Shown here: piece by piece, positions 1 through 64,000 of the stretch
Layout: every line of letters starts with the position of its first letter
How positions within the stretch are numbered: position 1 is the first letter of the stretch
DNA from: Isotricha intestinalis
Lineage: Eukaryota; Ciliophora; Litostomatea; Vestibuliferida; Isotrichidae
Length of the DNA: 64,000 nucleotides
Direction of reading: 5' to 3'
NCBI GenBank assembly: GCA_023807065.1
Contig: JAJJLU010003483.1
Coordinates: forward strand, 1 to 64,000
Position numbers and translations under genes: made by a program
The notes under the pieces: generated by a model
Database searches by the model: none
The model's input: only the letters and a program-made list of their open reading frames with translations
What the model was told of the DNA's origin: nothing

Positions 1-1
1 T

Positions 2-73
2 GGGTATATGGTGTAGTGGTATCACGTTCGCTTTGCATGCGAAAGGCCTCGGGTTCGATCCCCGATATATCCA
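2..73 (+). tRNA. tRNA-Ala (anticodon UGC)
   Basis: The 72-nt sequence folds as a full cloverleaf. The acceptor stem is GGGTATA/TATATCC with discriminator A73, the anticodon stem is TTCGC/GCGAA around loop TTTGCAT, and the T-stem is TCGGG/CCCGA around TTCGATC. The anticodon is TGC, which reads GCA alanine codons. The third acceptor pair is G3:U70, the established identity element for alanyl-tRNA synthetase, and this independently supports the assignment. No CCA is encoded and no intron is present. A run of six T immediately downstream (74-79) fits a Pol III terminator. The A box (around 9-20) and B box (GGTTCGATCCC, 52-62) are recognisable. Confidence 0.97.
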
Positions 74-79
74 TTTTTT
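74..79 (+). terminator. Pol III oligo-T terminator of tRNA-Ala
   Basis: Six T residues directly follow the tRNA discriminator base. This is the usual eukaryotic RNA polymerase III stop signal. Confidence 0.7.
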
Positions 80-290
80 ATTAAAAAGCTTAAACTAATT
101 AACTAATTAACAAGCCAAAAAAAAAAATTAAACTAATTAACTAACTAACTAACATTTTTTATCAAAAAATATATTAATTACACTTTTTATTAAAGAAATA
201 TCTTTTAATAGTATAATATTTAATCAAAACACAATGAAAATTAAATTGTCAATATTTACAAAAAGAATAGTTTAGGAAAGGATTAAAAAA

Positions 291-965
291 AATGAAAGCT
301 ATTAAATAAAAATTTAATGAAAAAAGAGAAGATTCGTGGACATGAAGAATTGAAAATAATAAAGAAATTTTGAATATTATAAAAATACTATAATGATAAT
401 TCGTTAAGTGAAGATGAAATTATTGAATTATTAAAAAAAAGTGAAATTATTCCTTATCTAAAAATTGAATTAATATTGTTTTTGATTTTAAAGGTTTTTT
501 ATATGAAATTCCTAATTATTATATTAATTATCTTTGATTATATATAAATGAAGAAATGGAAAAGTAAAAAAACCCCAGTAAATAGATATTAATATTATTA
601 ATAAGTATTATAATAATTAAATTTATTTATGTGTTTCAATTTTGGAAAAATATACTAAAATAAAAAGAAGATATTGTTCTTTTAAAATATTACAATAAAA
701 TTAATGTTCAAAGAATTAAATTATTTTAAAGTAACAGAATTATATAATGATAAAGAATTATGGTTTTATCATTTTGAAAATCATTCATAAAGATGAAGAC
801 AAAAAAGAAAGTGAAAAAATTGTTAGCACTGAAGAAAAAGATAATAATGAAATTTGAAAAGAAAATGAGACAAATTTAGAAGAATTAAAGTAATTTGAAA
901 ATGCTTTTGAAGATAAAGTTGATTCACATATAAATAATATATAAATAGAAATAAAGGTAAATTAA
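291..965 (+). pseudogene. Decayed coding tract, unidentified
   Basis: No intact gene lies between the tRNA and 1316, but this stretch reads like protein in pieces that switch frame and carry stops. One piece near 395-460 reads DNSLSEDEIIELLKKSEII. Near 485-560 a shifted frame reads FDFKGFLYEIPNYYINYL, then TGA, then LYINEEMEK, then TAA. Near 780-960 an acidic stretch (KDEDKKESEKIVSTEEKD) is broken by TGA once and TAA twice, and TAA falls where Gln would fit. I tried short GT-AG introns and could not restore a single frame. The parent family is not recognised. Flanks 80-290 and 966-1315 hold nothing I can name. Confidence 0.4.
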
Positions 966-1315
966 TTTTTAATTAAGTTATTTTTTACATTTGTTTTTAA
1001 GTAAAATTAAGTTTTTATCATTTTTAATTATAATAAAAAATAAAAGTCCAATATTTTTATTTATATATCTATACTATTTTAACATTTATCATAAACATAA
1101 TTGAATGTTATCACTAAAAAAACTATTTTTAAACCTTAATAAAAAGAATATTCCTTCAATTATTATTTCCTTCGAGAAATTAAGAAATAATTAAATTTAC
1201 TAAAAGATATATTTACATATATAAATTTATCAATTATATTTTTTTTATTATCTTTTTCATTTTAACATAAATTTCTCAAATACATTTCCCAAAAAAAAAA
1301 TTTTCAAAATATTAA

Positions 1316-2290
1316 TTATTCATTATTATATGAACAAAAAATTAAAGTTTTCCCAGTTTTAAATATCATTTCATTTTGAATTAAAATTTTATTCGAATCA
1401 AGTAATAAAAAAATTCCATTAGTAGAAGTTTTAATTGTATTATCATCTATAGAATAATAACCATCATAAATATAAAATTCTTTATTAATTTTATTATAAA
1501 AAAAAGTAAATTGAATTCGACTAATTCCTTCATCTTCATTTAAAACAATATTACAATTTTTACATCTTCCAATTAAAAAAATATTATTTTCAATATAATT
1601 AAATTCTCCTTTATATTCTCCATTATAATCAATATAAACAAATTTATTATTGTTATTAATAAAAATATTTAAAAAAGAATTTTCATTAAAAAGAAAAATA
1701 TTTTTTTTCTCTGGTAAAATTAATATTTTTTCTTCTACTTTTAAAAAAATTCCACTTCCATCATTATAACCTTTTAAATAATATTTCCCATTAAAATATT
1801 CAATATCAAATTGATGAGGTAGAATTGTATTTTCATTAATAATAAAATCAATTTCTTCATTTTCAACACAATTAGAACTTCTAAAAGAACTTGAACTTGA
1901 ATTTGAATTTTCATTATCTTTATTTATTATTTCACCTCCAAAAGAAAAAATTGAATGTGAAGAATTTTCTTTTACTATTTTAATATTATTTTTTTTATTT
2001 TTTAATATATTTTGTGTAATAGATACTATTTCATAATCTTCATTTTTTTCTTTTTTAAATTTTAATATTAATGTTTCTTTTGGTTGATTAAATAATGATG
2101 TTGAATATTTTGTATTTGAATTTTTTAAATTACTTAATGAAGTGTTTTTTAAAGAAAACAAACTTTTTAATTTAGATTTTGGAACAAATATACTTCCATT
2201 ATTTAATGTTTCTTTTGAATTTGCTCTTGAAAAATCATTTTGAATTTCTAACATTTTTCCTTTATTATTTTCTCCAATAATACATCCCAT
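1316..2290 (-). CDS. FHA-domain protein with N-terminal acylation motif
   Basis: The protein is 324 aa and begins MGC, a context for N-myristoylation at Gly2 and palmitoylation at Cys3, so membrane anchoring is inferred. Residues 1-145 are Ser/Asn/Lys-rich and probably disordered. The C-terminal part holds a forkhead-associated fold: IGR at 240-242, the SR pair at 257-258 and TNG around 290-292 match the conserved Gly-Arg, Ser-Arg and Asn positions that bind phosphothreonine in FHA domains. Residues 155-200 (FNGKYYLKGYNDGSGIFLKV) look like a second, degenerate FHA-like repeat. Phosphopeptide binding is the family role; partners are unknown. It is divergently arranged with the Rab6-like gene, sharing about 140 bp of upstream DNA. 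It stops at TAA. Confidence 0.75.
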   Translation of the reverse strand: MGCIIGENNKGKMLEIQNDFSRANSKETLNNGSIFVPKSKLKSLFSLKNTSLSNLKNSNTKYSTSLFNQPKETLILKFKKEKNEDYEIVSITQNILKNKKNNIKIVKENSSHSIFSFGGEIINKDNENSNSSSSSFRSSNCVENEEIDFIINENTILPHQFDIEYFNGKYYLKGYNDGSGIFLKVEEKILILPEKKNIFLFNENSFLNIFINNNNKFVYIDYNGEYKGEFNYIENNIFLIGRCKNCNIVLNEDEGISRIQFTFFYNKINKEFYIYDGYYSIDDNTIKTSTNGIFLLLDSNKILIQNEMIFKTGKTLIFCSYNNE

Positions 2291-2430
2291 TTTTTCACAA
2301 GTAATATTTTATTGTTTTTAATATACTTTATTTATATTGTTTTTATAATATTTTATTTATATCAATTTAAAAAAATAATTAATCATATAAAAAATTTCAA
2401 ATTATCTACTAAAAAAAATAGTAAAAAAAA

Positions 2431-3249
2431 ATGAATACCTCAGAAGAGTTAGGTTTAAGCATAATATCAATTCGTTACAAAATAATATTTGTAGGTGATG
2501 TTGCAGTAGGAAAAACTTCAATAATGACAAGAATAATAACAAATGAATTTAAAGATAAATACGATGTAAAAAATAAAAAATATATAACCAAAAAATTTTT
2601 ATTTAAAAAAAAATAAAAAAAATAGGCAACAATAGGAGTAGACTTTGTATCAAAAACATTAGAATTTAGAGATAATACATTAAAACTTCAAATATGGGAT
2701 TCAGCAGGTCAAGAAAGATATAAATCATTAATACCTTCATATGTAAGAGGAGCAGCAATAATATTTATTATATATGATATTTCTAAAAGATCTTCTTATT
2801 TAAATTTAAATTCTTGGATTAATTTTATTAAAGAAACTTTATCTGAAGATTCTTTCCTTGTTTTATGTGGAAATAAATTAGATTTAAATAGAGAAGTTGA
2901 ATTTAATGAAGGAAAAAATATTGCTGATAAAGAAAATATGAAATACTTCGAAGTTTCTGCTAAAAATGCTATTGGAATTGATGATATGTTTTATAATTGC
3001 ATTGTTTGTTTACCTTTTTTTGAACAGTTTAATGTTGATAAAAAATTACTTGTTCAAGAATTAGAAAGTAATAATAAGAATAAAATTATTCAAAATAATT
3101 CCATTTATGATTTTAGGAAAAATGATAATAATAATATTAATACTTATAAACCTGTTTTAAATGTTAATTATAATAATAATAATGATAATAAAGATTTATA
3201 TCAAATGAATATTGATAATGAAGAAAACAATGATAAATGTAATTGTTAA
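2431..3249 (+). CDS. Rab6-like small GTPase, two exons
   Basis: Exons are 2431..2565 and 2626..3249, separated by a 60-nt GT-AG intron in phase 0, giving 252 aa. The spliced protein has the P-loop GDVAVGKTS (residues 22-30), the effector ATIGVDF beginning exactly at exon 2, switch II DSAGQERYKS, NKLD and SAKN, which are all five G motifs. It ends CNC, a Rab-type CXC double-geranylgeranylation signal. The segment TIGVDFVSKTLEFRDNTLKL and the following SLIPSYVRG are closest to Rab6, which acts in Golgi and retrograde vesicle traffic. The C-terminal linker is unusually Asn-rich. Reading through the intron meets TAA. Rab identity is firm; the Rab6 subgroup is by eye. Confidence 0.9.
2566..2625 (+). 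other. 60-nt GT-AG intron in the Rab6-like gene
   Basis: It starts GTAAAA and ends ATAG. Its removal joins KDKYD to ATIGVDF, restoring the Rab switch I region. The length is a multiple of three, but the retained frame contains TAA and TAG. Confidence 0.9.
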
Positions 3250-3459
3250 AAAAGTAATTATTTATTGTTAGTTTTTTATTTATTACAATTAATATTTTTT
3301 TTATTTTAACTAATATTATTAACATTCTTTTTATTTTGAAAAAAAGAATAAATAATAACGAATATTTATAGATATAAAATTATATATATAAATATATATA
3401 ATATGTTAAATTTAATTTCAAAATTATAACACATAAATGAATAAAAGTCTTATTTTTTC

Positions 3460-5901
3460 CTATATAATAAAATCATAAACATTAATAAGTCTTTTTTTTT
3501 TCTTTTTCCCTTCTTCATCATTTTTTTCGCTTTTAACATCTTCTGAATTAATTTCTTTTTCTTCTTTTTCAATTTCTTTATTATCATTATTTTCATTATC
3601 ACTATTATTGTCTTTATTATAATCTTTCTTAATAATATCAGGAATTTGATTATTTGTAAAAGTTTTTCCATTTCCAATTAAATCTTTTGTTAATTTTTCT
3701 ATTTGTTCTTTACTATTTTCTCTTTTATTATAATTTAAATTTAAATTTTTTTCTTCATTTTTTTCTAAATTTTCTTTATTTTTTCTTTTCTTTTTTGATT
3801 TTGAATTTCTTTTTATTTCATTTTCTTCTTTATTTTCTTTAAATAAACTTTTATTATCATTTGATTTTTTATCATTTAAATCATTAATTACATTTTTTTT
3901 TTTTTTTTTTTTTATTTTTGAATCATCTTTTTCTTTGAAAGTATTTAATGTGTTATATCCAAATTTATCCTTTTTTCCTTCTTTTTCATTTTTTTTTAAA
4001 TTATCATGTAATGAAATTGAATCAGAAAATAATGATCTAAGAGATTTATTCTTTTTAAAATCAATCATTTTTAATGATTTAATTGTTGAATTTAAATTAA
4101 TATTTAATTTAGATGTATCATTTTCATTTAATAATTTTTTTCTTTTACTTTTTTTTTCTTCTTTTTCTTCTTTTTTTTCATTAATAATATTATTATTTTT
4201 TTCACTACTATTTTTTTTAACCACTTTAAATTTATTTTCAATTTCCTTTGATTCACTTCTATTTTTATCACAAGAACTATTATTATCATAACTAATATTA
4301 TTATTTGTTTTAGAAATATTAGAATTTTTATAATTTGAAATATTATTATTTTTTTTTTCTCTTTCAGTTTTAGAATATTTTTTATTATCTTGGAAAAAAT
4401 CTTTTGAATAAGAATAATTAAATAAAGTTGGAATAATATTTAAATTTTTTTTTAAAGGTTTTAAATTAATTAAACTATATTTACTTTCATTTTTATCAAA
4501 TAAATGATTAAAAGTTTTATTAACTGGATTATTATCATTAATTTCGTTTCTAGATAAAATTTTATTTTTAATATCTTTATCCATAATTTTAGGTTTAACT
4601 TCAATATTCATAGATTGATTATTTTTATCATTATAATTATAATTATTAATATCATATTCTTCGTTTTTATTGTAATTATTAATCGGACTATTTTTAGGAA
4701 TAACATTTTTTTTTTTTTTAGTTTCTGTAATACTTGAATCAATTGTTTTTGTATCAATACTTTTTAAATTATCTAATCCTGGAAAAACATTTCTAGTTGT
4801 ATTTTTATTTAATACTATAGGAAATAATTTATTTGATTTTTTAATGTTATTTGATATAAATAATGGAAGAGATAAATTACTATATGATGAATTATTCTTT
4901 CCTTTTTTAAATAATTTTATTGTTTTTTCATTTAAACTATTACTTAAAAAACTTTTATCTGATTGAGTATAAAAATGATTTGAAGTTTTTTCTTTTATTT
5001 TATTTTCTATTTTGGGAAAATCAAATAATGGGTTTTTCTTTTTTTTATTTGATTCTGATATTAAATAATTGTTATTTATAATATTATCTAGTTCATTTAT
5101 TTTATTAAGTTTCATATTATTTGGTAATAATTCTTTAAAAATATTATCTAATAAAGACATTATATCTTCGTAATTTTCTTCTTTTTGAATTGTTAAAAAA
5201 TTTATTTTTCCTAATTTAAATTTATGATTCATTTCTTGAATAAATTCAATAATGTTATTATGAAATTTATATTGACTTATTAAATATTTATAATTTATAT
5301 GATATGACTCAATTTCGTTATTTAAATTTTTTAATTCTTTCTCATTTAAATTATTAGCTTGTTTTTCTTCAAAAGCTTCAATTAATTTAGAATAATTTTT
5401 ATTATTATAAAATTGATTGAATTTATTATTAACAGAAATAACATTATCTTTAAAAGATTTAATAGTTTTAATGAATTTATTAATTAAACTTTCTATATTT
5501 GAAGAAAAATTTGATATTTCTTTAATAATATTATAATAAGAAGAATTAAAATTTTTTTTTATTGATTTATAATATTTATCATTAACATTTGTATCAGAAG
5601 TAGAAACATTTGATGAATTAATCAAATTTTTAATAAGAGATTCTTTTTTTTCTAAATGAATTATCATTGTTTTTTCTCCTTTTGGAACTATAGTATTTAT
5701 AAGTACTTTATTATTATAATTTAATAAATTTTCATCATTATATATTATGTTTAAATCTTTTTCTTCATTATGAAATATTTTTGATATTAAATCTTTAATG
5801 TAACTTATTGTTACTCCATTTGGAATATCGAATTCATATTTGTTACCTTCATATATTAAATGCATATTCATTTTATTTATTATTTGGTTTATTTTTTTCA
5901 A
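3460..5901 (-). CDS. Large Lys/Asn-rich protein with N-terminal ubiquitin-like segment
   Basis: The protein is 813 aa. Residues about 11-90 (starting MNMHLIYEGNKYEFDIPNG) have the beta-grasp pattern of a ubiquitin-like domain. Residues about 115-270 are predicted helical and resemble a bundle or coiled coil. The rest is low-complexity Lys/Asn/Ser/Glu sequence with several poly-Lys runs; a run of about 20 T at 3894-3913 encodes one of them. The gene ends with TAG. The start could be Met1 or Met11 (5871); Met11 lies next to the folded part. No catalytic motif was found and the function is unknown. Similar Ubl plus disordered-tail proteins occur in ciliates, but I cannot name a family. Confidence 0.6.
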   Translation of the reverse strand: MKKINQIINKMNMHLIYEGNKYEFDIPNGVTISYIKDLISKIFHNEEKDLNIIYNDENLLNYNNKVLINTIVPKGEKTMIIHLEKKESLIKNLINSSNVSTSDTNVNDKYYKSIKKNFNSSYYNIIKEISNFSSNIESLINKFIKTIKSFKDNVISVNNKFNQFYNNKNYSKLIEAFEEKQANNLNEKELKNLNNEIESYHINYKYLISQYKFHNNIIEFIQEMNHKFKLGKINFLTIQKEENYEDIMSLLDNIFKELLPNNMKLNKINELDNIINNNYLISESNKKKKNPLFDFPKIENKIKEKTSNHFYTQSDKSFLSNSLNEKTIKLFKKGKNNSSYSNLSLPLFISNNIKKSNKLFPIVLNKNTTRNVFPGLDNLKSIDTKTIDSSITETKKKKNVIPKNSPINNYNKNEEYDINNYNYNDKNNQSMNIEVKPKIMDKDIKNKILSRNEINDNNPVNKTFNHLFDKNESKYSLINLKPLKKNLNIIPTLFNYSYSKDFFQDNKKYSKTEREKKNNNISNYKNSNISKTNNNISYDNNSSCDKNRSESKEIENKFKVVKKNSSEKNNNIINEKKEEKEEKKSKRKKLLNENDTSKLNINLNSTIKSLKMIDFKKNKSLRSLFSDSISLHDNLKKNEKEGKKDKFGYNTLNTFKEKDDSKIKKKKKKNVINDLNDKKSNDNKSLFKENKEENEIKRNSKSKKKRKNKENLEKNEEKNLNLNYNKRENSKEQIEKLTKDLIGNGKTFTNNQIPDIIKKDYNKDNNSDNENNDNKEIEKEEKEINSEDVKSEKNDEEGKKKKKRLINVYDFII

Positions 5902-6388
5902 GAATTATTTTTTTATTTATAAATTTTTACTTTTTTTTGATTGTTTATAAAGTTACACATACATTTAAGATTTTTTATTTAAAATTTTTTAGCTTCTAAT
6001 TATTATGTTTTTTAATGAAATTTATTTAAAAATTAATTTTTAATATATTTTTCCCAAAGAATTACTGTTTATATGTCTTAATTGAAAAAATAAATCTTAT
6101 TAATTGAAATAACATAATGAATAATATTTAATCGTTAAAATAATATAATTAATTTTAATTAAAAAATAATATTACGAATACTTTTTTATAAGATTTTTTT
6201 GAAAAATTTTAAAAGAAATTTATATCTATTTAAACAAAACATTTATTCAAGAATTACTAAAATATTTTAAATTAACATTAAAATTTGTTATTTAAAAAGT
6301 TTTTTATATTAAATTTTAATAATTGTAAAATTAATTTACATTCTAATTTTTCATAATTAATATAAAAATTCAAAAATCATAATATATG
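5902..6388. other. Gene-free gap
   Basis: The gap is AT-rich DNA between the 5' end of the Ubl-like gene and the 3' end of the CNB gene. I see no open frame, RNA or repeat in it beyond A/T runs. Confidence 0.5.
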
Positions 6389-8512
6389 TCATGCTAAATT
6401 ATTAATAAAAGCAATATTATAATGTCCAGAATAGCTTTTATTCCTTCCAAAATATTTATCTAAATTTAATTTTTTAGGTAATTTTAATTCTGAAACAATA
6501 TCTTTATAAGTTGCTTTTTTTCTTTTCAATTCTTTTAAATTATAATCTTTAAAAGATGAATTTTCAGAATATTTTTTCTCATAATATTGATAATCAATAG
6601 TATTAAATTCAGTAGAAAGTGTTTTTTGATTAGATAAAGTATTTAATAATTTAACATTATAAATATTAGGAAAATTATTATGAATTTTTTTTGAAAATCT
6701 TTTTCTTGAAGAATTACTAAAAGTATTATAAGGATTCACACACAAATTTAATTTTGAAGACTCTCTTTGAGTTAAAAAACTACTTTCTTTTTTATTTGGA
6801 TTTGAAAAAGAAGGAAAATGTATGTTTGTTCTATTTGCTAAAGATAATATTTTTTCATTATTTAATATTTTTTTATTTAACTTTAATAAATTTTCTTTTT
6901 TTATTTTATAAGGTTTATCCAATTCTTTTTTTAATTCCTTTATTTTATCATTTAAAATATGAGTCTGAATTTTACTTTTATTTCTATTTATTAAACTTTC
7001 ATTTTTAAATTCTTCAATTCTTGAATTTTGTTTAACAAACAAAGGATAAATACTATCACAAAAATCAATATAAATTTTTTTTAAATAATCAACGTTTAAC
7101 TTTAATAAAATAGTAAATTCTTTTTTAATAATTAAACAATGTTTATATTTTTCATAACCTTGAGAAGATTCTAAACCAGCAATTCCACCTTCATCTAAAA
7201 AAGAAAGAGTTTTAATTTGATCAAATTTATTTAAATAATCTTTTTTATTATTAACAATAAAAGGTAATTCACCAAGAATACATTCACCTTTATAAACCAA
7301 ATATATAGTATTAGCATCATCAAAAGGAGTATAAACAATATGATTTTTTTCATAAAATTCAGGAGGAATTTTAGTTAATAAATTTCTTATTTTTAAATCT
7401 TTTTTAAATATTGGAATTCTATCTAATATAAATTGAACTTTTTTCATATCTCCTTCTAAAAATTTATTTAATAATATTTTATTAAAATATTTCTTTTCTA
7501 AATAAAATATATGAGTATCTTCAGGACAATAAATAGATGTTGTTCTTGGGATATTATATACTATTCCCCATTCTCCAACACACATTCCTTTCTTTAAAGT
7601 TACTCTTTTTTCTTCAAAATCTAATTTAAAATATTCTAATATTGAACCTTCTATTTTTTCTGGTGTTTGATGTTCTACTATTCCTATATTGTTAAAAATA
7701 CTATTTCTCTTATTTTTCGATAAATTTGAATTTTTTTTATGCATTTTTATATCCTTCAATGGACTTATATTTTTCACTGTTTTTAATCTTTTTTTTATTT
7801 TTCTTCTTATAATAAATGCCTCTTTATATTTACCATAAACATAATTTCTTTCATTCTCTTTATAATCATTATCATCATTATTATCATTCTCATTATCATC
7901 ATTATCACTTTCAATATCACTTAAAAAATAATCATAAGGAATTTTCTTAAATATCTTTTCCATTTCTTCATCATCTTCTCCGTTATCATTACTGAGTTTT
8001 AAAGAAATATTTTTAGTTTTTTCAAAAGTTTCTATTTCTCTAACTTCACAACTTCCATTAATAATACCATATAATGCAGTACTTTTATCATATTGCCTTA
8101 CAATATAAGAACCTTTTGGATAAAATTGATATTTAATATAACATGATATATTTCTTATATCTTGAGCACATAAACCTTGATAATTCATGTATCTTTTTAA
8201 TCCTTTAAATTTTAATAATGTTAAATATATTGCTTCTACATTTCTTATTTTCTTTGCTTTTTGATCATTCTTATCAAATAATATTGTATTTCTTCTTTTA
8301 TTGATTTTACCTTCTTTATTCGTTTGAATTGGCATATGATTTGTTATTTTTTTTGATATTTCTTCTATTAATAATTCTTCTTCATCTTTTTCCATTTGAA
8401 AAATCTCGTTTTCTAATTGCTTTTCATTCATTTCTCTATATTTTGTTAATACAAATTCTGTTAGAATTCTTGCTACTTTTAAATTTGTTATTTTTTTCTT
8501 TTCTTCAGTCAT
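6389..8512 (-). CDS. Cyclic-nucleotide-binding-domain protein with acidic insertion
   Basis: The protein is 707 aa and has two CNB folds but no kinase or channel. CNB-A runs from about 105 (CAQDIRNISCYIKYQFYPKG) to 355. It is split by an insertion at about 160-300 that is first acidic (Asp/Asn, 198-222) and then basic. Its phosphate-binding cassette follows the insertion: GEWGIVYNIPRTT (313-325) keeps Glu, Arg and a following Thr. CNB-B (about 365-480) has only a weak cassette. The last 200 residues are Ser/Lys/Asn-rich. The gene ends TGA. Proteins of this kind are numerous in ciliates and their ligands are mostly unknown. It is related in architecture to the CNB protein at 25148. Confidence 0.8.
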   Translation of the reverse strand: MTEEKKKITNLKVARILTEFVLTKYREMNEKQLENEIFQMEKDEEELLIEEISKKITNHMPIQTNKEGKINKRRNTILFDKNDQKAKKIRNVEAIYLTLLKFKGLKRYMNYQGLCAQDIRNISCYIKYQFYPKGSYIVRQYDKSTALYGIINGSCEVREIETFEKTKNISLKLSNDNGEDDEEMEKIFKKIPYDYFLSDIESDNDDNENDNNDDNDYKENERNYVYGKYKEAFIIRRKIKKRLKTVKNISPLKDIKMHKKNSNLSKNKRNSIFNNIGIVEHQTPEKIEGSILEYFKLDFEEKRVTLKKGMCVGEWGIVYNIPRTTSIYCPEDTHIFYLEKKYFNKILLNKFLEGDMKKVQFILDRIPIFKKDLKIRNLLTKIPPEFYEKNHIVYTPFDDANTIYLVYKGECILGELPFIVNNKKDYLNKFDQIKTLSFLDEGGIAGLESSQGYEKYKHCLIIKKEFTILLKLNVDYLKKIYIDFCDSIYPLFVKQNSRIEEFKNESLINRNKSKIQTHILNDKIKELKKELDKPYKIKKENLLKLNKKILNNEKILSLANRTNIHFPSFSNPNKKESSFLTQRESSKLNLCVNPYNTFSNSSRKRFSKKIHNNFPNIYNVKLLNTLSNQKTLSTEFNTIDYQYYEKKYSENSSFKDYNLKELKRKKATYKDIVSELKLPKKLNLDKYFGRNKSYSGHYNIAFINNLA

Positions 8513-8871
8513 TATATTGTTTTTTTTTAATTTCTATTATTTATCAAAATTTATTTTTATTATTTAAAAAAATTTTATTATATTATTACTATGTTAAATA
8601 CTTTTTTAAAATACTTTTTTAAAATACTTTTTAATAAGGGAAATTAATGGTACATTTAGAAATATATAATTCTCTTTTATCTTTATTTTAACATTCTTCA
8701 TGAGAATTCGAAGATTGAAAAAGAATATAGTTGTCATAAAGTTTTTATAAATTAATATTAAAGTTTTTCAGATGAAATTTCTAATATAATAAATTAGTTT
8801 TAATTTAGTGAAAAATTTTTTTAATTATTCAATTTTAAAATATTTTGTTTTAAAAAAAAGGATTTTTTCAA
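8513..8871. other. Gene-free gap
   Basis: AT-rich spacer upstream of the CNB gene and downstream of the WD40 gene. Nothing recognisable is present. Confidence 0.5.
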
Positions 8872-10316
8872 TCATTCAAAGAATTCAAAATTAATACATA
8901 CTTGAATATTCCCATTTATAGAAGTATTAACAATAATATTTTTCGCAAAAACATTATTACTGATTTTTCTTAATTTATTATTATATTCCTTTAAAATTAC
9001 TTCATTAACAAGTTCAGAATAAGTAGCAAATTCTTTTTTATCTTTAAAAGCTTTAAAATATTCATATTTATATTCTTTAATATTATTATTTTTATCATTA
9101 ATTTCCCATAAATAAACATTTTCATCTTCAGAAGCAGAAATAATAATATTATAATTATCATCATAATTAACTTTAATAATTCCTTGTTCATTGACATGAC
9201 CTTTAAATTTTTTAATTAAACTTCCATCATTAATATTCATATATCTAATTCTAGAATCATTTGTTGAAATAATACATTCGTTTCTGTTTTTAAAAACAAT
9301 ATTAGTTATTTTTTTTCCTTTTGAAAATTTCCCTTTTTTATTTCTACATTTAAAAGAATATAAATAATGTAAATTATTAATATCATATAAAGAAATTTTT
9401 CCATCACTTGAACCAGCAATAATTAAATTTCCATTAGGAAGAAAATTTAACGAAGTAATATATTCATTTTCAAATATATTTTTTAAAGGTTTTTCACTAG
9501 AATTAATACTCCAAATTCTAATTTTTTGGTCAAAGCCTCCAGTAATAAAAATATCATCATTATTATTATTATTAAAATAAGGGAAAAAAGCAACAGAAGC
9601 AACAATAGAATTATGTTGATAAATATTAACATAATTATTTAAATTAATATTCCATAAAATTGCTTTATAATCAACAGAAACAGAAACTAATAAATTATAA
9701 TTTTTATTTGACCATGAAATATCAGTTATATCACCATTATGTTCAGAATAAATTTTAAAGGCATCTTCTTGAAAAAAATTTAAATATTCTTTTATATTAT
9801 TTTTATCATTCAAATTATAATAATTTAAACTATTTGAATATGATAATATTTCCCATATTTTTAATACTCCTGAATTTCCTCCTGTTGCAAAATATTTTCC
9901 ATCATTTGAAAATTTACATACCCAAATTTTTTCTGGTTCTGCTTTAAAAATTTGAATTTCATATAAATTTTTTAATAAGGATTTTTCTTCTTTTAAATTA
10001 TATAATTTTGTTTTTATTTCTCTTTTTCCTTCTAATAATGTTTCTTTATCTACTTTTATGTTTTTTATTTCTACTATATTTTCTTGAAATGATTCATATT
10101 TTCTTGTTTTTTCTTCCTCTTGTAATTTCGATATTTCATTTTTATTTAATGGAATAAAAGTATTGTTATTTATATTTGTTATTTCTGAAATATTTTCTAT
10201 TTTATTATCTAAAATATCCTCTAATTCACGTATGCTTGATGCGTCTTCAAAAATACTTTCTCGATTTTCACTGTTAAAAATTTTAATTGTAAAAAATACT
10301 TGCTTTTATCAACCAT
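8872..10316 (-). CDS. WDR44-like WD40 repeat protein, two exons
   Basis: Exons are 10316..10300 (17 nt, MVDKS plus part of Asn) and 10270..8872, joined across a 29-nt intron, giving 471 aa. Splicing adds about 160 residues upstream of the longest uninterrupted Met-initiated reading, including a helical N-terminus and the first WD repeat (IWVCKFSNDGKYFATGG, SGVLKIWEI). Seven blades follow. The spacing and the segment KGKKITNIVF ... STNDSRIRYMNI ... GHVNE ... SASEDENVYLWEI match WDR44, a Rab11-binding endosomal WD40 protein, better than generic WD proteins. The gene ends TGA. A role in membrane traffic is inferred by homology; the Rab-binding part of animal WDR44 is not recognisable. Confidence 0.82.
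10271..10299 (-). other. 29-nt GT-AG intron in the WDR44-like gene
   Basis: On the minus strand it starts GTATTT and ends ACAG. Without its removal the ATG at 10316 runs into TAG 32 codons later; with it the frame is open for 471 codons and gains WD repeat 1. Confidence 0.85.
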
Positions 10317-10619
10317 AAATCTTTTTTTAAATAATTATAAAATATTATTTGTTTTTTTTATTTAAATTTTTAATTAAATTAATTTTCACTTTTAATTTAT
10401 TTATTTATTTTTTATTATTTTATAAGGAAATCAATTTATTATTTTAGGGAAATTTTTCTATAACCTATGAAATATTTGTTTTCTTTGTTTTTATAAAGAT
10501 TTTTACTGCAATAGAAATTTTTTATTTTTATTACATTTTAAATTTATCTTTCTTTAAAACTATATTAAATTTATAATCTAATTATAAAATTATAAAAATA
10601 TATATATAATAAAGAAATT
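10317..10619. other. Gene-free gap
   Basis: T-rich spacer between two minus-strand genes. No feature was seen. Confidence 0.5.
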
Positions 10620-11132
10620 TTATTTTTCTTCTTCATTCCCTTCAGTAATATTTTTTTTATTTTTTTTAGTTGAAATTTCATTATCATCATTTCCTAAAGA
10701 ATCTTCTCTTGGAGAAGGACTATCATTACTTTTATCACTTCTATTACTTTTTTTACCACTTTTTTTCTTTCTTTTTTTTCTATCATCATCTCTACTTGAA
10801 TTAGTATTAGCAGAATGAATTATATTATGAATTTCTTCTTTTAAATTTTTTTCTTTAATTTCACTTAATGAAAAATTTGTCTTTGGAGTATTATTTCCTA
10901 TTGATGAATTATTTGGAATTGAATGAAATAATTTATTATTATTTTGATTATTATTGTTTACATTTTGACCTTCTATAAATATTGCATTGTTTAATTTATT
11001 TTTTCCCTTTTATTTTTATAATACAATATATTATTATTGCAATTATTAATATTATATTATTATCATTGATATTATACTACAAATTATTAATATTTTTTGT
11101 ATTTCTGTGTTTTTATTTTGTACATTTGACAT
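10620..11132 (-). CDS. Disordered Lys/Ser/Asn-rich hypothetical protein
   Basis: The main exon, 11006 to 10620, is open for 128 codons and ends TAA. It encodes a low-complexity chain with Asn runs, a basic KKRKKKSGKKS stretch and a DSPSPRED segment. It lacks a good initiator near its 5' end. A consistent model joins ATG-TCA-AAT at 11132..11124 (MSN) to GKNKLNNA at 11006 across a 117-nt GT-AG intron (11007..11123) in phase 0; reading into that intron soon meets TAA. The main exon is supported by codon-like composition and an uninterrupted frame. The first exon is tentative, and a shorter intron from another upstream start is possible. No family is recognised. Confidence 0.45.
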
Positions 11133-11306
11133 TATATTTATTTATATTTATTTAAAATATATTTAAAATCATCAATTTTATTTTAAAAAAATAATTAAAA
11201 GAATTCCATTAAAAAAACAACCATTAATTTTTTCATAATTTACAATTTCAAAAAATAAACCAAAAAAAATAAAAAATCATATATCAATAATAAATAAAAA
11301 AAATTC

Positions 11307-12308
11307 TCATTTCTTCATAATCAAACTTCTAATTAGTTGATTTTTATCTAAAATATTGTTAATAAAATTCCAATTCAATTTTTCATCTTGAATTCTTTTT
11401 TTTAAAATTTCTTCCATTTCAGAATGCTCTTTTCTTTTTTTATGGACATTAATATTAACAGCATCAACATTTCTTAAATTATTAATCATAGAATCTAATT
11501 GTTTATTAAAGCTTTTAGTTGATAAAACTTCTTCACCAGCTTTTCCAAAAAAAGTATCAGGTCTTAAATCTTTTTCATTTTGAGTCATAATAAATTTCCA
11601 ATGATAAGCTCTATACTTTTCATCAATATTATTTTTTATATTATTATAAAAATCCTTCTCTCTTTTTATATGATTATATATTTTACCATTATCATAATCT
11701 AATTTCCTTATTGATTTTAAAAAATTGTTATTAAAATTTCTTGATTTATATTTATTCATATTATTCAATGTTTTATTTCTTTTTATTTTATTATTATTAT
11801 TTATTGTTTGAGTTGTTTGGTTGAAACTATTTTCACCTGTGTTTAACATTGAATTAAAAAATGATTCTTTTGATTTTATTTGATCATTACTTTTAAATAA
11901 TTGATCTATATAACTTTCTTGATTTAAATTTTTTTGCATTTTTTTTATAAAATTTTCCTTTGGTAATTGTATGTTTTGAGTTTTTCCAAAAAAATTAACT
12001 CTTTCATTTCTCTTTGGCTTAAAAAATAATTTTATTTGATTCTTTCTTATATTTTTTTTATTTTTTATTATTGGCTTATTCTCTTTTTTTTCAATTTTTG
12101 ATAATTTACCATAATCATAATAAAAAGTATGCAGTGATTTACCTATAATATCTTTTTTATTATTTATGCTTTCTTTTATACTTTGAAATTTATTTGAATC
12201 AAGATTTGGATAAATTGATTTTGATAATGGATTCTCATCTTCATTTTCTTTTCCTTTATTTTTTTCTTTTTCTTTTTCCTTTTCTTTTTCATTCTTGGAT
12301 ATTTCCAT
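11307..12308 (-). CDS. Hypothetical basic protein
   Basis: The protein is 333 aa starting at MEISKNEKEKEK. The frame stays open for 42 codons upstream (to 12434), but that part is Phe/Ile-only and looks like a translated T-rich leader, so I place the start at 12308. It has a Lys/Glu repeat at the N-terminus and an Asn/Lys-rich middle. A more ordered C-terminal 130 residues (from KIYNHIKREKDFYNNIKNNI) contains charged helices and a TFFGKAGEEVLSTKSF segment. No known domain was recognised. The C-terminal part may be the conserved unit. The gene ends TGA. Confidence 0.6.
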   Translation of the reverse strand: MEISKNEKEKEKEKEKNKGKENEDENPLSKSIYPNLDSNKFQSIKESINNKKDIIGKSLHTFYYDYGKLSKIEKKENKPIIKNKKNIRKNQIKLFFKPKRNERVNFFGKTQNIQLPKENFIKKMQKNLNQESYIDQLFKSNDQIKSKESFFNSMLNTGENSFNQTTQTINNNNKIKRNKTLNNMNKYKSRNFNNNFLKSIRKLDYDNGKIYNHIKREKDFYNNIKNNIDEKYRAYHWKFIMTQNEKDLRPDTFFGKAGEEVLSTKSFNKQLDSMINNLRNVDAVNINVHKKRKEHSEMEEILKKRIQDEKLNWNFINNILDKNQLIRSLIMKK

Positions 12309-12665
12309 TAAAAAAAATATATTAAAAAACTCAAATAAAAAATTTAAAATAATAGAAATAAAGGAAAAAGAAAAAAAATAAATAAATAAAAAAATACTCA
12401 TAAAGGAAATGTTAAAACTTTTATTAAAATACAATAAATAATTTATAGAATTATTGATTTCTTTTTATAATTTTATTTCATTGGTTTTTTTTTTCAATTA
12501 TTTTTTATTATCTTAATATAAAAATATAAGTTTATATTATTTATAGTTTTTTATAAGAGTTTTTGATTTATATTTCACAAAAAAAATTAATATTTTATTT
12601 ATAAGCCAACTTTATTAAACAAAAACATTTTATTTTTACTATTCTAATTCGCATTTTATTATTAA

Positions 12666-14189
12666 CTAATTATCTAAAAAACTTAAATTTTCTTTTAAAT
12701 AAGAATTATCCAAACTTTCTTGTACTTTCTTATTTTCCAATTTAACAGAATTTTTTAAATTAATAATATTTTTTTTATCATTTTTAATTCTTTTTATATT
12801 TTTTAAAACATTAGAATTCGATTTATGAAAATAAATATTTTTTTCAGATTTATTAACATTTTTATCAAATAAATTATTTTTTTGAAACAATTTATCCCAA
12901 TTAATTAAGTTAATTTCAGTATTATTTCCTGCATTAGAAGTAATAGGATTATAACTAATATTAATTCCAATTTCCTTAAATTTTCTTTTATCTCTTAAAG
13001 TATTCATTCCTTTATTCACTAAATTTAATTTTACTTTTTCTCTTATTCTATTTGATATTATATTAAAATTAACTGTTTGATCTATTTCTTTTGTATATTC
13101 ATTTATTATATTAAATTTTAATTGAATATTATCTATTTTTATTTTTTCTTCTTCTAATTTCTTATTTATTCTTTCTATTGATTCATTTAATAATATTTCT
13201 TTTTTTATTTTTCCTTCTTCATATTGTATTAATTTTAATCCTGTAAAATTATCTTTTTTATTTTTTGATTTAATTGAAAAATTCATTGAGTCTTTTTGTA
13301 ATTCGTTTTTTTTTGGATGAATTATTTTTTTCTTTTTAAATGTTAATAATTTAGGTTTTATTGTGAAAAAAAATTTTTCTTTTAATAATTTCCTATTTTT
13401 ATTATCATTATTTTTCTTTTTTAAAGTTGATATATTTATTCTTGTATAAGTTATTTGAAGATTGTCTTTCTTTTTTTTTGATTTTATATTTGTGATAATA
13501 TTATATTCTTTATTTTTTTTATTATTATTTTTTAATTTTTTTTCTTTATTACTTTTATCTTTAGTAATTTTTTTTTCTTCAATTAATTGATTATTACTTT
13601 TATTATCATTTATTTTCTTATTTTCATCTGAATTTTTTGTTTCTTTTTCATTTTCAATATTTTTTTCATTGATATTATTATCAAAAGAATTTGTTTCACT
13701 AATAATAATATTTTTATCAATAAGATTATTCTCATCACTATTTTCATTATCTTTTTCTATTAAATTATATAAACTGTAATTTTCAGATAATTCATTTTGT
13801 ACTTTTTCATAATTTTTTCTTAATTTATGTGAATAATATTTATTTTTACATTTTAGAGAATCAGTTGATTTTTCAGCCTTTAAAGTTCTTATATCTTTAG
13901 TATAACTTTTTTCAGAAATTCCATATTTATCATATTTTAATAATAAAGGAGAAACACTTCTTTGTCTTAATCTATTTTTAAATCTTAATTTTTCTATAAA
14001 ACTCATTACTTGAGTTTTTTTTTCATCTGAATCAAAAATTATTTTTATATTATTATAATAATTTTCATGTAATTTACCTAAATTCTTATTTAATGGTTCA
14101 TTTTCTTTTACTAATCTTTGAAATGAATCTCTACTCATTACTAATTTTTTTATATTTCTTGTTCTTGTATTTGGATAATTTTCTTCCAT
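12666..14189 (-). CDS. Hypothetical Lys/Asn-rich protein
   Basis: The protein is 507 aa and ends with TAG. The N-terminal 110 residues (MEENYPNTRTRNIKKLVMSR and the segment RLRQRSVSPLLLKYDKYG) are the least repetitive. Residues about 150-230 are Lys/Asn/Glu low complexity, and the remainder is basic with predicted short helices. There is no signal peptide, membrane span or catalytic motif. It is divergent from the coiled-coil gene at 14543 across a 353-bp spacer. The function is unknown. Confidence 0.55.
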   Translation of the reverse strand: MEENYPNTRTRNIKKLVMSRDSFQRLVKENEPLNKNLGKLHENYYNNIKIIFDSDEKKTQVMSFIEKLRFKNRLRQRSVSPLLLKYDKYGISEKSYTKDIRTLKAEKSTDSLKCKNKYYSHKLRKNYEKVQNELSENYSLYNLIEKDNENSDENNLIDKNIIISETNSFDNNINEKNIENEKETKNSDENKKINDNKSNNQLIEEKKITKDKSNKEKKLKNNNKKNKEYNIITNIKSKKKKDNLQITYTRINISTLKKKNNDNKNRKLLKEKFFFTIKPKLLTFKKKKIIHPKKNELQKDSMNFSIKSKNKKDNFTGLKLIQYEEGKIKKEILLNESIERINKKLEEEKIKIDNIQLKFNIINEYTKEIDQTVNFNIISNRIREKVKLNLVNKGMNTLRDKRKFKEIGINISYNPITSNAGNNTEINLINWDKLFQKNNLFDKNVNKSEKNIYFHKSNSNVLKNIKRIKNDKKNIINLKNSVKLENKKVQESLDNSYLKENLSFLDN

Positions 14190-14542
14190 TTATTTAAGGA
14201 AATTTTAAATAATATTATTAAAATTTTTATTTTTAATTTGATTTTAGAAAATTAATTAAATGATAATAAAAAGGAGAAAAAGTTTTCATAAAATTAGTAT
14301 TATTAATCTAAGAATATGATATTATTATTATTTAGTTTGAGCGTAATTAAAATTTATTATTTTTAGGGTCCTATACTTATAAAAAATAAAAATGAAATTA
14401 TGATAATAATCTTTTGGGGTGTTTATATATATATTTTTTTGACTTTTCAAAGTTAATAATTTTAAAATTAAATAACTTAAAAATATAATAATTAATTTTA
14501 TTAAATCTTATATTTTTTTTAATGAATTATAATTAAAAAAAA
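14190..14542. other. Divergent spacer
   Basis: Spacer between two divergently transcribed genes; it presumably holds both promoters. An A-rich tract immediately precedes the ATG at 14543. I see no defined motif. Confidence 0.4.
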
Positions 14543-15622
14543 ATGAGTGAAATTGAAGAAGAGAAAAAAAAAATTGAATTTATGGATAATGATAACAAAG
14601 AAGAAAAAAAAGAAAATGAAAATTTAAAAAATAAAATAAATGAAGAAAAAAAAGAAGAAAAAATAATAATAAAACAACAAAAAGAAGATAAATCAAATCA
14701 AACTTTTGAAAATCAGGAAAAACAAATAAAATATTTAGAACAAAAAATAGAAGAACAAAATAAAATAATAAATGAATTAAAAGAAGAAATTAAAAACTTA
14801 GAAATAAAATATAATGAAAATGAAATAATATTAAGTTCCAAATTAGAAGTAGAAACAATATTTTCAAATGTAAAAAATGATTTTTTTCATGAATTTCAAA
14901 ATAGAATTTTATCAATGAAATCAAATATAAGAACATTAAAAAAAGAAATAGAAAAACAATTAAAAAATAAAGATATAAAATTTAAAGAAAAAACTCAATT
15001 AATAATAAATCAAATAGAAAATTTGTCAAATAAAGAAAAAAAATATGTTAATAAAATAGAAATTTTCTCTTCTCAATCAGAAAATTATCAAAAACAATTA
15101 AAAAAATATATAAACGAAAGAACAACAATGGAAGATATTATTATTAAACAAGAAGAAAAATTAAATATTTTAATTGAAAAAATAAAACAAGTTGAAGAAA
15201 TAATAAAAAGAAAAAATAGAATTTTAAAAGAAAATGAAGCTTATTCTATTGAATTAATTAAAATTATTGAACAACAAAAAAATCAAATTAATGAATATAA
15301 AAATAATTTTATTAATAATAATAATAGAATAATTGATAAAAGTAAATTTAATAATAAAATTTTTTCTAATTTTCAAATTTTTAAAAGTAGAAATAAAATA
15401 GAAAAAGATGATAAAAATCATTTGCGTTTTTTTTCTTTAGATGAAATTAATAATCAAAACAATAATAATAATGATATTAATGTTTTACCTAAAATTGTAA
15501 ATAGTTTAAGTAGTAAAAATATAATGATAAATAATATAGAAGATGAAAACAATAATAATGAAAGAAAAATAAAAGAATTTAAATCAATGATGAATCAATT
15601 AATTGATGATATAAACAATTAA
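14543..15622 (+). CDS. Long coiled-coil protein
   Basis: The protein is 359 aa. Residues about 5-55 are Lys/Glu low complexity. Residues about 55-105 and 125-270 show heptad-like Leu/Ile spacing in charged sequence (for example EKQIKYLEQKIEEQNKIINE), typical of a parallel coiled coil. The last 90 residues are Asn-rich and less ordered. There is no motor, membrane or catalytic motif. A structural role, such as cytoskeletal or basal-body scaffold, is possible but is inference only. The start is preceded by an A run. Confidence 0.6.
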   Translation: MSEIEEEKKKIEFMDNDNKEEKKENENLKNKINEEKKEEKIIIKQQKEDKSNQTFENQEKQIKYLEQKIEEQNKIINELKEEIKNLEIKYNENEIILSSKLEVETIFSNVKNDFFHEFQNRILSMKSNIRTLKKEIEKQLKNKDIKFKEKTQLIINQIENLSNKEKKYVNKIEIFSSQSENYQKQLKKYINERTTMEDIIIKQEEKLNILIEKIKQVEEIIKRKNRILKENEAYSIELIKIIEQQKNQINEYKNNFINNNNRIIDKSKFNNKIFSNFQIFKSRNKIEKDDKNHLRFFSLDEINNQNNNNNDINVLPKIVNSLSSKNIMINNIEDENNNNERKIKEFKSMMNQLIDDINN

Positions 15623-15719
15623 TATTTGTAAAATGTAATTAAATGTGATTTTTGTTTTTGTAAATAAATATTTTTGATTTAAAAAAACTTAAAAAAAAAG
15701 AACAATAATAAAAAAATAA

Positions 15720-16103
15720 TTATTTAAAATCTTTACAATAATCTTCAAATTCACTAATAGCTTTTTTCATTCCTTCAACATCTCTTTGATTAGCTTTAGC
15801 ACTAGCTTCTTTCATATATTTAATAGCTTTATTAATAGGAATTTTTTTATTATATTTATTTAAAAGATTAAGTCCTTTATCAAATTGTTCTTCAATTTGA
15901 GATGAGGATTCTCTTATTTCTTGTAACGTATTTTTTCTTCCTATTACTGCTACATTTTCTGATGGAAAATTTGTGTTATCTTTAAAATGAATATCTATAT
16001 TTTCTTTATATGATAAATATTCCTCTTTTCTACTATTTATTATATCTATTACTTCATCTATTTTTTTACATTTTTCTAATTCTTTATCTTCCATTCCTCC
16101 CAT
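15720..16103 (-). CDS. Small helical hypothetical protein
   Basis: The protein is 127 aa beginning MGGMEDKELEKCKKIDEVID. It is predicted all-helical, with a C-terminal segment (YMKEASAKANQRDVEGMKKA) reminiscent of TPR-like or spectrin-like helices, but no family is assigned. Gly2 could be myristoylated if Met1 is used; Met4 is an alternative start. Its codon composition matches neighbouring genes and it ends TAA. The function is unknown. Confidence 0.6.
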   Translation of the reverse strand: MGGMEDKELEKCKKIDEVIDIINSRKEEYLSYKENIDIHFKDNTNFPSENVAVIGRKNTLQEIRESSSQIEEQFDKGLNLLNKYNKKIPINKAIKYMKEASAKANQRDVEGMKKAISEFEDYCKDFK

Positions 16104-16347
16104 TTTTTTTTAAGTTTTATAAAAAAAATTATTTTTTTTTGCGAAATTAAATTATAAAAAATCTCTTATATTTGTTTCTATATACTATTTATATTCTATA
16201 AACATAAATTAAAAATTACATCAGTTTTCAACCCCGAAATTAAATCAAAATTCTTTTTATATTACTGTTATATTACACAGAAATATTATTTAATATAAAT
16301 TCGATTCGTAAATAACATATAATCTAAAAATACAAAAAAAATTATTT

Positions 16348-16680
16348 TTAATTTTTAAGTTCTTTTATTAAATTTTTCAATTTAATTTCATCATGAAAAT
16401 GAATTTTTTTGGAAACTTTTTTAATATCATCATAATTAATTGTTTTTACTTTTTGAATAAATTTATTTTCTTTTTTTAAATTCAAAGAAATAAATTCTTT
16501 TTCAAAAGTTATTGTATTTTCCATTATTTTTTCGCAATCAAGTTTAAGATAAGGTGCTTTTGTTTTCATTAATAAACATCTTTTAAAAGATTTATTTTTT
16601 TCCTTGGAAAAATTCCTAAATGTTTGATTTGCAAAAACAATAATAATTAAAGAAATAATAATTATCCGATTAACTTTCAT
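16348..16680 (-). CDS. Small secreted or membrane-tethered protein
   Basis: The protein is 110 aa. Residues 1-20 (MKVNRIIIISLIIIVFANQT) form a typical signal peptide: a positive n-region, an Ile-rich hydrophobic core and Ala-Asn-Gln near a possible cleavage site. The mature part is short and basic, with two Cys (in RCLLMKTKAPYLKLDCEK) that could form a disulfide. No domain is recognised. Export through the ER is inferred. Confidence 0.55.
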   Translation of the reverse strand: MKVNRIIIISLIIIVFANQTFRNFSKEKNKSFKRCLLMKTKAPYLKLDCEKIMENTITFEKEFISLNLKKENKFIQKVKTINYDDIKKVSKKIHFHDEIKLKNLIKELKN

Positions 16681-17059
16681 TTTTATTGTTATTTATCAAA
16701 AAAAAAATAAATGAATCAAAAAATAAAACATAAATTATTAATGAAATCTATTAAATTGGTATTCTGATATTTGTAATTTCTTTAAATTAATTAATTTTTA
16801 TAAATTACAAAGAATTTTTTCTTAAAAAGATAATGATTAATAATAATTTAGTTAAATTAATAGAAATTTAAATATTATTATTTTATTATTTACTCATTAT
16901 TAATATTATTTAGATGATTATAACTAAATTATATTTAATATGATTAATTTTTATAATAAAAATCAATTTGATATACCTTTTACTTTTACTTAAATACTTT
17001 CCTTTTTTATAATATATTTAATACTATCATTAATTCCTTTAGTCATTTATTAATATAAA

Positions 17060-17295
17060 TCTTATATATAATTTGAAAGATAATCTTTTATATATAAAAT
17101 TCACTCTTTCTCTATTTATTTATTTTTTATTTATATTTTCATCAATTCATTTACTTAAATCTATACTTCCACTAACAGTTTTTTTTTCATATTATTTTTA
17201 ATATATCATCAATTGAAAATCTTTGAAAATTATTTTATTTTTCTCTTTCATATTTTTTTTGTTTCTTAATTTACTTTATAATGTTAATCTCTTAC
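17060..17295 (-). pseudogene. Decayed coding tract, unidentified
   Basis: The 1.5-kb gap 16681-18182 has no intact gene. Within it, the minus strand reads coherent protein-like pieces broken by stops: EINIIK(TAA)IKKQKKYEREK(TAA)NNFQRFSIDDILKII(TGA), then after a frame change TVSGSIDLSK(TGA)IDENINKK(TAA)INRERVNFIYKRLSF. The charge pattern and codon use resemble coding DNA, and TAA falls where Gln is plausible. The family is not recognised. The T-rich open frame at 17375-17638 on the plus strand is judged spurious, and the rest of the gap is featureless. Confidence 0.4.
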
Positions 17296-18182
17296 GCATA
17301 AATTTAATTATTATTATTAATATTTGTATTAAATCAATGATTTCTGACTTAACTTCTTCTATCTCAAAAAATATTTGATATTATTGTTTGTTAACTTTTG
17401 GTTTATAAAATTTGAATCATTTATTCATTTATTTTGTTTTTTTGTTATTCAGATAATTCTTTTTAATTATTTTAAATTATTTATTATTTTGTTATTCAGT
17501 AATATTATTTGTTCATTACAAAAACATAATGATGTAATTACATCCATTATTTTATTTCAAAAAATATTTATCAATAATATAAAAGTTTTTTTATTAAAAA
17601 AGTATATATTATTTAATTTTATGAAATTAAATCATTAAATGATGTTTAATAAAAGAAAATAAACAAAATCAAAAAAGCTGTATTTTTTCTCATAGAATAT
17701 ATATTATAAATGTTTAAGATTTTGTAAAATTAATAAATAATATGTTCTTAATTTAATGTTACATAATTTAAGAATTAACTTAACAAAACAATTAATTCAT
17801 TCCAATTTTAATTTTCAATAAAAATAAAGTAAATAAAATATATTTAATATAATAAATATATTTACATTTAATTATATAATTATGAATTTTCATAAATATT
17901 ATAAATAGTTTCAATTGTATTATCTTAAAGGATAACTATCTACCTATATTAAACTAATTAAATAAAACAATTAAATGAGTATTATTATTGATGAATTTTC
18001 TGTTAGATGAATATTTAAATTAAAAATCTTTAATCAACTTTATTCTATTTTTATTAAATGTATGAAACATTTAAATTTTTTAGATAATTGTTTCTAGTGA
18101 AATGTCTTTATATATGATTAATTAATTGAAAAAAAATTTTTATTCCATTTTAAATTATAAATTACAAACATTAAAAAATAAA

Positions 18183-21083
18183 ATGGGATGTGTTCAAACA
18201 AAAAAAAAAGATGATAATGAACTAATTAAATATAATATTTCAACAAAAGAAATTCATAATGGAAATATAATAGAGGAAAATATAAATAAAAATAATAATG
18301 AAATAAATAATAAAATAATAGAAATAAAAGAAAAAAAAGAAATAAAAGATAACAAAGAATATAAAGAAAAATTAATTAAAGAAAGAAGAAGTGAAAAGCA
18401 TAATCATATATTATCTTTAAATAAAGTAAATAAAACTTCATTTATAAAAGAAAAAAGGCAAAAAAAAAAAGTTCACTTTCCCCATAAATCATATAATAAT
18501 TTTAAGCATTTAAATTTATCAAGATTACAATCTCCAGAAATTATAGTAAAAACAAATGAAAATAAAACAAATATAATAAAACCAAAAATATCAAAAGCAG
18601 TAATTTCAGAATCAGATAAAATAACATTACAAAAATCACTTGAAAATCATTTTTTATTTAAGAATAAAAATAGTAAAATAATATCTCAAATAATAGATTC
18701 TTTAGAAATGATAAATATAATAAAAGGCACAACATTATTTAAAAAAGGAGACAAAGGAAATTATTTTTATATAATAAAAGAAGGTAAATTAGAATTGATA
18801 ACAGAATATGGTTCAAAAATCTTAGTTCAAGATAATATATTTGGAGAATTAGCATTAATTGAAAATAAAAAAAGAACAGCAACAGTAAAATGTATTGAAA
18901 ATTGTAAATTGTATTTATTAAATGGGAAAAAATTTAGAGAAATAGTTTCAAAAATAAATGAAGGTGAATTAAAAGAAAGATTAATTTTTTTAAAAGCAAC
19001 TTCACTATTTAATCATTTAGATAATAATCATTTAAATGCTTTAGCAATGGGAATGTTAAAATGTGAATTTAATACAGGACAAACAATATTATATGAAGGA
19101 GATATTGGTAAAAGTATATATATAATAAAAGAAGGATTTGTTAAATGTTTTAAAGGAGAAAAACAAATTAGATTATTAGGACCAAAAGAATTTTTTGGTG
19201 AAAGTTCTATATTATTTAATACTAATAGATCTTTATCTGTTTTAGTTGTTGAAAATATTATTTGCTATCAAATATCTGAAAATTTTCTTATTGAATGTAT
19301 TGGAAATGATTATAAACAAGTGATTATTTCTTCTATTACTAAAGAAGCTTTTAGAAATAGTAAATTTATGAAAATTTTTAACAATTCTATTTACTTTAAT
19401 AAAATATTTGAATGTGGAAAAATGACTTTTTATCAAAATCAAGATGTATTAATTAATCATAATAAAAATATTGAAAGAAAAATATATGTTTTATTAACTG
19501 GAAATTTAATTAATGGAAATACAGGAGAAATTTTAGCTTCTAGAAATCAATTGTTTGGAGATTTGTTAATTAAAAATAATCATATTTTAGATTATGATAT
19601 TATTTGTCAAAGTGATTGTAGAATATTAGAATTTAATTGGGAAGAAATAATATCAAAATTAAATTTAAAAATTGACAATAAAAAAATATTATCATTCTTT
19701 CATAGAATATATCAATTAAAGAAAATATCTCTTTTTCATGAAACTTCAGAAAATAGATTAATAGAAATATGCATGATAATGAAGAAAGAAAAATTTAAAA
19801 AAGGAGATAAAATTTTTTCTGAAGGAGAAATGGGAGAAAAATTGTATTTAATTAAAAAAGGCAAAGTTAAAGTTTTTAAAAATTTAAAATTTATAAGAGA
19901 ATTATGTGAAGGAAATTGTTTTGGTGAAGTTTCATTATTAATTAATGAACCTAGATCTGCAACAATAATAGCAGAAAGTGATTTAAGTTTATTTTCTTTA
20001 AATAAAGATGATTTTAATTCTATTATTGATAAAAGAATGTTAGCTTATTTAACTAAAAAAATTTCTTTACAAGATAATTTTAATTTAAATTTAAAAGATT
20101 TATTTTTTTGTAAAATTTTAGGAAAAGGAAAATTTGGAAATGTATCTTTAGTACATAATTTTAAAAATTTTTTTGCAATAAAAGCAGTAAATAAAAAAGC
20201 AGCAAATAAGCAAAAAATATTAATAAAATATTTTATTCAAGAAAGAAATATATTATTAAAATTAGAGCATCCATTTATAATGAAATTAGTAAAAACATTT
20301 AAATCAGAAAGTTTTATATTTTTTTTATTAGAATATATATCAGGAAGATGCTTAAGTAAATATTTATCATTTCGTCAGCAAAAGCAATTAAAAAACATAG
20401 AAGAAACAAAATTTTACATAGCAACATTATTATTAATAATAGATTATTTAAATTTTAATAGAATATGTCATAGAGATTTAAAGCCAGATAATATAATAAT
20501 AAATGAAAATGGATATTTAAAATTAATAGATTTTGGAACAAGTATTGAATTAAAAGATTTTACAAATACAATAACAGGAACACCACATTATATTTCTCCT
20601 GAAATTTTATTAGGAAAAGGATATGGTTTCTCATGTGATTATTGGTCAATTGGTATTATTGCTTATGAAATTTATTTTGGATTTTATCCTTTTGGAAATA
20701 ATGCTAAAGATCCTATTGAAGTTTATCGAGAAGTTATGAGGAAAGAGTTATTCATTAAAAATGGAGATTATAATATTTGTCAATTAATTCAATCTTTACT
20801 TAAAAAAAAAGTCACTCTTAGAATTTGCTCTCTTGAGAAAGCTAAAAAATTAAATTTGTTTAAAGACTTCAATTGGGATGATTTAATTGAATTAAATTTA
20901 ACTCCTCCTTATATTCCTAAAATTATGGAATTAAAAGGTTTTAATGAATATAATGTAAAATATGAAGAATATGTCAAAAATCAATTGGAAAGTAAAATTA
21001 ATAATAATGAGTCTTTACTTTCTTCATATGATGAAGATGATATTAAAGATTTATATGATAGTGATTGGGATGATATTTTTTAA
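18183..21083 (+). CDS. cGMP-dependent protein kinase, four CNB domains (PKG-1)
   Basis: The protein is 966 aa. I start at MGCVQTKKK, a myristoylation/palmitoylation motif; an upstream TTG extension adds only 19 residues and is not needed. Four CNB folds lie at about 155-260, 271-376, 391-491 and 509-617. The kinase spans about 640-898, with GKGKFGNV, AIK (Lys667), HRDLKPDN (763-770), DFG (783-785) and GTPHYISPE. The cassette of CNB-1 (FGELALIENKKRTATV) and of CNB-4 (FGEVSLLINEPRSATI) are canonical with Arg plus the cGMP-favouring Thr/Ser. CNB-2 (FGESSILFNTNRSLSV) is near-canonical. CNB-3 (FGDLLIKNNHILDY) lacks Glu and Arg. This 4-CNB layout with a dead third site is that of apicomplexan and ciliate PKG. 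It is probably a membrane-anchored cGMP effector. Confidence 0.93.
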   Translation: MGCVQTKKKDDNELIKYNISTKEIHNGNIIEENINKNNNEINNKIIEIKEKKEIKDNKEYKEKLIKERRSEKHNHILSLNKVNKTSFIKEKRQKKKVHFPHKSYNNFKHLNLSRLQSPEIIVKTNENKTNIIKPKISKAVISESDKITLQKSLENHFLFKNKNSKIISQIIDSLEMINIIKGTTLFKKGDKGNYFYIIKEGKLELITEYGSKILVQDNIFGELALIENKKRTATVKCIENCKLYLLNGKKFREIVSKINEGELKERLIFLKATSLFNHLDNNHLNALAMGMLKCEFNTGQTILYEGDIGKSIYIIKEGFVKCFKGEKQIRLLGPKEFFGESSILFNTNRSLSVLVVENIICYQISENFLIECIGNDYKQVIISSITKEAFRNSKFMKIFNNSIYFNKIFECGKMTFYQNQDVLINHNKNIERKIYVLLTGNLINGNTGEILASRNQLFGDLLIKNNHILDYDIICQSDCRILEFNWEEIISKLNLKIDNKKILSFFHRIYQLKKISLFHETSENRLIEICMIMKKEKFKKGDKIFSEGEMGEKLYLIKKGKVKVFKNLKFIRELCEGNCFGEVSLLINEPRSATIIAESDLSLFSLNKDDFNSIIDKRMLAYLTKKISLQDNFNLNLKDLFFCKILGKGKFGNVSLVHNFKNFFAIKAVNKKAANKQKILIKYFIQERNILLKLEHPFIMKLVKTFKSESFIFFLLEYISGRCLSKYLSFRQQKQLKNIEETKFYIATLLLIIDYLNFNRICHRDLKPDNIIINENGYLKLIDFGTSIELKDFTNTITGTPHYISPEILLGKGYGFSCDYWSIGIIAYEIYFGFYPFGNNAKDPIEVYREVMRKELFIKNGDYNICQLIQSLLKKKVTLRICSLEKAKKLNLFKDFNWDDLIELNLTPPYIPKIMELKGFNEYNVKYEEYVKNQLESKINNNESLLSSYDEDDIKDLYDSDWDDIF

Positions 21084-21885
21084 TTTTTTTTTTTCTTTTT
21101 TTTGTAATTTTTTTTTGTTTTCTAGGAATTATTTTTTATAAATGAGAATATTGAAATATGATAAATGTAAATTAATTTTAGTTGATTTTGAAATATATGT
21201 TTCACTTATTTATTAAATATATACTTTACTTTAATAATTCAAATAAAGTAATTATTATGTCTATTTTAATTTAAAAAATATTTTTCTTTTTAATTTAATT
21301 ATCTTATATAAAGAATTTATTATCTATTTTCTATAAATTGAAAAGGATAAAGAGATTCAATGTTTTTAGGTATTTGTAGATAAAATTTAGGAGGATAAGA
21401 AATACAAATTTTTAATGATATTATTATTATTATTAATATCATTATCAATTATATTATTCTTATTATCATTATTTTTTTTAATCTTAAAGATATATTTTCA
21501 TTTTGAACTCTTATTATTAGATAAATTAAGTTTTTAAATTTTTATTTATTTTTTAAATTTGTAGTTTTGCAATTAAGAATTTAATTTGTATGTTTTGAGG
21601 GGAACTTTTATTAAGATAATGTTTTAATTTTTTTTTATTATTTTTTAATTATTTTTAAATTAACTTTTCAATAAAAAAATTTGTTTAATGTTTTATAATA
21701 TTCACTTCATTCATTTAAAATTCTAAAAAATAATTTAATTAATTTGTAAAAAAGTGATAAAAAATATTAGAATATTTTAGATTATAAATAATTTCAGAAA
21801 TACAAATTTAATTTTTTTCAAATTTATATAAAATCTAAAAAATAATAATTAATGAATTTTAGTTTATAATATTTATATAAATATA
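21084..21885. other. Gene-free gap with possible 3' exon remnant
   Basis: No complete gene is visible. On the minus strand, about 40 codons (21442 to a TAA at 21320..21322) are open and contain SYPPKFYLQIPKNIESLYPF, which reads like the end of a protein. No start, splice partner or family is evident. ATT-type trinucleotide runs lie at about 21418-21480. Confidence 0.3.
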
Positions 21886-22947
21886 TTAATTTATATGATC
21901 AAAATTAGTTCCAATAAACTTATTATTTTTCTTTTTCGATTTTCTTGCTTTTTCAGGGTTAAAATAATCATCAATGTTTATTGCCCATTTTTTAAGTTCT
22001 TCAGTATAATTTGAATCATTGTTTTCTTTTTCAGATAATAAAAACTCATTTAAAGTTTTAGTATTAGGCATTTTTCCATATTCTATTAATTTCTTTTTAT
22101 TTTTTTCTTTTTCAGAATTAACAAATATATCATAAACTTCTTTAAAAGTTTTATTTAATAATTCTTTAGTTAATTTTCCTTTCTGCCGTTCTTCTTTTAT
22201 TTTTTGAATTTCAATTATATTTTGATTTGAATCTATACCTTTATATTTATTATTTATTGGATTAGAAAAAATTCTTTCTAAAGTTGAATTAAAAAATTCT
22301 CTATTATATTTAATAGTAATATCAGAAATTAATATTTCTTTAATTGATCTGATTTTTTTCCTAGTTAATTTCCCAAAATCTTTTTTTATACAGTTATTAA
22401 CTAATTTTTTTGAAAATTTCATTGAATGAACTTTAATTTTCCTTATCATATTATCAATACTATTTTTATTATGTTCTTTTTTATTATCATTATTGATAAT
22501 ATTTTCACCATTTCTTTTTTTCTTTCTTCCAATTTTTTTTTCTGATTTTCCTCTTTCTTCTATTTTAAAAATTTTTTTCCTGGAGAAATATGAACTAGTA
22601 TTATCTGATGTTGGTACTTTAGACATAGGTTCATTTGACTCAATTAAATATGGATTTTTTTCTTCAGCAAAATCTTGGTTGATTATTAATTTATTTTTTG
22701 TTTCAGAAACTAATTCAATTATTCCATCCTGATTAAAATCCCAATTATAAGTATTCAAATCATTTGAAATTAAATTACATTTATTTTCATCTGTTTTTTC
22801 ATGAGCTTTTGGTATTTTATAAATATATTCTTTTTCTTCATTTGTTATAATGAATTCATTTTTATCAGAATTGAAAAAAGTATCATAATTAACATTTTCA
22901 CCATCATTTGATTCTGACATAGATACAAAAAATGAATTTTCTTCCAT
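21886..22947 (-). CDS. Protein of the GRKKK...DN-RKIKVH family (function unknown)
   Basis: The protein is 353 aa. The N-terminal 120 residues are acidic and disordered. A basic AT-hook-like patch (KKIGRKKKRNGEN) precedes NSIDNMIRKIKVHSMKFSKK and a helical C-terminal half (RSIKEILISDITIKYNREFF; NKTFKEVYDIFVNSEKEK). A basic GRKK patch, then a conserved DN-x-x-RKIKVH segment, then a helical domain is a pattern I recall from expanded families of hypothetical ciliate proteins. That link is from memory and needs a search. Nuclear localisation is plausible from the basic patch. No enzymatic motif was found. It ends TAA. Confidence 0.6.
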   Translation of the reverse strand: MEENSFFVSMSESNDGENVNYDTFFNSDKNEFIITNEEKEYIYKIPKAHEKTDENKCNLISNDLNTYNWDFNQDGIIELVSETKNKLIINQDFAEEKNPYLIESNEPMSKVPTSDNTSSYFSRKKIFKIEERGKSEKKIGRKKKRNGENIINNDNKKEHNKNSIDNMIRKIKVHSMKFSKKLVNNCIKKDFGKLTRKKIRSIKEILISDITIKYNREFFNSTLERIFSNPINNKYKGIDSNQNIIEIQKIKEERQKGKLTKELLNKTFKEVYDIFVNSEKEKNKKKLIEYGKMPNTKTLNEFLLSEKENNDSNYTEELKKWAINIDDYFNPEKARKSKKKNNKFIGTNFDHIN

Positions 22948-23317
22948 GAAATTTAAATTAAAAAAATCTTATTAATTCTATATTTATATATTAATGTTTT
23001 TTTCCTATATTATAAATGAAAAATAGATAAAGGTCTTTATTATTTTCTGAAAAATTCAATTAATTTAAAAAAATTTTTTGAAATAAAAAAAAATTTTTGA
23101 GTAATCCTCAGAAAACTTAAATAAAATGTGTAATTATTATATAGTTTGAAAGGGGGAAAATTGTTTTGGATTCGAAATTTCTTCAAGAATTAATAATGAG
23201 TATTTATTAATTAATAAATTTTATATATCAATATTTTAAAATAGTAATAAATAAAGAAACAAATTATTTGATAATAAATATTTTTTTCTTTATTTCATAT
23301 TTGAAATATTTATTGAA
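22948..23317. other. Gene-free gap
   Basis: AT-rich sequence upstream of the 21886-22947 gene. Nothing recognisable is present. Confidence 0.4.
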
Positions 23318-24112
23318 GGTTTAGTAATAAATATTCATCTTTTCTATTTGTAATAGAAATATGATTTCTTTTATATTTATTTTTTATATTATAAATAACT
23401 CTATTATGTGAATTAATGACTAAAATTTTATTAATTAAATCAATAGAATTATGAGATAAAAATTAGGATAATCTAATTTTCATTCTTAATTTTTTGAAAT
23501 AAAATATCATTAGAATCATATTCAAAAGATAAATGTCCACACATAATAAAAAAAACTGGAACTCCAAATATTAATTTTTAACTCTTAAATTTATTTCCTG
23601 AAATCATTTCAAGAGAAGATAACAAGGACTTCTACAAGGAGTCATTAATAAAAAATCATTTCCATTGAAAAAACAGATAAGCTAAAATCAATTATTTTTA
23701 ATATATTTCCTTTATTTAATAATAAATTTTCTGGTTTATATCTCTATATATTATTCCTTTTGAATGAATATATTCTCAATTTTTTAATTAATAATAATAA
23801 TAATAATAATTTGATTCTTTATCTGTAGTTTATCCTTTTCTATTATATGATTAAATAATTCCTCTTCTCTCAAAATTCTAATAAAGGTAATTTTCACATT
23901 TCTATTATTACGTTAATATTATTGAAATTATAATATATTTTTATTTCTCTATTTATTCTTTCTATTCCATCTAATCTCTTTGTTTTACTCTTCTCTAATA
24001 TTTTGAGCGCTATTTATTTGTTTATTCCTAAGATTATTTTACTAAAATTTCCTTCTCCTTTTGCTCTTTTTATTTCCTATTTTTTGGAAATTATATCTAA
24101 ATTCTCATTCAT
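23318..24112 (-). pseudogene. Decayed SNF1/AMPK/CAMK-like protein kinase
   Basis: The minus strand retains an ordered but broken kinase. A GEGNFSKIILGINKQ glycine loop is followed by ALKILEKSK, then HSKGIIYRDI with a one-base loss before KPENLLL in the catalytic loop, then IDFSL in place of DFG. Further on are a degraded APE region, a subdomain IX stretch (VWTFIF in one frame, CGHLSFEYDSNDILFQKI in another), and LSHNSIDLINKILVINSHNR. HRD has become YRD and DFG has become DFS. Several TAA, TAG and TGA codons and multiple frameshifts interrupt it. No short-intron model repairs the catalytic loop. It is an inactive gene relic; the intact parent is not in the window. A run of AAT trinucleotides lies at about 23788-23815. 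Confidence 0.85.
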
Positions 24113-24409
24113 TATTTTTTAATTTAACCAAATATTACACTTTAAATTAAAATTTATTCTACAGAAATAATTAAAATTCAATTAAAAAATATCATTAATT
24201 ATTAAACTTTAATAAAAAATAAAATATCATAATATCAAATTTAATAACATTAAATTTAACAATAAATTTCAACACAAAAAAATAAAATTAAAAAAACAAT
24301 AATAAAAAAAATAACATCTAATTTATTTTTTAACCTTAAAAAAAAAATTAAAAAAAAATTATTTAATTCATATTTAAATTTAAAAACTTCAAAAAAAAAA
24401 AATAAAAAA

Positions 24410-24967
24410 ATGTCAACTAAAAAATTTACAAATATGATGATAACAGCACATATACATCCAGATGTGAAAAACATAATAAAAAATCAGAAAGTAAAAGATT
24501 ATGAAAAAAATTTAATAAGAATAGGATCATGTGATAATATAAAAGATTTTTGGAATATATTTCAACATATGAAACAACCAAAAGATTTAATTTCAGGAAT
24601 AGATTATCAAATATTTAAAAAGGGAATAAAACCTTTTTGGGAGGATGAAATGAATTATTATGGTGGTAAATTTTCTATATTACTTAATAAGGAATATTCA
24701 AGTTTAATTTGGGAAGAATTTGTTTTTAGTTTTTCTTCAGGGATTATTCCTTATTATTATGATATTAATGGAATTGTCTTTTCTTGTAGAAATGATTTTG
24801 ATGTTATTCAAGTTTGGTTTAAAAATTATGAAAAATTCAGATGTAGAAAAATGAGGAATGATTTAAAAGTTTTTTTCCAAATTCCTATGAGAATTAATGT
24901 TGAAATTACTCCTTTTAATGTTGATATTAATTATAATGGATTTGTTAATTGGAAAAAAGGTTATTAA
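24410..24967 (+). CDS. eIF4E-family cap-binding protein, 4EHP-like
   Basis: The protein is 185 aa. The core matches eIF4E: DFWNIFQHMKQPKDL (46-60), YQIFKKGIKPFWEDE with Trp77 and Glu78 that hold the m7G base, GGKFSILL, and a late GIVFSCRNDFDVIQVWF strand. The residue matching eIF4E Trp56 is Tyr31 (DYEKNLIRIGS), as in the class II 4EHP/eIF4E2 proteins, which bind cap more weakly and can repress translation. The N-terminus is short, and the usual first Trp-rich strand before Tyr31 is missing or unrecognisable. Family membership is firm; class II assignment is by motif. The ATG follows an A-rich leader. Confidence 0.88.
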   Translation: MSTKKFTNMMITAHIHPDVKNIIKNQKVKDYEKNLIRIGSCDNIKDFWNIFQHMKQPKDLISGIDYQIFKKGIKPFWEDEMNYYGGKFSILLNKEYSSLIWEEFVFSFSSGIIPYYYDINGIVFSCRNDFDVIQVWFKNYEKFRCRKMRNDLKVFFQIPMRINVEITPFNVDINYNGFVNWKKGY

Positions 24968-25147
24968 TATTTTTTTCAAGCGCATTTTTTTTTCATTATT
25001 TAAATTAATTTTTTAATAATTTTTTTTGAAAATAATTAGATAAAAGTAATTTATATAATTAATTCAGTTATATTGATTTATATTCTTAATTAATTATTAA
25101 TGAATTTTATTCAATATTTAAAGTGAAAAAATTCATAAAAAAAATTA

Positions 25148-27241
25148 ATGTCTTTAAATTTTAGTAAGAATATACTCTTTCATTTTTCGAATTCAATAAC
25201 TCCTTTCAGCAGGTAAACATATTATAAAAAATTAAATTTATAGTCCAAGAAGTAATAATGAAATATATGAAAAACAAAATGATAAAACATTACAATATAA
25301 TGAATTAATATCTATTATACTTGATTCATTAAAAAATGGAAAATATTTTTTAGAAGATGAAAATCAAATAGAAGTAAAAAATATATATTATAAATATAGA
25401 AAGTATCATCAATAATTTACAATAATAAAAAAACTAAACCATTTTTTTTAATGAATGATATAAATTTAAAAGAATTTATTCCAATTATAAGAGAAGCTAA
25501 AATAATAGGAACAAATAATAATTTTTGTTTATTTAAAGAAGGTTCTGAAATAAAAGGTTATTATATTTTAATTAAAGGAGGAATTAAAGTTAAAACTTAT
25601 TCATATCAAATTTCTGAATTGAATAAAGAATTTCTTGAAAACATTTTAAAAGAATATAATTTAAATTTCAATGAAGTTAATTGGAAAATAAAATCAATAG
25701 AATCAGATGATAAAACTTATAATAATATAATTAACAATAATAGTTTTTTTAAAGATTCTTCTTATAATAATAAAACAATGAAATCTTCAATTAATTTAAA
25801 ACATAGTATACTTAAAAACTTTAAATTAAATTCTAAAATAGAAAAAAAGATTGAAAATGTACTTTTTACTTATAATTTAAATAAGAATGATAATGAACAT
25901 TTAATTTTTGGAGGAACATCTTTATTTAGAGAAGTTTTAATTAAAAATAATAAACATTTTAGTTCAGCTTATACTTATATAGAAAATAAAAGTATTATTT
26001 CTTCAAATAATTTTTTTTTAAAAAATGAAAATAACCTTTTTAATTCTCCAGAAATCCTTTTATTATATATTGATGAAAGTAGAATTAAATCTTTATTAGA
26101 AAAAATATCAAAAAGTGAAAAAAATAAAATTGATTTTATATTATCTCATATTCCTCCTTGTAAAAATTTAAATAAATTTCAATTTGAATTATTCTTTTCA
26201 AATATTGAAGAATTATATATTCCTGTTCATACTCAGATAAATAATAATGAAGAAGATAAAAATTTTTATTTGATTTATAAAGGAAGTTGTGAAAGTGAAA
26301 ATGGAAAAGAAATAATTTATGATGAAGGAGATTTTATTTTTCTTGAAAAATTATTTGGTAAAAAAGGAAAGAATTTATATACTAAAAATTTTGAAACTAT
26401 TCTATTAAAAATTAATATTTTGTCTATTCCTATTGAATCAAGAAATTCTTTCCAAAAATATTTTAAATATATATTAACAAGACAAAATTTTCTTAGGAAA
26501 AGATATAATATTAATAAAAAATTATTTCAAGTAAAATCTAAATTTTATAAAATTAAAAGTGAAGAAAAAACTAAAGAAAAAGAAATAGAAAATATTAAAT
26601 TTAAATTTAAATTAAAAAAAAATGAAATTCCAAGATTAAAAAGTGCTTTTGTAAGTCCATCAAAAAACTGTAGAAATAAAAATTTAAATTTAATGACAAA
26701 TAATTTAGAAAAAATAAATTTAACAAAGAAAGAAAATATAGATGAACAAATAAAAAAAATAATAACAGACAGAAAAAGTGAAAATGATTTATCTTTAATA
26801 GATAAAACTACTTCAACAAATTATTCAATACAATCTAAAAAAAGAATAAATCAATTATTTAGAAATAATAATAGTAAATTTACAAAAAAAAAAATTGCTA
26901 AAACTTCTACAACATTATATTCTCAATTTACTAATCAAAAAAATTCAGAAATAAAATATAATTTATTACAAAAAGAAATTGATAATGAGAATAAACAAAT
27001 AATTACTTTTAATGGATTAAATGATAATTATAATTATAATACTGTTAAATTAGATTCTATTAGAGGAGAATATGAAAATAAAAGTAAAAAGATATTAACT
27101 CCTCAAGAAAAGATTAATGAAATTGTAAAAATATGGAAAGAATCTATTAAAAATGAAAAAGGAAAATTTCAAACTGAACATTTTAAAATTCCTTTATTAC
27201 ATAAATTATGTGAAAAAAGAATGAAAATATTAAATAATTAA
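25148..27241 (+). CDS. Cyclic-nucleotide-binding-domain protein, three exons
   Basis: Exons are 25148..25212, 25244..25373 and 25400..27241, separated by introns of 31 and 26 nt, giving 678 aa. Splicing supplies the start (MSLNFSKNILF), a helical pre-CNB segment (NELISIILDSLKNGKYFLED) and KVSSIIYNNKKTKPFF before the former Met at 25451. Residues about 80-300 form a CNB-A split by an insertion (IIGTNNNFCLFKEGSEIKGY at its start). A second CNB-like fold follows, containing YIPVHTQINNNEEDKNFYLI. Neither cassette keeps the Glu/Arg pair clearly, so nucleotide binding is doubtful. The C-terminus is Lys/Asn-rich. It resembles the 6389-8512 protein in layout. Confidence 0.75.
25213..25243 (+). other. 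31-nt GT-AG intron, CNB gene intron 1
   Basis: It starts GTAAAC and ends ATAG. It joins AG to T, making Ser, and opens the frame into exon 2. Confidence 0.8.
25374..25399 (+). other. 26-nt GT-AG intron, CNB gene intron 2
   Basis: It starts GTAAAA and ends ATAG in phase 0. It joins NQIE to KVSSII in frame with the long third exon. Confidence 0.85.
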
Positions 27242-27424
27242 AAATTCTTTTTGGTATTTGAGTTATTTGTAAATATTTATTTAAATTTTTTATGTTTTAT
27301 AATAAACATTTAATATTTTTTCATGTAATAACTGTTATAAATCGTTTTTTATTGATTTAGAAAAAATAGAGAACAATAATTATACAATTTAAAAGAAACT
27401 ATATTTAAATTATTTTTTAAATTA

Positions 27425-27690
27425 AAAAGAATTAATTGATGATATGCTAGAAGTTTCGAAATTTGGGGAAATTAATTTTAGATTAATTATTAGAAAAAGA
27501 AAAGAATAATCAGGTTCTGAAGGTGGTGCTGTTTTCATTAAATTCTAATGAAATTGCAATTAATTAGTTTATAAAAATGAAATTTTTTAGAAGTAACTAA
27601 TAAAATTTTTTATTATTTTTTAACGTTTTTTATCCTTTGAATTAGAATGAAATCAAAATTAAATCAATAAAATATAATATTATAGGAATT
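27425..27690 (+). pseudogene. Decayed RRM/UHM-like tract
   Basis: This lies in the 27242-27765 gap. One frame reads ELIDDMLEVSKFGEINFRLI, then IRKRKE, a TAA and SGSEGGAVFIKF, which has the beta-alpha-beta and RNP1-like GxVFIKF pattern of U2AF-homology RRMs. The next frame continues NSNEIAIN, a TAG, then FIKMKFF, like the RRM alpha-2 segment. A frame change and stops make it inactive. The identification is by pattern only. Confidence 0.35.
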
Positions 27691-27765
27691 TTAATTATAT
27701 TTTTAAAAAAATAAGATTTATTGTTAAGATAAAATATATTTCTCTCATTAAAAATAAAAAAAGAT

Positions 27766-28002
27766 TTAATTATCACTTTTGTTTATTCTTTCAATTGATT
27801 TTAAACAAATTTGTTCAAGAATTTTTTCATTAGAATCAAGTTTTCTGTTTAAATCTTCATAAAAAGCTCTAGTATTTGAAACAAAATTAGTATTCTAAAT
27901 TTTAATATATAATAATACATTTGTAAAAGCTCTATCATTAGGAATATTACTTTTAAAAGTTGGTAATTTTAATTCAGTAGTTCCAAAAGTTTTTGCTCTC
28001 AT
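27766..28002 (-). CDS. Small 70-aa hypothetical protein, two exons
   Basis: Exon 1 (28002..27919) encodes 28 residues from MRAKTFGTTELKLPTFKSNI. Exon 2 (27894..27766) encodes 42 more (NTNFVSNTRAFYEDLNRKLD at its start) and ends TAA. They are joined across a 24-nt GT-AG intron in phase 0 whose last three bases are an in-frame TAG. Without splicing the frame stops at that TAG. The product is predicted helical in its second half. No family is recognised; a small ciliary or complex subunit is one possibility. The clean codon structure on both sides of the intron supports a real gene. Confidence 0.6.
27895..27918 (-). other. 24-nt GT-AG intron
   Basis: It starts GTATTA and ends TTAG. It is the shortest intron inferred in the window. 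It is a multiple of three with an in-frame TAG at its 3' end. Confidence 0.6.
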
Positions 28003-28326
28003 TAAATTTATATATTATTATATAATTGATTTAATTAAAATAGACATTTACAAAATTTAAATAAATGATATTTGAATTTTTTAAGTTTATTTAATATTTA
28101 AATCATAAATAATTAACATTAAACAGATTTTATATATCAAAATAATTATTTTTAATGATTTTAGTAATGAAAATTATAATAAATAAATTATATTATAAAA
28201 AGATTGGTTAGAAAAGAAAAAATAAAATTGTAACATTTTATAAAAAACTCATAAAATAAAATTTATTAAAAGATCAACCACAATGTTTAAATTAATTTAT
28301 AAATATAAAAGCCAAAAAATAAGAAA
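28003..28326. other. Divergent spacer
   Basis: Featureless AT-rich spacer between the 70-aa gene and the CNOT4-like gene. Confidence 0.4.
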
Positions 28327-29259
28327 ATGTTAACAAACAAAAGACTTTTACCTCCATTATCATTTGAGCAAAAAATAGAATTATCTATTCACATATACAT
28401 TACCAAAAACTCAATATATTTATCAAATTTACCAAATGAATTATTTATGAAAGATATACTTTACCAAAAAAAATTTTTAGGACAATATGGTCATATTAAT
28501 CAAATAATAATTGATAAGAAAAATAAAAAAGAAAATAAAGTTATAATAAAATTTGATACCGTAAATCAAGCTGCTTTAGCAATTCTTTCTCTTCACAATT
28601 TTAAATTAAATAACGGATATCAGATTAATATAATGTATTATTTAACAAAATATTGCAATTATTTCTTAAATAATAGAGAATGTCCTAATCAAAATTGTCT
28701 TTTTCTTCATTCTCTTTCAATTAATGACTATCAATATTATAGAATTAGTAATTCAAATAAATTTGATAGTTTTCAATTTGCTTTAGATTTATTAAATATT
28801 CCAAAACAAGTTTTTGAAATTATTAAATTTAAATTAATCGAAGAAAATTATTATGAAAAAAATAAGAAATTTCCCAAGTTAACTATTAAAAAACTAAAAA
28901 ATCAAGAATTTCTTAAAAAAATTTATCCTATTGCTTTACAAGAATATAAAAGTAAAGAAAAAAATAATAAAAGTGATTCAAATGAAAATTCTAAATTATC
29001 TTCTGAAGATGATTCAACAATAGATTCATATAAAAATAAAAATTATTCTTTTAGAAGAAGAAATAATTCAAGATTTAATTTTATTAAAAAAGAAAAAGTA
29101 AATGATAAATATTCTATTGTGGTTCCAGATTTTGTTCTGGATTTCATAGATAAATCTATTTTTTACAATTTATATGTAAATAATAAAAAAAATGATAATG
29201 AGATGTATAGAACAAATTTTCACGATGATTGGAAAAATATTTTGTTTGGAAATAATTAA
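28327..29259 (+). CDS. CNOT4-like RRM plus CCCH zinc-finger protein (divergent)
   Basis: The protein is 310 aa. Residues about 25-110 form an RRM of the CNOT4/Mot2 type: ITKNSIYLSNLPNELF, then KKFLGQYGHINQIIIDKKNK, then AALAILSLHNF. A CCCH finger follows directly: TKYCNYFLNNRECPNQNCLF then LH, with three Cys and one His spaced as in CNOT4. The RING E3 domain that begins yeast and human CNOT4 is absent. The C-terminal half is Lys/Asn/Ser-rich. It is paralogous to the better conserved protein at 43586. CNOT4 proteins act with the CCR4-NOT complex; a RING-less form can only contribute RNA binding. Confidence 0.8.
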   Translation: MLTNKRLLPPLSFEQKIELSIHIYITKNSIYLSNLPNELFMKDILYQKKFLGQYGHINQIIIDKKNKKENKVIIKFDTVNQAALAILSLHNFKLNNGYQINIMYYLTKYCNYFLNNRECPNQNCLFLHSLSINDYQYYRISNSNKFDSFQFALDLLNIPKQVFEIIKFKLIEENYYEKNKKFPKLTIKKLKNQEFLKKIYPIALQEYKSKEKNNKSDSNENSKLSSEDDSTIDSYKNKNYSFRRRNNSRFNFIKKEKVNDKYSIVVPDFVLDFIDKSIFYNLYVNNKKNDNEMYRTNFHDDWKNILFGNN

Positions 29260-29594
29260 TCTTTTTTATAAATAAATGATTTCGAAATAATTAATTAATT
29301 CATTTAATTATTTTTATATATTTGTATTGTAGTACGGAAAAATTTATTAGCTGGAGATTAATAATGTTTAGCTTTGTATAAATAATGTTTAGGAAAAAAG
29401 GAGTTTCTTTTTATTTATATTTAGATTATATAAATTTTTAATTAATAAAATTAATATTGATTAATACTTTTAATACAAATTCAATTTTTTTTTGTTTTAA
29501 TTAATTAAACAAAATTATATTTTAATTATATTTTTCCATTAAATATTGTATTTGAATTTTATAATAAATTTGTTTTTTTTAAAAAATGAATAAA
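29260..29594. other. Convergent spacer
   Basis: AT-rich spacer between the ends of the CNOT4-like and Aha1-like genes. Nothing recognisable is present. Confidence 0.4.
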
Positions 29595-30200
29595 TTACTT
29601 TAAAAAAGATTCTTTTAATTCTGAAAAAATTTTCCTTATATCTTTTTCTATTTCTTTTTCAACAGTTTTACAAATATTATTTAAATGTTTTCTTGAAGAA
29701 CCACTTTCATATTCGAATTGAAAATGTTCATCTTCCTCTTCATTATTTACTTCTTTTAAAGTAACAGTAGTACTTTTTCCTTCATCTTCATTTAAACCAC
29801 ATAATTTAACTTGAATTTCACAATCATAAATAAATTTTATTTTTCCTCTTGAAAATACAAAATAAGTCTAAAAAAAAAATAAAATAAAAAATATTACATC
29901 TCCAGAATAAGAACTAAATTCATCAAAATAAAAAGCGTCTTTGTAATTTTTTTTATTATTTTTAATATAATTATTGAAAAAATCTTCAAGTTGTTTTTTA
30001 GTTATTTTTTTTTCTTCCCATGTTCCTGCTTTATTCCAAGCACTTCCAATTTTATTTGGATTCTCATCTACTTTTTGATTTGTTTGTTGTGGTGTAAATC
30101 CTTTATGATCTGCTTTCATATCACTTTCTCTTTTCCAATATGTATATGAGGGCTTTTCTATTTCTTCTTCTTTTTCTTCTGAATCTTTTTCTTTATCCAT
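29595..30200 (-). CDS. Aha1/Hch1-like Hsp90 co-chaperone, two exons
   Basis: Exons are 30200..29898 and 29867..29595, joined across a 30-nt intron in phase 0, giving 191 aa. Exon 1 carries SAWNKAGTWEEKKITKKQLE, the start of the Aha1 N-terminal domain. Exon 2 continues FSRGKIKFIYDCEIQVKL, matching the RGK-I-F-Y strand of Aha1, and ends with the long C-terminal helix of that domain. It therefore has only the N-terminal Hsp90-middle-domain-binding module, like yeast Hch1, and lacks the second START-like domain of full Aha1. The family stimulates Hsp90 ATPase. It is divergent from the MORN gene across only 77 bp. Confidence 0.85.
29868..29897 (-). other. 30-nt GT-AG intron in the Aha1-like gene
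   Basis: It starts GTAATA and ends in a T-run plus AG. It is phase 0 and a multiple of three, and retention gives an in-frame TAG at its 3' end. Splicing joins SSYSGD to TYFVFSRGK. Confidence 0.9.
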
Positions 30201-30277
30201 TTTTAAAAAAATAATTTTACTTATTCTTTGATTTATTTATTTATTTTCTTATTTTTTTTAAACAAAGAATAAAAATT
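30201..30277. promoter_or_regulatory. 77-bp compact bidirectional promoter region
   Basis: This short AT-rich segment separates the ATGs of the divergent Aha1-like and MORN genes. Both promoters and 5' UTRs must fit here, unless transcription starts within a neighbouring coding region. No motif is identified. Confidence 0.4.
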
Positions 30278-31477
30278 ATGGGATTAAATTGTAGTAAATG
30301 TAAAATGTGTGATTTAGAAACTCAAAAAGAATTTGATAATAGGAATAAAATGAGAAGTACTTTAACAACACATCAAAAAAACATAATTCAATCAAATACA
30401 TTGAAATTCCATAAATTATCATCATTAAACCAACCATCACTTAACATCCAAAAAATAATATTTCTCCAAAATCAAATTCGAAGATATCTCAAAAATAAAA
30501 AAGTGAAAATTCCAAATATTTTATCATCCTCAATAAAACAATCATTATTTTCAATGACAAATGAAAAAATAAAAAATTCAAAAAATAAACAAAATATAGT
30601 ATCTACTATAGAAGACAAAGAAAATACAGACACATCAAACTTAGAAAAAGGAATAATAAAAGTAATAAATTACCCATTAAATGAATTTATAAGATACACA
30701 GGAGAAATGTTAAACAATAAACAACATGGAAAAGGAATTCAAGAATGGAAAGATGGAGCAAAATATGAAGGAAATTGGGTGAATGGAAAAGCTTGTGGTT
30801 ATGGAATATTTTATCACACTGATGGAGATATTTATAAGGGTTATTGGAAAGATGATAAAGCAAATGGTGAAGGAACATATATAGCTAATAACGGTGTTGA
30901 ATATAGTGGAAATTGGGTTAATGATTGTCAAGAAGGTTATGGTGTTGAAACATGGAATGATGGTTCTGTTTATAAAGGAAATTATAAAGAAGGAAAAAAA
31001 TTTGGTTATGGAGAATATACTTGGAGTGATGGGAGTAAATATTTTGGAAATTGGATTAATAATAATCATGAAGGTTATGGTACTTATATTTGGGCTGATG
31101 GGAAAAAATATGTTGGGTATTTCCATAATAATAATTTAGAAGGTGATGGACATTATACATGGCCTGATGGAAGAGAATATATTGGATCTTTTCATAGAGG
31201 GAAAAGATGTGGAATTGGAAAATATTATTGGCCTGATGGAAGAATTTATATTGGATTTTGGATTGATGGGAAACAACATGGACTTGGAATGTATGTTAAT
31301 GAGTCTAAAAGAAAATTATTTGGATTTTGGGTTAATGGAAAAAGAACTGTGTGGTTAAGTGAAAATGAAGTTCAGGATTTAATAAATAAGAAAGATGAGA
31401 AATATTTGCAGATTGTTAATTTTAGTGTTGAAATTGTGGAGAAAGGAAATGAAAATAATAATAATAATAAAAAATAA
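30278..31477 (+). CDS. MORN-repeat protein with acylated N-terminus and IQ-like motif
   Basis: The protein is 399 aa. It starts MGLNCSKCKMC, a Gly2 plus multi-Cys context for myristoylation and palmitoylation. Residues about 60-74 (IFLQNQIRRYLKNK) resemble an IQ calmodulin-binding motif. From about 139 to 360 there are nine MORN repeats plus a partial tenth, each of the form YxGxWxxGxxxGxGxYxWxDGxx (for example YEGNWVNGKACGYGIFYHTD). MORN proteins bind membranes or phosphoinositides and scaffold ciliary and cortical structures. The repeated Gly-rich DNA gives long open frames in other phases, which are shadows. A cortical or ciliary membrane scaffold is inferred. Confidence 0.88.
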   Translation: MGLNCSKCKMCDLETQKEFDNRNKMRSTLTTHQKNIIQSNTLKFHKLSSLNQPSLNIQKIIFLQNQIRRYLKNKKVKIPNILSSSIKQSLFSMTNEKIKNSKNKQNIVSTIEDKENTDTSNLEKGIIKVINYPLNEFIRYTGEMLNNKQHGKGIQEWKDGAKYEGNWVNGKACGYGIFYHTDGDIYKGYWKDDKANGEGTYIANNGVEYSGNWVNDCQEGYGVETWNDGSVYKGNYKEGKKFGYGEYTWSDGSKYFGNWINNNHEGYGTYIWADGKKYVGYFHNNNLEGDGHYTWPDGREYIGSFHRGKRCGIGKYYWPDGRIYIGFWIDGKQHGLGMYVNESKRKLFGFWVNGKRTVWLSENEVQDLINKKDEKYLQIVNFSVEIVEKGNENNNNNKK

Positions 31478-31630
31478 AAATAATTATTGTAAATATATAT
31501 TTTTTTTTTGATTTAGTTTAAAAATATTAGTTTTTTTTTCTTTTATATAATTTAAATATATTTAAGTTATTCATCTAATTTTCTTTTAATTTTATATTCA
31601 AATTGTTAATTTATTTTATTTAAAAAATAA

Positions 31631-33907
31631 ATGGAAGAACAAAATACAGAAGAGCAAAATGGAATAAAATTTATATGGAACACATTACCATCAACACGTC
31701 AAGATATGACAAAAATAGTAATTCCTGTAGGATTTCATTATACTCCTTGTATTCAAAATGAAAATTTGCAAATATTAGAATATGAACCATTAAAATGTTC
31801 AAAATGCCAAAGTATAATTTCTCCCTTATTTCCATATAATGTCCGATCAAAAATATGGGAGTGTCCATTTTGCAATTCTAAAATGTCTTTCCCTAAAAAT
31901 TACGCAGATTTCATTTCTGAAACAAATTTACCAGCAGAGCTTTTAATAGAAAATACAACAGTAGAATATAAATTAAATAGAAAAGAATCAAATTATCCGA
32001 TTTTTTATTTTTTAATAGACACAGCAATAGAAGAAGATGAATTAAATGAATTAAAAGAAACTATACAATTAACAATAAATTCACTTCCATCAGAATGTCA
32101 AGTTGGAATAATAACATTTGGTAAAATGTGTAATGTTATAGAAGTAGGATCAACAGATATTCCAATATCATATGCTTTAAATGGAGAAAAAAATTATCAA
32201 CCTGATGAAATACAAGAATTATTAGGATTATTTATTAGATCAAATTCAAATGTAAAAGAAGGAACTTTTACAAATGAGAAAAATAGACCAAAATTTATAA
32301 TGCCAATAGGAGAAGTTTCATTTTCTGTAAATTCATTTTTAGATGATTTACAAATTGATTCTTGGGCAAAAAAAAGTGATAATAGAAGTTCTAATTGTGT
32401 GGGTTTAGCAATTAATACTGCAATTTCTATTATTGAAGCAATAGGAAAAAATGATCCAAGTAGAATTTTAGTTTTTATGGGAGGTCCTGGAACAATTGGA
32501 GAAGGAAAAATTGTTTCTTGTGAATTAAAAGAAACTATCAGAAATTTTGTTGATTTTGAAAAAGGAAATTCTAATATTAATTATTATAAAAGTGCTTGTG
32601 AATTTTATGATAAACTCAGTTTAAGAGCTTCTAGATGTGGAATAATTATTGATATTTTTTCTTGTTGTTTAAATCAAGTTGGTTTATATGAAATGAAAAA
32701 TTTAATTAGTAAAACTGGTGGTTATATGATATTTACTGATAGTTTTTCTACCGTGATTTTTAAGGATTCTTTAAAAAAAATTTTTGATTTAGATGATAAT
32801 GGAGATTTAAAAATGTTATTTAAAGCAAAATTAGATTTTTATTGTACTTCAAATGTGAAGGTAAGCGGTGCTTTAGGTCATTTAAATTCAATTGAAAAAA
32901 ATTCTCCAATGGTAAGTGAAGTTGTTATTGGGGAAGGAAAAACAACATCATGGTTATTAGGAGGAATAGATAATAATTCAACATATACTTTCATATTAGA
33001 TTGTAATAATGAAGCAAATACTTCAAAAAATTATAGAAAAAATGTAGTTATTCAATTATTAACAACATATATTGCAGGTGATAGAACAACTAGATTAAGA
33101 GTTAGTACAATAGTTAAAAAAATATTATTGGATTTAAATAATGACAATTTAATGAATGAAATAGGAAATTCTTTTGATCAAGAAGCTGCTGCAGTTTTAA
33201 TAACTCGAATGTGTATAGATAAAAATAATAAAGGTGAAGATTCAAAAGATATATTAAAATGGATTGATAAAACATTAATAAGATTAATGTCAAAATTTGC
33301 AAAATATGTAAAAGATGTACCAAATTCATTTAAATTAACCAAAACATTTGAATATTTTCCTCAATTTATGTTTTATTTAAGAAGAAGTTCATTTATTCAA
33401 AGTTTTAATGAAAGTCCGGATGAAAGTACATATTACAAATCTCAATTAATGTTTGAAAATGTGCAAAATTGTACAATAATGATACAGCCATTATTATTTG
33501 AATACACTCCAGAAAATCCATCACCAAATCCTGTATTTTTAGATTTAAATTCAATGAAAAATGATGTTGTATTATTATTAGATACTTTCTTCTATGTTGT
33601 TGTTTGGCATGGAATTGATGTTGTTAAATGGAGAGAAGAAGGTTATCAATCAAAAGAAGGATATGAAAATATTCAATTTATGTTAGAAGAACCTCAAGAT
33701 TATGCACAAAATATTGTAATGGAAAGATTACCTACTCCCAGATTAGTTACTTGTGATAGTGGAAGTGGACAGGAAAGATTAGTTAAATGCATTGTTAATC
33801 CTAGTACTGATGGAAAAAATAATGTTAAGGAAAATGGATTTTTTAGTGATGATGTTAATCTAAAAGTATTTATGGATTATTTAAAAAGATTAGCTGTTAG
33901 TTCTTAA
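31631..33907 (+). CDS. SEC23: Sec23, COPII inner-coat subunit and Sar1 GAP
   Basis: The protein is 758 aa, the full family length. The domain order is conserved: an N-terminal beta strand, a zinc finger with Cys56, Cys59, Cys78 and Cys81 (CSKC and CPFC), a vWA-like trunk (YPIFYFLIDTAIEEDELNEL), a beta-sandwich, a helical domain (AAAVLITRM), a gelsolin-like domain, and the typical C-terminus ending FMDYLKRLAVSS. Sec23 with Sec24 selects cargo on ER exit vesicles and stimulates Sar1 GTP hydrolysis through an Arg finger. It is a single exon, and the ATG follows a T-rich then A-rich leader. Confidence 0.97.
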   Translation: MEEQNTEEQNGIKFIWNTLPSTRQDMTKIVIPVGFHYTPCIQNENLQILEYEPLKCSKCQSIISPLFPYNVRSKIWECPFCNSKMSFPKNYADFISETNLPAELLIENTTVEYKLNRKESNYPIFYFLIDTAIEEDELNELKETIQLTINSLPSECQVGIITFGKMCNVIEVGSTDIPISYALNGEKNYQPDEIQELLGLFIRSNSNVKEGTFTNEKNRPKFIMPIGEVSFSVNSFLDDLQIDSWAKKSDNRSSNCVGLAINTAISIIEAIGKNDPSRILVFMGGPGTIGEGKIVSCELKETIRNFVDFEKGNSNINYYKSACEFYDKLSLRASRCGIIIDIFSCCLNQVGLYEMKNLISKTGGYMIFTDSFSTVIFKDSLKKIFDLDDNGDLKMLFKAKLDFYCTSNVKVSGALGHLNSIEKNSPMVSEVVIGEGKTTSWLLGGIDNNSTYTFILDCNNEANTSKNYRKNVVIQLLTTYIAGDRTTRLRVSTIVKKILLDLNNDNLMNEIGNSFDQEAAAVLITRMCIDKNNKGEDSKDILKWIDKTLIRLMSKFAKYVKDVPNSFKLTKTFEYFPQFMFYLRRSSFIQSFNESPDESTYYKSQLMFENVQNCTIMIQPLLFEYTPENPSPNPVFLDLNSMKNDVVLLLDTFFYVVVWHGIDVVKWREEGYQSKEGYENIQFMLEEPQDYAQNIVMERLPTPRLVTCDSGSGQERLVKCIVNPSTDGKNNVKENGFFSDDVNLKVFMDYLKRLAVSS

Positions 33908-33966
33908 GAAAGAATTTTATATTTTTTTGAAAGTTATTTTTTTTTTTAATAATTTTTTTTATATAA

Positions 33967-35247
33967 ATGAGGTTGAAACTTAAATTTGCTAAAGATAAGC
34001 TTCTTTTTGAAAATAGTTATCATAATAAATTTAACTATTTTAACAGGAATGTGATTAAGATGAATAAATTGAAAAGAAAAAATTTTGATGATTATATAAA
34101 TGCAAAGAAAAGGAATAAAGAAGAACTTCATTTACCAAAAATGTTATATTCAAATTTTTTTATAAATCATCCAAATTTATCAATAGATAATTCAGAAATA
34201 AGAGAAAAAGTAAATAATAATATTTCTGGTGAAATAATAGATTATCAAGTTCCATATTCAAACACAAGATATGAAAAAGATAGTATTAAAGAAGCAATAG
34301 ATAAAAATAAAAAAGAAGAAAAAGCACAAACTCATGTTGGAAAATCATTAAAATTATTTGATGATATATTAAATTGTGTTGATAATTTAGATATAGAAGA
34401 TAAAGAAAATGATTTAAAGACAGAAAACAAAAATGAAAATAAATTATTCAACATTGAAGAAAATAATTTAGATAAATCTGGTGTTGACGAAGATAAAAAT
34501 ATTTTAATAACAGTGAATAAAAGTGTAAATACATCATATAGTAATTTAAAAGCGCCAAAAAGTGAAGAAAAAAAGAATAAACAAGAAAAAGAAACATATG
34601 CAATAAATATAACAGATGGTACAATAATAAAAGAAGATAAAAATTATAAACAAGGTAAAGTAACTTTAGCAACAAATTTAACAGATGATTCAATAGTTCA
34701 AAAAGTATTAGAAGAAAGGAGAAATTATAAGCAATTATTAAAATTAAATGAATATGGGAAATTTAAATATTCAAAAGATGGTGTAAATTATCCTGATAAA
34801 ATACCAGAAAATACATTACCAAATTATAAAGGAGATGATAATAAAGAAAATGAATATTTTAATTATTTAAAAAAAGCTTCAAATCCAAAAAAAATTTATA
34901 ATGATATTGGAACTTTTAGTGAAAAATTTAATTATGAATTAGCAAGAATTTCTAGAAGTTATGGTAAAATAGAAGCTAAAGGAAGATTTTTATCAAATCC
35001 TTTACTTAATAAATATCAAGCTTCTATTCCTTATTATGATATTTATAAAGATATTAAATTTGTTGAAAATAGATATTTAGAAAAAGGAAGATATAAATAT
35101 AAATTATTACCTTTAGTCAATGCAAAAATGAGAAATTTTGATAGATTAGGACAAAAAATTTATCAATTGAATCTTCAAAAAAGAAATGATGAATTTATTC
35201 TTTCTAATATTGGTTTAGATAAAACAAATTTTGCAAGTGGAAAATAA
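33967..35247 (+). CDS. Hypothetical charged protein
   Basis: The protein is 426 aa. Residues about 1-110 are basic. About 115-260 is Lys/Glu/Asn-rich and mostly disordered. The last 150 residues (from FSEKFNYELARISRSYGKIE through PYYDIYKDIKFVENRYLEKG) are Tyr-rich and better ordered, and probably form the conserved unit. There is no membrane span, signal or catalytic motif. Met1 or Met32 could start the protein. It begins 59 bp after Sec23 and is convergent with 14-3-3. The function is unknown. Confidence 0.6.
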   Translation: MRLKLKFAKDKLLFENSYHNKFNYFNRNVIKMNKLKRKNFDDYINAKKRNKEELHLPKMLYSNFFINHPNLSIDNSEIREKVNNNISGEIIDYQVPYSNTRYEKDSIKEAIDKNKKEEKAQTHVGKSLKLFDDILNCVDNLDIEDKENDLKTENKNENKLFNIEENNLDKSGVDEDKNILITVNKSVNTSYSNLKAPKSEEKKNKQEKETYAINITDGTIIKEDKNYKQGKVTLATNLTDDSIVQKVLEERRNYKQLLKLNEYGKFKYSKDGVNYPDKIPENTLPNYKGDDNKENEYFNYLKKASNPKKIYNDIGTFSEKFNYELARISRSYGKIEAKGRFLSNPLLNKYQASIPYYDIYKDIKFVENRYLEKGRYKYKLLPLVNAKMRNFDRLGQKIYQLNLQKRNDEFILSNIGLDKTNFASGK

Positions 35248-35477
35248 AAAAAAGTTTATTATAATTTCATTATTTTAAAAATTATATTCCCAAAAAAATT
35301 TAGTTCTTCCGGTTTTTTCTTATTTTTTTATTATAATTCTTCTTTATTTATTAATAAATCATACTGAACATATTTTTTTAATTTGAAAATAATAAAATAA
35401 AATTGAATAGTATTATTTATATTATAATTAAAAATCAAAAGGTTCTTTTATTATTAAAAATATTTTATTTAAATAAT

Positions 35478-36200
35478 TTATTCATCAGCTTCTGAATTCC
35501 ACATAGAAAGATTTTCTTGTAATAAATTAACAATAGACATAGCATCTTTAACTTCATCTTCTTCTTCATCAACACCATTTAAAGCCTCTTTAGATTTATC
35601 TAAAGTTTCCTGTGCTAATTTACAAGCTTGTTCTTTATCACCAACAACTTCATAATAGAACACAGATAAATTTAAAGCTAAACCTAATTTAATAGGATTT
35701 TTATAATCAATAGAATTAGCAGCATCTAAAGCAGCATTATAAGCAGATAAACCTAAATCAGAATATTTCTTTTTAGTATCACCATCAACATTTTCAGCAA
35801 TATATCTATAATAATCACCTTTCATTTTATGATAAAAAACTTTAGCTTCATCAGTTGTTGCTTTTGGTAATAAATTTGTATCAATGGTTTCACATATTTT
35901 ATTACATAAATCTTCTAATTCTTTTTGTACTTTTTGTTTATATTCTCTAATATATTCTAAATAAGGTGATTCTGCTTTTTTTGCTTCTTTTGATTCATAT
36001 GCTAATAATGTTCTTATTGCTTGTCTATCTAAACTTATTGTATTTTTATATGCAATTGATAATAAGTTTCTCTCATCTGATGATAAATCTTCAGATTTTG
36101 ATTTTACCATCTCTTCAAGAAATCCCATCATGTCTTCATAACGAGAACATTGTTCTGCTAACATTGCTAAGTATACTTGCTTTTCATATTTGTCACTCAT
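35478..36200 (-). CDS. 14-3-3 protein
   Basis: The protein is 240 aa. The nine-helix 14-3-3 sequence is clear: LAEQCSRYEDMMGFLEEMV, ERNLLSIAYKN, KVFYHKMKGDYYRYIAE and ALNLSVFYYEVVGDKEQA. The phosphopeptide pocket residues Lys49 (AYKN), Arg56, Arg127 and Tyr128 (DYYRY region) are present. The usually invariant GARRASWR loop is changed to SLDRQAIR, so the first Arg of the pair and the Trp are lost while the binding Arg56 is kept. The acidic tail ends NSEADE. It dimerises and binds phosphoserine clients, and acts broadly in signalling. It is a single exon ending TAA. Confidence 0.97.
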   Translation of the reverse strand: MSDKYEKQVYLAMLAEQCSRYEDMMGFLEEMVKSKSEDLSSDERNLLSIAYKNTISLDRQAIRTLLAYESKEAKKAESPYLEYIREYKQKVQKELEDLCNKICETIDTNLLPKATTDEAKVFYHKMKGDYYRYIAENVDGDTKKKYSDLGLSAYNAALDAANSIDYKNPIKLGLALNLSVFYYEVVGDKEQACKLAQETLDKSKEALNGVDEEEDEVKDAMSIVNLLQENLSMWNSEADE

Positions 36201-36559
36201 TTTTTGGTTTTTATAATAATTTTTTTTTTTAGAGGAAATTTATATCTTTCGGTTTAAATTCTAATTTAAATTATGTTATTGTTTTTTTTTGGATTTTTTT
36301 TTGGAAAAGATTTTTTTAAATTAAAAATTTATTTATTTAATTTAATTTTCAAAAATTAAAAATTAAATCAAAAATAATAAAAAATAATTCAAAAACAAAA
36401 TTGAATGTCAAAATAGCATCTCTTGAATTGGAAATAAAAATAATGATTTTCAAAAGTGAATAACAGATTTGAAAAAAGGAAATAATCATGTATTTTATAT
36501 TATTTAGAATGATTTATATATTTCAATAATTATGAATTATTAATATCATAAGATTTTTT

Positions 36560-37470
36560 TTTACAGAAATTCATCTTTAGTTCAAATTTATGTTGAAGAG
36601 GATGAAACAATATATAATATAAATAATCAAATTTAAATTTACTTCTTTAAATTCTTCTCCTTTATTTCATTATATGCATTTTTAAAATCAATTTCAATTA
36701 ATTATGATTTAAATGATGATATATTATTTCAAATTTTAAATAAAGATGAAAAAGGTTATATTTATTATTCTGATGTTGAAGTTCTTTTTTCTTTTTGATG
36801 TTTTGTTAAAGAAAGAAATAATTGGAGTGATTTTGAACAAAGTTTTGAAAGTAAAAAAATGACAAAAAGGAATTAAGGAGAATTTGATAATAATTATTTA
36901 ATATGATTATGAGGAAAAAAATCATATGCATTGAAGATATTATTTTTGATAAAAGAAAAGAAGTCTTGAATAAATCTATCTTTAAAAATATTTATTTTAG
37001 AATTTCTCAATTTAAAGAGAAATTTTCGACAAAAAATAAAATTCATAAATATTTATTTGATATTATAAAAAAGAAAACATAAAATCAATTTAAAACATCA
37101 ATCCTAAAATTAGCATTAAGTCTGTTATTTCAAATAATAGAAATTAATCATAATAATAAAATTTCATATTCAGACTTTTTTAATTATATAAAAAAGCAAT
37201 TAAATCAAATTATAAGTGGAATTTTATCATTATATTTAAATTCTGATATTCTAAAAGATTGTCTGTTTTAAGTTATATTTTTGTTAATGTTTTTTTTAAT
37301 GAAGGAATTAGAAATTCATCAGAATTATTTCAATCGATTTTCCAATAGAATAAAAATGAAGAAAATGATTTACAAAAGAATAATTTTGCTGATATTTCAA
37401 ATAATGAATCAACAATATAATTTGAAAAAAATAAATTAAATTATTTTAGAATATTTATTATGACATAGAT
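36560..37470 (+). pseudogene. Decayed EF-hand-like coding locus, plus-strand part
   Basis: This is in the 1.87-kb gap between 14-3-3 and PDE. Reading frames hold long coherent protein but with stops and phase changes. One frame has DDILFQILNKDEKGYIYYSD, an EF-hand-like loop (Asn-x-Asp-x-x-Gly-x-Ile). Another has EDIIFDKRKEVLNKSIFKNI through a TAA to LFQIIEINHNNKISYSDFFN, a second EF-like loop, open for about 90 codons. A 27-nt GT-AG intron can be proposed near 36855, but TGA codons around it remain. It is more likely a decayed gene than an intact one with missed introns, but I cannot exclude the latter. Confidence 0.5.
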
Positions 37471-37489
37471 TTTAAACCAAATAACAATA

Positions 37490-38010
37490 TTTATATACTC
37501 ATATAATTACTCCAAAACTATATATTCAAATCTTGAAATAAATCAATTAAAGATATTTTTTCTTTTCCTTTTGAAATTGATTTCACACCCACAAATATCT
37601 GCTAAATTTATACTATTAATCCAATATCAATCAATATTCATTTCTTTTAATGAATTAGAAATATAATCAATAAAAACTTCAGCTTCAAAAACATTATTTT
37701 CATAAATTTCAAATACATTAAAAATACTTCTAATTTTGTCAATTGAAGTTCCAGTAAACATTAAAAGAAATAAAGAATGAGATTTATAATATCAATTATT
37801 TCATTTTGTGAAAAAATAAAAAAATTTTTCTTAAAACTTATAAAAAATTTTTATTTTTACTCTATCTTTTGTTTTTTCTTGTCCTAATTTCCAAATTAAT
37901 ATTAATTGCCTAAAAATAATATTTAATAATTCTTGAGTACCATTACTGAATTCTATTTTATAATATTCTCAAATACATTTAGAATTTAACAAATAATTAA
38001 ATAATTCATG
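37490..38010 (-). pseudogene. Decayed coding tract, minus strand
   Basis: On the opposite strand to the preceding EF-hand-like tract, the sequence reads HELFNYLLNSKCI, TGA, EYYKIEFSNGTQELLNIIFR, QLILIWKLGQEKTKDRV, then stops and a frame change, then LMFTGTSIDKIRSIFNVFEI and YENNVFEAEVFIDYISNSLK with a TGA soon after. KIRSIFNVFEIYENNVFEAEVF resembles an EF-hand helix-loop-helix with lost Asp residues. It may be an inverted piece of the same ancestral gene. Inactive by the stops seen. Confidence 0.4.
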
Positions 38011-38072
38011 TAAATTAATATATCATTCAAAAAATTAAATACATTTAGAATAAAAAAAAAAAAATAAAAAAA

Positions 38073-40274
38073 ATGTCAAATCAATCTCCATTATCAACAA
38101 GTACAACAAATTTATATAAAGAAAACATAATAACAACCCCATATGAAAGAGTAATATCAATAATAAATGATGCAATTAAATTTATAAATAAAATAAGTAA
38201 AAATCAAGGAAAGTTAATAAAAGATTTAAGTTGGGTTATAAAAATAATAACAAGTCATTCTCTTTATACATATGAAATTAAAGATAATGAAAAGATTGAA
38301 AAATATTCTCAAGAAAATCCTAATTTTAAACAATTTGTAGATTTTGTTAATGAATATAATGAAGATGTTATTCAAATGAATAAAAAAACTAATATTATTA
38401 ATTCAAACAGTTTACAAATTTCAAATAAACTTCAGATACCTTCTTTTAAATTAAAGAAATCTAATTTTTTATTAAAATCATATAATAATTCAAATATATA
38501 TCATCGAAATAAAGAGAAAATGAGTAATGATAATTTAACTTATTCATATAGTCCAAATGAAATTTTAAAAAATTCAAGAAAATTACAATTAAATTCTTTC
38601 AGACAAGTTTTACAAAATAAACCAACTTTAAATACAATAAATCAACAAATAAATAATAATTATTTAAATTTAAAAAATCAATATAAAAATGTTACTCAAG
38701 TGAAATCAATGGATTTTTCAACGAAAAAAGTAAAAGGAACACAATTAGAACCATTTTCATCAACTTTTAATTTAATTTCAAATAGTGATATAAATTATAA
38801 TAATAAATATCATAATAATAATAAAAAATTAAAAGAAATAGTGATTATACCAGATATATATAATAATAATATAGAAATAAAAACAAAATCACAATCTGAA
38901 AAAAAAAAATCAATGATGCCAAGAATAGAATCAAATCAAACTTTATCAAATGAAAAAATAGAAATTCAAAATCAAACTCAAAAAAATTTTATTATTCCAA
39001 AGATAGATAATATAATAAGTGAAAATAATATAAATCCAAATCAAATATTATCAAAAGAATTTAATATATTCCAATTAAATACCTTAGTAGGATATGATAA
39101 TGTTTTACCAATAATGGGAAAGATAATTTTAGGAGCATTTGGTTTAATAAATAATAATATAATTCAAGTAAATAAATTAGATACATTCTTATATAATATA
39201 AGCAGACAATATTTTCAAAGTACATTATATCATAATGCACTTCATGGATCTGATGTTACTCATACAATCAGTTTATTTTTTTTAAACAGTCAAGCAGAAA
39301 AAATATGTGATACAAATATTTTAGATATTTTAAGTATATTTATTGCTGCTTTAGGACATGATTTAGGTCATCCTGGTTTAAATAATAATTTCCATATTAA
39401 TGCTAATACTGATATTGCTATTACTTATAATGATAAAAACTGTTTGGAAAATTTCCATTCTTGTAAATTATTTCAAACTTTAAAAAAAGAAGAAAATGAT
39501 ATTTTTGAAAAATTAAATAATAATGAAAGAAAAATAATAAGAAATAGAATGATAAGAGAAATATTATCAACAGATATGATATTTCATGGAAAAGTAATGA
39601 GTGTAATAAAGGCGAAAATAATATTAATATTTAATGAAGATAAAAATGAGAAAAAATTTGAATTATTTTCAAACAATGCAAGTAATAAATTTGAAGAACA
39701 ACAAGAATTATTAAATTTCTTAATACACTGTGCAGATTTAGCACATAATACTAAATTATTTAACATATCAATAAAATGGGTAGAATTATTAAGTAATGAA
39801 TTTTGGATTCAAGGAGATAAAGAAAAAAGTATGAATTTACCAATAAGTTTCTTATGTGATAGAGAAAAAATTGATGTACCAAGAAGTCAAATTGGTTTTA
39901 TTAAAGGTTTTGTAATTCCAATATTTGAAATTTTAGTTACTATCTTTCCAACTTTAAATTATACTATTGATAATGCAAAAAATAATTTGGAAAGATGGGA
40001 AGAATTAGCTGATGAACATAGATTAACTGGATGGAGTCCTAAAAGAACTACAAAAAAAAAATCTGGAAATGAGAATAATTATAGTTTAAATAAGTTTTCT
40101 AAAAGAATTAGTCAGTTTAATTTTGGAAAAAGAATTAGCCAAATTAAATTCTCGAATAAAAGAATTAGTCAAATTAATGTTCATTTTCTTAATAAATTAA
40201 CTGAGAAAAATAAAAATTTTGATGATAATTTGAAAATAAATGTTACTTCTCAAAAAGAAAATTTAAATTCTTAA
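38073..40274 (+). CDS. Class I 3',5'-cyclic-nucleotide phosphodiesterase
   Basis: The protein is 733 aa. The N-terminal 320 residues are Asn/Ser/Lys-rich and disordered. The catalytic domain (about 330-650) carries the HD-PDE signature: YHNALHGSDVTHT with His387 and His391, LGHDLGHPG with His429 and Asp430, HCADLAHNT with Asp555, and PRSQIGFIKGF with the nucleotide-gripping Gln606. It hydrolyses cAMP and/or cGMP; the selectivity cannot be read from sequence. There is no membrane span, GAF or CNB domain. The C-terminal tail contains three copies of a KRISQ motif (677-700), each a basic-x-Ser site suited to PKA or PKG. It is a natural opponent of the two PKGs in this window. Confidence 0.95.
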   Translation: MSNQSPLSTSTTNLYKENIITTPYERVISIINDAIKFINKISKNQGKLIKDLSWVIKIITSHSLYTYEIKDNEKIEKYSQENPNFKQFVDFVNEYNEDVIQMNKKTNIINSNSLQISNKLQIPSFKLKKSNFLLKSYNNSNIYHRNKEKMSNDNLTYSYSPNEILKNSRKLQLNSFRQVLQNKPTLNTINQQINNNYLNLKNQYKNVTQVKSMDFSTKKVKGTQLEPFSSTFNLISNSDINYNNKYHNNNKKLKEIVIIPDIYNNNIEIKTKSQSEKKKSMMPRIESNQTLSNEKIEIQNQTQKNFIIPKIDNIISENNINPNQILSKEFNIFQLNTLVGYDNVLPIMGKIILGAFGLINNNIIQVNKLDTFLYNISRQYFQSTLYHNALHGSDVTHTISLFFLNSQAEKICDTNILDILSIFIAALGHDLGHPGLNNNFHINANTDIAITYNDKNCLENFHSCKLFQTLKKEENDIFEKLNNNERKIIRNRMIREILSTDMIFHGKVMSVIKAKIILIFNEDKNEKKFELFSNNASNKFEEQQELLNFLIHCADLAHNTKLFNISIKWVELLSNEFWIQGDKEKSMNLPISFLCDREKIDVPRSQIGFIKGFVIPIFEILVTIFPTLNYTIDNAKNNLERWEELADEHRLTGWSPKRTTKKKSGNENNYSLNKFSKRISQFNFGKRISQIKFSNKRISQINVHFLNKLTEKNKNFDDNLKINVTSQKENLNS

Positions 40275-40496
40275 AAGGTATAAATTGTATATATTTTTTT
40301 AAAGTTTTTTTTAGATATATTCCATGTTAAATAATGTGAGTTTTATGTTATTTTTTATCATTTTTTCAATCTATTGTAGAAAAAACATTTTTTTTATAAA
40401 AAAAACAATTTAAAAATTTTTTCTAAATAAACTTTTAAAAAACTTTATAAAAAAAATAGTATAAATAATATTAACCATAAATAAATTTATAAATAA

Positions 40497-41478
40497 ATGG
40501 ATTCGCACCATCAAAGTTCTTCTAAAAACAATAATTTATGGATAGGAGAATTAGAGAATTGGATGGATGAAAATTACATAACAAAATCAGCAGAATCATT
40601 TAGTAAAATAAAATATATAACAAAACAAAATAGATGTGAGAGTAAAAAATGTAAAAATAATGCGTGATAAAAATACAGGAAGTTTAATGGGATATGGATT
40701 TATTGAATTTAATACAAAAGAAGAAGCATCAGAAGCACTTCAATTAATGAATGGAAAGCAAATGCCAAATTCAAATAATAAAGTTTTTAAATTAAATTGG
40801 GCATCTTATTCTCAAGGAAAAAATCCTAGTAATTTAAATCCTAATGAATATTCTATTTATGTTTGTGAATTAGATCCAAGTGTTAATGAAGAAATATTAC
40901 AAAATTATTTTAAACAATATTTCAAAAGTGTGATTGGAGCAAAAATTGTTGTTGATCCTTCTACTAAAGTAAGTAAAGGTTATGGTTTTGTTAAATTTAG
41001 TGATCAAAATGAATCTCATAGAGCTTTAAACGAAATGAATGGTAAATTAATAAATGGAAAACCAATGAAAATTAATACTGCAGCTTATAAAAAAAATCAA
41101 GAAAAAAAAGCTTTTCCTGGAAATACAATAAATAATAATATAAATAATAATTTAATGTATGATGCTCAAGCATTATATAATATGCAAAATGATCCAAATT
41201 TATTATTACAACAACAACAACAGCAATATTTAAATCAATTATATTTAAATGGATATTATGCTAATTATTATCAAATATATGCTCAATTATATTCTCAATT
41301 ACAAAATATGACTCCTGAACAACAACAACAATATTTATTAACTCAATTACAAAATATGACTCCTGATCAACAACAACAATTTTTAATGTTAATGGGTTAT
41401 CAAAATGTTTCTCAAACTAATGAAAATAATAATAATGGAAATTCTAATACTCCAAATAATGGAAATCAAAATCCTTAG
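40497..41478 (+). CDS. Two-RRM protein (TRNAU1AP/Nam8/TIA-like), two exons
   Basis: Exons are 40497..40602 and 40634..41478 with a 31-nt intron, giving 316 aa. Splicing rebuilds RRM1: LWIGELENWMDENYITKSAE then FNVRVKNVKIMRDKNTG and GYGFIEF. This layout (LW-G-LE-WMDE) is typical of SECp43/TRNAU1AP and yeast Nam8. RRM2 spans about 108-190, with YSIYVCELDPSVNEE and KGYGFVKF. The C-terminal region is Gln/Asn-rich, with a poly-Gln run and two tandem copies of QLQNMTPxQQQQ, resembling the prion-like tails of TIA-type proteins. RNA binding is certain by family; the target (U1 snRNA, tRNA-Sec or mRNA) is unknown. It ends TAG. Confidence 0.88.
40603..40633 (+). other. 31-nt GT-AG intron in RRM1
   Basis: It starts GTAAAA and ends ATAG. 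Its removal joins two halves of RRM1 that lie in different frames. Confidence 0.88.
41204..41383 (+). repeat. Poly-Gln run and tandem Gln-rich repeat in coding sequence
   Basis: CAA/CAG codons encode a Gln run at about 41208-41225. Two 48-nt direct copies starting CAATTACAAAATATGACTCC at about 41297 and 41345 encode QLQNMTP followed by x-QQQQ. This is an expansion-prone tract within the RRM gene. Confidence 0.75.
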
Positions 41479-42043
41479 TTTTTAAAACTATTTTTTTTTG
41501 ATGGCTTTTTACACTTTTTTTTTCTTTTAGTTTTTTATTTAGGTTGTTTTTTTATTTTATTTTTTGAAATTTATGTTGTTTTAAAATGAAAATATAAAAT
41601 TATTAATATATAATGTATTGTAAGGTTATATGAATGAGTGAATATTTTTTCTTTTTTCTTTTTTTGAAATTTTGTTTTGTTTTTATAGATTTGTTTTTTT
41701 TTGAATTTTTCTTTTGTTTTTTTTGTTTTTTTGATTTTTTTATTATTTTTTTCTATTTTTTATTTCTTTTTTTCAATTTATTTTTTCTTTTGTTTTTTCA
41801 ATTATTATCGGCAAAATAAAAAAACCTACATTCACTCAAAAAAGAATATAACATAAACCTAATTAATATATATCATAATTATATAAAATCCTAAATTAGG
41901 ATTAAAGTATATATTATATAATAATATTATATTCCAAAATTCAATTATTATTATATAATATATGTAAACTTTCCAAAATATTTTTAAATAACATTTATTA
42001 ATTATAATTATAAATATGGAAATATAAAACAATAATTAAAAAT
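41479..42043. other. Gene-free gap, T-rich then A-rich
   Basis: Beginning after the RRM gene, this is T-rich to about 41815 (the open frame at 41634-41819 is Phe-only and judged spurious), then A/T-rich without features. Confidence 0.45.
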
Positions 42044-42245
42044 AATATTTGCCAAAAAATCACAAATTATCAATTAATTGATTTAAATGATATTAAAGAA
42101 TAATAAAAAATTTATAAGAAAACAATATGAAAAATAAGAAAATTTATTTTAGATATTTTCGTTCGAAAATAAAAAATTGGAAGAATATATTAAAACCCAT
42201 TAAATAAATTTAAATTTAAAGAAATAAAATTTATGATTCATTGAA
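42044..42245 (+). pseudogene. Decayed coding tract, unidentified
   Basis: A single frame over about 65 codons reads ICQKITNYQLIDLNDIKE, TAA TAA, KIYKKTI, TGA, KIRKFILDIFVRK, TAA, KIGRIY, TAA, NPLNKFKFKEIKFMIH, TGA. The composition is coding-like and the frame is kept, but six stops interrupt it, with TAA where Gln would be natural. No family is recognised. Confidence 0.3.
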
Positions 42246-42356
42246 ATTATTATTAATTTATCTTAAATTTTTTTAAATGATAATTTTAAAAATATTGTAT
42301 AATATTATTTTATGTTCAATCATTATATCTATAATAAAATATAATTATAACCTATT

Positions 42357-43223
42357 TTATTTATTAATATTATGATTAAAATTAGGAAAATTGAAATAAT
42401 TAGTAAAATTAGGTTGATTTAAATTTTGTTTTCCTTTAAGAGCAGTTTGTAAATTTTTTCTTCTTGTATTTAATCCACCATAACTAGTTTGAGGTCTTTT
42501 TTGATTTAATTGATTAATATGTTCAAAATTTATTCTTGGATCAGGTTCAATATCATCTTCACTTTTATTTTCTTCTTCATTATTAATACTATTATTTAAA
42601 TTATCTTTACTATCTTCTAATATTATTTGTTGTTGATTTATATTCTTATTATTATTTACATCATTTAATATATCTGTCAATTCATCTATAAATGAATCAT
42701 TATTTTCTTCTATTAAATTTTTTTTTTCTATTATTTTCAGTCTTTTAAATTTTAATTGAGGATTATTATTTTCAGATAAATCTTTTAATGAATTATATGA
42801 TAATCCTTTATTAAAACCTATCAATCCACTTGTTTTATTAAAATAATTAAATAAGTTTCTTCCTTTTATTTCATTATTATTTATTATTTTTGGCAATTTT
42901 CTTTGATTATCATTATTACTATTTTCATTATTATTGTTATCTTTATTATAATAATTTAACTGATTAACATTTATATTTTGGATATTTATATCTATTGGTT
43001 TCTCTGGATAACTCTGAGTGCTTGAAATTATATGTTTTGTTTTATTAAAATTAAATCTTCTATTTATTATATTTTGTTCGTTTGACATTGAATAAAAATT
43101 TGATGATGTATTACTTCCTAAATTCCCTTCTTTTGATCTCGATGAATTAAAATTAATTCGAACTGATTTTATATATTAAATAAACTTACCTGTTCCTGAT
43201 GAATTCCCATTATTTGAATTCAT
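42357..43223 (-). CDS. Hypothetical Asn-rich protein, two exons
   Basis: Exons are 43223..43190 and 43162..42357, separated by a 27-nt intron with a perfect GTAAGT donor, giving 279 aa. The spliced N-terminus is MNSNNGNSSGTVRINFNSSR, followed in frame by KEGNLGSNTSSNFYSMSNEQ. The body is Asn/Ser/Lys-rich and disordered, with an acidic patch (NEEENKSEDDIEPDPRINFE). The C-terminal RPQTSYGGLNTRRKNLQTAL looks like a short linear motif of microtubule- or cilia-associated proteins, but this is only an impression. The function is unknown. Confidence 0.6.
43163..43189 (-). other. 27-nt GT-AG intron
   Basis: It starts GTAAGT and ends TCAG, phase 1. Retention would read into TAA. Its removal adds 36 residues upstream of the next in-frame Met. 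Confidence 0.8.
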
Positions 43224-43585
43224 TATATTTATTAATTGTTTACTTTATTTCAAAAATAATAAGAAAAACTTTAAATTTATTTAAAAAATATATTCATCTA
43301 TTAAAGATATATAAAAAAATGTGTTTATAAAATAAAAATTAATTAATATTATATATTATTTATCCAAAATTAAATTTTTATCAAAAAAATCAAATCAAAA
43401 TAATAATGTCTATAATAATCTTCTTACAAAAACTAAAATAACCTAATATAAAAAACTAATGACTTCATTTAAAATAAAATACCCAAAATATTCTATAAAC
43501 AAATTTAAAAAAAAATTTATAAACTCAAAACCCCAAAAAAATACTTCCTAAAAAAAAATTACTCATTAATAAAAAAATAAATAAT
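43224..43585. other. Divergent spacer
   Basis: AT-rich spacer between the two divergent genes, A-rich toward the ATG at 43586. No motif was seen. Confidence 0.4.
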
Positions 43586-44842
43586 ATGTCTCAAAAGAGA
43601 AAAGAATCAAAAACAAAACATCATTACCTTCAAAAGCAATCTCCAGACAAAAAAGATGACTTATCAGAATCACGTATAATAACAAAAAACTTAGTATATG
43701 TAATAGGATTAAGTGCATCATTAGCAAATAAAGAGAAATTAATAAAATATGAATATTTTGGTCAATATGGAACAATAATAAAAATAGTAGTAAATAAAAA
43801 TAAAGCATACAATCAAAACTCACCTCATGGACCAAGTTATTCAGCCTATGTTACATATTCAAAACCAACTGAAGCTTCAATTGCTATTTTAAGTCTAGAT
43901 GAAACTTCTATCGATTATCATTTAATTAAAGCTAGTTTTGGTACTACTAAATATTGCTCTTATTTTTTAAAAGGATGTGAATGTACTAATAAAGATTGCG
44001 TTTTTTTACATAGTTTTGCTGATGAAAATGAAATTATTAAAAGAGGAGATTTAAATGTTAACAAAACTATTTTTGCTAATCAACATGTTATTGCTATTAA
44101 AATTGCTGATATATTTAATCCTGAGGTTAAAAGTAAAATTTTAGGAAGTAAAAGAGTTAGAACTGTTTTTCCTCCTCCTTATACTCTTTATAAATCTAAA
44201 TATGTTTTAGAAAATTCACCTTCATATCAAAATTATAATAATAATATTAATCATAATGTTTATAATAATAATAAAAATAATGATAAATCTAATTTAGAAA
44301 AGAATAATAATGATGAAAATATTAAGAAAAATGAAAGAGAAGAGTGTAATCAAATTAAAAATAAAGAGAAAAATAAAATAATAAATACTAATGAATCTAC
44401 TAGTAATTCATCTAAGGAAGAAATTGAAAATAATTGTTCTAAAAATTTATTAAATAAACCTTTAAATTCAAGAGAAACTTCAAGGTTTAGTTTTTGTAAA
44501 TCAAATGAAGATAGCAATAATAATTCAGTTAATATTCCTATTCAAATTAGATATTTATTAGATACAAAAATTAATTTGTATAATCTTTCAAAATATATGG
44601 ATCAAAATGTTCTAGATGATATTCTTGAAAACGAATATATCAATTCTGAAAGTGATGAACAAACAAAAGATTGGGGAAATTTTATTAAAGAAAATAACAA
44701 AAATTTCCATAAAAATAAACCAAAAGATGATTTAGAAAATGAAGTAGAAAATATAAATAAATTTATTATGAAAAAAGTATGGTTATATAATAAAGAATCA
44801 AAAAATCAAAACACAAAAAAAAAAATTTTCACATATCAATAA
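43586..44842 (+). CDS. CNOT4-like RRM plus CCCH zinc-finger protein
   Basis: The protein is 418 aa. Residues about 30-125 match the CNOT4/Mot2 RRM closely: RIITKNLVYVIGLSASLANK, YEYFGQYGTIIKIVVNKNKA, GPSYSAYVTYSKPTEAS. A CCCH finger follows: TTKYCSYFLKGCECTNKDCV then FLH. The region FANQHVIAIKIADIFN is an extra conserved block. The RING domain expected before the RRM is missing. The remainder is Asn/Lys-rich. In yeast and animals CNOT4 is a CCR4-NOT-associated E3 ligase; this RING-less form probably keeps only the RNA or complex-binding role. It is more conserved than its paralog at 28327. Confidence 0.87.
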   Translation: MSQKRKESKTKHHYLQKQSPDKKDDLSESRIITKNLVYVIGLSASLANKEKLIKYEYFGQYGTIIKIVVNKNKAYNQNSPHGPSYSAYVTYSKPTEASIAILSLDETSIDYHLIKASFGTTKYCSYFLKGCECTNKDCVFLHSFADENEIIKRGDLNVNKTIFANQHVIAIKIADIFNPEVKSKILGSKRVRTVFPPPYTLYKSKYVLENSPSYQNYNNNINHNVYNNNKNNDKSNLEKNNNDENIKKNEREECNQIKNKEKNKIINTNESTSNSSKEEIENNCSKNLLNKPLNSRETSRFSFCKSNEDSNNNSVNIPIQIRYLLDTKINLYNLSKYMDQNVLDDILENEYINSESDEQTKDWGNFIKENNKNFHKNKPKDDLENEVENINKFIMKKVWLYNKESKNQNTKKKIFTYQ

Positions 44843-45009
44843 AAAAAATATAAATAAAATATATAAAAAACTTGAAATAATTTAACTTAATAAATTCCAC
44901 AAAAAAATAAAAAAAAAACAAAAAAAATTAATTTTTAAAAAAAAAAAATAATTTATTTAAAAAAATAAAATTAGAATCTTCAAAAAAAAAATGAATATAA
45001 AAATTAAAA

Positions 45010-46092
45010 ATGTCAACAATAAATCCATTTGGGAAATTAAAAGTAGAACATGAAAATGATAGTGAAGAAGAAGGATACCAAGAAATAAAAAAAAATAAAG
45101 TAGTTCAAAATCCAGAATCAAAAAAGAAGAAAAAAGTTCGTCCTCAAGAACAAGAAAAAGAAAAAGAGAACAATAAATCAGATGAAGAAGAAGGATTTGA
45201 AGAAGTAAATAAACATCAAAAAAGACAACATTACAGAGAAAGAAATGATGAATATGAAAAGAAAGATCATTATTCAAAGAAAATAAAAAAAGAGAATTAT
45301 GTAAAAGATGATAATAAACCAAGTAAAAAAAGAGAATTTGAAAGAAGAAGTGGAACTGGAAGAGGAAAAGAAATATCAAAAGGTGGAGCTGGTGGAAAAG
45401 GAACTTGGGGAAATAATCCTAAAGAAATTTCCAGAAGATATGAAAAAAATACTGATGATTATTATTTTGAACAAGCTTTAAATCCTAAATTTAAAAAAGA
45501 AAAGTTTTATCATGATAATCCTAATTATCAAAATGAAGACATTAAAGAAAATAATGAAAAAAATGAAAATAAAGAAAGTGATGAAAAAAATGAAAATGAA
45601 AATGAAAATGAAAAAAATAATGAAAATGAAGAAAAAAAAGAAAATGAAGAAAAAAAAGAAAATGAAGAAAAAAAAGAAAATGAAGCAAAAAATGAAAGAA
45701 GAAGAAAAAAAGATAAAAAAAAAATTAATAATCAAGAAACTAAAAAAGAAGATTTATTACAAAGACCTGAAAATGCTATTTCCTTAGATGATTATTTAAA
45801 AAATCAGAATTATGAAAAAGAAGAAGAAAAAATAGTAGAAAAACCAAAAGATACTTTAAATTTACAAGTTAAAAATACTGAAAAAATTAATGAAATTGGA
45901 GTTAGTGAAGTTCATAAAAAAAAAGAAAAAAAAGTTAAAGAAAAAAAAGTTCAAGAAAAAGAAGAATTTTCCAATTTTTTTGAAAATTTAAAAGTTGAAG
46001 ACAATAGTCAAAGAAGAAGATATGATAATTATCAAAAAAAAGGAAAAAAAGAAAAATTCCATTTTGATCCTAATGACTTTCCTAAATTTTAA
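45010..46092 (+). CDS. SERBP1/Stm1-like ribosome-associated protein
   Basis: The protein is 360 aa. It starts MSTINPFGKLKVEHENDSEE, like the NPF-x-L N-terminus of Stm1-type proteins. Residues about 115-140 carry the HABP4/PAI-RBP1 signature (REFERRSGTGRGKEISKGGA, GGKGTWG). The rest is Lys/Glu-rich and disordered, with a tandem repeat of ENEEKK. SERBP1 and Stm1 thread through the mRNA channel of idle 80S ribosomes and preserve them. The many Glu/Lys runs give long spurious open frames on the other strand. Confidence 0.85.
   Translation: MSTINPFGKLKVEHENDSEEEGYQEIKKNKVVQNPESKKKKKVRPQEQEKEKENNKSDEEEGFEEVNKHQKRQHYRERNDEYEKKDHYSKKIKKENYVKDDNKPSKKREFERRSGTGRGKEISKGGAGGKGTWGNNPKEISRRYEKNTDDYYFEQALNPKFKKEKFYHDNPNYQNEDIKENNEKNENKESDEKNENENENEKNNENEEKKENEEKKENEEKKENEAKNERRRKKDKKKINNQETKKEDLLQRPENAISLDDYLKNQNYEKEEEKIVEKPKDTLNLQVKNTEKINEIGVSEVHKKKEKKVKEKKVQEKEEFSNFFENLKVEDNSQRRRYDNYQKKGKKEKFHFDPNDFPKF
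45625..45678 (+). repeat. Three tandem 18-bp units encoding NEEKKE
   Basis: The unit AATGAAGAAAAAAAAGAA is repeated three times exactly and followed by a partial copy. It lies inside the SERBP1/Stm1-like gene and keeps the frame, as expected for replication-slippage expansion. Confidence 0.85.
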
Positions 46093-46252
46093 AAAATTTA
46101 CTTAAAAAAAATATTTTTAATAATTGGATTTTTTGTTGAATACAAAATAAAAAAAAATTCACTTAATTTAATTATTTTTATAATAAATAATATTAATTCT
46201 TTTTTTAAAATAAAAAAAAGTAAAACAAATAATTAAAAAACAACAAAAAAAA

Positions 46253-47779
46253 ATGTTTGATATTTCCTCAAACGAAAATAATATATATGATAAAAATTCA
46301 ACTCCTTCAAAAGAAAGTTTTTCAAATATTAAAAAAGAAATAAGTCCAGTTCCAAAACCTGATTTTTCTCCTTTAACACAAAAAGATTTAACTTTTTCTT
46401 TAAAATCTCATGGTTCATATAAAAAACCAAAAATCATTTTTCCAGAATCTCCAATGAAAAGTCCTATACAAAAATACTTTACTCCTATAAAAATAGAAGG
46501 AAAAAATTTATTTGGAACTACTCCTATTAAAGATAAAAATATTTTTAGAAAATTAAATTTCGATGATATTGATAATGAAAATAAAAATATTAAACATAAT
46601 AAATTTTTAGATTTATTAGATAATTGTGTTGAAGAAAAAGAAGAAGAAAATTTTTTAACACCTTCACAATCACAAAATATTTCAAAAGGAGAAATTTTTT
46701 CTAATAATTCAAACTTTGAAAATAATATAAATATTAATAATCAAGAAAAAAAAAGAAAATTAGAACAAGATTTTACAATCTTAAAAACATTAAGTCAAAA
46801 CAAATTTGATTCAGTTTATAAAGTTCAAAATAATCAAAATAAAAAGATATATTGTGTGAAAAAATCATATAAATCATCGTATAAGAATAATTTTAATATA
46901 GTTGAAAGTTTATATAAAGATTTAGAAAATCATCAAAAATCAATTTATTCAAAATTTGCAATTAAATATATAGAATATTGGATTGAAGAAGATATATATG
47001 ATTTAATAGAAAATTCAACTCATTTCACAGATAAAAATTTATATATTTTAACAGATTATTTTCAAAATGGAGATTTATTAGATTATTTAAGTAGATTAGA
47101 ACAAAATGATTATAAATTTACTGAAGATTTTTACTGGGATTTAATTTTTGAAATGATAATTTCTGTTATTTTTTTCCATGAATGTGGTTATTTACATTTA
47201 GATATTAAACCTGCTAATATATTAATTGATGAAGATGGATATATTAAATTAAGTGATTATGGTTTATGTCATAAAATATCTTCTTTAAATAAATTAGATG
47301 ATATTTTTGAAGGTGATTCTAAATATATTTCACCTGAAGTTTTTAATAGGAAATCTCCTAAAGATTTAAATTCTAAATGTGATATTTTCTCTTTAGGTTT
47401 ATCTATTTTGGAAATTATGGCTAAAGTTGAATTACCTAATAATGGTCCTTTATGGAGGAATATTAGAAGTTCTGATTTTAAAATTCCTAATGAATTTTTA
47501 ATCAATTGGAATATTAAAAATATTGATAACTTCCTTAATATTATTAAATATATGATTGCTCCTTATAATGAAAGATTAGAATTAAAAGATTTAATTCAAT
47601 TATTTCCTGAATTGAAAAAAAGAGAAAATTTACTTTTAAATGGTATTTATCAAAAAAGCTGTGTTATACCTAAAAATTTATCTCAGTTAAAAGAAGAATT
47701 AAATTGTAATTCTATTGGAACTTTAAACAATTTTGAAGATTATAATAATGAAATGATAATTGATTCTCCAAGAAGTTAA
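46253..47779 (+). CDS. Wee1-like protein kinase
   Basis: The protein is 508 aa. The N-terminal 170 residues have many Ser-Pro/Thr-Pro sites (FPESPMKSPIQKYFTPIK) typical of CDK-regulated proteins. The kinase is at about 173-455: catalytic HLDIKPANI (315-323), magnesium-binding SDYG (334-337), EGDSKYISPE, and ELPNNGPLWRNIR, which together are the Wee1/Myt1 subfamily signature. These kinases phosphorylate the inhibitory Tyr/Thr of CDK1. The glycine loop is degenerate (LSQNKFDSVYKV, no canonical GxGxxG), and the ATP lysine is probably Lys203 in YCVKKS. It is probably active since the catalytic Asp and Lys are kept, but this is uncertain. There is no membrane span, favouring Wee1 over Myt1. Confidence 0.88.
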   Translation: MFDISSNENNIYDKNSTPSKESFSNIKKEISPVPKPDFSPLTQKDLTFSLKSHGSYKKPKIIFPESPMKSPIQKYFTPIKIEGKNLFGTTPIKDKNIFRKLNFDDIDNENKNIKHNKFLDLLDNCVEEKEEENFLTPSQSQNISKGEIFSNNSNFENNININNQEKKRKLEQDFTILKTLSQNKFDSVYKVQNNQNKKIYCVKKSYKSSYKNNFNIVESLYKDLENHQKSIYSKFAIKYIEYWIEEDIYDLIENSTHFTDKNLYILTDYFQNGDLLDYLSRLEQNDYKFTEDFYWDLIFEMIISVIFFHECGYLHLDIKPANILIDEDGYIKLSDYGLCHKISSLNKLDDIFEGDSKYISPEVFNRKSPKDLNSKCDIFSLGLSILEIMAKVELPNNGPLWRNIRSSDFKIPNEFLINWNIKNIDNFLNIIKYMIAPYNERLELKDLIQLFPELKKRENLLLNGIYQKSCVIPKNLSQLKEELNCNSIGTLNNFEDYNNEMIIDSPRS

Positions 47780-47898
47780 TATATTAATCTATTAATTTAT
47801 TTTTATATTTTTATAAAAAATAATAAAATATAATTGTATTCACAACATTCTTTTCTAAGAAATATATATACATAATAATAAATATTAAAATAAAAAAC

Positions 47899-50800
47899 TT
47901 AATTTTGAATAGATTCATTATTTTCTTTTAAATTTTGATTTTTAATAATTTCATAAATTACATTTTGGGGAATTACACTTAAAATTATTCTTGTTTTATT
48001 AATATCTTTATTTTCTCTTATTATCATAGGAAAAATTTCAAATATATAACTTACTATAACAATTAAAATTATACCAACACAAATGAAAGTTGTAATATTA
48101 TAAGTATTATTATAAAAATTTTGAAAATTTTTAAATAAAATATTAATTTGAGTTTGATAAAAAGGAATTAAAACATCAACAATAATTAAATTTAAATCTC
48201 TGAATCTAATATCATTAAATAAATCAAAAGGATTTAATTTCATATAAAGTTCTTTATTAACATTATCAGGAATAGAATCATAATAAAAAGCAGTTCCAAA
48301 ACCAAAATCATAATAAATAAAATTATTTTGAATAGCAGCATTTAAGATATCATAATAATCATAAGCAATAGCTAAAATTTCTTTTAAATAATAGGCATAA
48401 AAATTCATTAACCCATAATTAACAATATTATTTCCAATAGAATCACAAGTTAAATTAGTTAAACTATGAATTTTATTAAAGAAAGAGCATAATTCTACAT
48501 TTATATTAGATAAAATTGAAGTTGCATTTCCTGGAAGACCATTTTTACTTATATTGTTATATATATATATTTGATGTTCTCTTGCTTCAATAAAATTTTC
48601 TTTTATATATATTACTGTTACTTCTAAATCATTTTCTATTTTTTTTCGATTTAAATAATATCCTGAATTTTTTATTTCATTTCTCATATAATTTATGCTT
48701 TTTAAAAAATATCTTTCTTGAGCTAACATCAATACGTTTATTAAAGCAGAATTGTAAAATTTTATATAACTTTTAGATACATAAATTATTAATATAAGAA
48801 TTATTATTGTTAATATGGTATGAAAAAAAGTTGTTATGGTAAATTCTTTTTTGAAAACTTTATTTTTGAAAATATTTTCTTTTTTTATTTTTACCACTTT
48901 TGTTTTTTTTTCATCAAAATTTTGATTTAAAGATTCATTTTCTTTATTTGTTATTAAAGATTCATCTTCATCATCTTCTGAAGTATTATGTAAATAATCT
49001 TGTTTTTGAGTAAGATTATTTTTATCAATTTGAATTTTTGAATATTTTAAACATTTAAAATTCATCATTCTTATAATTTCAATATCAATTTTATAAAAAA
49101 TATTTAAATACTGTTCTTTTTCTCTTATAGTTTTAATTTTCCCTAAAACACAAATATAACTAACTCCAATTTCACATATAAAATAAATGATGAAAATAAT
49201 CCATAAATAAACTTTTTTGTTTTTAATAATTGAAATGATTTCATCTAAATAATATTGATTTAAAACTGCCATTCCATCTGCAATTCTTTGGAAATTTGAA
49301 GCAATAAATTGAGATTTACTATTCATAAAATGTTGTTCTGTTTTTGTTGAATGAATAAAACCAAAAGCACAAAAAAAATAAATCTGTAATGAAGGATTCA
49401 TAAAAATATTACTTTCTTCTGATTTCAAAGAATAATTTTCTTCATAAAAAAAAAAATTTAATGTAAAATAATAATTATCAATTATTTCTTCTGCTTCTGA
49501 AGAAATTATTGGCTTATTATATATAAAATAAGTTAATCTTTCTTCACTTTTATTGTATAAAGTAAGAATTTGATTGGAAATATATTCAGAATATTCTGTT
49601 CTATTATTTATATGTTTAATTTCATATTTTGGATTTTTTACTAATATATATTCTATAATATAATAACAAATTAAAATTACATCTTCAGCAATTGAACATT
49701 GAATATGAACAAAATAAGATAAATGATAAATTCTTTTTATTGATTTTAATATTTGTTTACAAACTAAATAAGGAGCAAATAATAATATTAAAAGAGATAA
49801 AAAATAAACAAATGATAAACTTATAATACTTTTATTTATAAAATGAGGGGAAATTAATTTTTTAACTGCATTATTTTCACTATATTTTTGTGTATTTAAT
49901 AATTTTTTTGTATTTTTATCATTCATCACTAAATTATATTTATTTATTGGATTATTAATATTAATTTCTTTTTTTATACTTATTCTTTTTGTTTGAGATT
50001 TTTCTTCATTCATTATTTCTTCTACTTTACTTTCAAAATGATAACTTTTAATTTCAATAAAAGAATGAGTATTATAATCATACATTGAGAATTTAATTTT
50101 AGAATTAATTTTATAATAATTTAAATAATCTACTTTATCTTGTTTAAATATAGATTTAGTACTGTCTAATTTATCTTTATCTATATTTGAAAAAGATATA
50201 ATATTTTGTTCTTCTTCTTCTTCTTCTTCATTTTCTTCTTCTTCTTTTGATTCATAAGATGATGAAATATTAGAATCTTCTTCCTCAATAAATTCTTTAT
50301 CTAAATTTATATCATCATTATATTTTTTCTCAAAAAATTTTTGTATTGATAAATATCCTTCATCTTTTGAATCATTTTTATTTTTAAAAAAAAATGTTTT
50401 TCCTTCAATGTCAAAATTTATTTCTTCATCATTAGAAGGTATATAATCATTTTCAATACTAAAACCATCAGAATTGTTTTTTAAAACATGACAAATACTT
50501 TTTTTACTTCTATTTTTACGAGAAATTTTATCAAAATTTTTAAAATTGGATGATTCATAATTTGAATTAATATTATCTAATTTAAGAAAATATCCAATTT
50601 TTTCGTCTAAAATATTTAATTTTTTTAATGAACATTCAAATTTTTTATTATTTTTCCATGTTATTGAAGAATCAGATTTATCTAAAAATTTATTTTTAAA
50701 GATATTTATTTTATCGTTTAAAGGGTTTTTTTCTTCAGATTGATTTGATAATTTATTTAAAACTTCATCATTAAAATCAAGAATAAATTGAGTTATATCT

Positions 50801-53114
50801 AAATTTGTATTTAAATAATGAGATTCTAAACCTAATAAATTTAAACAATTTGGAGTAAAATTTTGAATGAAAAGTCTATCATTTAATAAAACAAAACATT
50901 TATTTCTTAATATTTCTGTATTTCTATTTGGTTTTGTTGATAATTTTAAAAATATCATTGAATTATTATTTTCATCAAAAATTATTCCAATATCAACATA
51001 AGCTGGAACTAAAAATTTTGCACTATTTCTAAATAAAACAAATAATTCTTTTAAATTATTTACTGAATAATTATGATATGTTAAATTTTTTATTTTTGTT
51101 CTTATCATATTTTCATGTTTTTTTCTGATTAAATCTGGTAAAATTATATTCATATTTTTGCCTATTAAATCCAATTCTGAATAACCTAATAAGTGACATA
51201 TTTCTAAAGAAATTTTTTTTATAATTCCAAAAGAATCTCCATATCCATTTATAAGAATAAACTGATAATCTGATTTGGAAATTAAGTAATTTATATTAAA
51301 AAAAGATTCTTTAAATTTCTCATCATTATCTAAATCATTTATTATTATATTTTGATTATCTTTTGGATCATTTAATATTTCTTTTACAAAATTTGCATAC
51401 AAAGTTGTTAATTTTTTTGTATTTAAACCATTAGAAACTAAATTTTTATATTTTTCTTTAATTGTTATTTTCATATCATTAATTTTTACTCCTAAATTTT
51501 TTAAATGATTAATATCTATAGATTCATTTTTATTCAGTAGTAAAGTCCAAAATTGAGAATAAAAAGTTGCAATTTTTTTAATTAAAGTTAAAATTTCTTT
51601 TGTTTGATAAGCAAAAGAAATATGAGTTTGTTCAATTCCCATTTCAATTCCTCTTTCTTCTAAATTTCTTTTTATTCTATAAATAAAAAATTCTTCTGAA
51701 AAACTAAGGTTGTGTATTTCTGTTGCTTTCAATAAAGTTTTATAACTTTTTTGATATTTATGTAATTTTTCCATTTGAAATACTGCATAATTTACTAATA
51801 AAATTGGACTTGCTTTAAATATATTTAAAGATTGTTTATATATATCATCAATATGTTGATATAAAATAAAATCCATATCAGAATTATTATTCATTAAATC
51901 TTTTATATGCTCTATCAATTTTTCTAAATTTTCTACATTTTTTATTGTTTTTATATGACTTAAAAATGATTTATTATATGAATAACTTATTAAATTCATC
52001 ATACTTTTTCTATCTTTATTTTTTAATTCTGTTGCATTTATAAATAATCTAATATTATTATATAATTCTATATCTTTTGTTGTATCTGTTATTGAATGTT
52101 TAAAATTATTAATTTTGACTAAAAAAATTACCACTACAAAAAGCAATGAACTAATAATAAAAATCTCTGTTAAACCTTTAAAAGAATTTTTTTTTATTAA
52201 ATTTCCAAAAAATAGCAAAATACATCCCCAACAATAAATAATATTTAAAACAAATTTTGCAACAATTATTGGATTATTTTTATAATTTTGATATTTTCTT
52301 TCCTTAAAAAAAGCGTAAGAACAAATTATAGAAGTAACTAAAAATCCGAAAATGCAAAAATTTAGAATATCAATAATACAATAAATTTCTAATAAAATTA
52401 TCATAATAGTTTTACAAATCATCATAACACAAGAACCATTAATTACTAAATATTTTGAAACAGAAGAAGAAAATTTATCTGTTTTATGAAATGATAATGA
52501 AAGAAAAATATATACTAATATTATCATTATTATTAAGCAAAAAGAACAAATTGAAACTAAAATTAAATGTTTATCACTCCAACATGAAAATTTTTGACTA
52601 AAATATAAATCAGAATCACATACAATAACAGTTAAAAAAATTTCTAAAAAAATTATATTATTTTTACCTTGTAAAGGTATTATAAAGATTGAACATAAGA
52701 CATTCATTATATAACGTAAAAGAAATAAGAATATTTTTTTATTTTCTATTTTTCTTCCTTTATATGATAATATGATTAAATAGATATAAATTACAAAAAC
52801 AAATAAAATTAAAATACAAAAAAATAAAGTTGAATAAAGAAATAAATTTTGATTATTATCAAAATAATGTAAAAAACGAAAAAATTTAAATAATTTAAGC
52901 ATATATAATAAAAGTTTTGTTTTTTTCCAAATTGGAATTGTCTATAATAATTAAATTTTATATATACTAAGTCATTCATTATTAATCCAAAGTTTTGAAA
53001 AATTTCAATAAATGAAAATAACACATCTATAAATAAATTAGATGAAGACGAGTTATATATATTATAGATAACATTATAATTTGCTTCTTTAACTTTTTTG
53101 AAAATTTCATTCAT
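47899..53114 (-). CDS. Giant PAS-domain polytopic membrane protein (ciliate TMC/PAS type), two exons
   Basis: Exons are 53114..52968 (49 codons, MNEIFKKVKEANYNVIYNIY onward) and 52941..47899, joined over a 26-nt intron, giving 1729 aa. Splicing supplies MNDLTIPIWKKTKLLLYMLK. The N-terminal 330 residues contain about eight membrane helices. A soluble helical region follows, then a PAS fold at about 607-690 (ICHLLGYSELDLIGKNMNII). A long acidic disordered stretch encoded near 50200-50300 precedes at least four more C-terminal helices (for example SFVYFLSLLILLFAPYLV, ICVGIILIVIVSYIF). This order occurs in large ciliate PAS/TmcB-like families. It could sense light, redox or mechanical cues. No kinase or cyclase domain is present. 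Confidence 0.82.
52942..52967 (-). other. 26-nt GT-AG intron in the PAS membrane-protein gene
   Basis: It starts GTATAT and ends ATAG. Its removal joins FGLIMNDL to TIPIWKK in frame with the 1667-codon exon. Confidence 0.85.
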
Positions 53115-53550
53115 CTTTTATATTTACTTTAAAGTTTTTATAATTTTTAAATACAATTTTTTTTGAATAAAAAATAAAAATAAAGATATATAATATTTAT
53201 AAAATAAAAATACTATAAATTGACATATATTTTATAAAAGTTTTCTTTTATATCATTATAATAAAATTATATTAAATGAAAATAAAACATAAACTTTTAT
53301 TCTGAGAATATGAAAATGATTCATTATTGTACAAAGAAAGAATAATTTAATTTTATAAATGAAAGAATAAGCTATTAAATATAAGAATATATAAAATCAA
53401 TAATAATATTAAAAAAATTATAGTTTTTATTGAATATATTAAAAGAGAAAAAAAGAAGACTCATTTTAAATTAAAATAAATTAATATAAAATATAATATT
53501 TTATGGAAAGATTAAATAATACGATAAATAAATATAAAATTATTGTTTGA
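53115..53550. other. Divergent spacer
   Basis: AT-rich region between the PAS gene and PKG-2. No open frame or RNA was seen. Confidence 0.4.
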
Positions 53551-56500
53551 ATGGGAGTATGTTCAATGCAAAATAATTGTTGTAAAAATAAAGAGCAAGT
53601 AATAAGTTTACAATCATTAAGAATAATGAACAAAGAAAACAATGATGAAAGAAAATTATTACAAGGATCAAAATATACAAATATATCAATGAATTCAATT
53701 AATTTAAAATGTTCAAAAAAACAATCAATAACAACAAGACCAAATTCATTGGCAATTCCATATTTAAGAAGATATACAATGGAATATCAAAGTATGTTAA
53801 GTGAATTAAATATTCACTTTTCAAATTTTGGTAAATCTCTTATTCATTATAGAAGATTAGCAAGTGAGAAAAAAGAAAATTATATGGCAATGTATTATGA
53901 AAAAAAAAAGAAACTTGCTAAAAATTTTTTATTCAATGAAGCAATGGGTAAAAATCAAACAGCTAAAATTTTAAGTGATAATAATAAGAATGAAAAAATA
54001 AATCTAATACCAAGTTTTAAATCAGTTGAAAAAAGTAATTCTTCTCAAAAATTAAGATTAAAAGATTTATCAATAAAAGATAAAAAGCAATCATTTTTTA
54101 AAAAAGTAAAAACAGTAAAGGAAAAAGAAGAAGGATTTAAATTAACAATAGAATCAGAATCAAAGAAGAAATATAAAGTAAATGAAACATTATCTCCTCA
54201 ACAAGAAAAATTTATAAAAAGAACATTATTAGATAATAATATAGTAGATTTTGATGAAGATACATTTAATGAATTTATAGTTGGTTTTTTTTCTTTTGAA
54301 GTAGAATCAAATTATATAGTATATAATGAAGATGAAGAAGCAAGAGTTTTTTATATTATTGAAGAAGGCAATATTAAAATTATTATGAAAAATGGAAATA
54401 ATAGTAATGAAGAAGAAAAAAATTGTTTTATTTTATCAAAAGGTGATTTTTTTGGTTTAGAAAGTTTTCAAGAAAATTCTTATCGATATCAAACTGCTAT
54501 TTCTGAAGGAAAAACCCTTTTATTAGGTGTTAGTGGGCAATTCTATAGAAGTGCTTTAATTTATATGGATTTAAAATATACTAATGAAAAAATTAAAATC
54601 ATTCAACATTTGTTTTTTTTTAAATTCATTGAAAAAAAAAAACAAAGTGAATTATGCAAAGCTTTAATTTTACGTCCTTATGATCCTAATTCTATTATTA
54701 TTAATGAAGGAGAATATCCTAATAAAATTTTTATTGTTGAAAATGGAATTATTAGAAAAACAAGGAAATTTAAAAAAATTGATGTTTTAAAAGAATATGA
54801 TATTTTCTGTGATATAAATTTTTTTATGAATATTCCTTCTTATTTTACTTATAGTGCTGCAAATATAGAAATTTATATTTATGAATTATCATATAATCAA
54901 ATAAGAGAAATTTTAGGTAAAAATTGTTTACAAGAAATTAGTTATGAAATTTTCAAACATTCTATTCAAACATCTAATTTAAGTGAAATAATATTTGCAG
55001 CTCAAAAAGAATTATTTGATATATTTAAAATGGTTTATTATGAACCTTCACAAATCATTTTTCCAAAAAAATTAGTATATAATAAAAAATTATGTATAAT
55101 ATTATCAGGTAAATTAATAAATTTGAAAAATAAAAATATTATGATAGAGACAGAAAAAATTTATGGTGAAAGTATAATTAATTCAAAAGAAGATTTAGAA
55201 TCAGATATCATAAGTTTTTCAGAATCACTTTTATTAGAAGCATCATGGGAAGAAATAATAAAATTAAATGATAAGAAATATAATATAAGTAAAAAAATGG
55301 ATTTATTAGAAACAGTAAATCACTTGAAAAAAATACCAATTTTTTCTGCTTTAAAAGAAATGAATTATTTAAAAATATGTAAAAATATAATAAAAGAAAA
55401 TTTTGATAATGAAACAATAATAATAAAAGAAGGAGGAAAAGCTAAAAATTTTTATATAATAAAAAAAGGAAAAGTTAAAGTTACTCAAAATGGAAATTTT
55501 ATTCGTTATTTAGATTGTGGAGGTTGCTTTGGAGAAATTTCTAATTTAACTGGAGAAATAAATTTATTTACTATTGTTTCAATTGGAAATACTGAATGTT
55601 ATGTTATTAAAGGGGAAGAATTTAAAAACATTGATATTCATATTTCTAAAGAAATTAAATTATTATATTTTCTAAATGATATTAATATTGAATTAGAACA
55701 ATTATTCTATGTTAAAAATTTAGGAGGTGGAAAATTTGGAAAAGTATTTTTAGTACATAATAAAAAGCATTTTTATGCAATTAAATATTCTGGTTTAGAT
55801 AAAATAACATTAAAACAAAATATGATAAAATATTTTTTAAATGAAAAAAATATAATGTTAAAAATAGATTATCCCTTTGTAGCAAAATTAGTAAAAACAT
55901 TAAAAGATTCAAAAGGAATATTTTTTTTATTAGAATTTATAAATGGAATATCATTAAAGCAATACATAGAAAATAAAAAAAAGAATGAATTAAAAAAGGA
56001 AAACGAAGTAGCATTTTATGGAGGAATATTATTAAGTACAATAAATTATTTACATAATAAGAAGATAATTCATAGAGATATAAAACCAGGAAATTTAATG
56101 ATAGATAAAACAGGATATTTAAAAATGATAGATTTTGGTTTATCAAAAGAATTAATCGACAAAAATTTAACTAAAACTGTTTGTGGAACTCCTCATTATT
56201 TAGCTCCTGAAGTTATTATGGGAAAAGGATATTCTTTTAGTTCTGATTATTGGAGTGTTGGAATCACTATGTTTGAAATTTTTTATGGTTATTTACCTTT
56301 TGGACAATGTGCTAAAAATACTTTAGATATTTATTATCAAATCCTAAATAAAAAATTATTTCTACCTTATGAACCTAATTTCACTAATATTCATAATTTC
56401 TTCAAAATAATTTTAAGTAAAAATCTCATGCAAAGAGTTTGTAATTTTAATTTGTTGAAATCACATGAAATTTTTAATCAATTTGATTTTGATAAATTAG

Positions 56501-56685
56501 AAAGTTTCTCTATTACAGCTCCTTATATTCCTGGAAATCAAGATCTTATTGTTTTTGATAATAATATTATTAAAAATTGTATTGTTCCTATCACTGAGTA
56601 TATTAATTATTGTGAAAAAGATGAAAATAAAATTATCAATGAACAAATAAAAAAGAATATTGATAATTTTTTATGTGAGTTTTAA
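53551..56685 (+). CDS. Divergent four-CNB protein kinase (PKG-2)
   Basis: The protein is 1044 aa and starts MGVCSMQNNCCKN (Gly2 plus Cys residues, probable lipid anchor). CNB-like folds are at about 220-335, 350-455, 475-575 and 590-700. The AGC-type kinase is at about 718-978: GGGKFGKV, AIK (Lys745), HRDIKPGN (841-848), DFG (861-863), GTPHYLAPE, SSDYWSVGI. It is clearly a paralog of PKG-1 with the same order. The cGMP cassettes are eroded: CNB-1 FFGLESFQENSYRYQT keeps Arg but not the FGE Glu spacing, CNB-2 and CNB-3 have neither Glu nor Arg in place, and CNB-4 FGEISNLTGEINLFT has Glu but no Arg. The catalytic loop Gly replaces the usual Glu of KPEN. Kinase activity is likely; cGMP control is doubtful. 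Confidence 0.9.
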   Translation: MGVCSMQNNCCKNKEQVISLQSLRIMNKENNDERKLLQGSKYTNISMNSINLKCSKKQSITTRPNSLAIPYLRRYTMEYQSMLSELNIHFSNFGKSLIHYRRLASEKKENYMAMYYEKKKKLAKNFLFNEAMGKNQTAKILSDNNKNEKINLIPSFKSVEKSNSSQKLRLKDLSIKDKKQSFFKKVKTVKEKEEGFKLTIESESKKKYKVNETLSPQQEKFIKRTLLDNNIVDFDEDTFNEFIVGFFSFEVESNYIVYNEDEEARVFYIIEEGNIKIIMKNGNNSNEEEKNCFILSKGDFFGLESFQENSYRYQTAISEGKTLLLGVSGQFYRSALIYMDLKYTNEKIKIIQHLFFFKFIEKKKQSELCKALILRPYDPNSIIINEGEYPNKIFIVENGIIRKTRKFKKIDVLKEYDIFCDINFFMNIPSYFTYSAANIEIYIYELSYNQIREILGKNCLQEISYEIFKHSIQTSNLSEIIFAAQKELFDIFKMVYYEPSQIIFPKKLVYNKKLCIILSGKLINLKNKNIMIETEKIYGESIINSKEDLESDIISFSESLLLEASWEEIIKLNDKKYNISKKMDLLETVNHLKKIPIFSALKEMNYLKICKNIIKENFDNETIIIKEGGKAKNFYIIKKGKVKVTQNGNFIRYLDCGGCFGEISNLTGEINLFTIVSIGNTECYVIKGEEFKNIDIHISKEIKLLYFLNDINIELEQLFYVKNLGGGKFGKVFLVHNKKHFYAIKYSGLDKITLKQNMIKYFLNEKNIMLKIDYPFVAKLVKTLKDSKGIFFLLEFINGISLKQYIENKKKNELKKENEVAFYGGILLSTINYLHNKKIIHRDIKPGNLMIDKTGYLKMIDFGLSKELIDKNLTKTVCGTPHYLAPEVIMGKGYSFSSDYWSVGITMFEIFYGYLPFGQCAKNTLDIYYQILNKKLFLPYEPNFTNIHNFFKIILSKNLMQRVCNFNLLKSHEIFNQFDFDKLESFSITAPYIPGNQDLIVFDNNIIKNCIVPITEYINYCEKDENKIINEQIKKNIDNFLCEF

Positions 56686-57183
56686 AACTGTGATTTTGAA
56701 AATAGGTTTTGTTATTAATTCAGTTTTTATTTTTTTAATTGTTTATAAGTTATGTATTTATTTATTGATTGTAAATTATATATTTTTTTCTATATGATTA
56801 TTTGAATATAATTTTTCTATTATTCTAAAAAATTATATAATTTTTAAAAAAATAATATTGCTTATTTTGATAATATTCTCAAAATTTTCTTAAGATTTAT
56901 TTAATTCAAATAAGAATATATAAGAAGTTTAATTTTTTGATATGAAAATATTTCAAAGATAATTCTTAGATTTTAAATTAATATTAAAGAAATAAATATT
57001 TATCTAATTGATATTAATATTTTATTTATTATACCAGAGATTATATTATAATAAATTGATGAATCCGAATGTAAAACAAAAATAAAATTTAAACAAATAA
57101 TATATTTGAATCAAATATAAATTTTATTCATTTCATTTATATATTTACAAAGGTTTAAAATGTAAAAAATAAAAAATAGAAAA
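56686..57183. other. Gene-free gap
   Basis: AT-rich convergent spacer between PKG-2 and the FCP1-like phosphatase. Weak coding-like bits appear near 56940-57090, with many stops. Nothing is assignable. Confidence 0.4.
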
Positions 57184-59337
57184 TTATTTGATTGAAACCT
57201 TCCTTAAAATATCATCTCTATATTTCATTAATAAATTTCTTATATCAATAGTATAATTATTATCAATCATTTCAACAGCAATAGTGACTAAAATTCTTCC
57301 AAGATTAATAAGTGCTTTATCATTAGTATCTTCACCCCAAAAAGAAGAAATTAAAATTCCATTTTCTTTTTGTAATTTAAAATTGTTTGGAATATTATCC
57401 ACAATTATACATTTATTTAAATCTCTTCCGAATTTTTCAATATCTTTTATAATATAATTATTTACTATTGTACAACTTTCTCTATATAATCTATATGAAA
57501 AATATTTTCCTTTTGTAACTTCAATCACATCTAAAATTGGATCAGCATAATTTTTAGTTGATGTTGTAAATATTATTAATTCAAAATAATTTTTTACAGT
57601 GTTTAAAAATTGATACAAATATGGTCTTAATCTTGATATTCCTTCATTTTCTTTACTAAATACAAATGATATTAAAGTTTCATCTAAATCTAAAAATAAT
57701 GATAATGGTTTTATTGGATTTGATTTTAAAGGTACTTTTATTGTTGGAGGACTACTTTTTAAATTTGAATACAACTTTGAACCATTTTCATTTCTTAATT
57801 TTAAAATATTTGAAAGAAAAATTTTATATATATTTTCATGAGAATAATTTGAATAATTATTTATTATTTCTATAATTTTTTGATTTAAAATTTGGTAATT
57901 TTTAACTGATAATATTATTTTTGTAATATTATCATATATTTCATCTGTATTTTTATCTATTTGACTTATATAATATTCTTTATTATTTACTCTGTTTAAT
58001 GTTATATTTCTTAATCTTTTTACCCAAATATTATTTAAAAATTCTTTTTTTATTTTTGATAAAAAATTATTGCATATTAATAAATAATTTTTATTATTAA
58101 TTTGTAACATTGATATTATTAATTTTACATTCGATTCAAAAAATTCTTGTTTGTAACTTAGTTCATAAATAATTATAATTGATATTAATGTTAATATATT
58201 TGATTTTTCTATAATTTTTTTTACTTTTTTATCAATGAAAAATTGAGTTAAATTTCCTTTTAATGAACAATTAAAATAAAAATTTAACCATTCAAAACAA
58301 GTTTTATTTAATAAATAATATTTTTTTTCATAAATAAATTCTTCAATAATTTCAAATTTACCTTCTAAAATAATCAAATCTTCAATATTTACAGATTCTT
58401 CAAAATTTGAATAATTAATTAAACTTTTATTATTACTCATATTTAATTTATTATTATAAAATTTTTCAACAGATTTATTTTTACCATAAGATTTATTAAT
58501 TATTTTTTTACAATTATTAGATTCATTTTTAAATAAGTTAGAATAAGAAATAGGTCTAATTTTTTTCTTAGAAATAATATTATTTGAAGTATTAGATAAA
58601 TTTTTATTTTTTTTTAAATTACCAAAATATTGTTGAAGCATTGAAATATTTTTTTTTTCAAATCTCAAAGTTGTTGAAGTCGTTGATGATATACTTATTC
58701 CTTTATTTTCTTTTACAGTCTCTAAAGTATGAATTGGTAATTTAGGTTGTATTGAATTTGTATTTATACTATTTCTTTTTTTTGTTATTTTAATTTTATT
58801 TTGAGAATTTGATTTATTTTCTATTTCTTCTTTTTTTTCGATTTTCTCTTTTTTCTCCCATTCTAATTTTTTAGTAATTATTTGTTTTGTTTTATCATCT
58901 ATTATATTTAATTTATTTGAACGAATTTTTCTTTCAGTTAACCATGTATTATTTACAATATCTGAAATTTTGTTGTGAAAACTTTCACTTTTTATATTGT
59001 TTAAATATGATAAATTTATGTTTGTTAAATTTAAAGTTCCTTTTATTTTTATTTTATTTGGAGAAAATTTTAAAGGCTCTTTCATTTTAGTATCACTTGC
59101 ACTTTTTAAGAGAATATTAATATTATTTTTTGTTAATAATTTTGTACTTTTCTCGTTTTCTATTTTTTGAAATGGAGAATAGTTAATTATTTTTTCTTTT
59201 GTTTTAATTTGATTTATTGAAATATTTGGTATTTTTGTCAACAAAGTATATTTTTGACTATTTGGTTGAATTTTTATTAATTTACTAATTTTCCCTTGTA
59301 AATTTTTGGTCTCCATAATTAATTTTAATATACACAA
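57184..59337 (-). CDS. FCP1/NIF-type (HAD) phosphatase
   Basis: The protein is 717 aa. The C-terminal domain, about 540-710, has the DxDxT catalytic motif LFLDLDETLIS, then SRLRPYLYQFLNTV, ELIIFTTSTKNYADPILDVI, KYFSYRLYRESC, CIIVDNIPNNF and SFWGEDTNDKALINL, as in CTD small phosphatases/Dullard (NIF). The N-terminal 540 residues are Lys/Asn/Ser-rich, with a helical middle (about 310-500). This family removes phosphate from RNA polymerase II CTD or SMAD/lipin-type substrates. Ciliates carry many such proteins with long N-terminal extensions. Met8 (59316, METKNLQGK) is an alternative start. It is divergent from DRG1 across about 125 bp. Confidence 0.87.
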   Translation of the reverse strand: MCILKLIMETKNLQGKISKLIKIQPNSQKYTLLTKIPNISINQIKTKEKIINYSPFQKIENEKSTKLLTKNNINILLKSASDTKMKEPLKFSPNKIKIKGTLNLTNINLSYLNNIKSESFHNKISDIVNNTWLTERKIRSNKLNIIDDKTKQIITKKLEWEKKEKIEKKEEIENKSNSQNKIKITKKRNSINTNSIQPKLPIHTLETVKENKGISISSTTSTTLRFEKKNISMLQQYFGNLKKNKNLSNTSNNIISKKKIRPISYSNLFKNESNNCKKIINKSYGKNKSVEKFYNNKLNMSNNKSLINYSNFEESVNIEDLIILEGKFEIIEEFIYEKKYYLLNKTCFEWLNFYFNCSLKGNLTQFFIDKKVKKIIEKSNILTLISIIIIYELSYKQEFFESNVKLIISMLQINNKNYLLICNNFLSKIKKEFLNNIWVKRLRNITLNRVNNKEYYISQIDKNTDEIYDNITKIILSVKNYQILNQKIIEIINNYSNYSHENIYKIFLSNILKLRNENGSKLYSNLKSSPPTIKVPLKSNPIKPLSLFLDLDETLISFVFSKENEGISRLRPYLYQFLNTVKNYFELIIFTTSTKNYADPILDVIEVTKGKYFSYRLYRESCTIVNNYIIKDIEKFGRDLNKCIIVDNIPNNFKLQKENGILISSFWGEDTNDKALINLGRILVTIAVEMIDNNYTIDIRNLLMKYRDDILRKVSIK

Positions 59338-59462
59338 TCCAAAATAAAAAAGTAAAAATTATTATAATAAAAAAACAAATAAAACACGAAGTAAAAAAAA
59401 AATAAAAAATCTTTGAAAAAAAAATTTAAATGAAAAAAAAAATAAAAAAACTATCTTAAAAA

Positions 59463-60608
59463 ATGAAAGACAAAGAAAAAGAAAAGCAATCAGGTTCCAC
59501 AGCAATAACTCAAAAGATATTAGAAATAGAAGCAGAAATGGCAAGAACACAAAAGAACAAAGCAACAGAAGGTCACTTAGGTTTATTGAAAGCAAAATTA
59601 GCTAAATTACGTAGAGAGCAAGTAGAAAGTGTAATGCGTTCAGGAGGAAGCAAAGGAGAAGGATTTGATGTAATAAAAAGCGGTGATGCTCGTATTGGTT
59701 TAATTGGTTTTCCTTCAGTTGGTAAAAGTACACTCTTATGTAAATTAACTGATACTTTCTCAGAAATTCAAGAAAGAGAATTTACTACTTTAACTTGTAT
59801 TCCTGGTGTTATTAAATATAGAGGAAGTAAATTACAATTATTAGATTTACCTGGAATTATTGAAGGGGCTAAAGATGGAAAAGGTAAAGGAAGACAAGTT
59901 ATTGGTGTTGCTAGAACTTGTAATTTAATTTTAGTTGTTTTAGATGCAGTGAAACCACTTTCACATAAAAGAATTATTGAAAATGAATTAGAAGGTGTTG
60001 GTATTAGATTAAATAGAAAAAAACCTGATATTCAAATTAAAACAAGTAATAAAGGAGGTGGAATTTTTATTAATAGAGGATTAAATGCTGATATTAGAAT
60101 GAGTGATGAAACTATAACAAGTATAATGAAAGAATATAAAATAAATAATGCTGAAGTGGTTTTAAAAGGGAAATGTTCAGTTGATGATTTAATAGATGTA
60201 ATAGAAGGTAATAGAGTTTATATTCCTGCATTATATATAATTAATAAAATAGATCAAATAACAATAGAAGAATTAGATTTATTAGATCAAATTCCAAATT
60301 ATGTTTTAATTTCTGCTCATTTAGGTTGGAATTTAGATGAGTTACTTGAGAGAATTTGGGAAAAATTAGATTTATTGAGAATTTACACTAAACCTAAAGG
60401 ACAAGTTCCTGATTATGAAGCCCCTGTTATTCTACAAAGAAATAAAAGAACTGTCACTGATTTCTGTATGAAAATTCATAGAGCTTTAGTTAATGATTTA
60501 AAATACGCTATTGTTTGGGGAAGTAGTGTTAAACATCAACCTATGAAAGTTGGGAAGGAACATATTTTAAATGATGAAGATGTTATTCAGTTAGTTAAGA
60601 AACTTTAA
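59463..60608 (+). CDS. DRG1: DRG1-type developmentally regulated GTP-binding protein
   Basis: The protein is 381 aa. The N-terminal helix ([20 protein letters not shown]) is typical of DRGs. The GTPase has the P-loop [35 protein letters not shown] and NKID (NKIDQIT). The C-terminal TGS domain follows ([29 protein letters not shown]). The sequence [20 protein letters not shown] and the KPKGQ motif favour DRG1 over DRG2. It acts with DFRP1-type partners in translation. The long T-rich open frame upstream on the minus strand is a shadow. Single exon, ATG in an A-rich context. Confidence 0.95.
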
Positions 60609-60712
60609 TTATTTTACAATTTTTTTATTGTAATATTTTTTATAAGCTTTAAATTTTTTTATTTTATAATATATTTTGTGAATAGAGAATAATTTTATAT
60701 AAAAATAATAGA

Positions 60713-62029
60713 TTAAAAAATATTGCATTTTTCTTTTCCTTTCTTTTTTTTCTTACCATTGATATTATCATTTCCAGTTTGACCATATTTATTTATTTGT
60801 TGCTGAGGACCAACAGCATCTTGAACTTTCATATCATTATTATTATCATCTTTTTGTCCTGGATTATAAGGAGGATTATCAGTAACTTGAACAGTAGTAT
60901 TATAATTTGCAAATTGTGTATTTACTCTTTCTCCATTATTTTTCTTTTTATTATTATTATTTATTTCTTCAAAATTATTATTAGTAATTAAATGTTTATT
61001 CCCTAAAATTTCATTATTATTCTGCATATCTTTTTCCTTTTCATCATTTTGTAAATTTTCTATATTATTTTTAAGAGCATTTAAATTATTTCTTTGATAA
61101 TTATCTTTATATTTAATATCTTTACTCCAATCAAATTTAATATCATTAGGATCATAACCTTTATCTTCCATAATTTTTCTAAATAATCCTCTTAAATAAT
61201 TATAATCAGGATTTTGTTCAAATTCTAAATTTCTAGTATATCTAACATACTCAGCTAATTCAGGTGGAAATCCACTACATAATTCTTCAGGAGAAGTTTC
61301 TTTTTTTTTTTCATATATTTTCTTATATCTATCTTCCTTTCTATCAACTTTTAAACCTTGCCAAGGTAAACTTCCTCTTAAAAAATACATTAAAACATAA
61401 CCAATTGCTTCTAAATCATCTCTTCTACTTTGTTCACATCCTCTTAAAGCATTAATGGAAGCATAACGAGCAGTTCCAGTTAATTTTTTATTTATATTAA
61501 ATTTTATATGTTGTAAAGTTCTACTACTTCGATATTTCTTAGCAAGTCCAAAATCTAATATATAAATAATGTCACTTTTATTATTAAGTCCCATAACAAA
61601 ATTATCAGGTTTAATATCTCTATGAATAATATGTTTATTATGAATAAATTCCATTCTATCAAGCATTTGTTGTGCTAAAAGACAAACTGTTTTTAAAGAA
61701 AATTTTTTTTTATATTCTTGAAATAAATCTTCAAGTGATTTACCTAAAAGTTCCATTACCATTATATTGTAAGTTCCACTAAATCCATATGATTTTACTG
61801 CTGGAATTCCATATCCTCTTAAATAACATAAAAAATATGCTTCACTTTCTAATAAGTTTTGACCACTCTCTTTATTTTCCATTTTTAATGCATAATGCTC
61901 TCCATCTGTTACATTCACCGATGAATATATCTTTCCAAATGAACCTTCTCCTAATTTTTTCTCTGGCTTGTATTTTCCAAAAAAAATTTTTCCCGTTAAT
62001 TCATCATCTTTATTTTGATGTCTATGCAT
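60713..62029 (-). CDS. Casein kinase 1 with C-terminal CAAX-like motif
   Basis: The protein is 438 aa. The CK1 kinase is at about 18-290: GEGSFGKIYSS, YALK (Lys49), HRDIKPDN (136-143), DFGLAKKYR (159-167), TGTARYASINA and the CK1-specific RRDDLEAIGYVLMYF. The C-terminal 130 residues are Asn/Gln-rich and end KKKKKGKEKCNIF. A basic patch followed by C-N-I-F fits a prenylation box, so the kinase is probably tethered to membrane; yeast Yck kinases reach the same result with palmitoylated Cys. Substrates are unknown. It is convergent with DRG1. Confidence 0.95.
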   Translation of the reverse strand: MHRHQNKDDELTGKIFFGKYKPEKKLGEGSFGKIYSSVNVTDGEHYALKMENKESGQNLLESEAYFLCYLRGYGIPAVKSYGFSGTYNIMVMELLGKSLEDLFQEYKKKFSLKTVCLLAQQMLDRMEFIHNKHIIHRDIKPDNFVMGLNNKSDIIYILDFGLAKKYRSSRTLQHIKFNINKKLTGTARYASINALRGCEQSRRDDLEAIGYVLMYFLRGSLPWQGLKVDRKEDRYKKIYEKKKETSPEELCSGFPPELAEYVRYTRNLEFEQNPDYNYLRGLFRKIMEDKGYDPNDIKFDWSKDIKYKDNYQRNNLNALKNNIENLQNDEKEKDMQNNNEILGNKHLITNNNFEEINNNNKKKNNGERVNTQFANYNTTVQVTDNPPYNPGQKDDNNNDMKVQDAVGPQQQINKYGQTGNDNINGKKKKKGKEKCNIF

Positions 62030-62179
62030 TTTTTATATTTTATATTGTTATTTTAAAATTTTATTTTTGTTTTTTTTATATACATAAAAAAAATTAATAA
62101 ATATTAAAACAAACTGATAAAATAAATATTTTATTAGTTTAAATGAAATTAAATATTTTTTCAAAAAAATAAACTTATT

Positions 62180-62503
62180 TTATTTTTGTTCAAATAAATT
62201 AAGAATATCAGAATCACCAGGATCAAGAATACCTAAAATAGCAACTCTGTGATATTTTCCACAAGCAGAACCTAAATCAATATTATTTCCAGTATAGTGA
62301 TAAATATGAGTATTAGAAAGAACTGAATAATAATTAACTTCTGCTTTAATGATTGAAGGTGTATTATGAGCTACAAAAATTGCTTTTAATAATCCTTTTC
62401 TTAATGATTTTAATGTTTGTTTATATCCTAAAACTGCCTTTCCACTTTTCATTACTAAGGCTAATTTTGAATTTACACTTTCTGTTTGTTGTTTTTTTCC
62501 CAT
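62180..62503 (-). CDS. RPL30: 60S ribosomal protein eL30
   Basis: The protein is 107 aa, the normal length. It matches eL30 throughout: [80 protein letters not shown], and the ending DPGDSDIL. It belongs to the L7Ae/L30e RNA-binding fold of the large ribosomal subunit. It is a single exon starting [10 protein letters not shown] and ending TAA. No intron or snoRNA was seen. Confidence 0.98.
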
Positions 62504-62594
62504 ATCTAATTAAATAAAAATAAAAATTAATTTTTATTTTATTATTTTTATTAATATATAATTAATTTCCATATTATATTTTTATTTTTTTTTT

Positions 62595-62852
62595 TCATTT
62601 TACTGCTTTTCTGACTATAATAATTCCCCAATAAAATGACCAAAAGAATCCAATTCCAAATGGAAAAGAAAAAAATTGAATAAATCCTACCAATAAATGT
62701 TCTATCCAAAATTCTGTTCCACCAAAACATATTAATAATATTGTTCCACTTCCTGGCATTATTATATTAAGTATTAATAAAAGAAATGAAAATTCTTTTT
62801 TTATTATTGGAATATGATCTTTTAATTCTTGTATAAAATCACCACATCCCAT
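62595..62852 (-). CDS. SPEC3/Stum-family small membrane protein
   Basis: I start at MGCGDFIQEL, giving 85 aa; an upstream Met adds 15 basic residues without support. MGC suggests dual acylation. Two membrane helices follow: FLLLILNIIMPGSGTILLIC and a second one from LLVGFIQFFSFPFGIGFFWS to FYWGIIIV. The LN-x-x-x-PG-x-GT motif of helix 1, the IQ-x-x-x-x-x-x-GI segment and the final WG pattern match the SPEC3/Stum family. Drosophila Stum is needed for mechanosensation, and sea urchin SPEC3 is linked to cilia. The role here is unknown; a ciliary membrane protein is plausible. Confidence 0.75.
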   Translation of the reverse strand: MGCGDFIQELKDHIPIIKKEFSFLLLILNIIMPGSGTILLICFGGTEFWIEHLLVGFIQFFSFPFGIGFFWSFYWGIIIVRKAVK

Positions 62853-63146
62853 AAAAAATTTAAATTTATTATTTTTAATTTTTTTTTCAAATATCAAACC
62901 AATTAAATTATTTAAAATTTTTTATTATATTGATTTAATAAATTACTTTATTTTTGATAAATAATATTAATTCAACAAAATTTTTTTACAAATAACAAGT
63001 ACTTGTATAAATTATTAATTATCAATAAATGATAATATAAATAAATATAATAATATATATTTAATGGAAAAAAATAATTAAAAAAAATAAATTATTTCTT
63101 TTTAAATATTTCTTAAAAATTACATCTAATTTTTATTTAAAACCTT
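62853..63146. other. Spacer between minus-strand genes
   Basis: 294-bp AT-rich spacer upstream of the Stum-like gene and downstream of the EFHC-like gene. Nothing recognisable is present. Confidence 0.4.
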
Positions 63147-64000
63147 TTATTTTAAATTATTAGCCATCCATTTTTTAGTATATTCATCACAATCAATAAG
63201 ATAAAATGAAAATTTATTAATAACCATACTTTTCCCAACTTCAAAATCACTCACATTAAATTTCTTATTATCATTTTCAACATTTTTATACATACCTCTT
63301 TCAAGAAACTTTCCTTCCCAAATTCCAGAATTTCTGTTATTTATTTCATAAACTTGAATAGAATCATCATTTAAAAAGAATGAAATTAAAAATCTTCTAT
63401 CTAAATCTTCAAGAACTTTAGTATTTAATCTAGCAAGATATCTTAAAATAATTTTATCGTTATTGATATATTTATAATAATCTTTCTTAGGAGGTTTATT
63501 AATTAATTTTAGGCAATTACCAAGAGAATCTTCTTCAGAACCAAATCCATTATAAGGAGGAATAATAATTTTACCTTGATCTTTTTGAGGTGGATCTTCA
63601 AATCCTCCAACAGGGAAATTTCTTCTATAATTTGTTAAATAATAATCACTTGTAAATTCATCACAACCTAAAATTTTAAAAGGTCTATTAAAAGCCCAAA
63701 GAGTCATAAAAGGTTCAATATCAGAATCTTTATAAAAATCACTAAAGCAATCTTCTCCAGGTTGTGCAATAGCAAATTTTCTAGGTAATTTACTTCTTCT
63801 TAAAAAAAGAGGGAAAGCATCTCTTCCAGAATTATTATAATTTACTTCCATAATTTCAACTGTATCATCACTTAAATAATAATGAATAATATATTTTAAA
63901 CCTTCAAAAGTAGCAAAATATCTTAAAACTTTTCTATCATTTTCTAAAAATTGTTTTGCATTTTTAGGTTTTCCACCTCCCATAGAATATTCTAAATAAT
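63147..64000 (-). CDS. EFHC-like DM10-domain ciliary protein (5' end outside window)
   Basis: The frame is open from the window edge and ends TAA at 63147. At least 278 residues follow the Met at 63983, and the five codons before it (YLEYS) are open too, so the protein probably starts beyond the window. Two DM10 domains are visible: one from KQFLENDRKVLRYFATFEGL through YLSDDTVEIMEVNYNNSGRD to FPLFLRRSKLP, and another from NNDKIILRYLARLN through FFLNDDSIQVYEINNRNSGI. EFHC1/2 and algal Rib72 have three DM10 domains and sit inside doublet microtubules of cilia. Here the first DM10 would lie outside the window. There is no EF-hand after the last DM10, unlike EFHC1. Confidence 0.85.
   Translation of the reverse strand, partial: YLEYSMGGGKPKNAKQFLENDRKVLRYFATFEGLKYIIHYYLSDDTVEIMEVNYNNSGRDAFPLFLRRSKLPRKFAIAQPGEDCFSDFYKDSDIEPFMTLWAFNRPFKILGCDEFTSDYYLTNYRRNFPVGGFEDPPQKDQGKIIIPPYNGFGSEEDSLGNCLKLINKPPKKDYYKYINNDKIILRYLARLNTKVLEDLDRRFLISFFLNDDSIQVYEINNRNSGIWEGKFLERGMYKNVENDNKKFNVSDFEVGKSMVINKFSFYLIDCDEYTKKWMANNLK

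Follow-up and report, generated by a model that had tools for sequence, protein, structure and literature searches.

Very small introns are common across ciliates; median lengths lie between 15 bp, for Stentor, and 72 bp, for Oxytricha, and the same source draws a litostome intron motif from Entodinium caudatum data (PMC10946202). A dedicated account of trichostome litostome introns was not found in the literature searched, which included few subscription papers. Among the described systems, the litostome Chaenea vorax resembles the genome analyzed here in that no stop codon is reassigned, the telomeres are of the C4A2T type, the genome is intron-poor (88% of Chaenea genes are intronless), and the introns are tiny (PMC13096750). 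However, 94% of its introns measure 16 bp, its GC content is 40%, and its chromosomes are gene-sized, whereas the introns described below span 21-68 nt with a median of 30. Nyctotherus ovalis has introns of 21-29 nt, and a standard code has been argued for it; as here, in-frame stops or a length that is not a multiple of three (3n) cause retention to end translation, but its chromosomes are gene-sized and its range of intron lengths is narrower (PMC2633312). Paramecium introns of around 25 bp are likewise exposed by stop codons when retained, but 3n introns are described there as underrepresented, a shortage not seen in our biased sample (PMC5014332). The account of Muniziella cunhai describes a litostome with CCCCAAT telomeres, multigene AT-rich chromosomes and a standard code, as found here, but with introns of about 100 bp (PMC11316547). 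The first-pass annotation of our sequence had regarded tiny introns in combination with the standard code as unusual; this is not supported, as the combination is published for Chaenea and has also been argued for Nyctotherus (PMC13096750; PMC2633312). The tiny introns described here are mostly genuine, yet they are an ordinary ciliate trait of a kind already known.

The window is a stretch of 64,000 nt of Isotricha intestinalis DNA with a GC content of 15-22%. It lies on contig C919, one of 2153 contigs in an assembly of 57.3 Mb. A tRNA-Ala (TGC) occupies positions 1-74 at the extreme start of the contig. Telomere repeats of the form (CCCCAAT)n were detected at 14 of 20 sampled contig starts; descriptions of the litostomes Balantidium (PMC10978948), Muniziella (PMC11316547), and Chaenea (PMC13096750) report the same motif, and the repeat thus points to a litostome in a comparison that covered litostomes alone. 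Of the 150 Ras matches that were scored, 148 had no internal stop, as was true of 94 of 115 kinesin matches, and the 32 ORF ends in the window comprised 25 TAA, four TAG, and three TGA codons. Judged from these reading frames, the genetic code is the standard one, in agreement with the first-pass annotation, and an altered code was rejected because most Ras and kinesin matches read through without internal stops.

Table 1. Introns proposed in the window, with the genes that contain them.
Gene	Gene position	Intron	Length (nt)	Strand	Phase	Remark
Rab-like GTPase	2431-3249	2566..2625	60	+	0	
WD40	8872-10316	10271..10299	29	-	2	after 17 nt coding; likely
cNMP-binding-like	exon 1 from about 25148	25213..25243	31	+	2	
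cNMP-binding-like		25374..25399	26	+	0	second intron
70-aa ORF	27766-28002	27895..27918	24	-		putative; unconfirmed
Aha1	29595-30200	29868..29897	30	-	0	inside Aha1_N domain
RRM	40497-41478	40603..40633	31	+	1	splits first RRM
43163 gene	42357-43223	43163..43189	27	-	1	
TmcB-like	47899-53114	52942..52967	26	-	0	after residue 49

Eight short introns and a longer one in a Rab gene had been proposed for the window (Table 1). All lengths and edges of the short ones proved to be as claimed: read on the coding strand, every one starts with GTA, six end with TAG and two with CAG. The proposed clustering near 5' ends was also borne out, seven of the nine introns falling within the initial 20% of their coding sequences when calculated from hand-entered positions. 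With the phases as assumed, retention of any of the eight short introns leads to a premature stop, and retention of the Rab intron gives a stop within its 60 nt. We conclude that the inserts are very probably ordinary spliceosomal (U2-type) introns of a litostome macronuclear genome and belong to the shorter ones among lengths of 21-68 nt.

As GT..AG pairs can occur by chance in AT-rich DNA, they might simply join ORFs of genes that really begin at a downstream Met, and the behavior of decoy signals, which performed equally in both of our ORF tests, is in line with this reading. A simple gene finder applied to 288 kb returned 32 GT-AG introns compared to 16-51 for nine other dinucleotide pairs, three of which retain GT or AG and one of which is GC-AG. 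With GTA..TAG inserts of 20-70 nt in 264 kb, 12 introns were obtained, compared to 4-15 for 35 permuted pairs run at equal intron cost. De novo detection of a splice signal by ORF joining thus gave no excess over decoys in either the 288 kb or the 264 kb. Because decoys join as many ORFs in AT-rich DNA, frame restoration alone is no proof, and as ORF joining is uninformative here, homology has to decide. The reading as chance joins is difficult to reconcile with the internal splitting of RRM, Ras, Aha1, and kinesin domains and with the conservation of exon 1 in paralogues, and we regard it as highly improbable.

The spliced protein of the Rab-like gene, for which the earlier claim of a 60-nt intron was confirmed, contains a Ras domain (173 bits) and aligns without gaps to YPT6 (Rab6) across the junction. 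Two further Rab genes are each interrupted by a 39-nt GTA..TAG insert, one of which falls exactly between KSVKLQI and WDTAGQERF. Scoring covered 150 of the 621 candidates from a genome search with the Ras family, and a large Rab/Ras expansion in this genome is likely. The RRM intron is flanked by motifs that we take to be RNP2 and RNP1, and the alignment of the gene with PUB1 continues across the junction. A 93% identical paralogue on contig C1139 has an intron of 36 nt compared to 31 nt in the window, and homologues on C220 and C980 are uninterrupted at the site of the window intron. The RRM rows L078, L079, and L080 were left out of the intron analysis; an insert is present at the end of row L077.

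With Aha1, the spliced protein reached an Aha1_N score of 48.8 bits compared to 40.3 bits for exon 2 alone, and exon 1 alone gave no Aha1_N match against Pfam. An 82-83% identical paralogue on C200 has a 38-nt intron where the window copy has 30 nt; a PDB search with Aha1 returned nothing at E 0.001. The Pfam match of the cNMP-binding-like gene was weak and under the cut-off, and its 78% identical paralogue on C2089 carries both introns at the same positions, with 33 and 27 nt compared to 31 and 26 nt, while the exons of the two genes remain in frame. No Pfam domain was found in the 43163 gene, whose paralogue on C1139 has a co-located 27-nt intron with diverged interior and conserved flanks. 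In the five informative paralogue pairs, intron length was unequal in four, with differences that are not by threes, and the exons stayed in frame.

The N-terminus of the TmcB-like protein gave 30 matches in the genome, and 20 stretches were retrieved for analysis of the junction (21 with the window copy). When junctions were scored by protein similarity without any requirement for splice sites, GTA..TAG was the best junction in 16 of the 21 stretches, which is a strong result but not a fully independent one, because the profile was derived from introns first read as GT-AG. The junction of L067 was placed one base off, and those of L061, L066, L069, and L072 were missed. Edges were assigned by eye for L061 (26 nt) and L072 (24 nt), and the doubtful L066 and L069 were excluded from the TmcB-like count and from the intron set described below. 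The site of the window intron is also occupied in 18 paralogous stretches, with introns of 24-36 nt. Protein homology that starts at the downstream Met, which the first-pass annotation had named as a finding that would speak against the introns, was encountered once: P0001, the one database relative that was found, starts with the first Met in exon 2, as expected if the inserts were chance joins. However, exon 1 is conserved among the paralogues in this genome, and the start of P0001 therefore appears to reflect intron-blind gene prediction. A region of C1139 (14199-25581) carries RRM, 43163, and TmcB-like paralogues in the same order as window positions 40497-53114, and the two regions look like a duplicated chromosome block.

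On these sequence comparisons, homology supports six of the eight short introns (the two of the cNMP-like gene and those of the Aha1, RRM, 43163, and TmcB-like genes) as well as the Rab intron. The earlier claim of spliced GT-AG introns therefore holds for these; the WD40 intron is likely, and 27895-27918 is unconfirmed. In the WD40 ORF, the first in-frame Met occurs only at about residue 355 of 477, and this lack of an early Met makes the intron at 10271-10299 likely. With the one usable ATG, five one-intron models can be built, among which the 29-nt GTA..CAG intron has the best acceptor. A WD40 copy on C1631 (L088), probably a recent duplicate or an allele, is identical over the 5' stretch compared (window 10225-10380) with the intron included, and is uninformative on the intron because of this identity. 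The 70-aa ORF reached a weak coding score of 10 with its putative intron, and this score is the sole support for 27895-27918; there was no further match of the ORF in the genome and no Pfam domain. It is thus conceivable, at somewhat below even chances, that six of the eight short introns are real and that 27895-27918, and perhaps 10271-10299, was misread, for example because there is no gene or because splicing occurs elsewhere. The isolated, low-scoring 70-aa ORF and the four alternative WD40 models fit such a mixture, whereas the GTA and TAG/CAG edges, which both inserts share with the others, argue against it.

We assembled 46 homology-anchored introns, comprising the seven supported window introns (10271 and 27895 were excluded), their paralogues, and the kinesin and Rab introns. 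They span 21-68 nt with a median of 30, weighted toward the TmcB-like family, which contributes 19 of the 46; the median across 12 intron groups is 33.75, with three sites pooled in the Rab group. As 26 introns have at most 31 nt and 36 at most 36 nt, with the remainder extending to 68 nt, the 24-31 nt to which the first-pass annotation had confined all but the 60-nt Rab intron are merely the lower part of the range, and the set does not form a tight length class of the Paramecium or Nyctotherus type (about 20-33 nt). GTA was found at the 5' end in 46 of 46 and TAG at the 3' end in 44 of 46 (CAG and AAG are rare alternatives), with GT-AG imposed for most edges when the introns were listed and with a choice among two or three GT-AG solutions in L041 (second intron), L042, L054, L081, and L084. 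The interior contains 1.4% G and 2.2% C, and no branch-point A at a fixed position was seen in columns -4 to -18 of the 46 introns. Upon retention, a stop would be encountered inside the intron in 36 cases and downstream in nine, and none is reached in one fragment. Each of the 25 introns that are 3n long includes a stop, a result that is partly built in, because a phase-0 3n intron ending with TAG always carries one, and the search was blind to 3n introns without an internal stop. Such a homology-supported set of tiny introns from an AT-rich litostome with the standard code should aid gene prediction.

Nine introns of the set, with 25-68 nt in seven genes, come from kinesins, for which all 117 candidates were scored and 115 matched. 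In 18 rows with a match start at position 15-34, a 5' intron was found in six; the other 12 have a divergent but uninterrupted N terminus without a 5' intron. These counts leave out late-starting rows outside the 18 (for example, weak matches and the second row on C1297) and the stop-bearing rows on C472, C1564, C2042, C1964, C1851, C957, C1778, and C269. In two related kinesin genes, at C281:22150-22400 (L050) and C1759:6880-7040 (L052), the frame is lost at the same site after VVVA by differing amounts and without an intron-like insert, so these are pseudogenes, assembly errors, or cases of frameshifting.

The inserts could alternatively be germline internal eliminated sequences (IES) that were retained in the assembly. 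In Paramecium, which has an altered genetic code, IES are bounded by TA and often measure 26-31 bp. The size of our inserts would fit, TA is present at or near both ends of each insert, and the contigs are ciliate DNA bearing telomeres. However, excision from TA to TA would leave GTAG, four nucleotides more than intron removal, and as these four bases would break the frame, the IES reading fails and was rejected; homologues agree with the exact removal of GTA..TAG, and the occupation of one site across 18 paralogous TmcB-like stretches also speaks against elimination. We therefore give practically no credence to IES remnants. U6 RNA of normal type, the one snRNA that was searched, is encoded at two loci of 108 bits each, above the Rfam cut-off, and carries the ACAGAGA stretch that has a role in splicing. 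For the introns, U1 and U6 would pair with GUA(A/U) at the 5' site, and a nearby AG would serve as the 3' site. Each intron may be recognized as a single unit (intron definition), which would need no fixed branch-site motif, and nonsense-mediated decay may clear unspliced messages. Recognition as a unit and decay of unspliced messages are suggested by analogy, as they have been argued for Paramecium and Nyctotherus (PMC5014332; PMC2633312).

A search with the spliced Aha1 protein found 157 proteins, and 29 picked from the 120 listed were aligned. Ten of these are contiguous across the junction. Seven are interrupted there by 9-17 additional residues, the first of them V and the last Q, and 12 terminate within or just past the intron position. 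The residue at the start of the intron in the latter 12 is V in 11 cases and I in P0182. Although relatives derived from DNA cannot be told apart from any derived from RNA, some contigs of contiguous relatives have at least 6 kb (P0127), which suggests intron-free genomes rather than cDNA. The Aha1 intron thus occupies one site in many related sequences, is variable in length, and is missing from others. Since a single homologous intron varies between 24 and 36 nt from paralogue to paralogue, the longest introns have 68 nt, and that of Aha1 is patchy, we tentatively consider, without favoring it, a litostome lineage in which introns are still shrinking and being lost, with GTA and TAG as their sole invariant sequence and without a recognizable consensus at the branch site. 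If so, this lineage would stand between Chaenea, with introns of 16 bp, and Muniziella, for which longer ones are reported.

The V...Q inserts of the Aha1 relatives fit introns that were translated in frame by a gene caller that took TAG as Gln. They occur in P0122, P0124, P0169, P0170, P0171, P0174, and P0191 and are an apparent annotation artefact. Public protein sets thus appear to include intron-derived inserts (seven of the 29 Aha1 relatives), which could mislead inference of the genetic code. The 14-3-3 protein of the window has close relatives in jgi and ena sources that are up to 99% identical.
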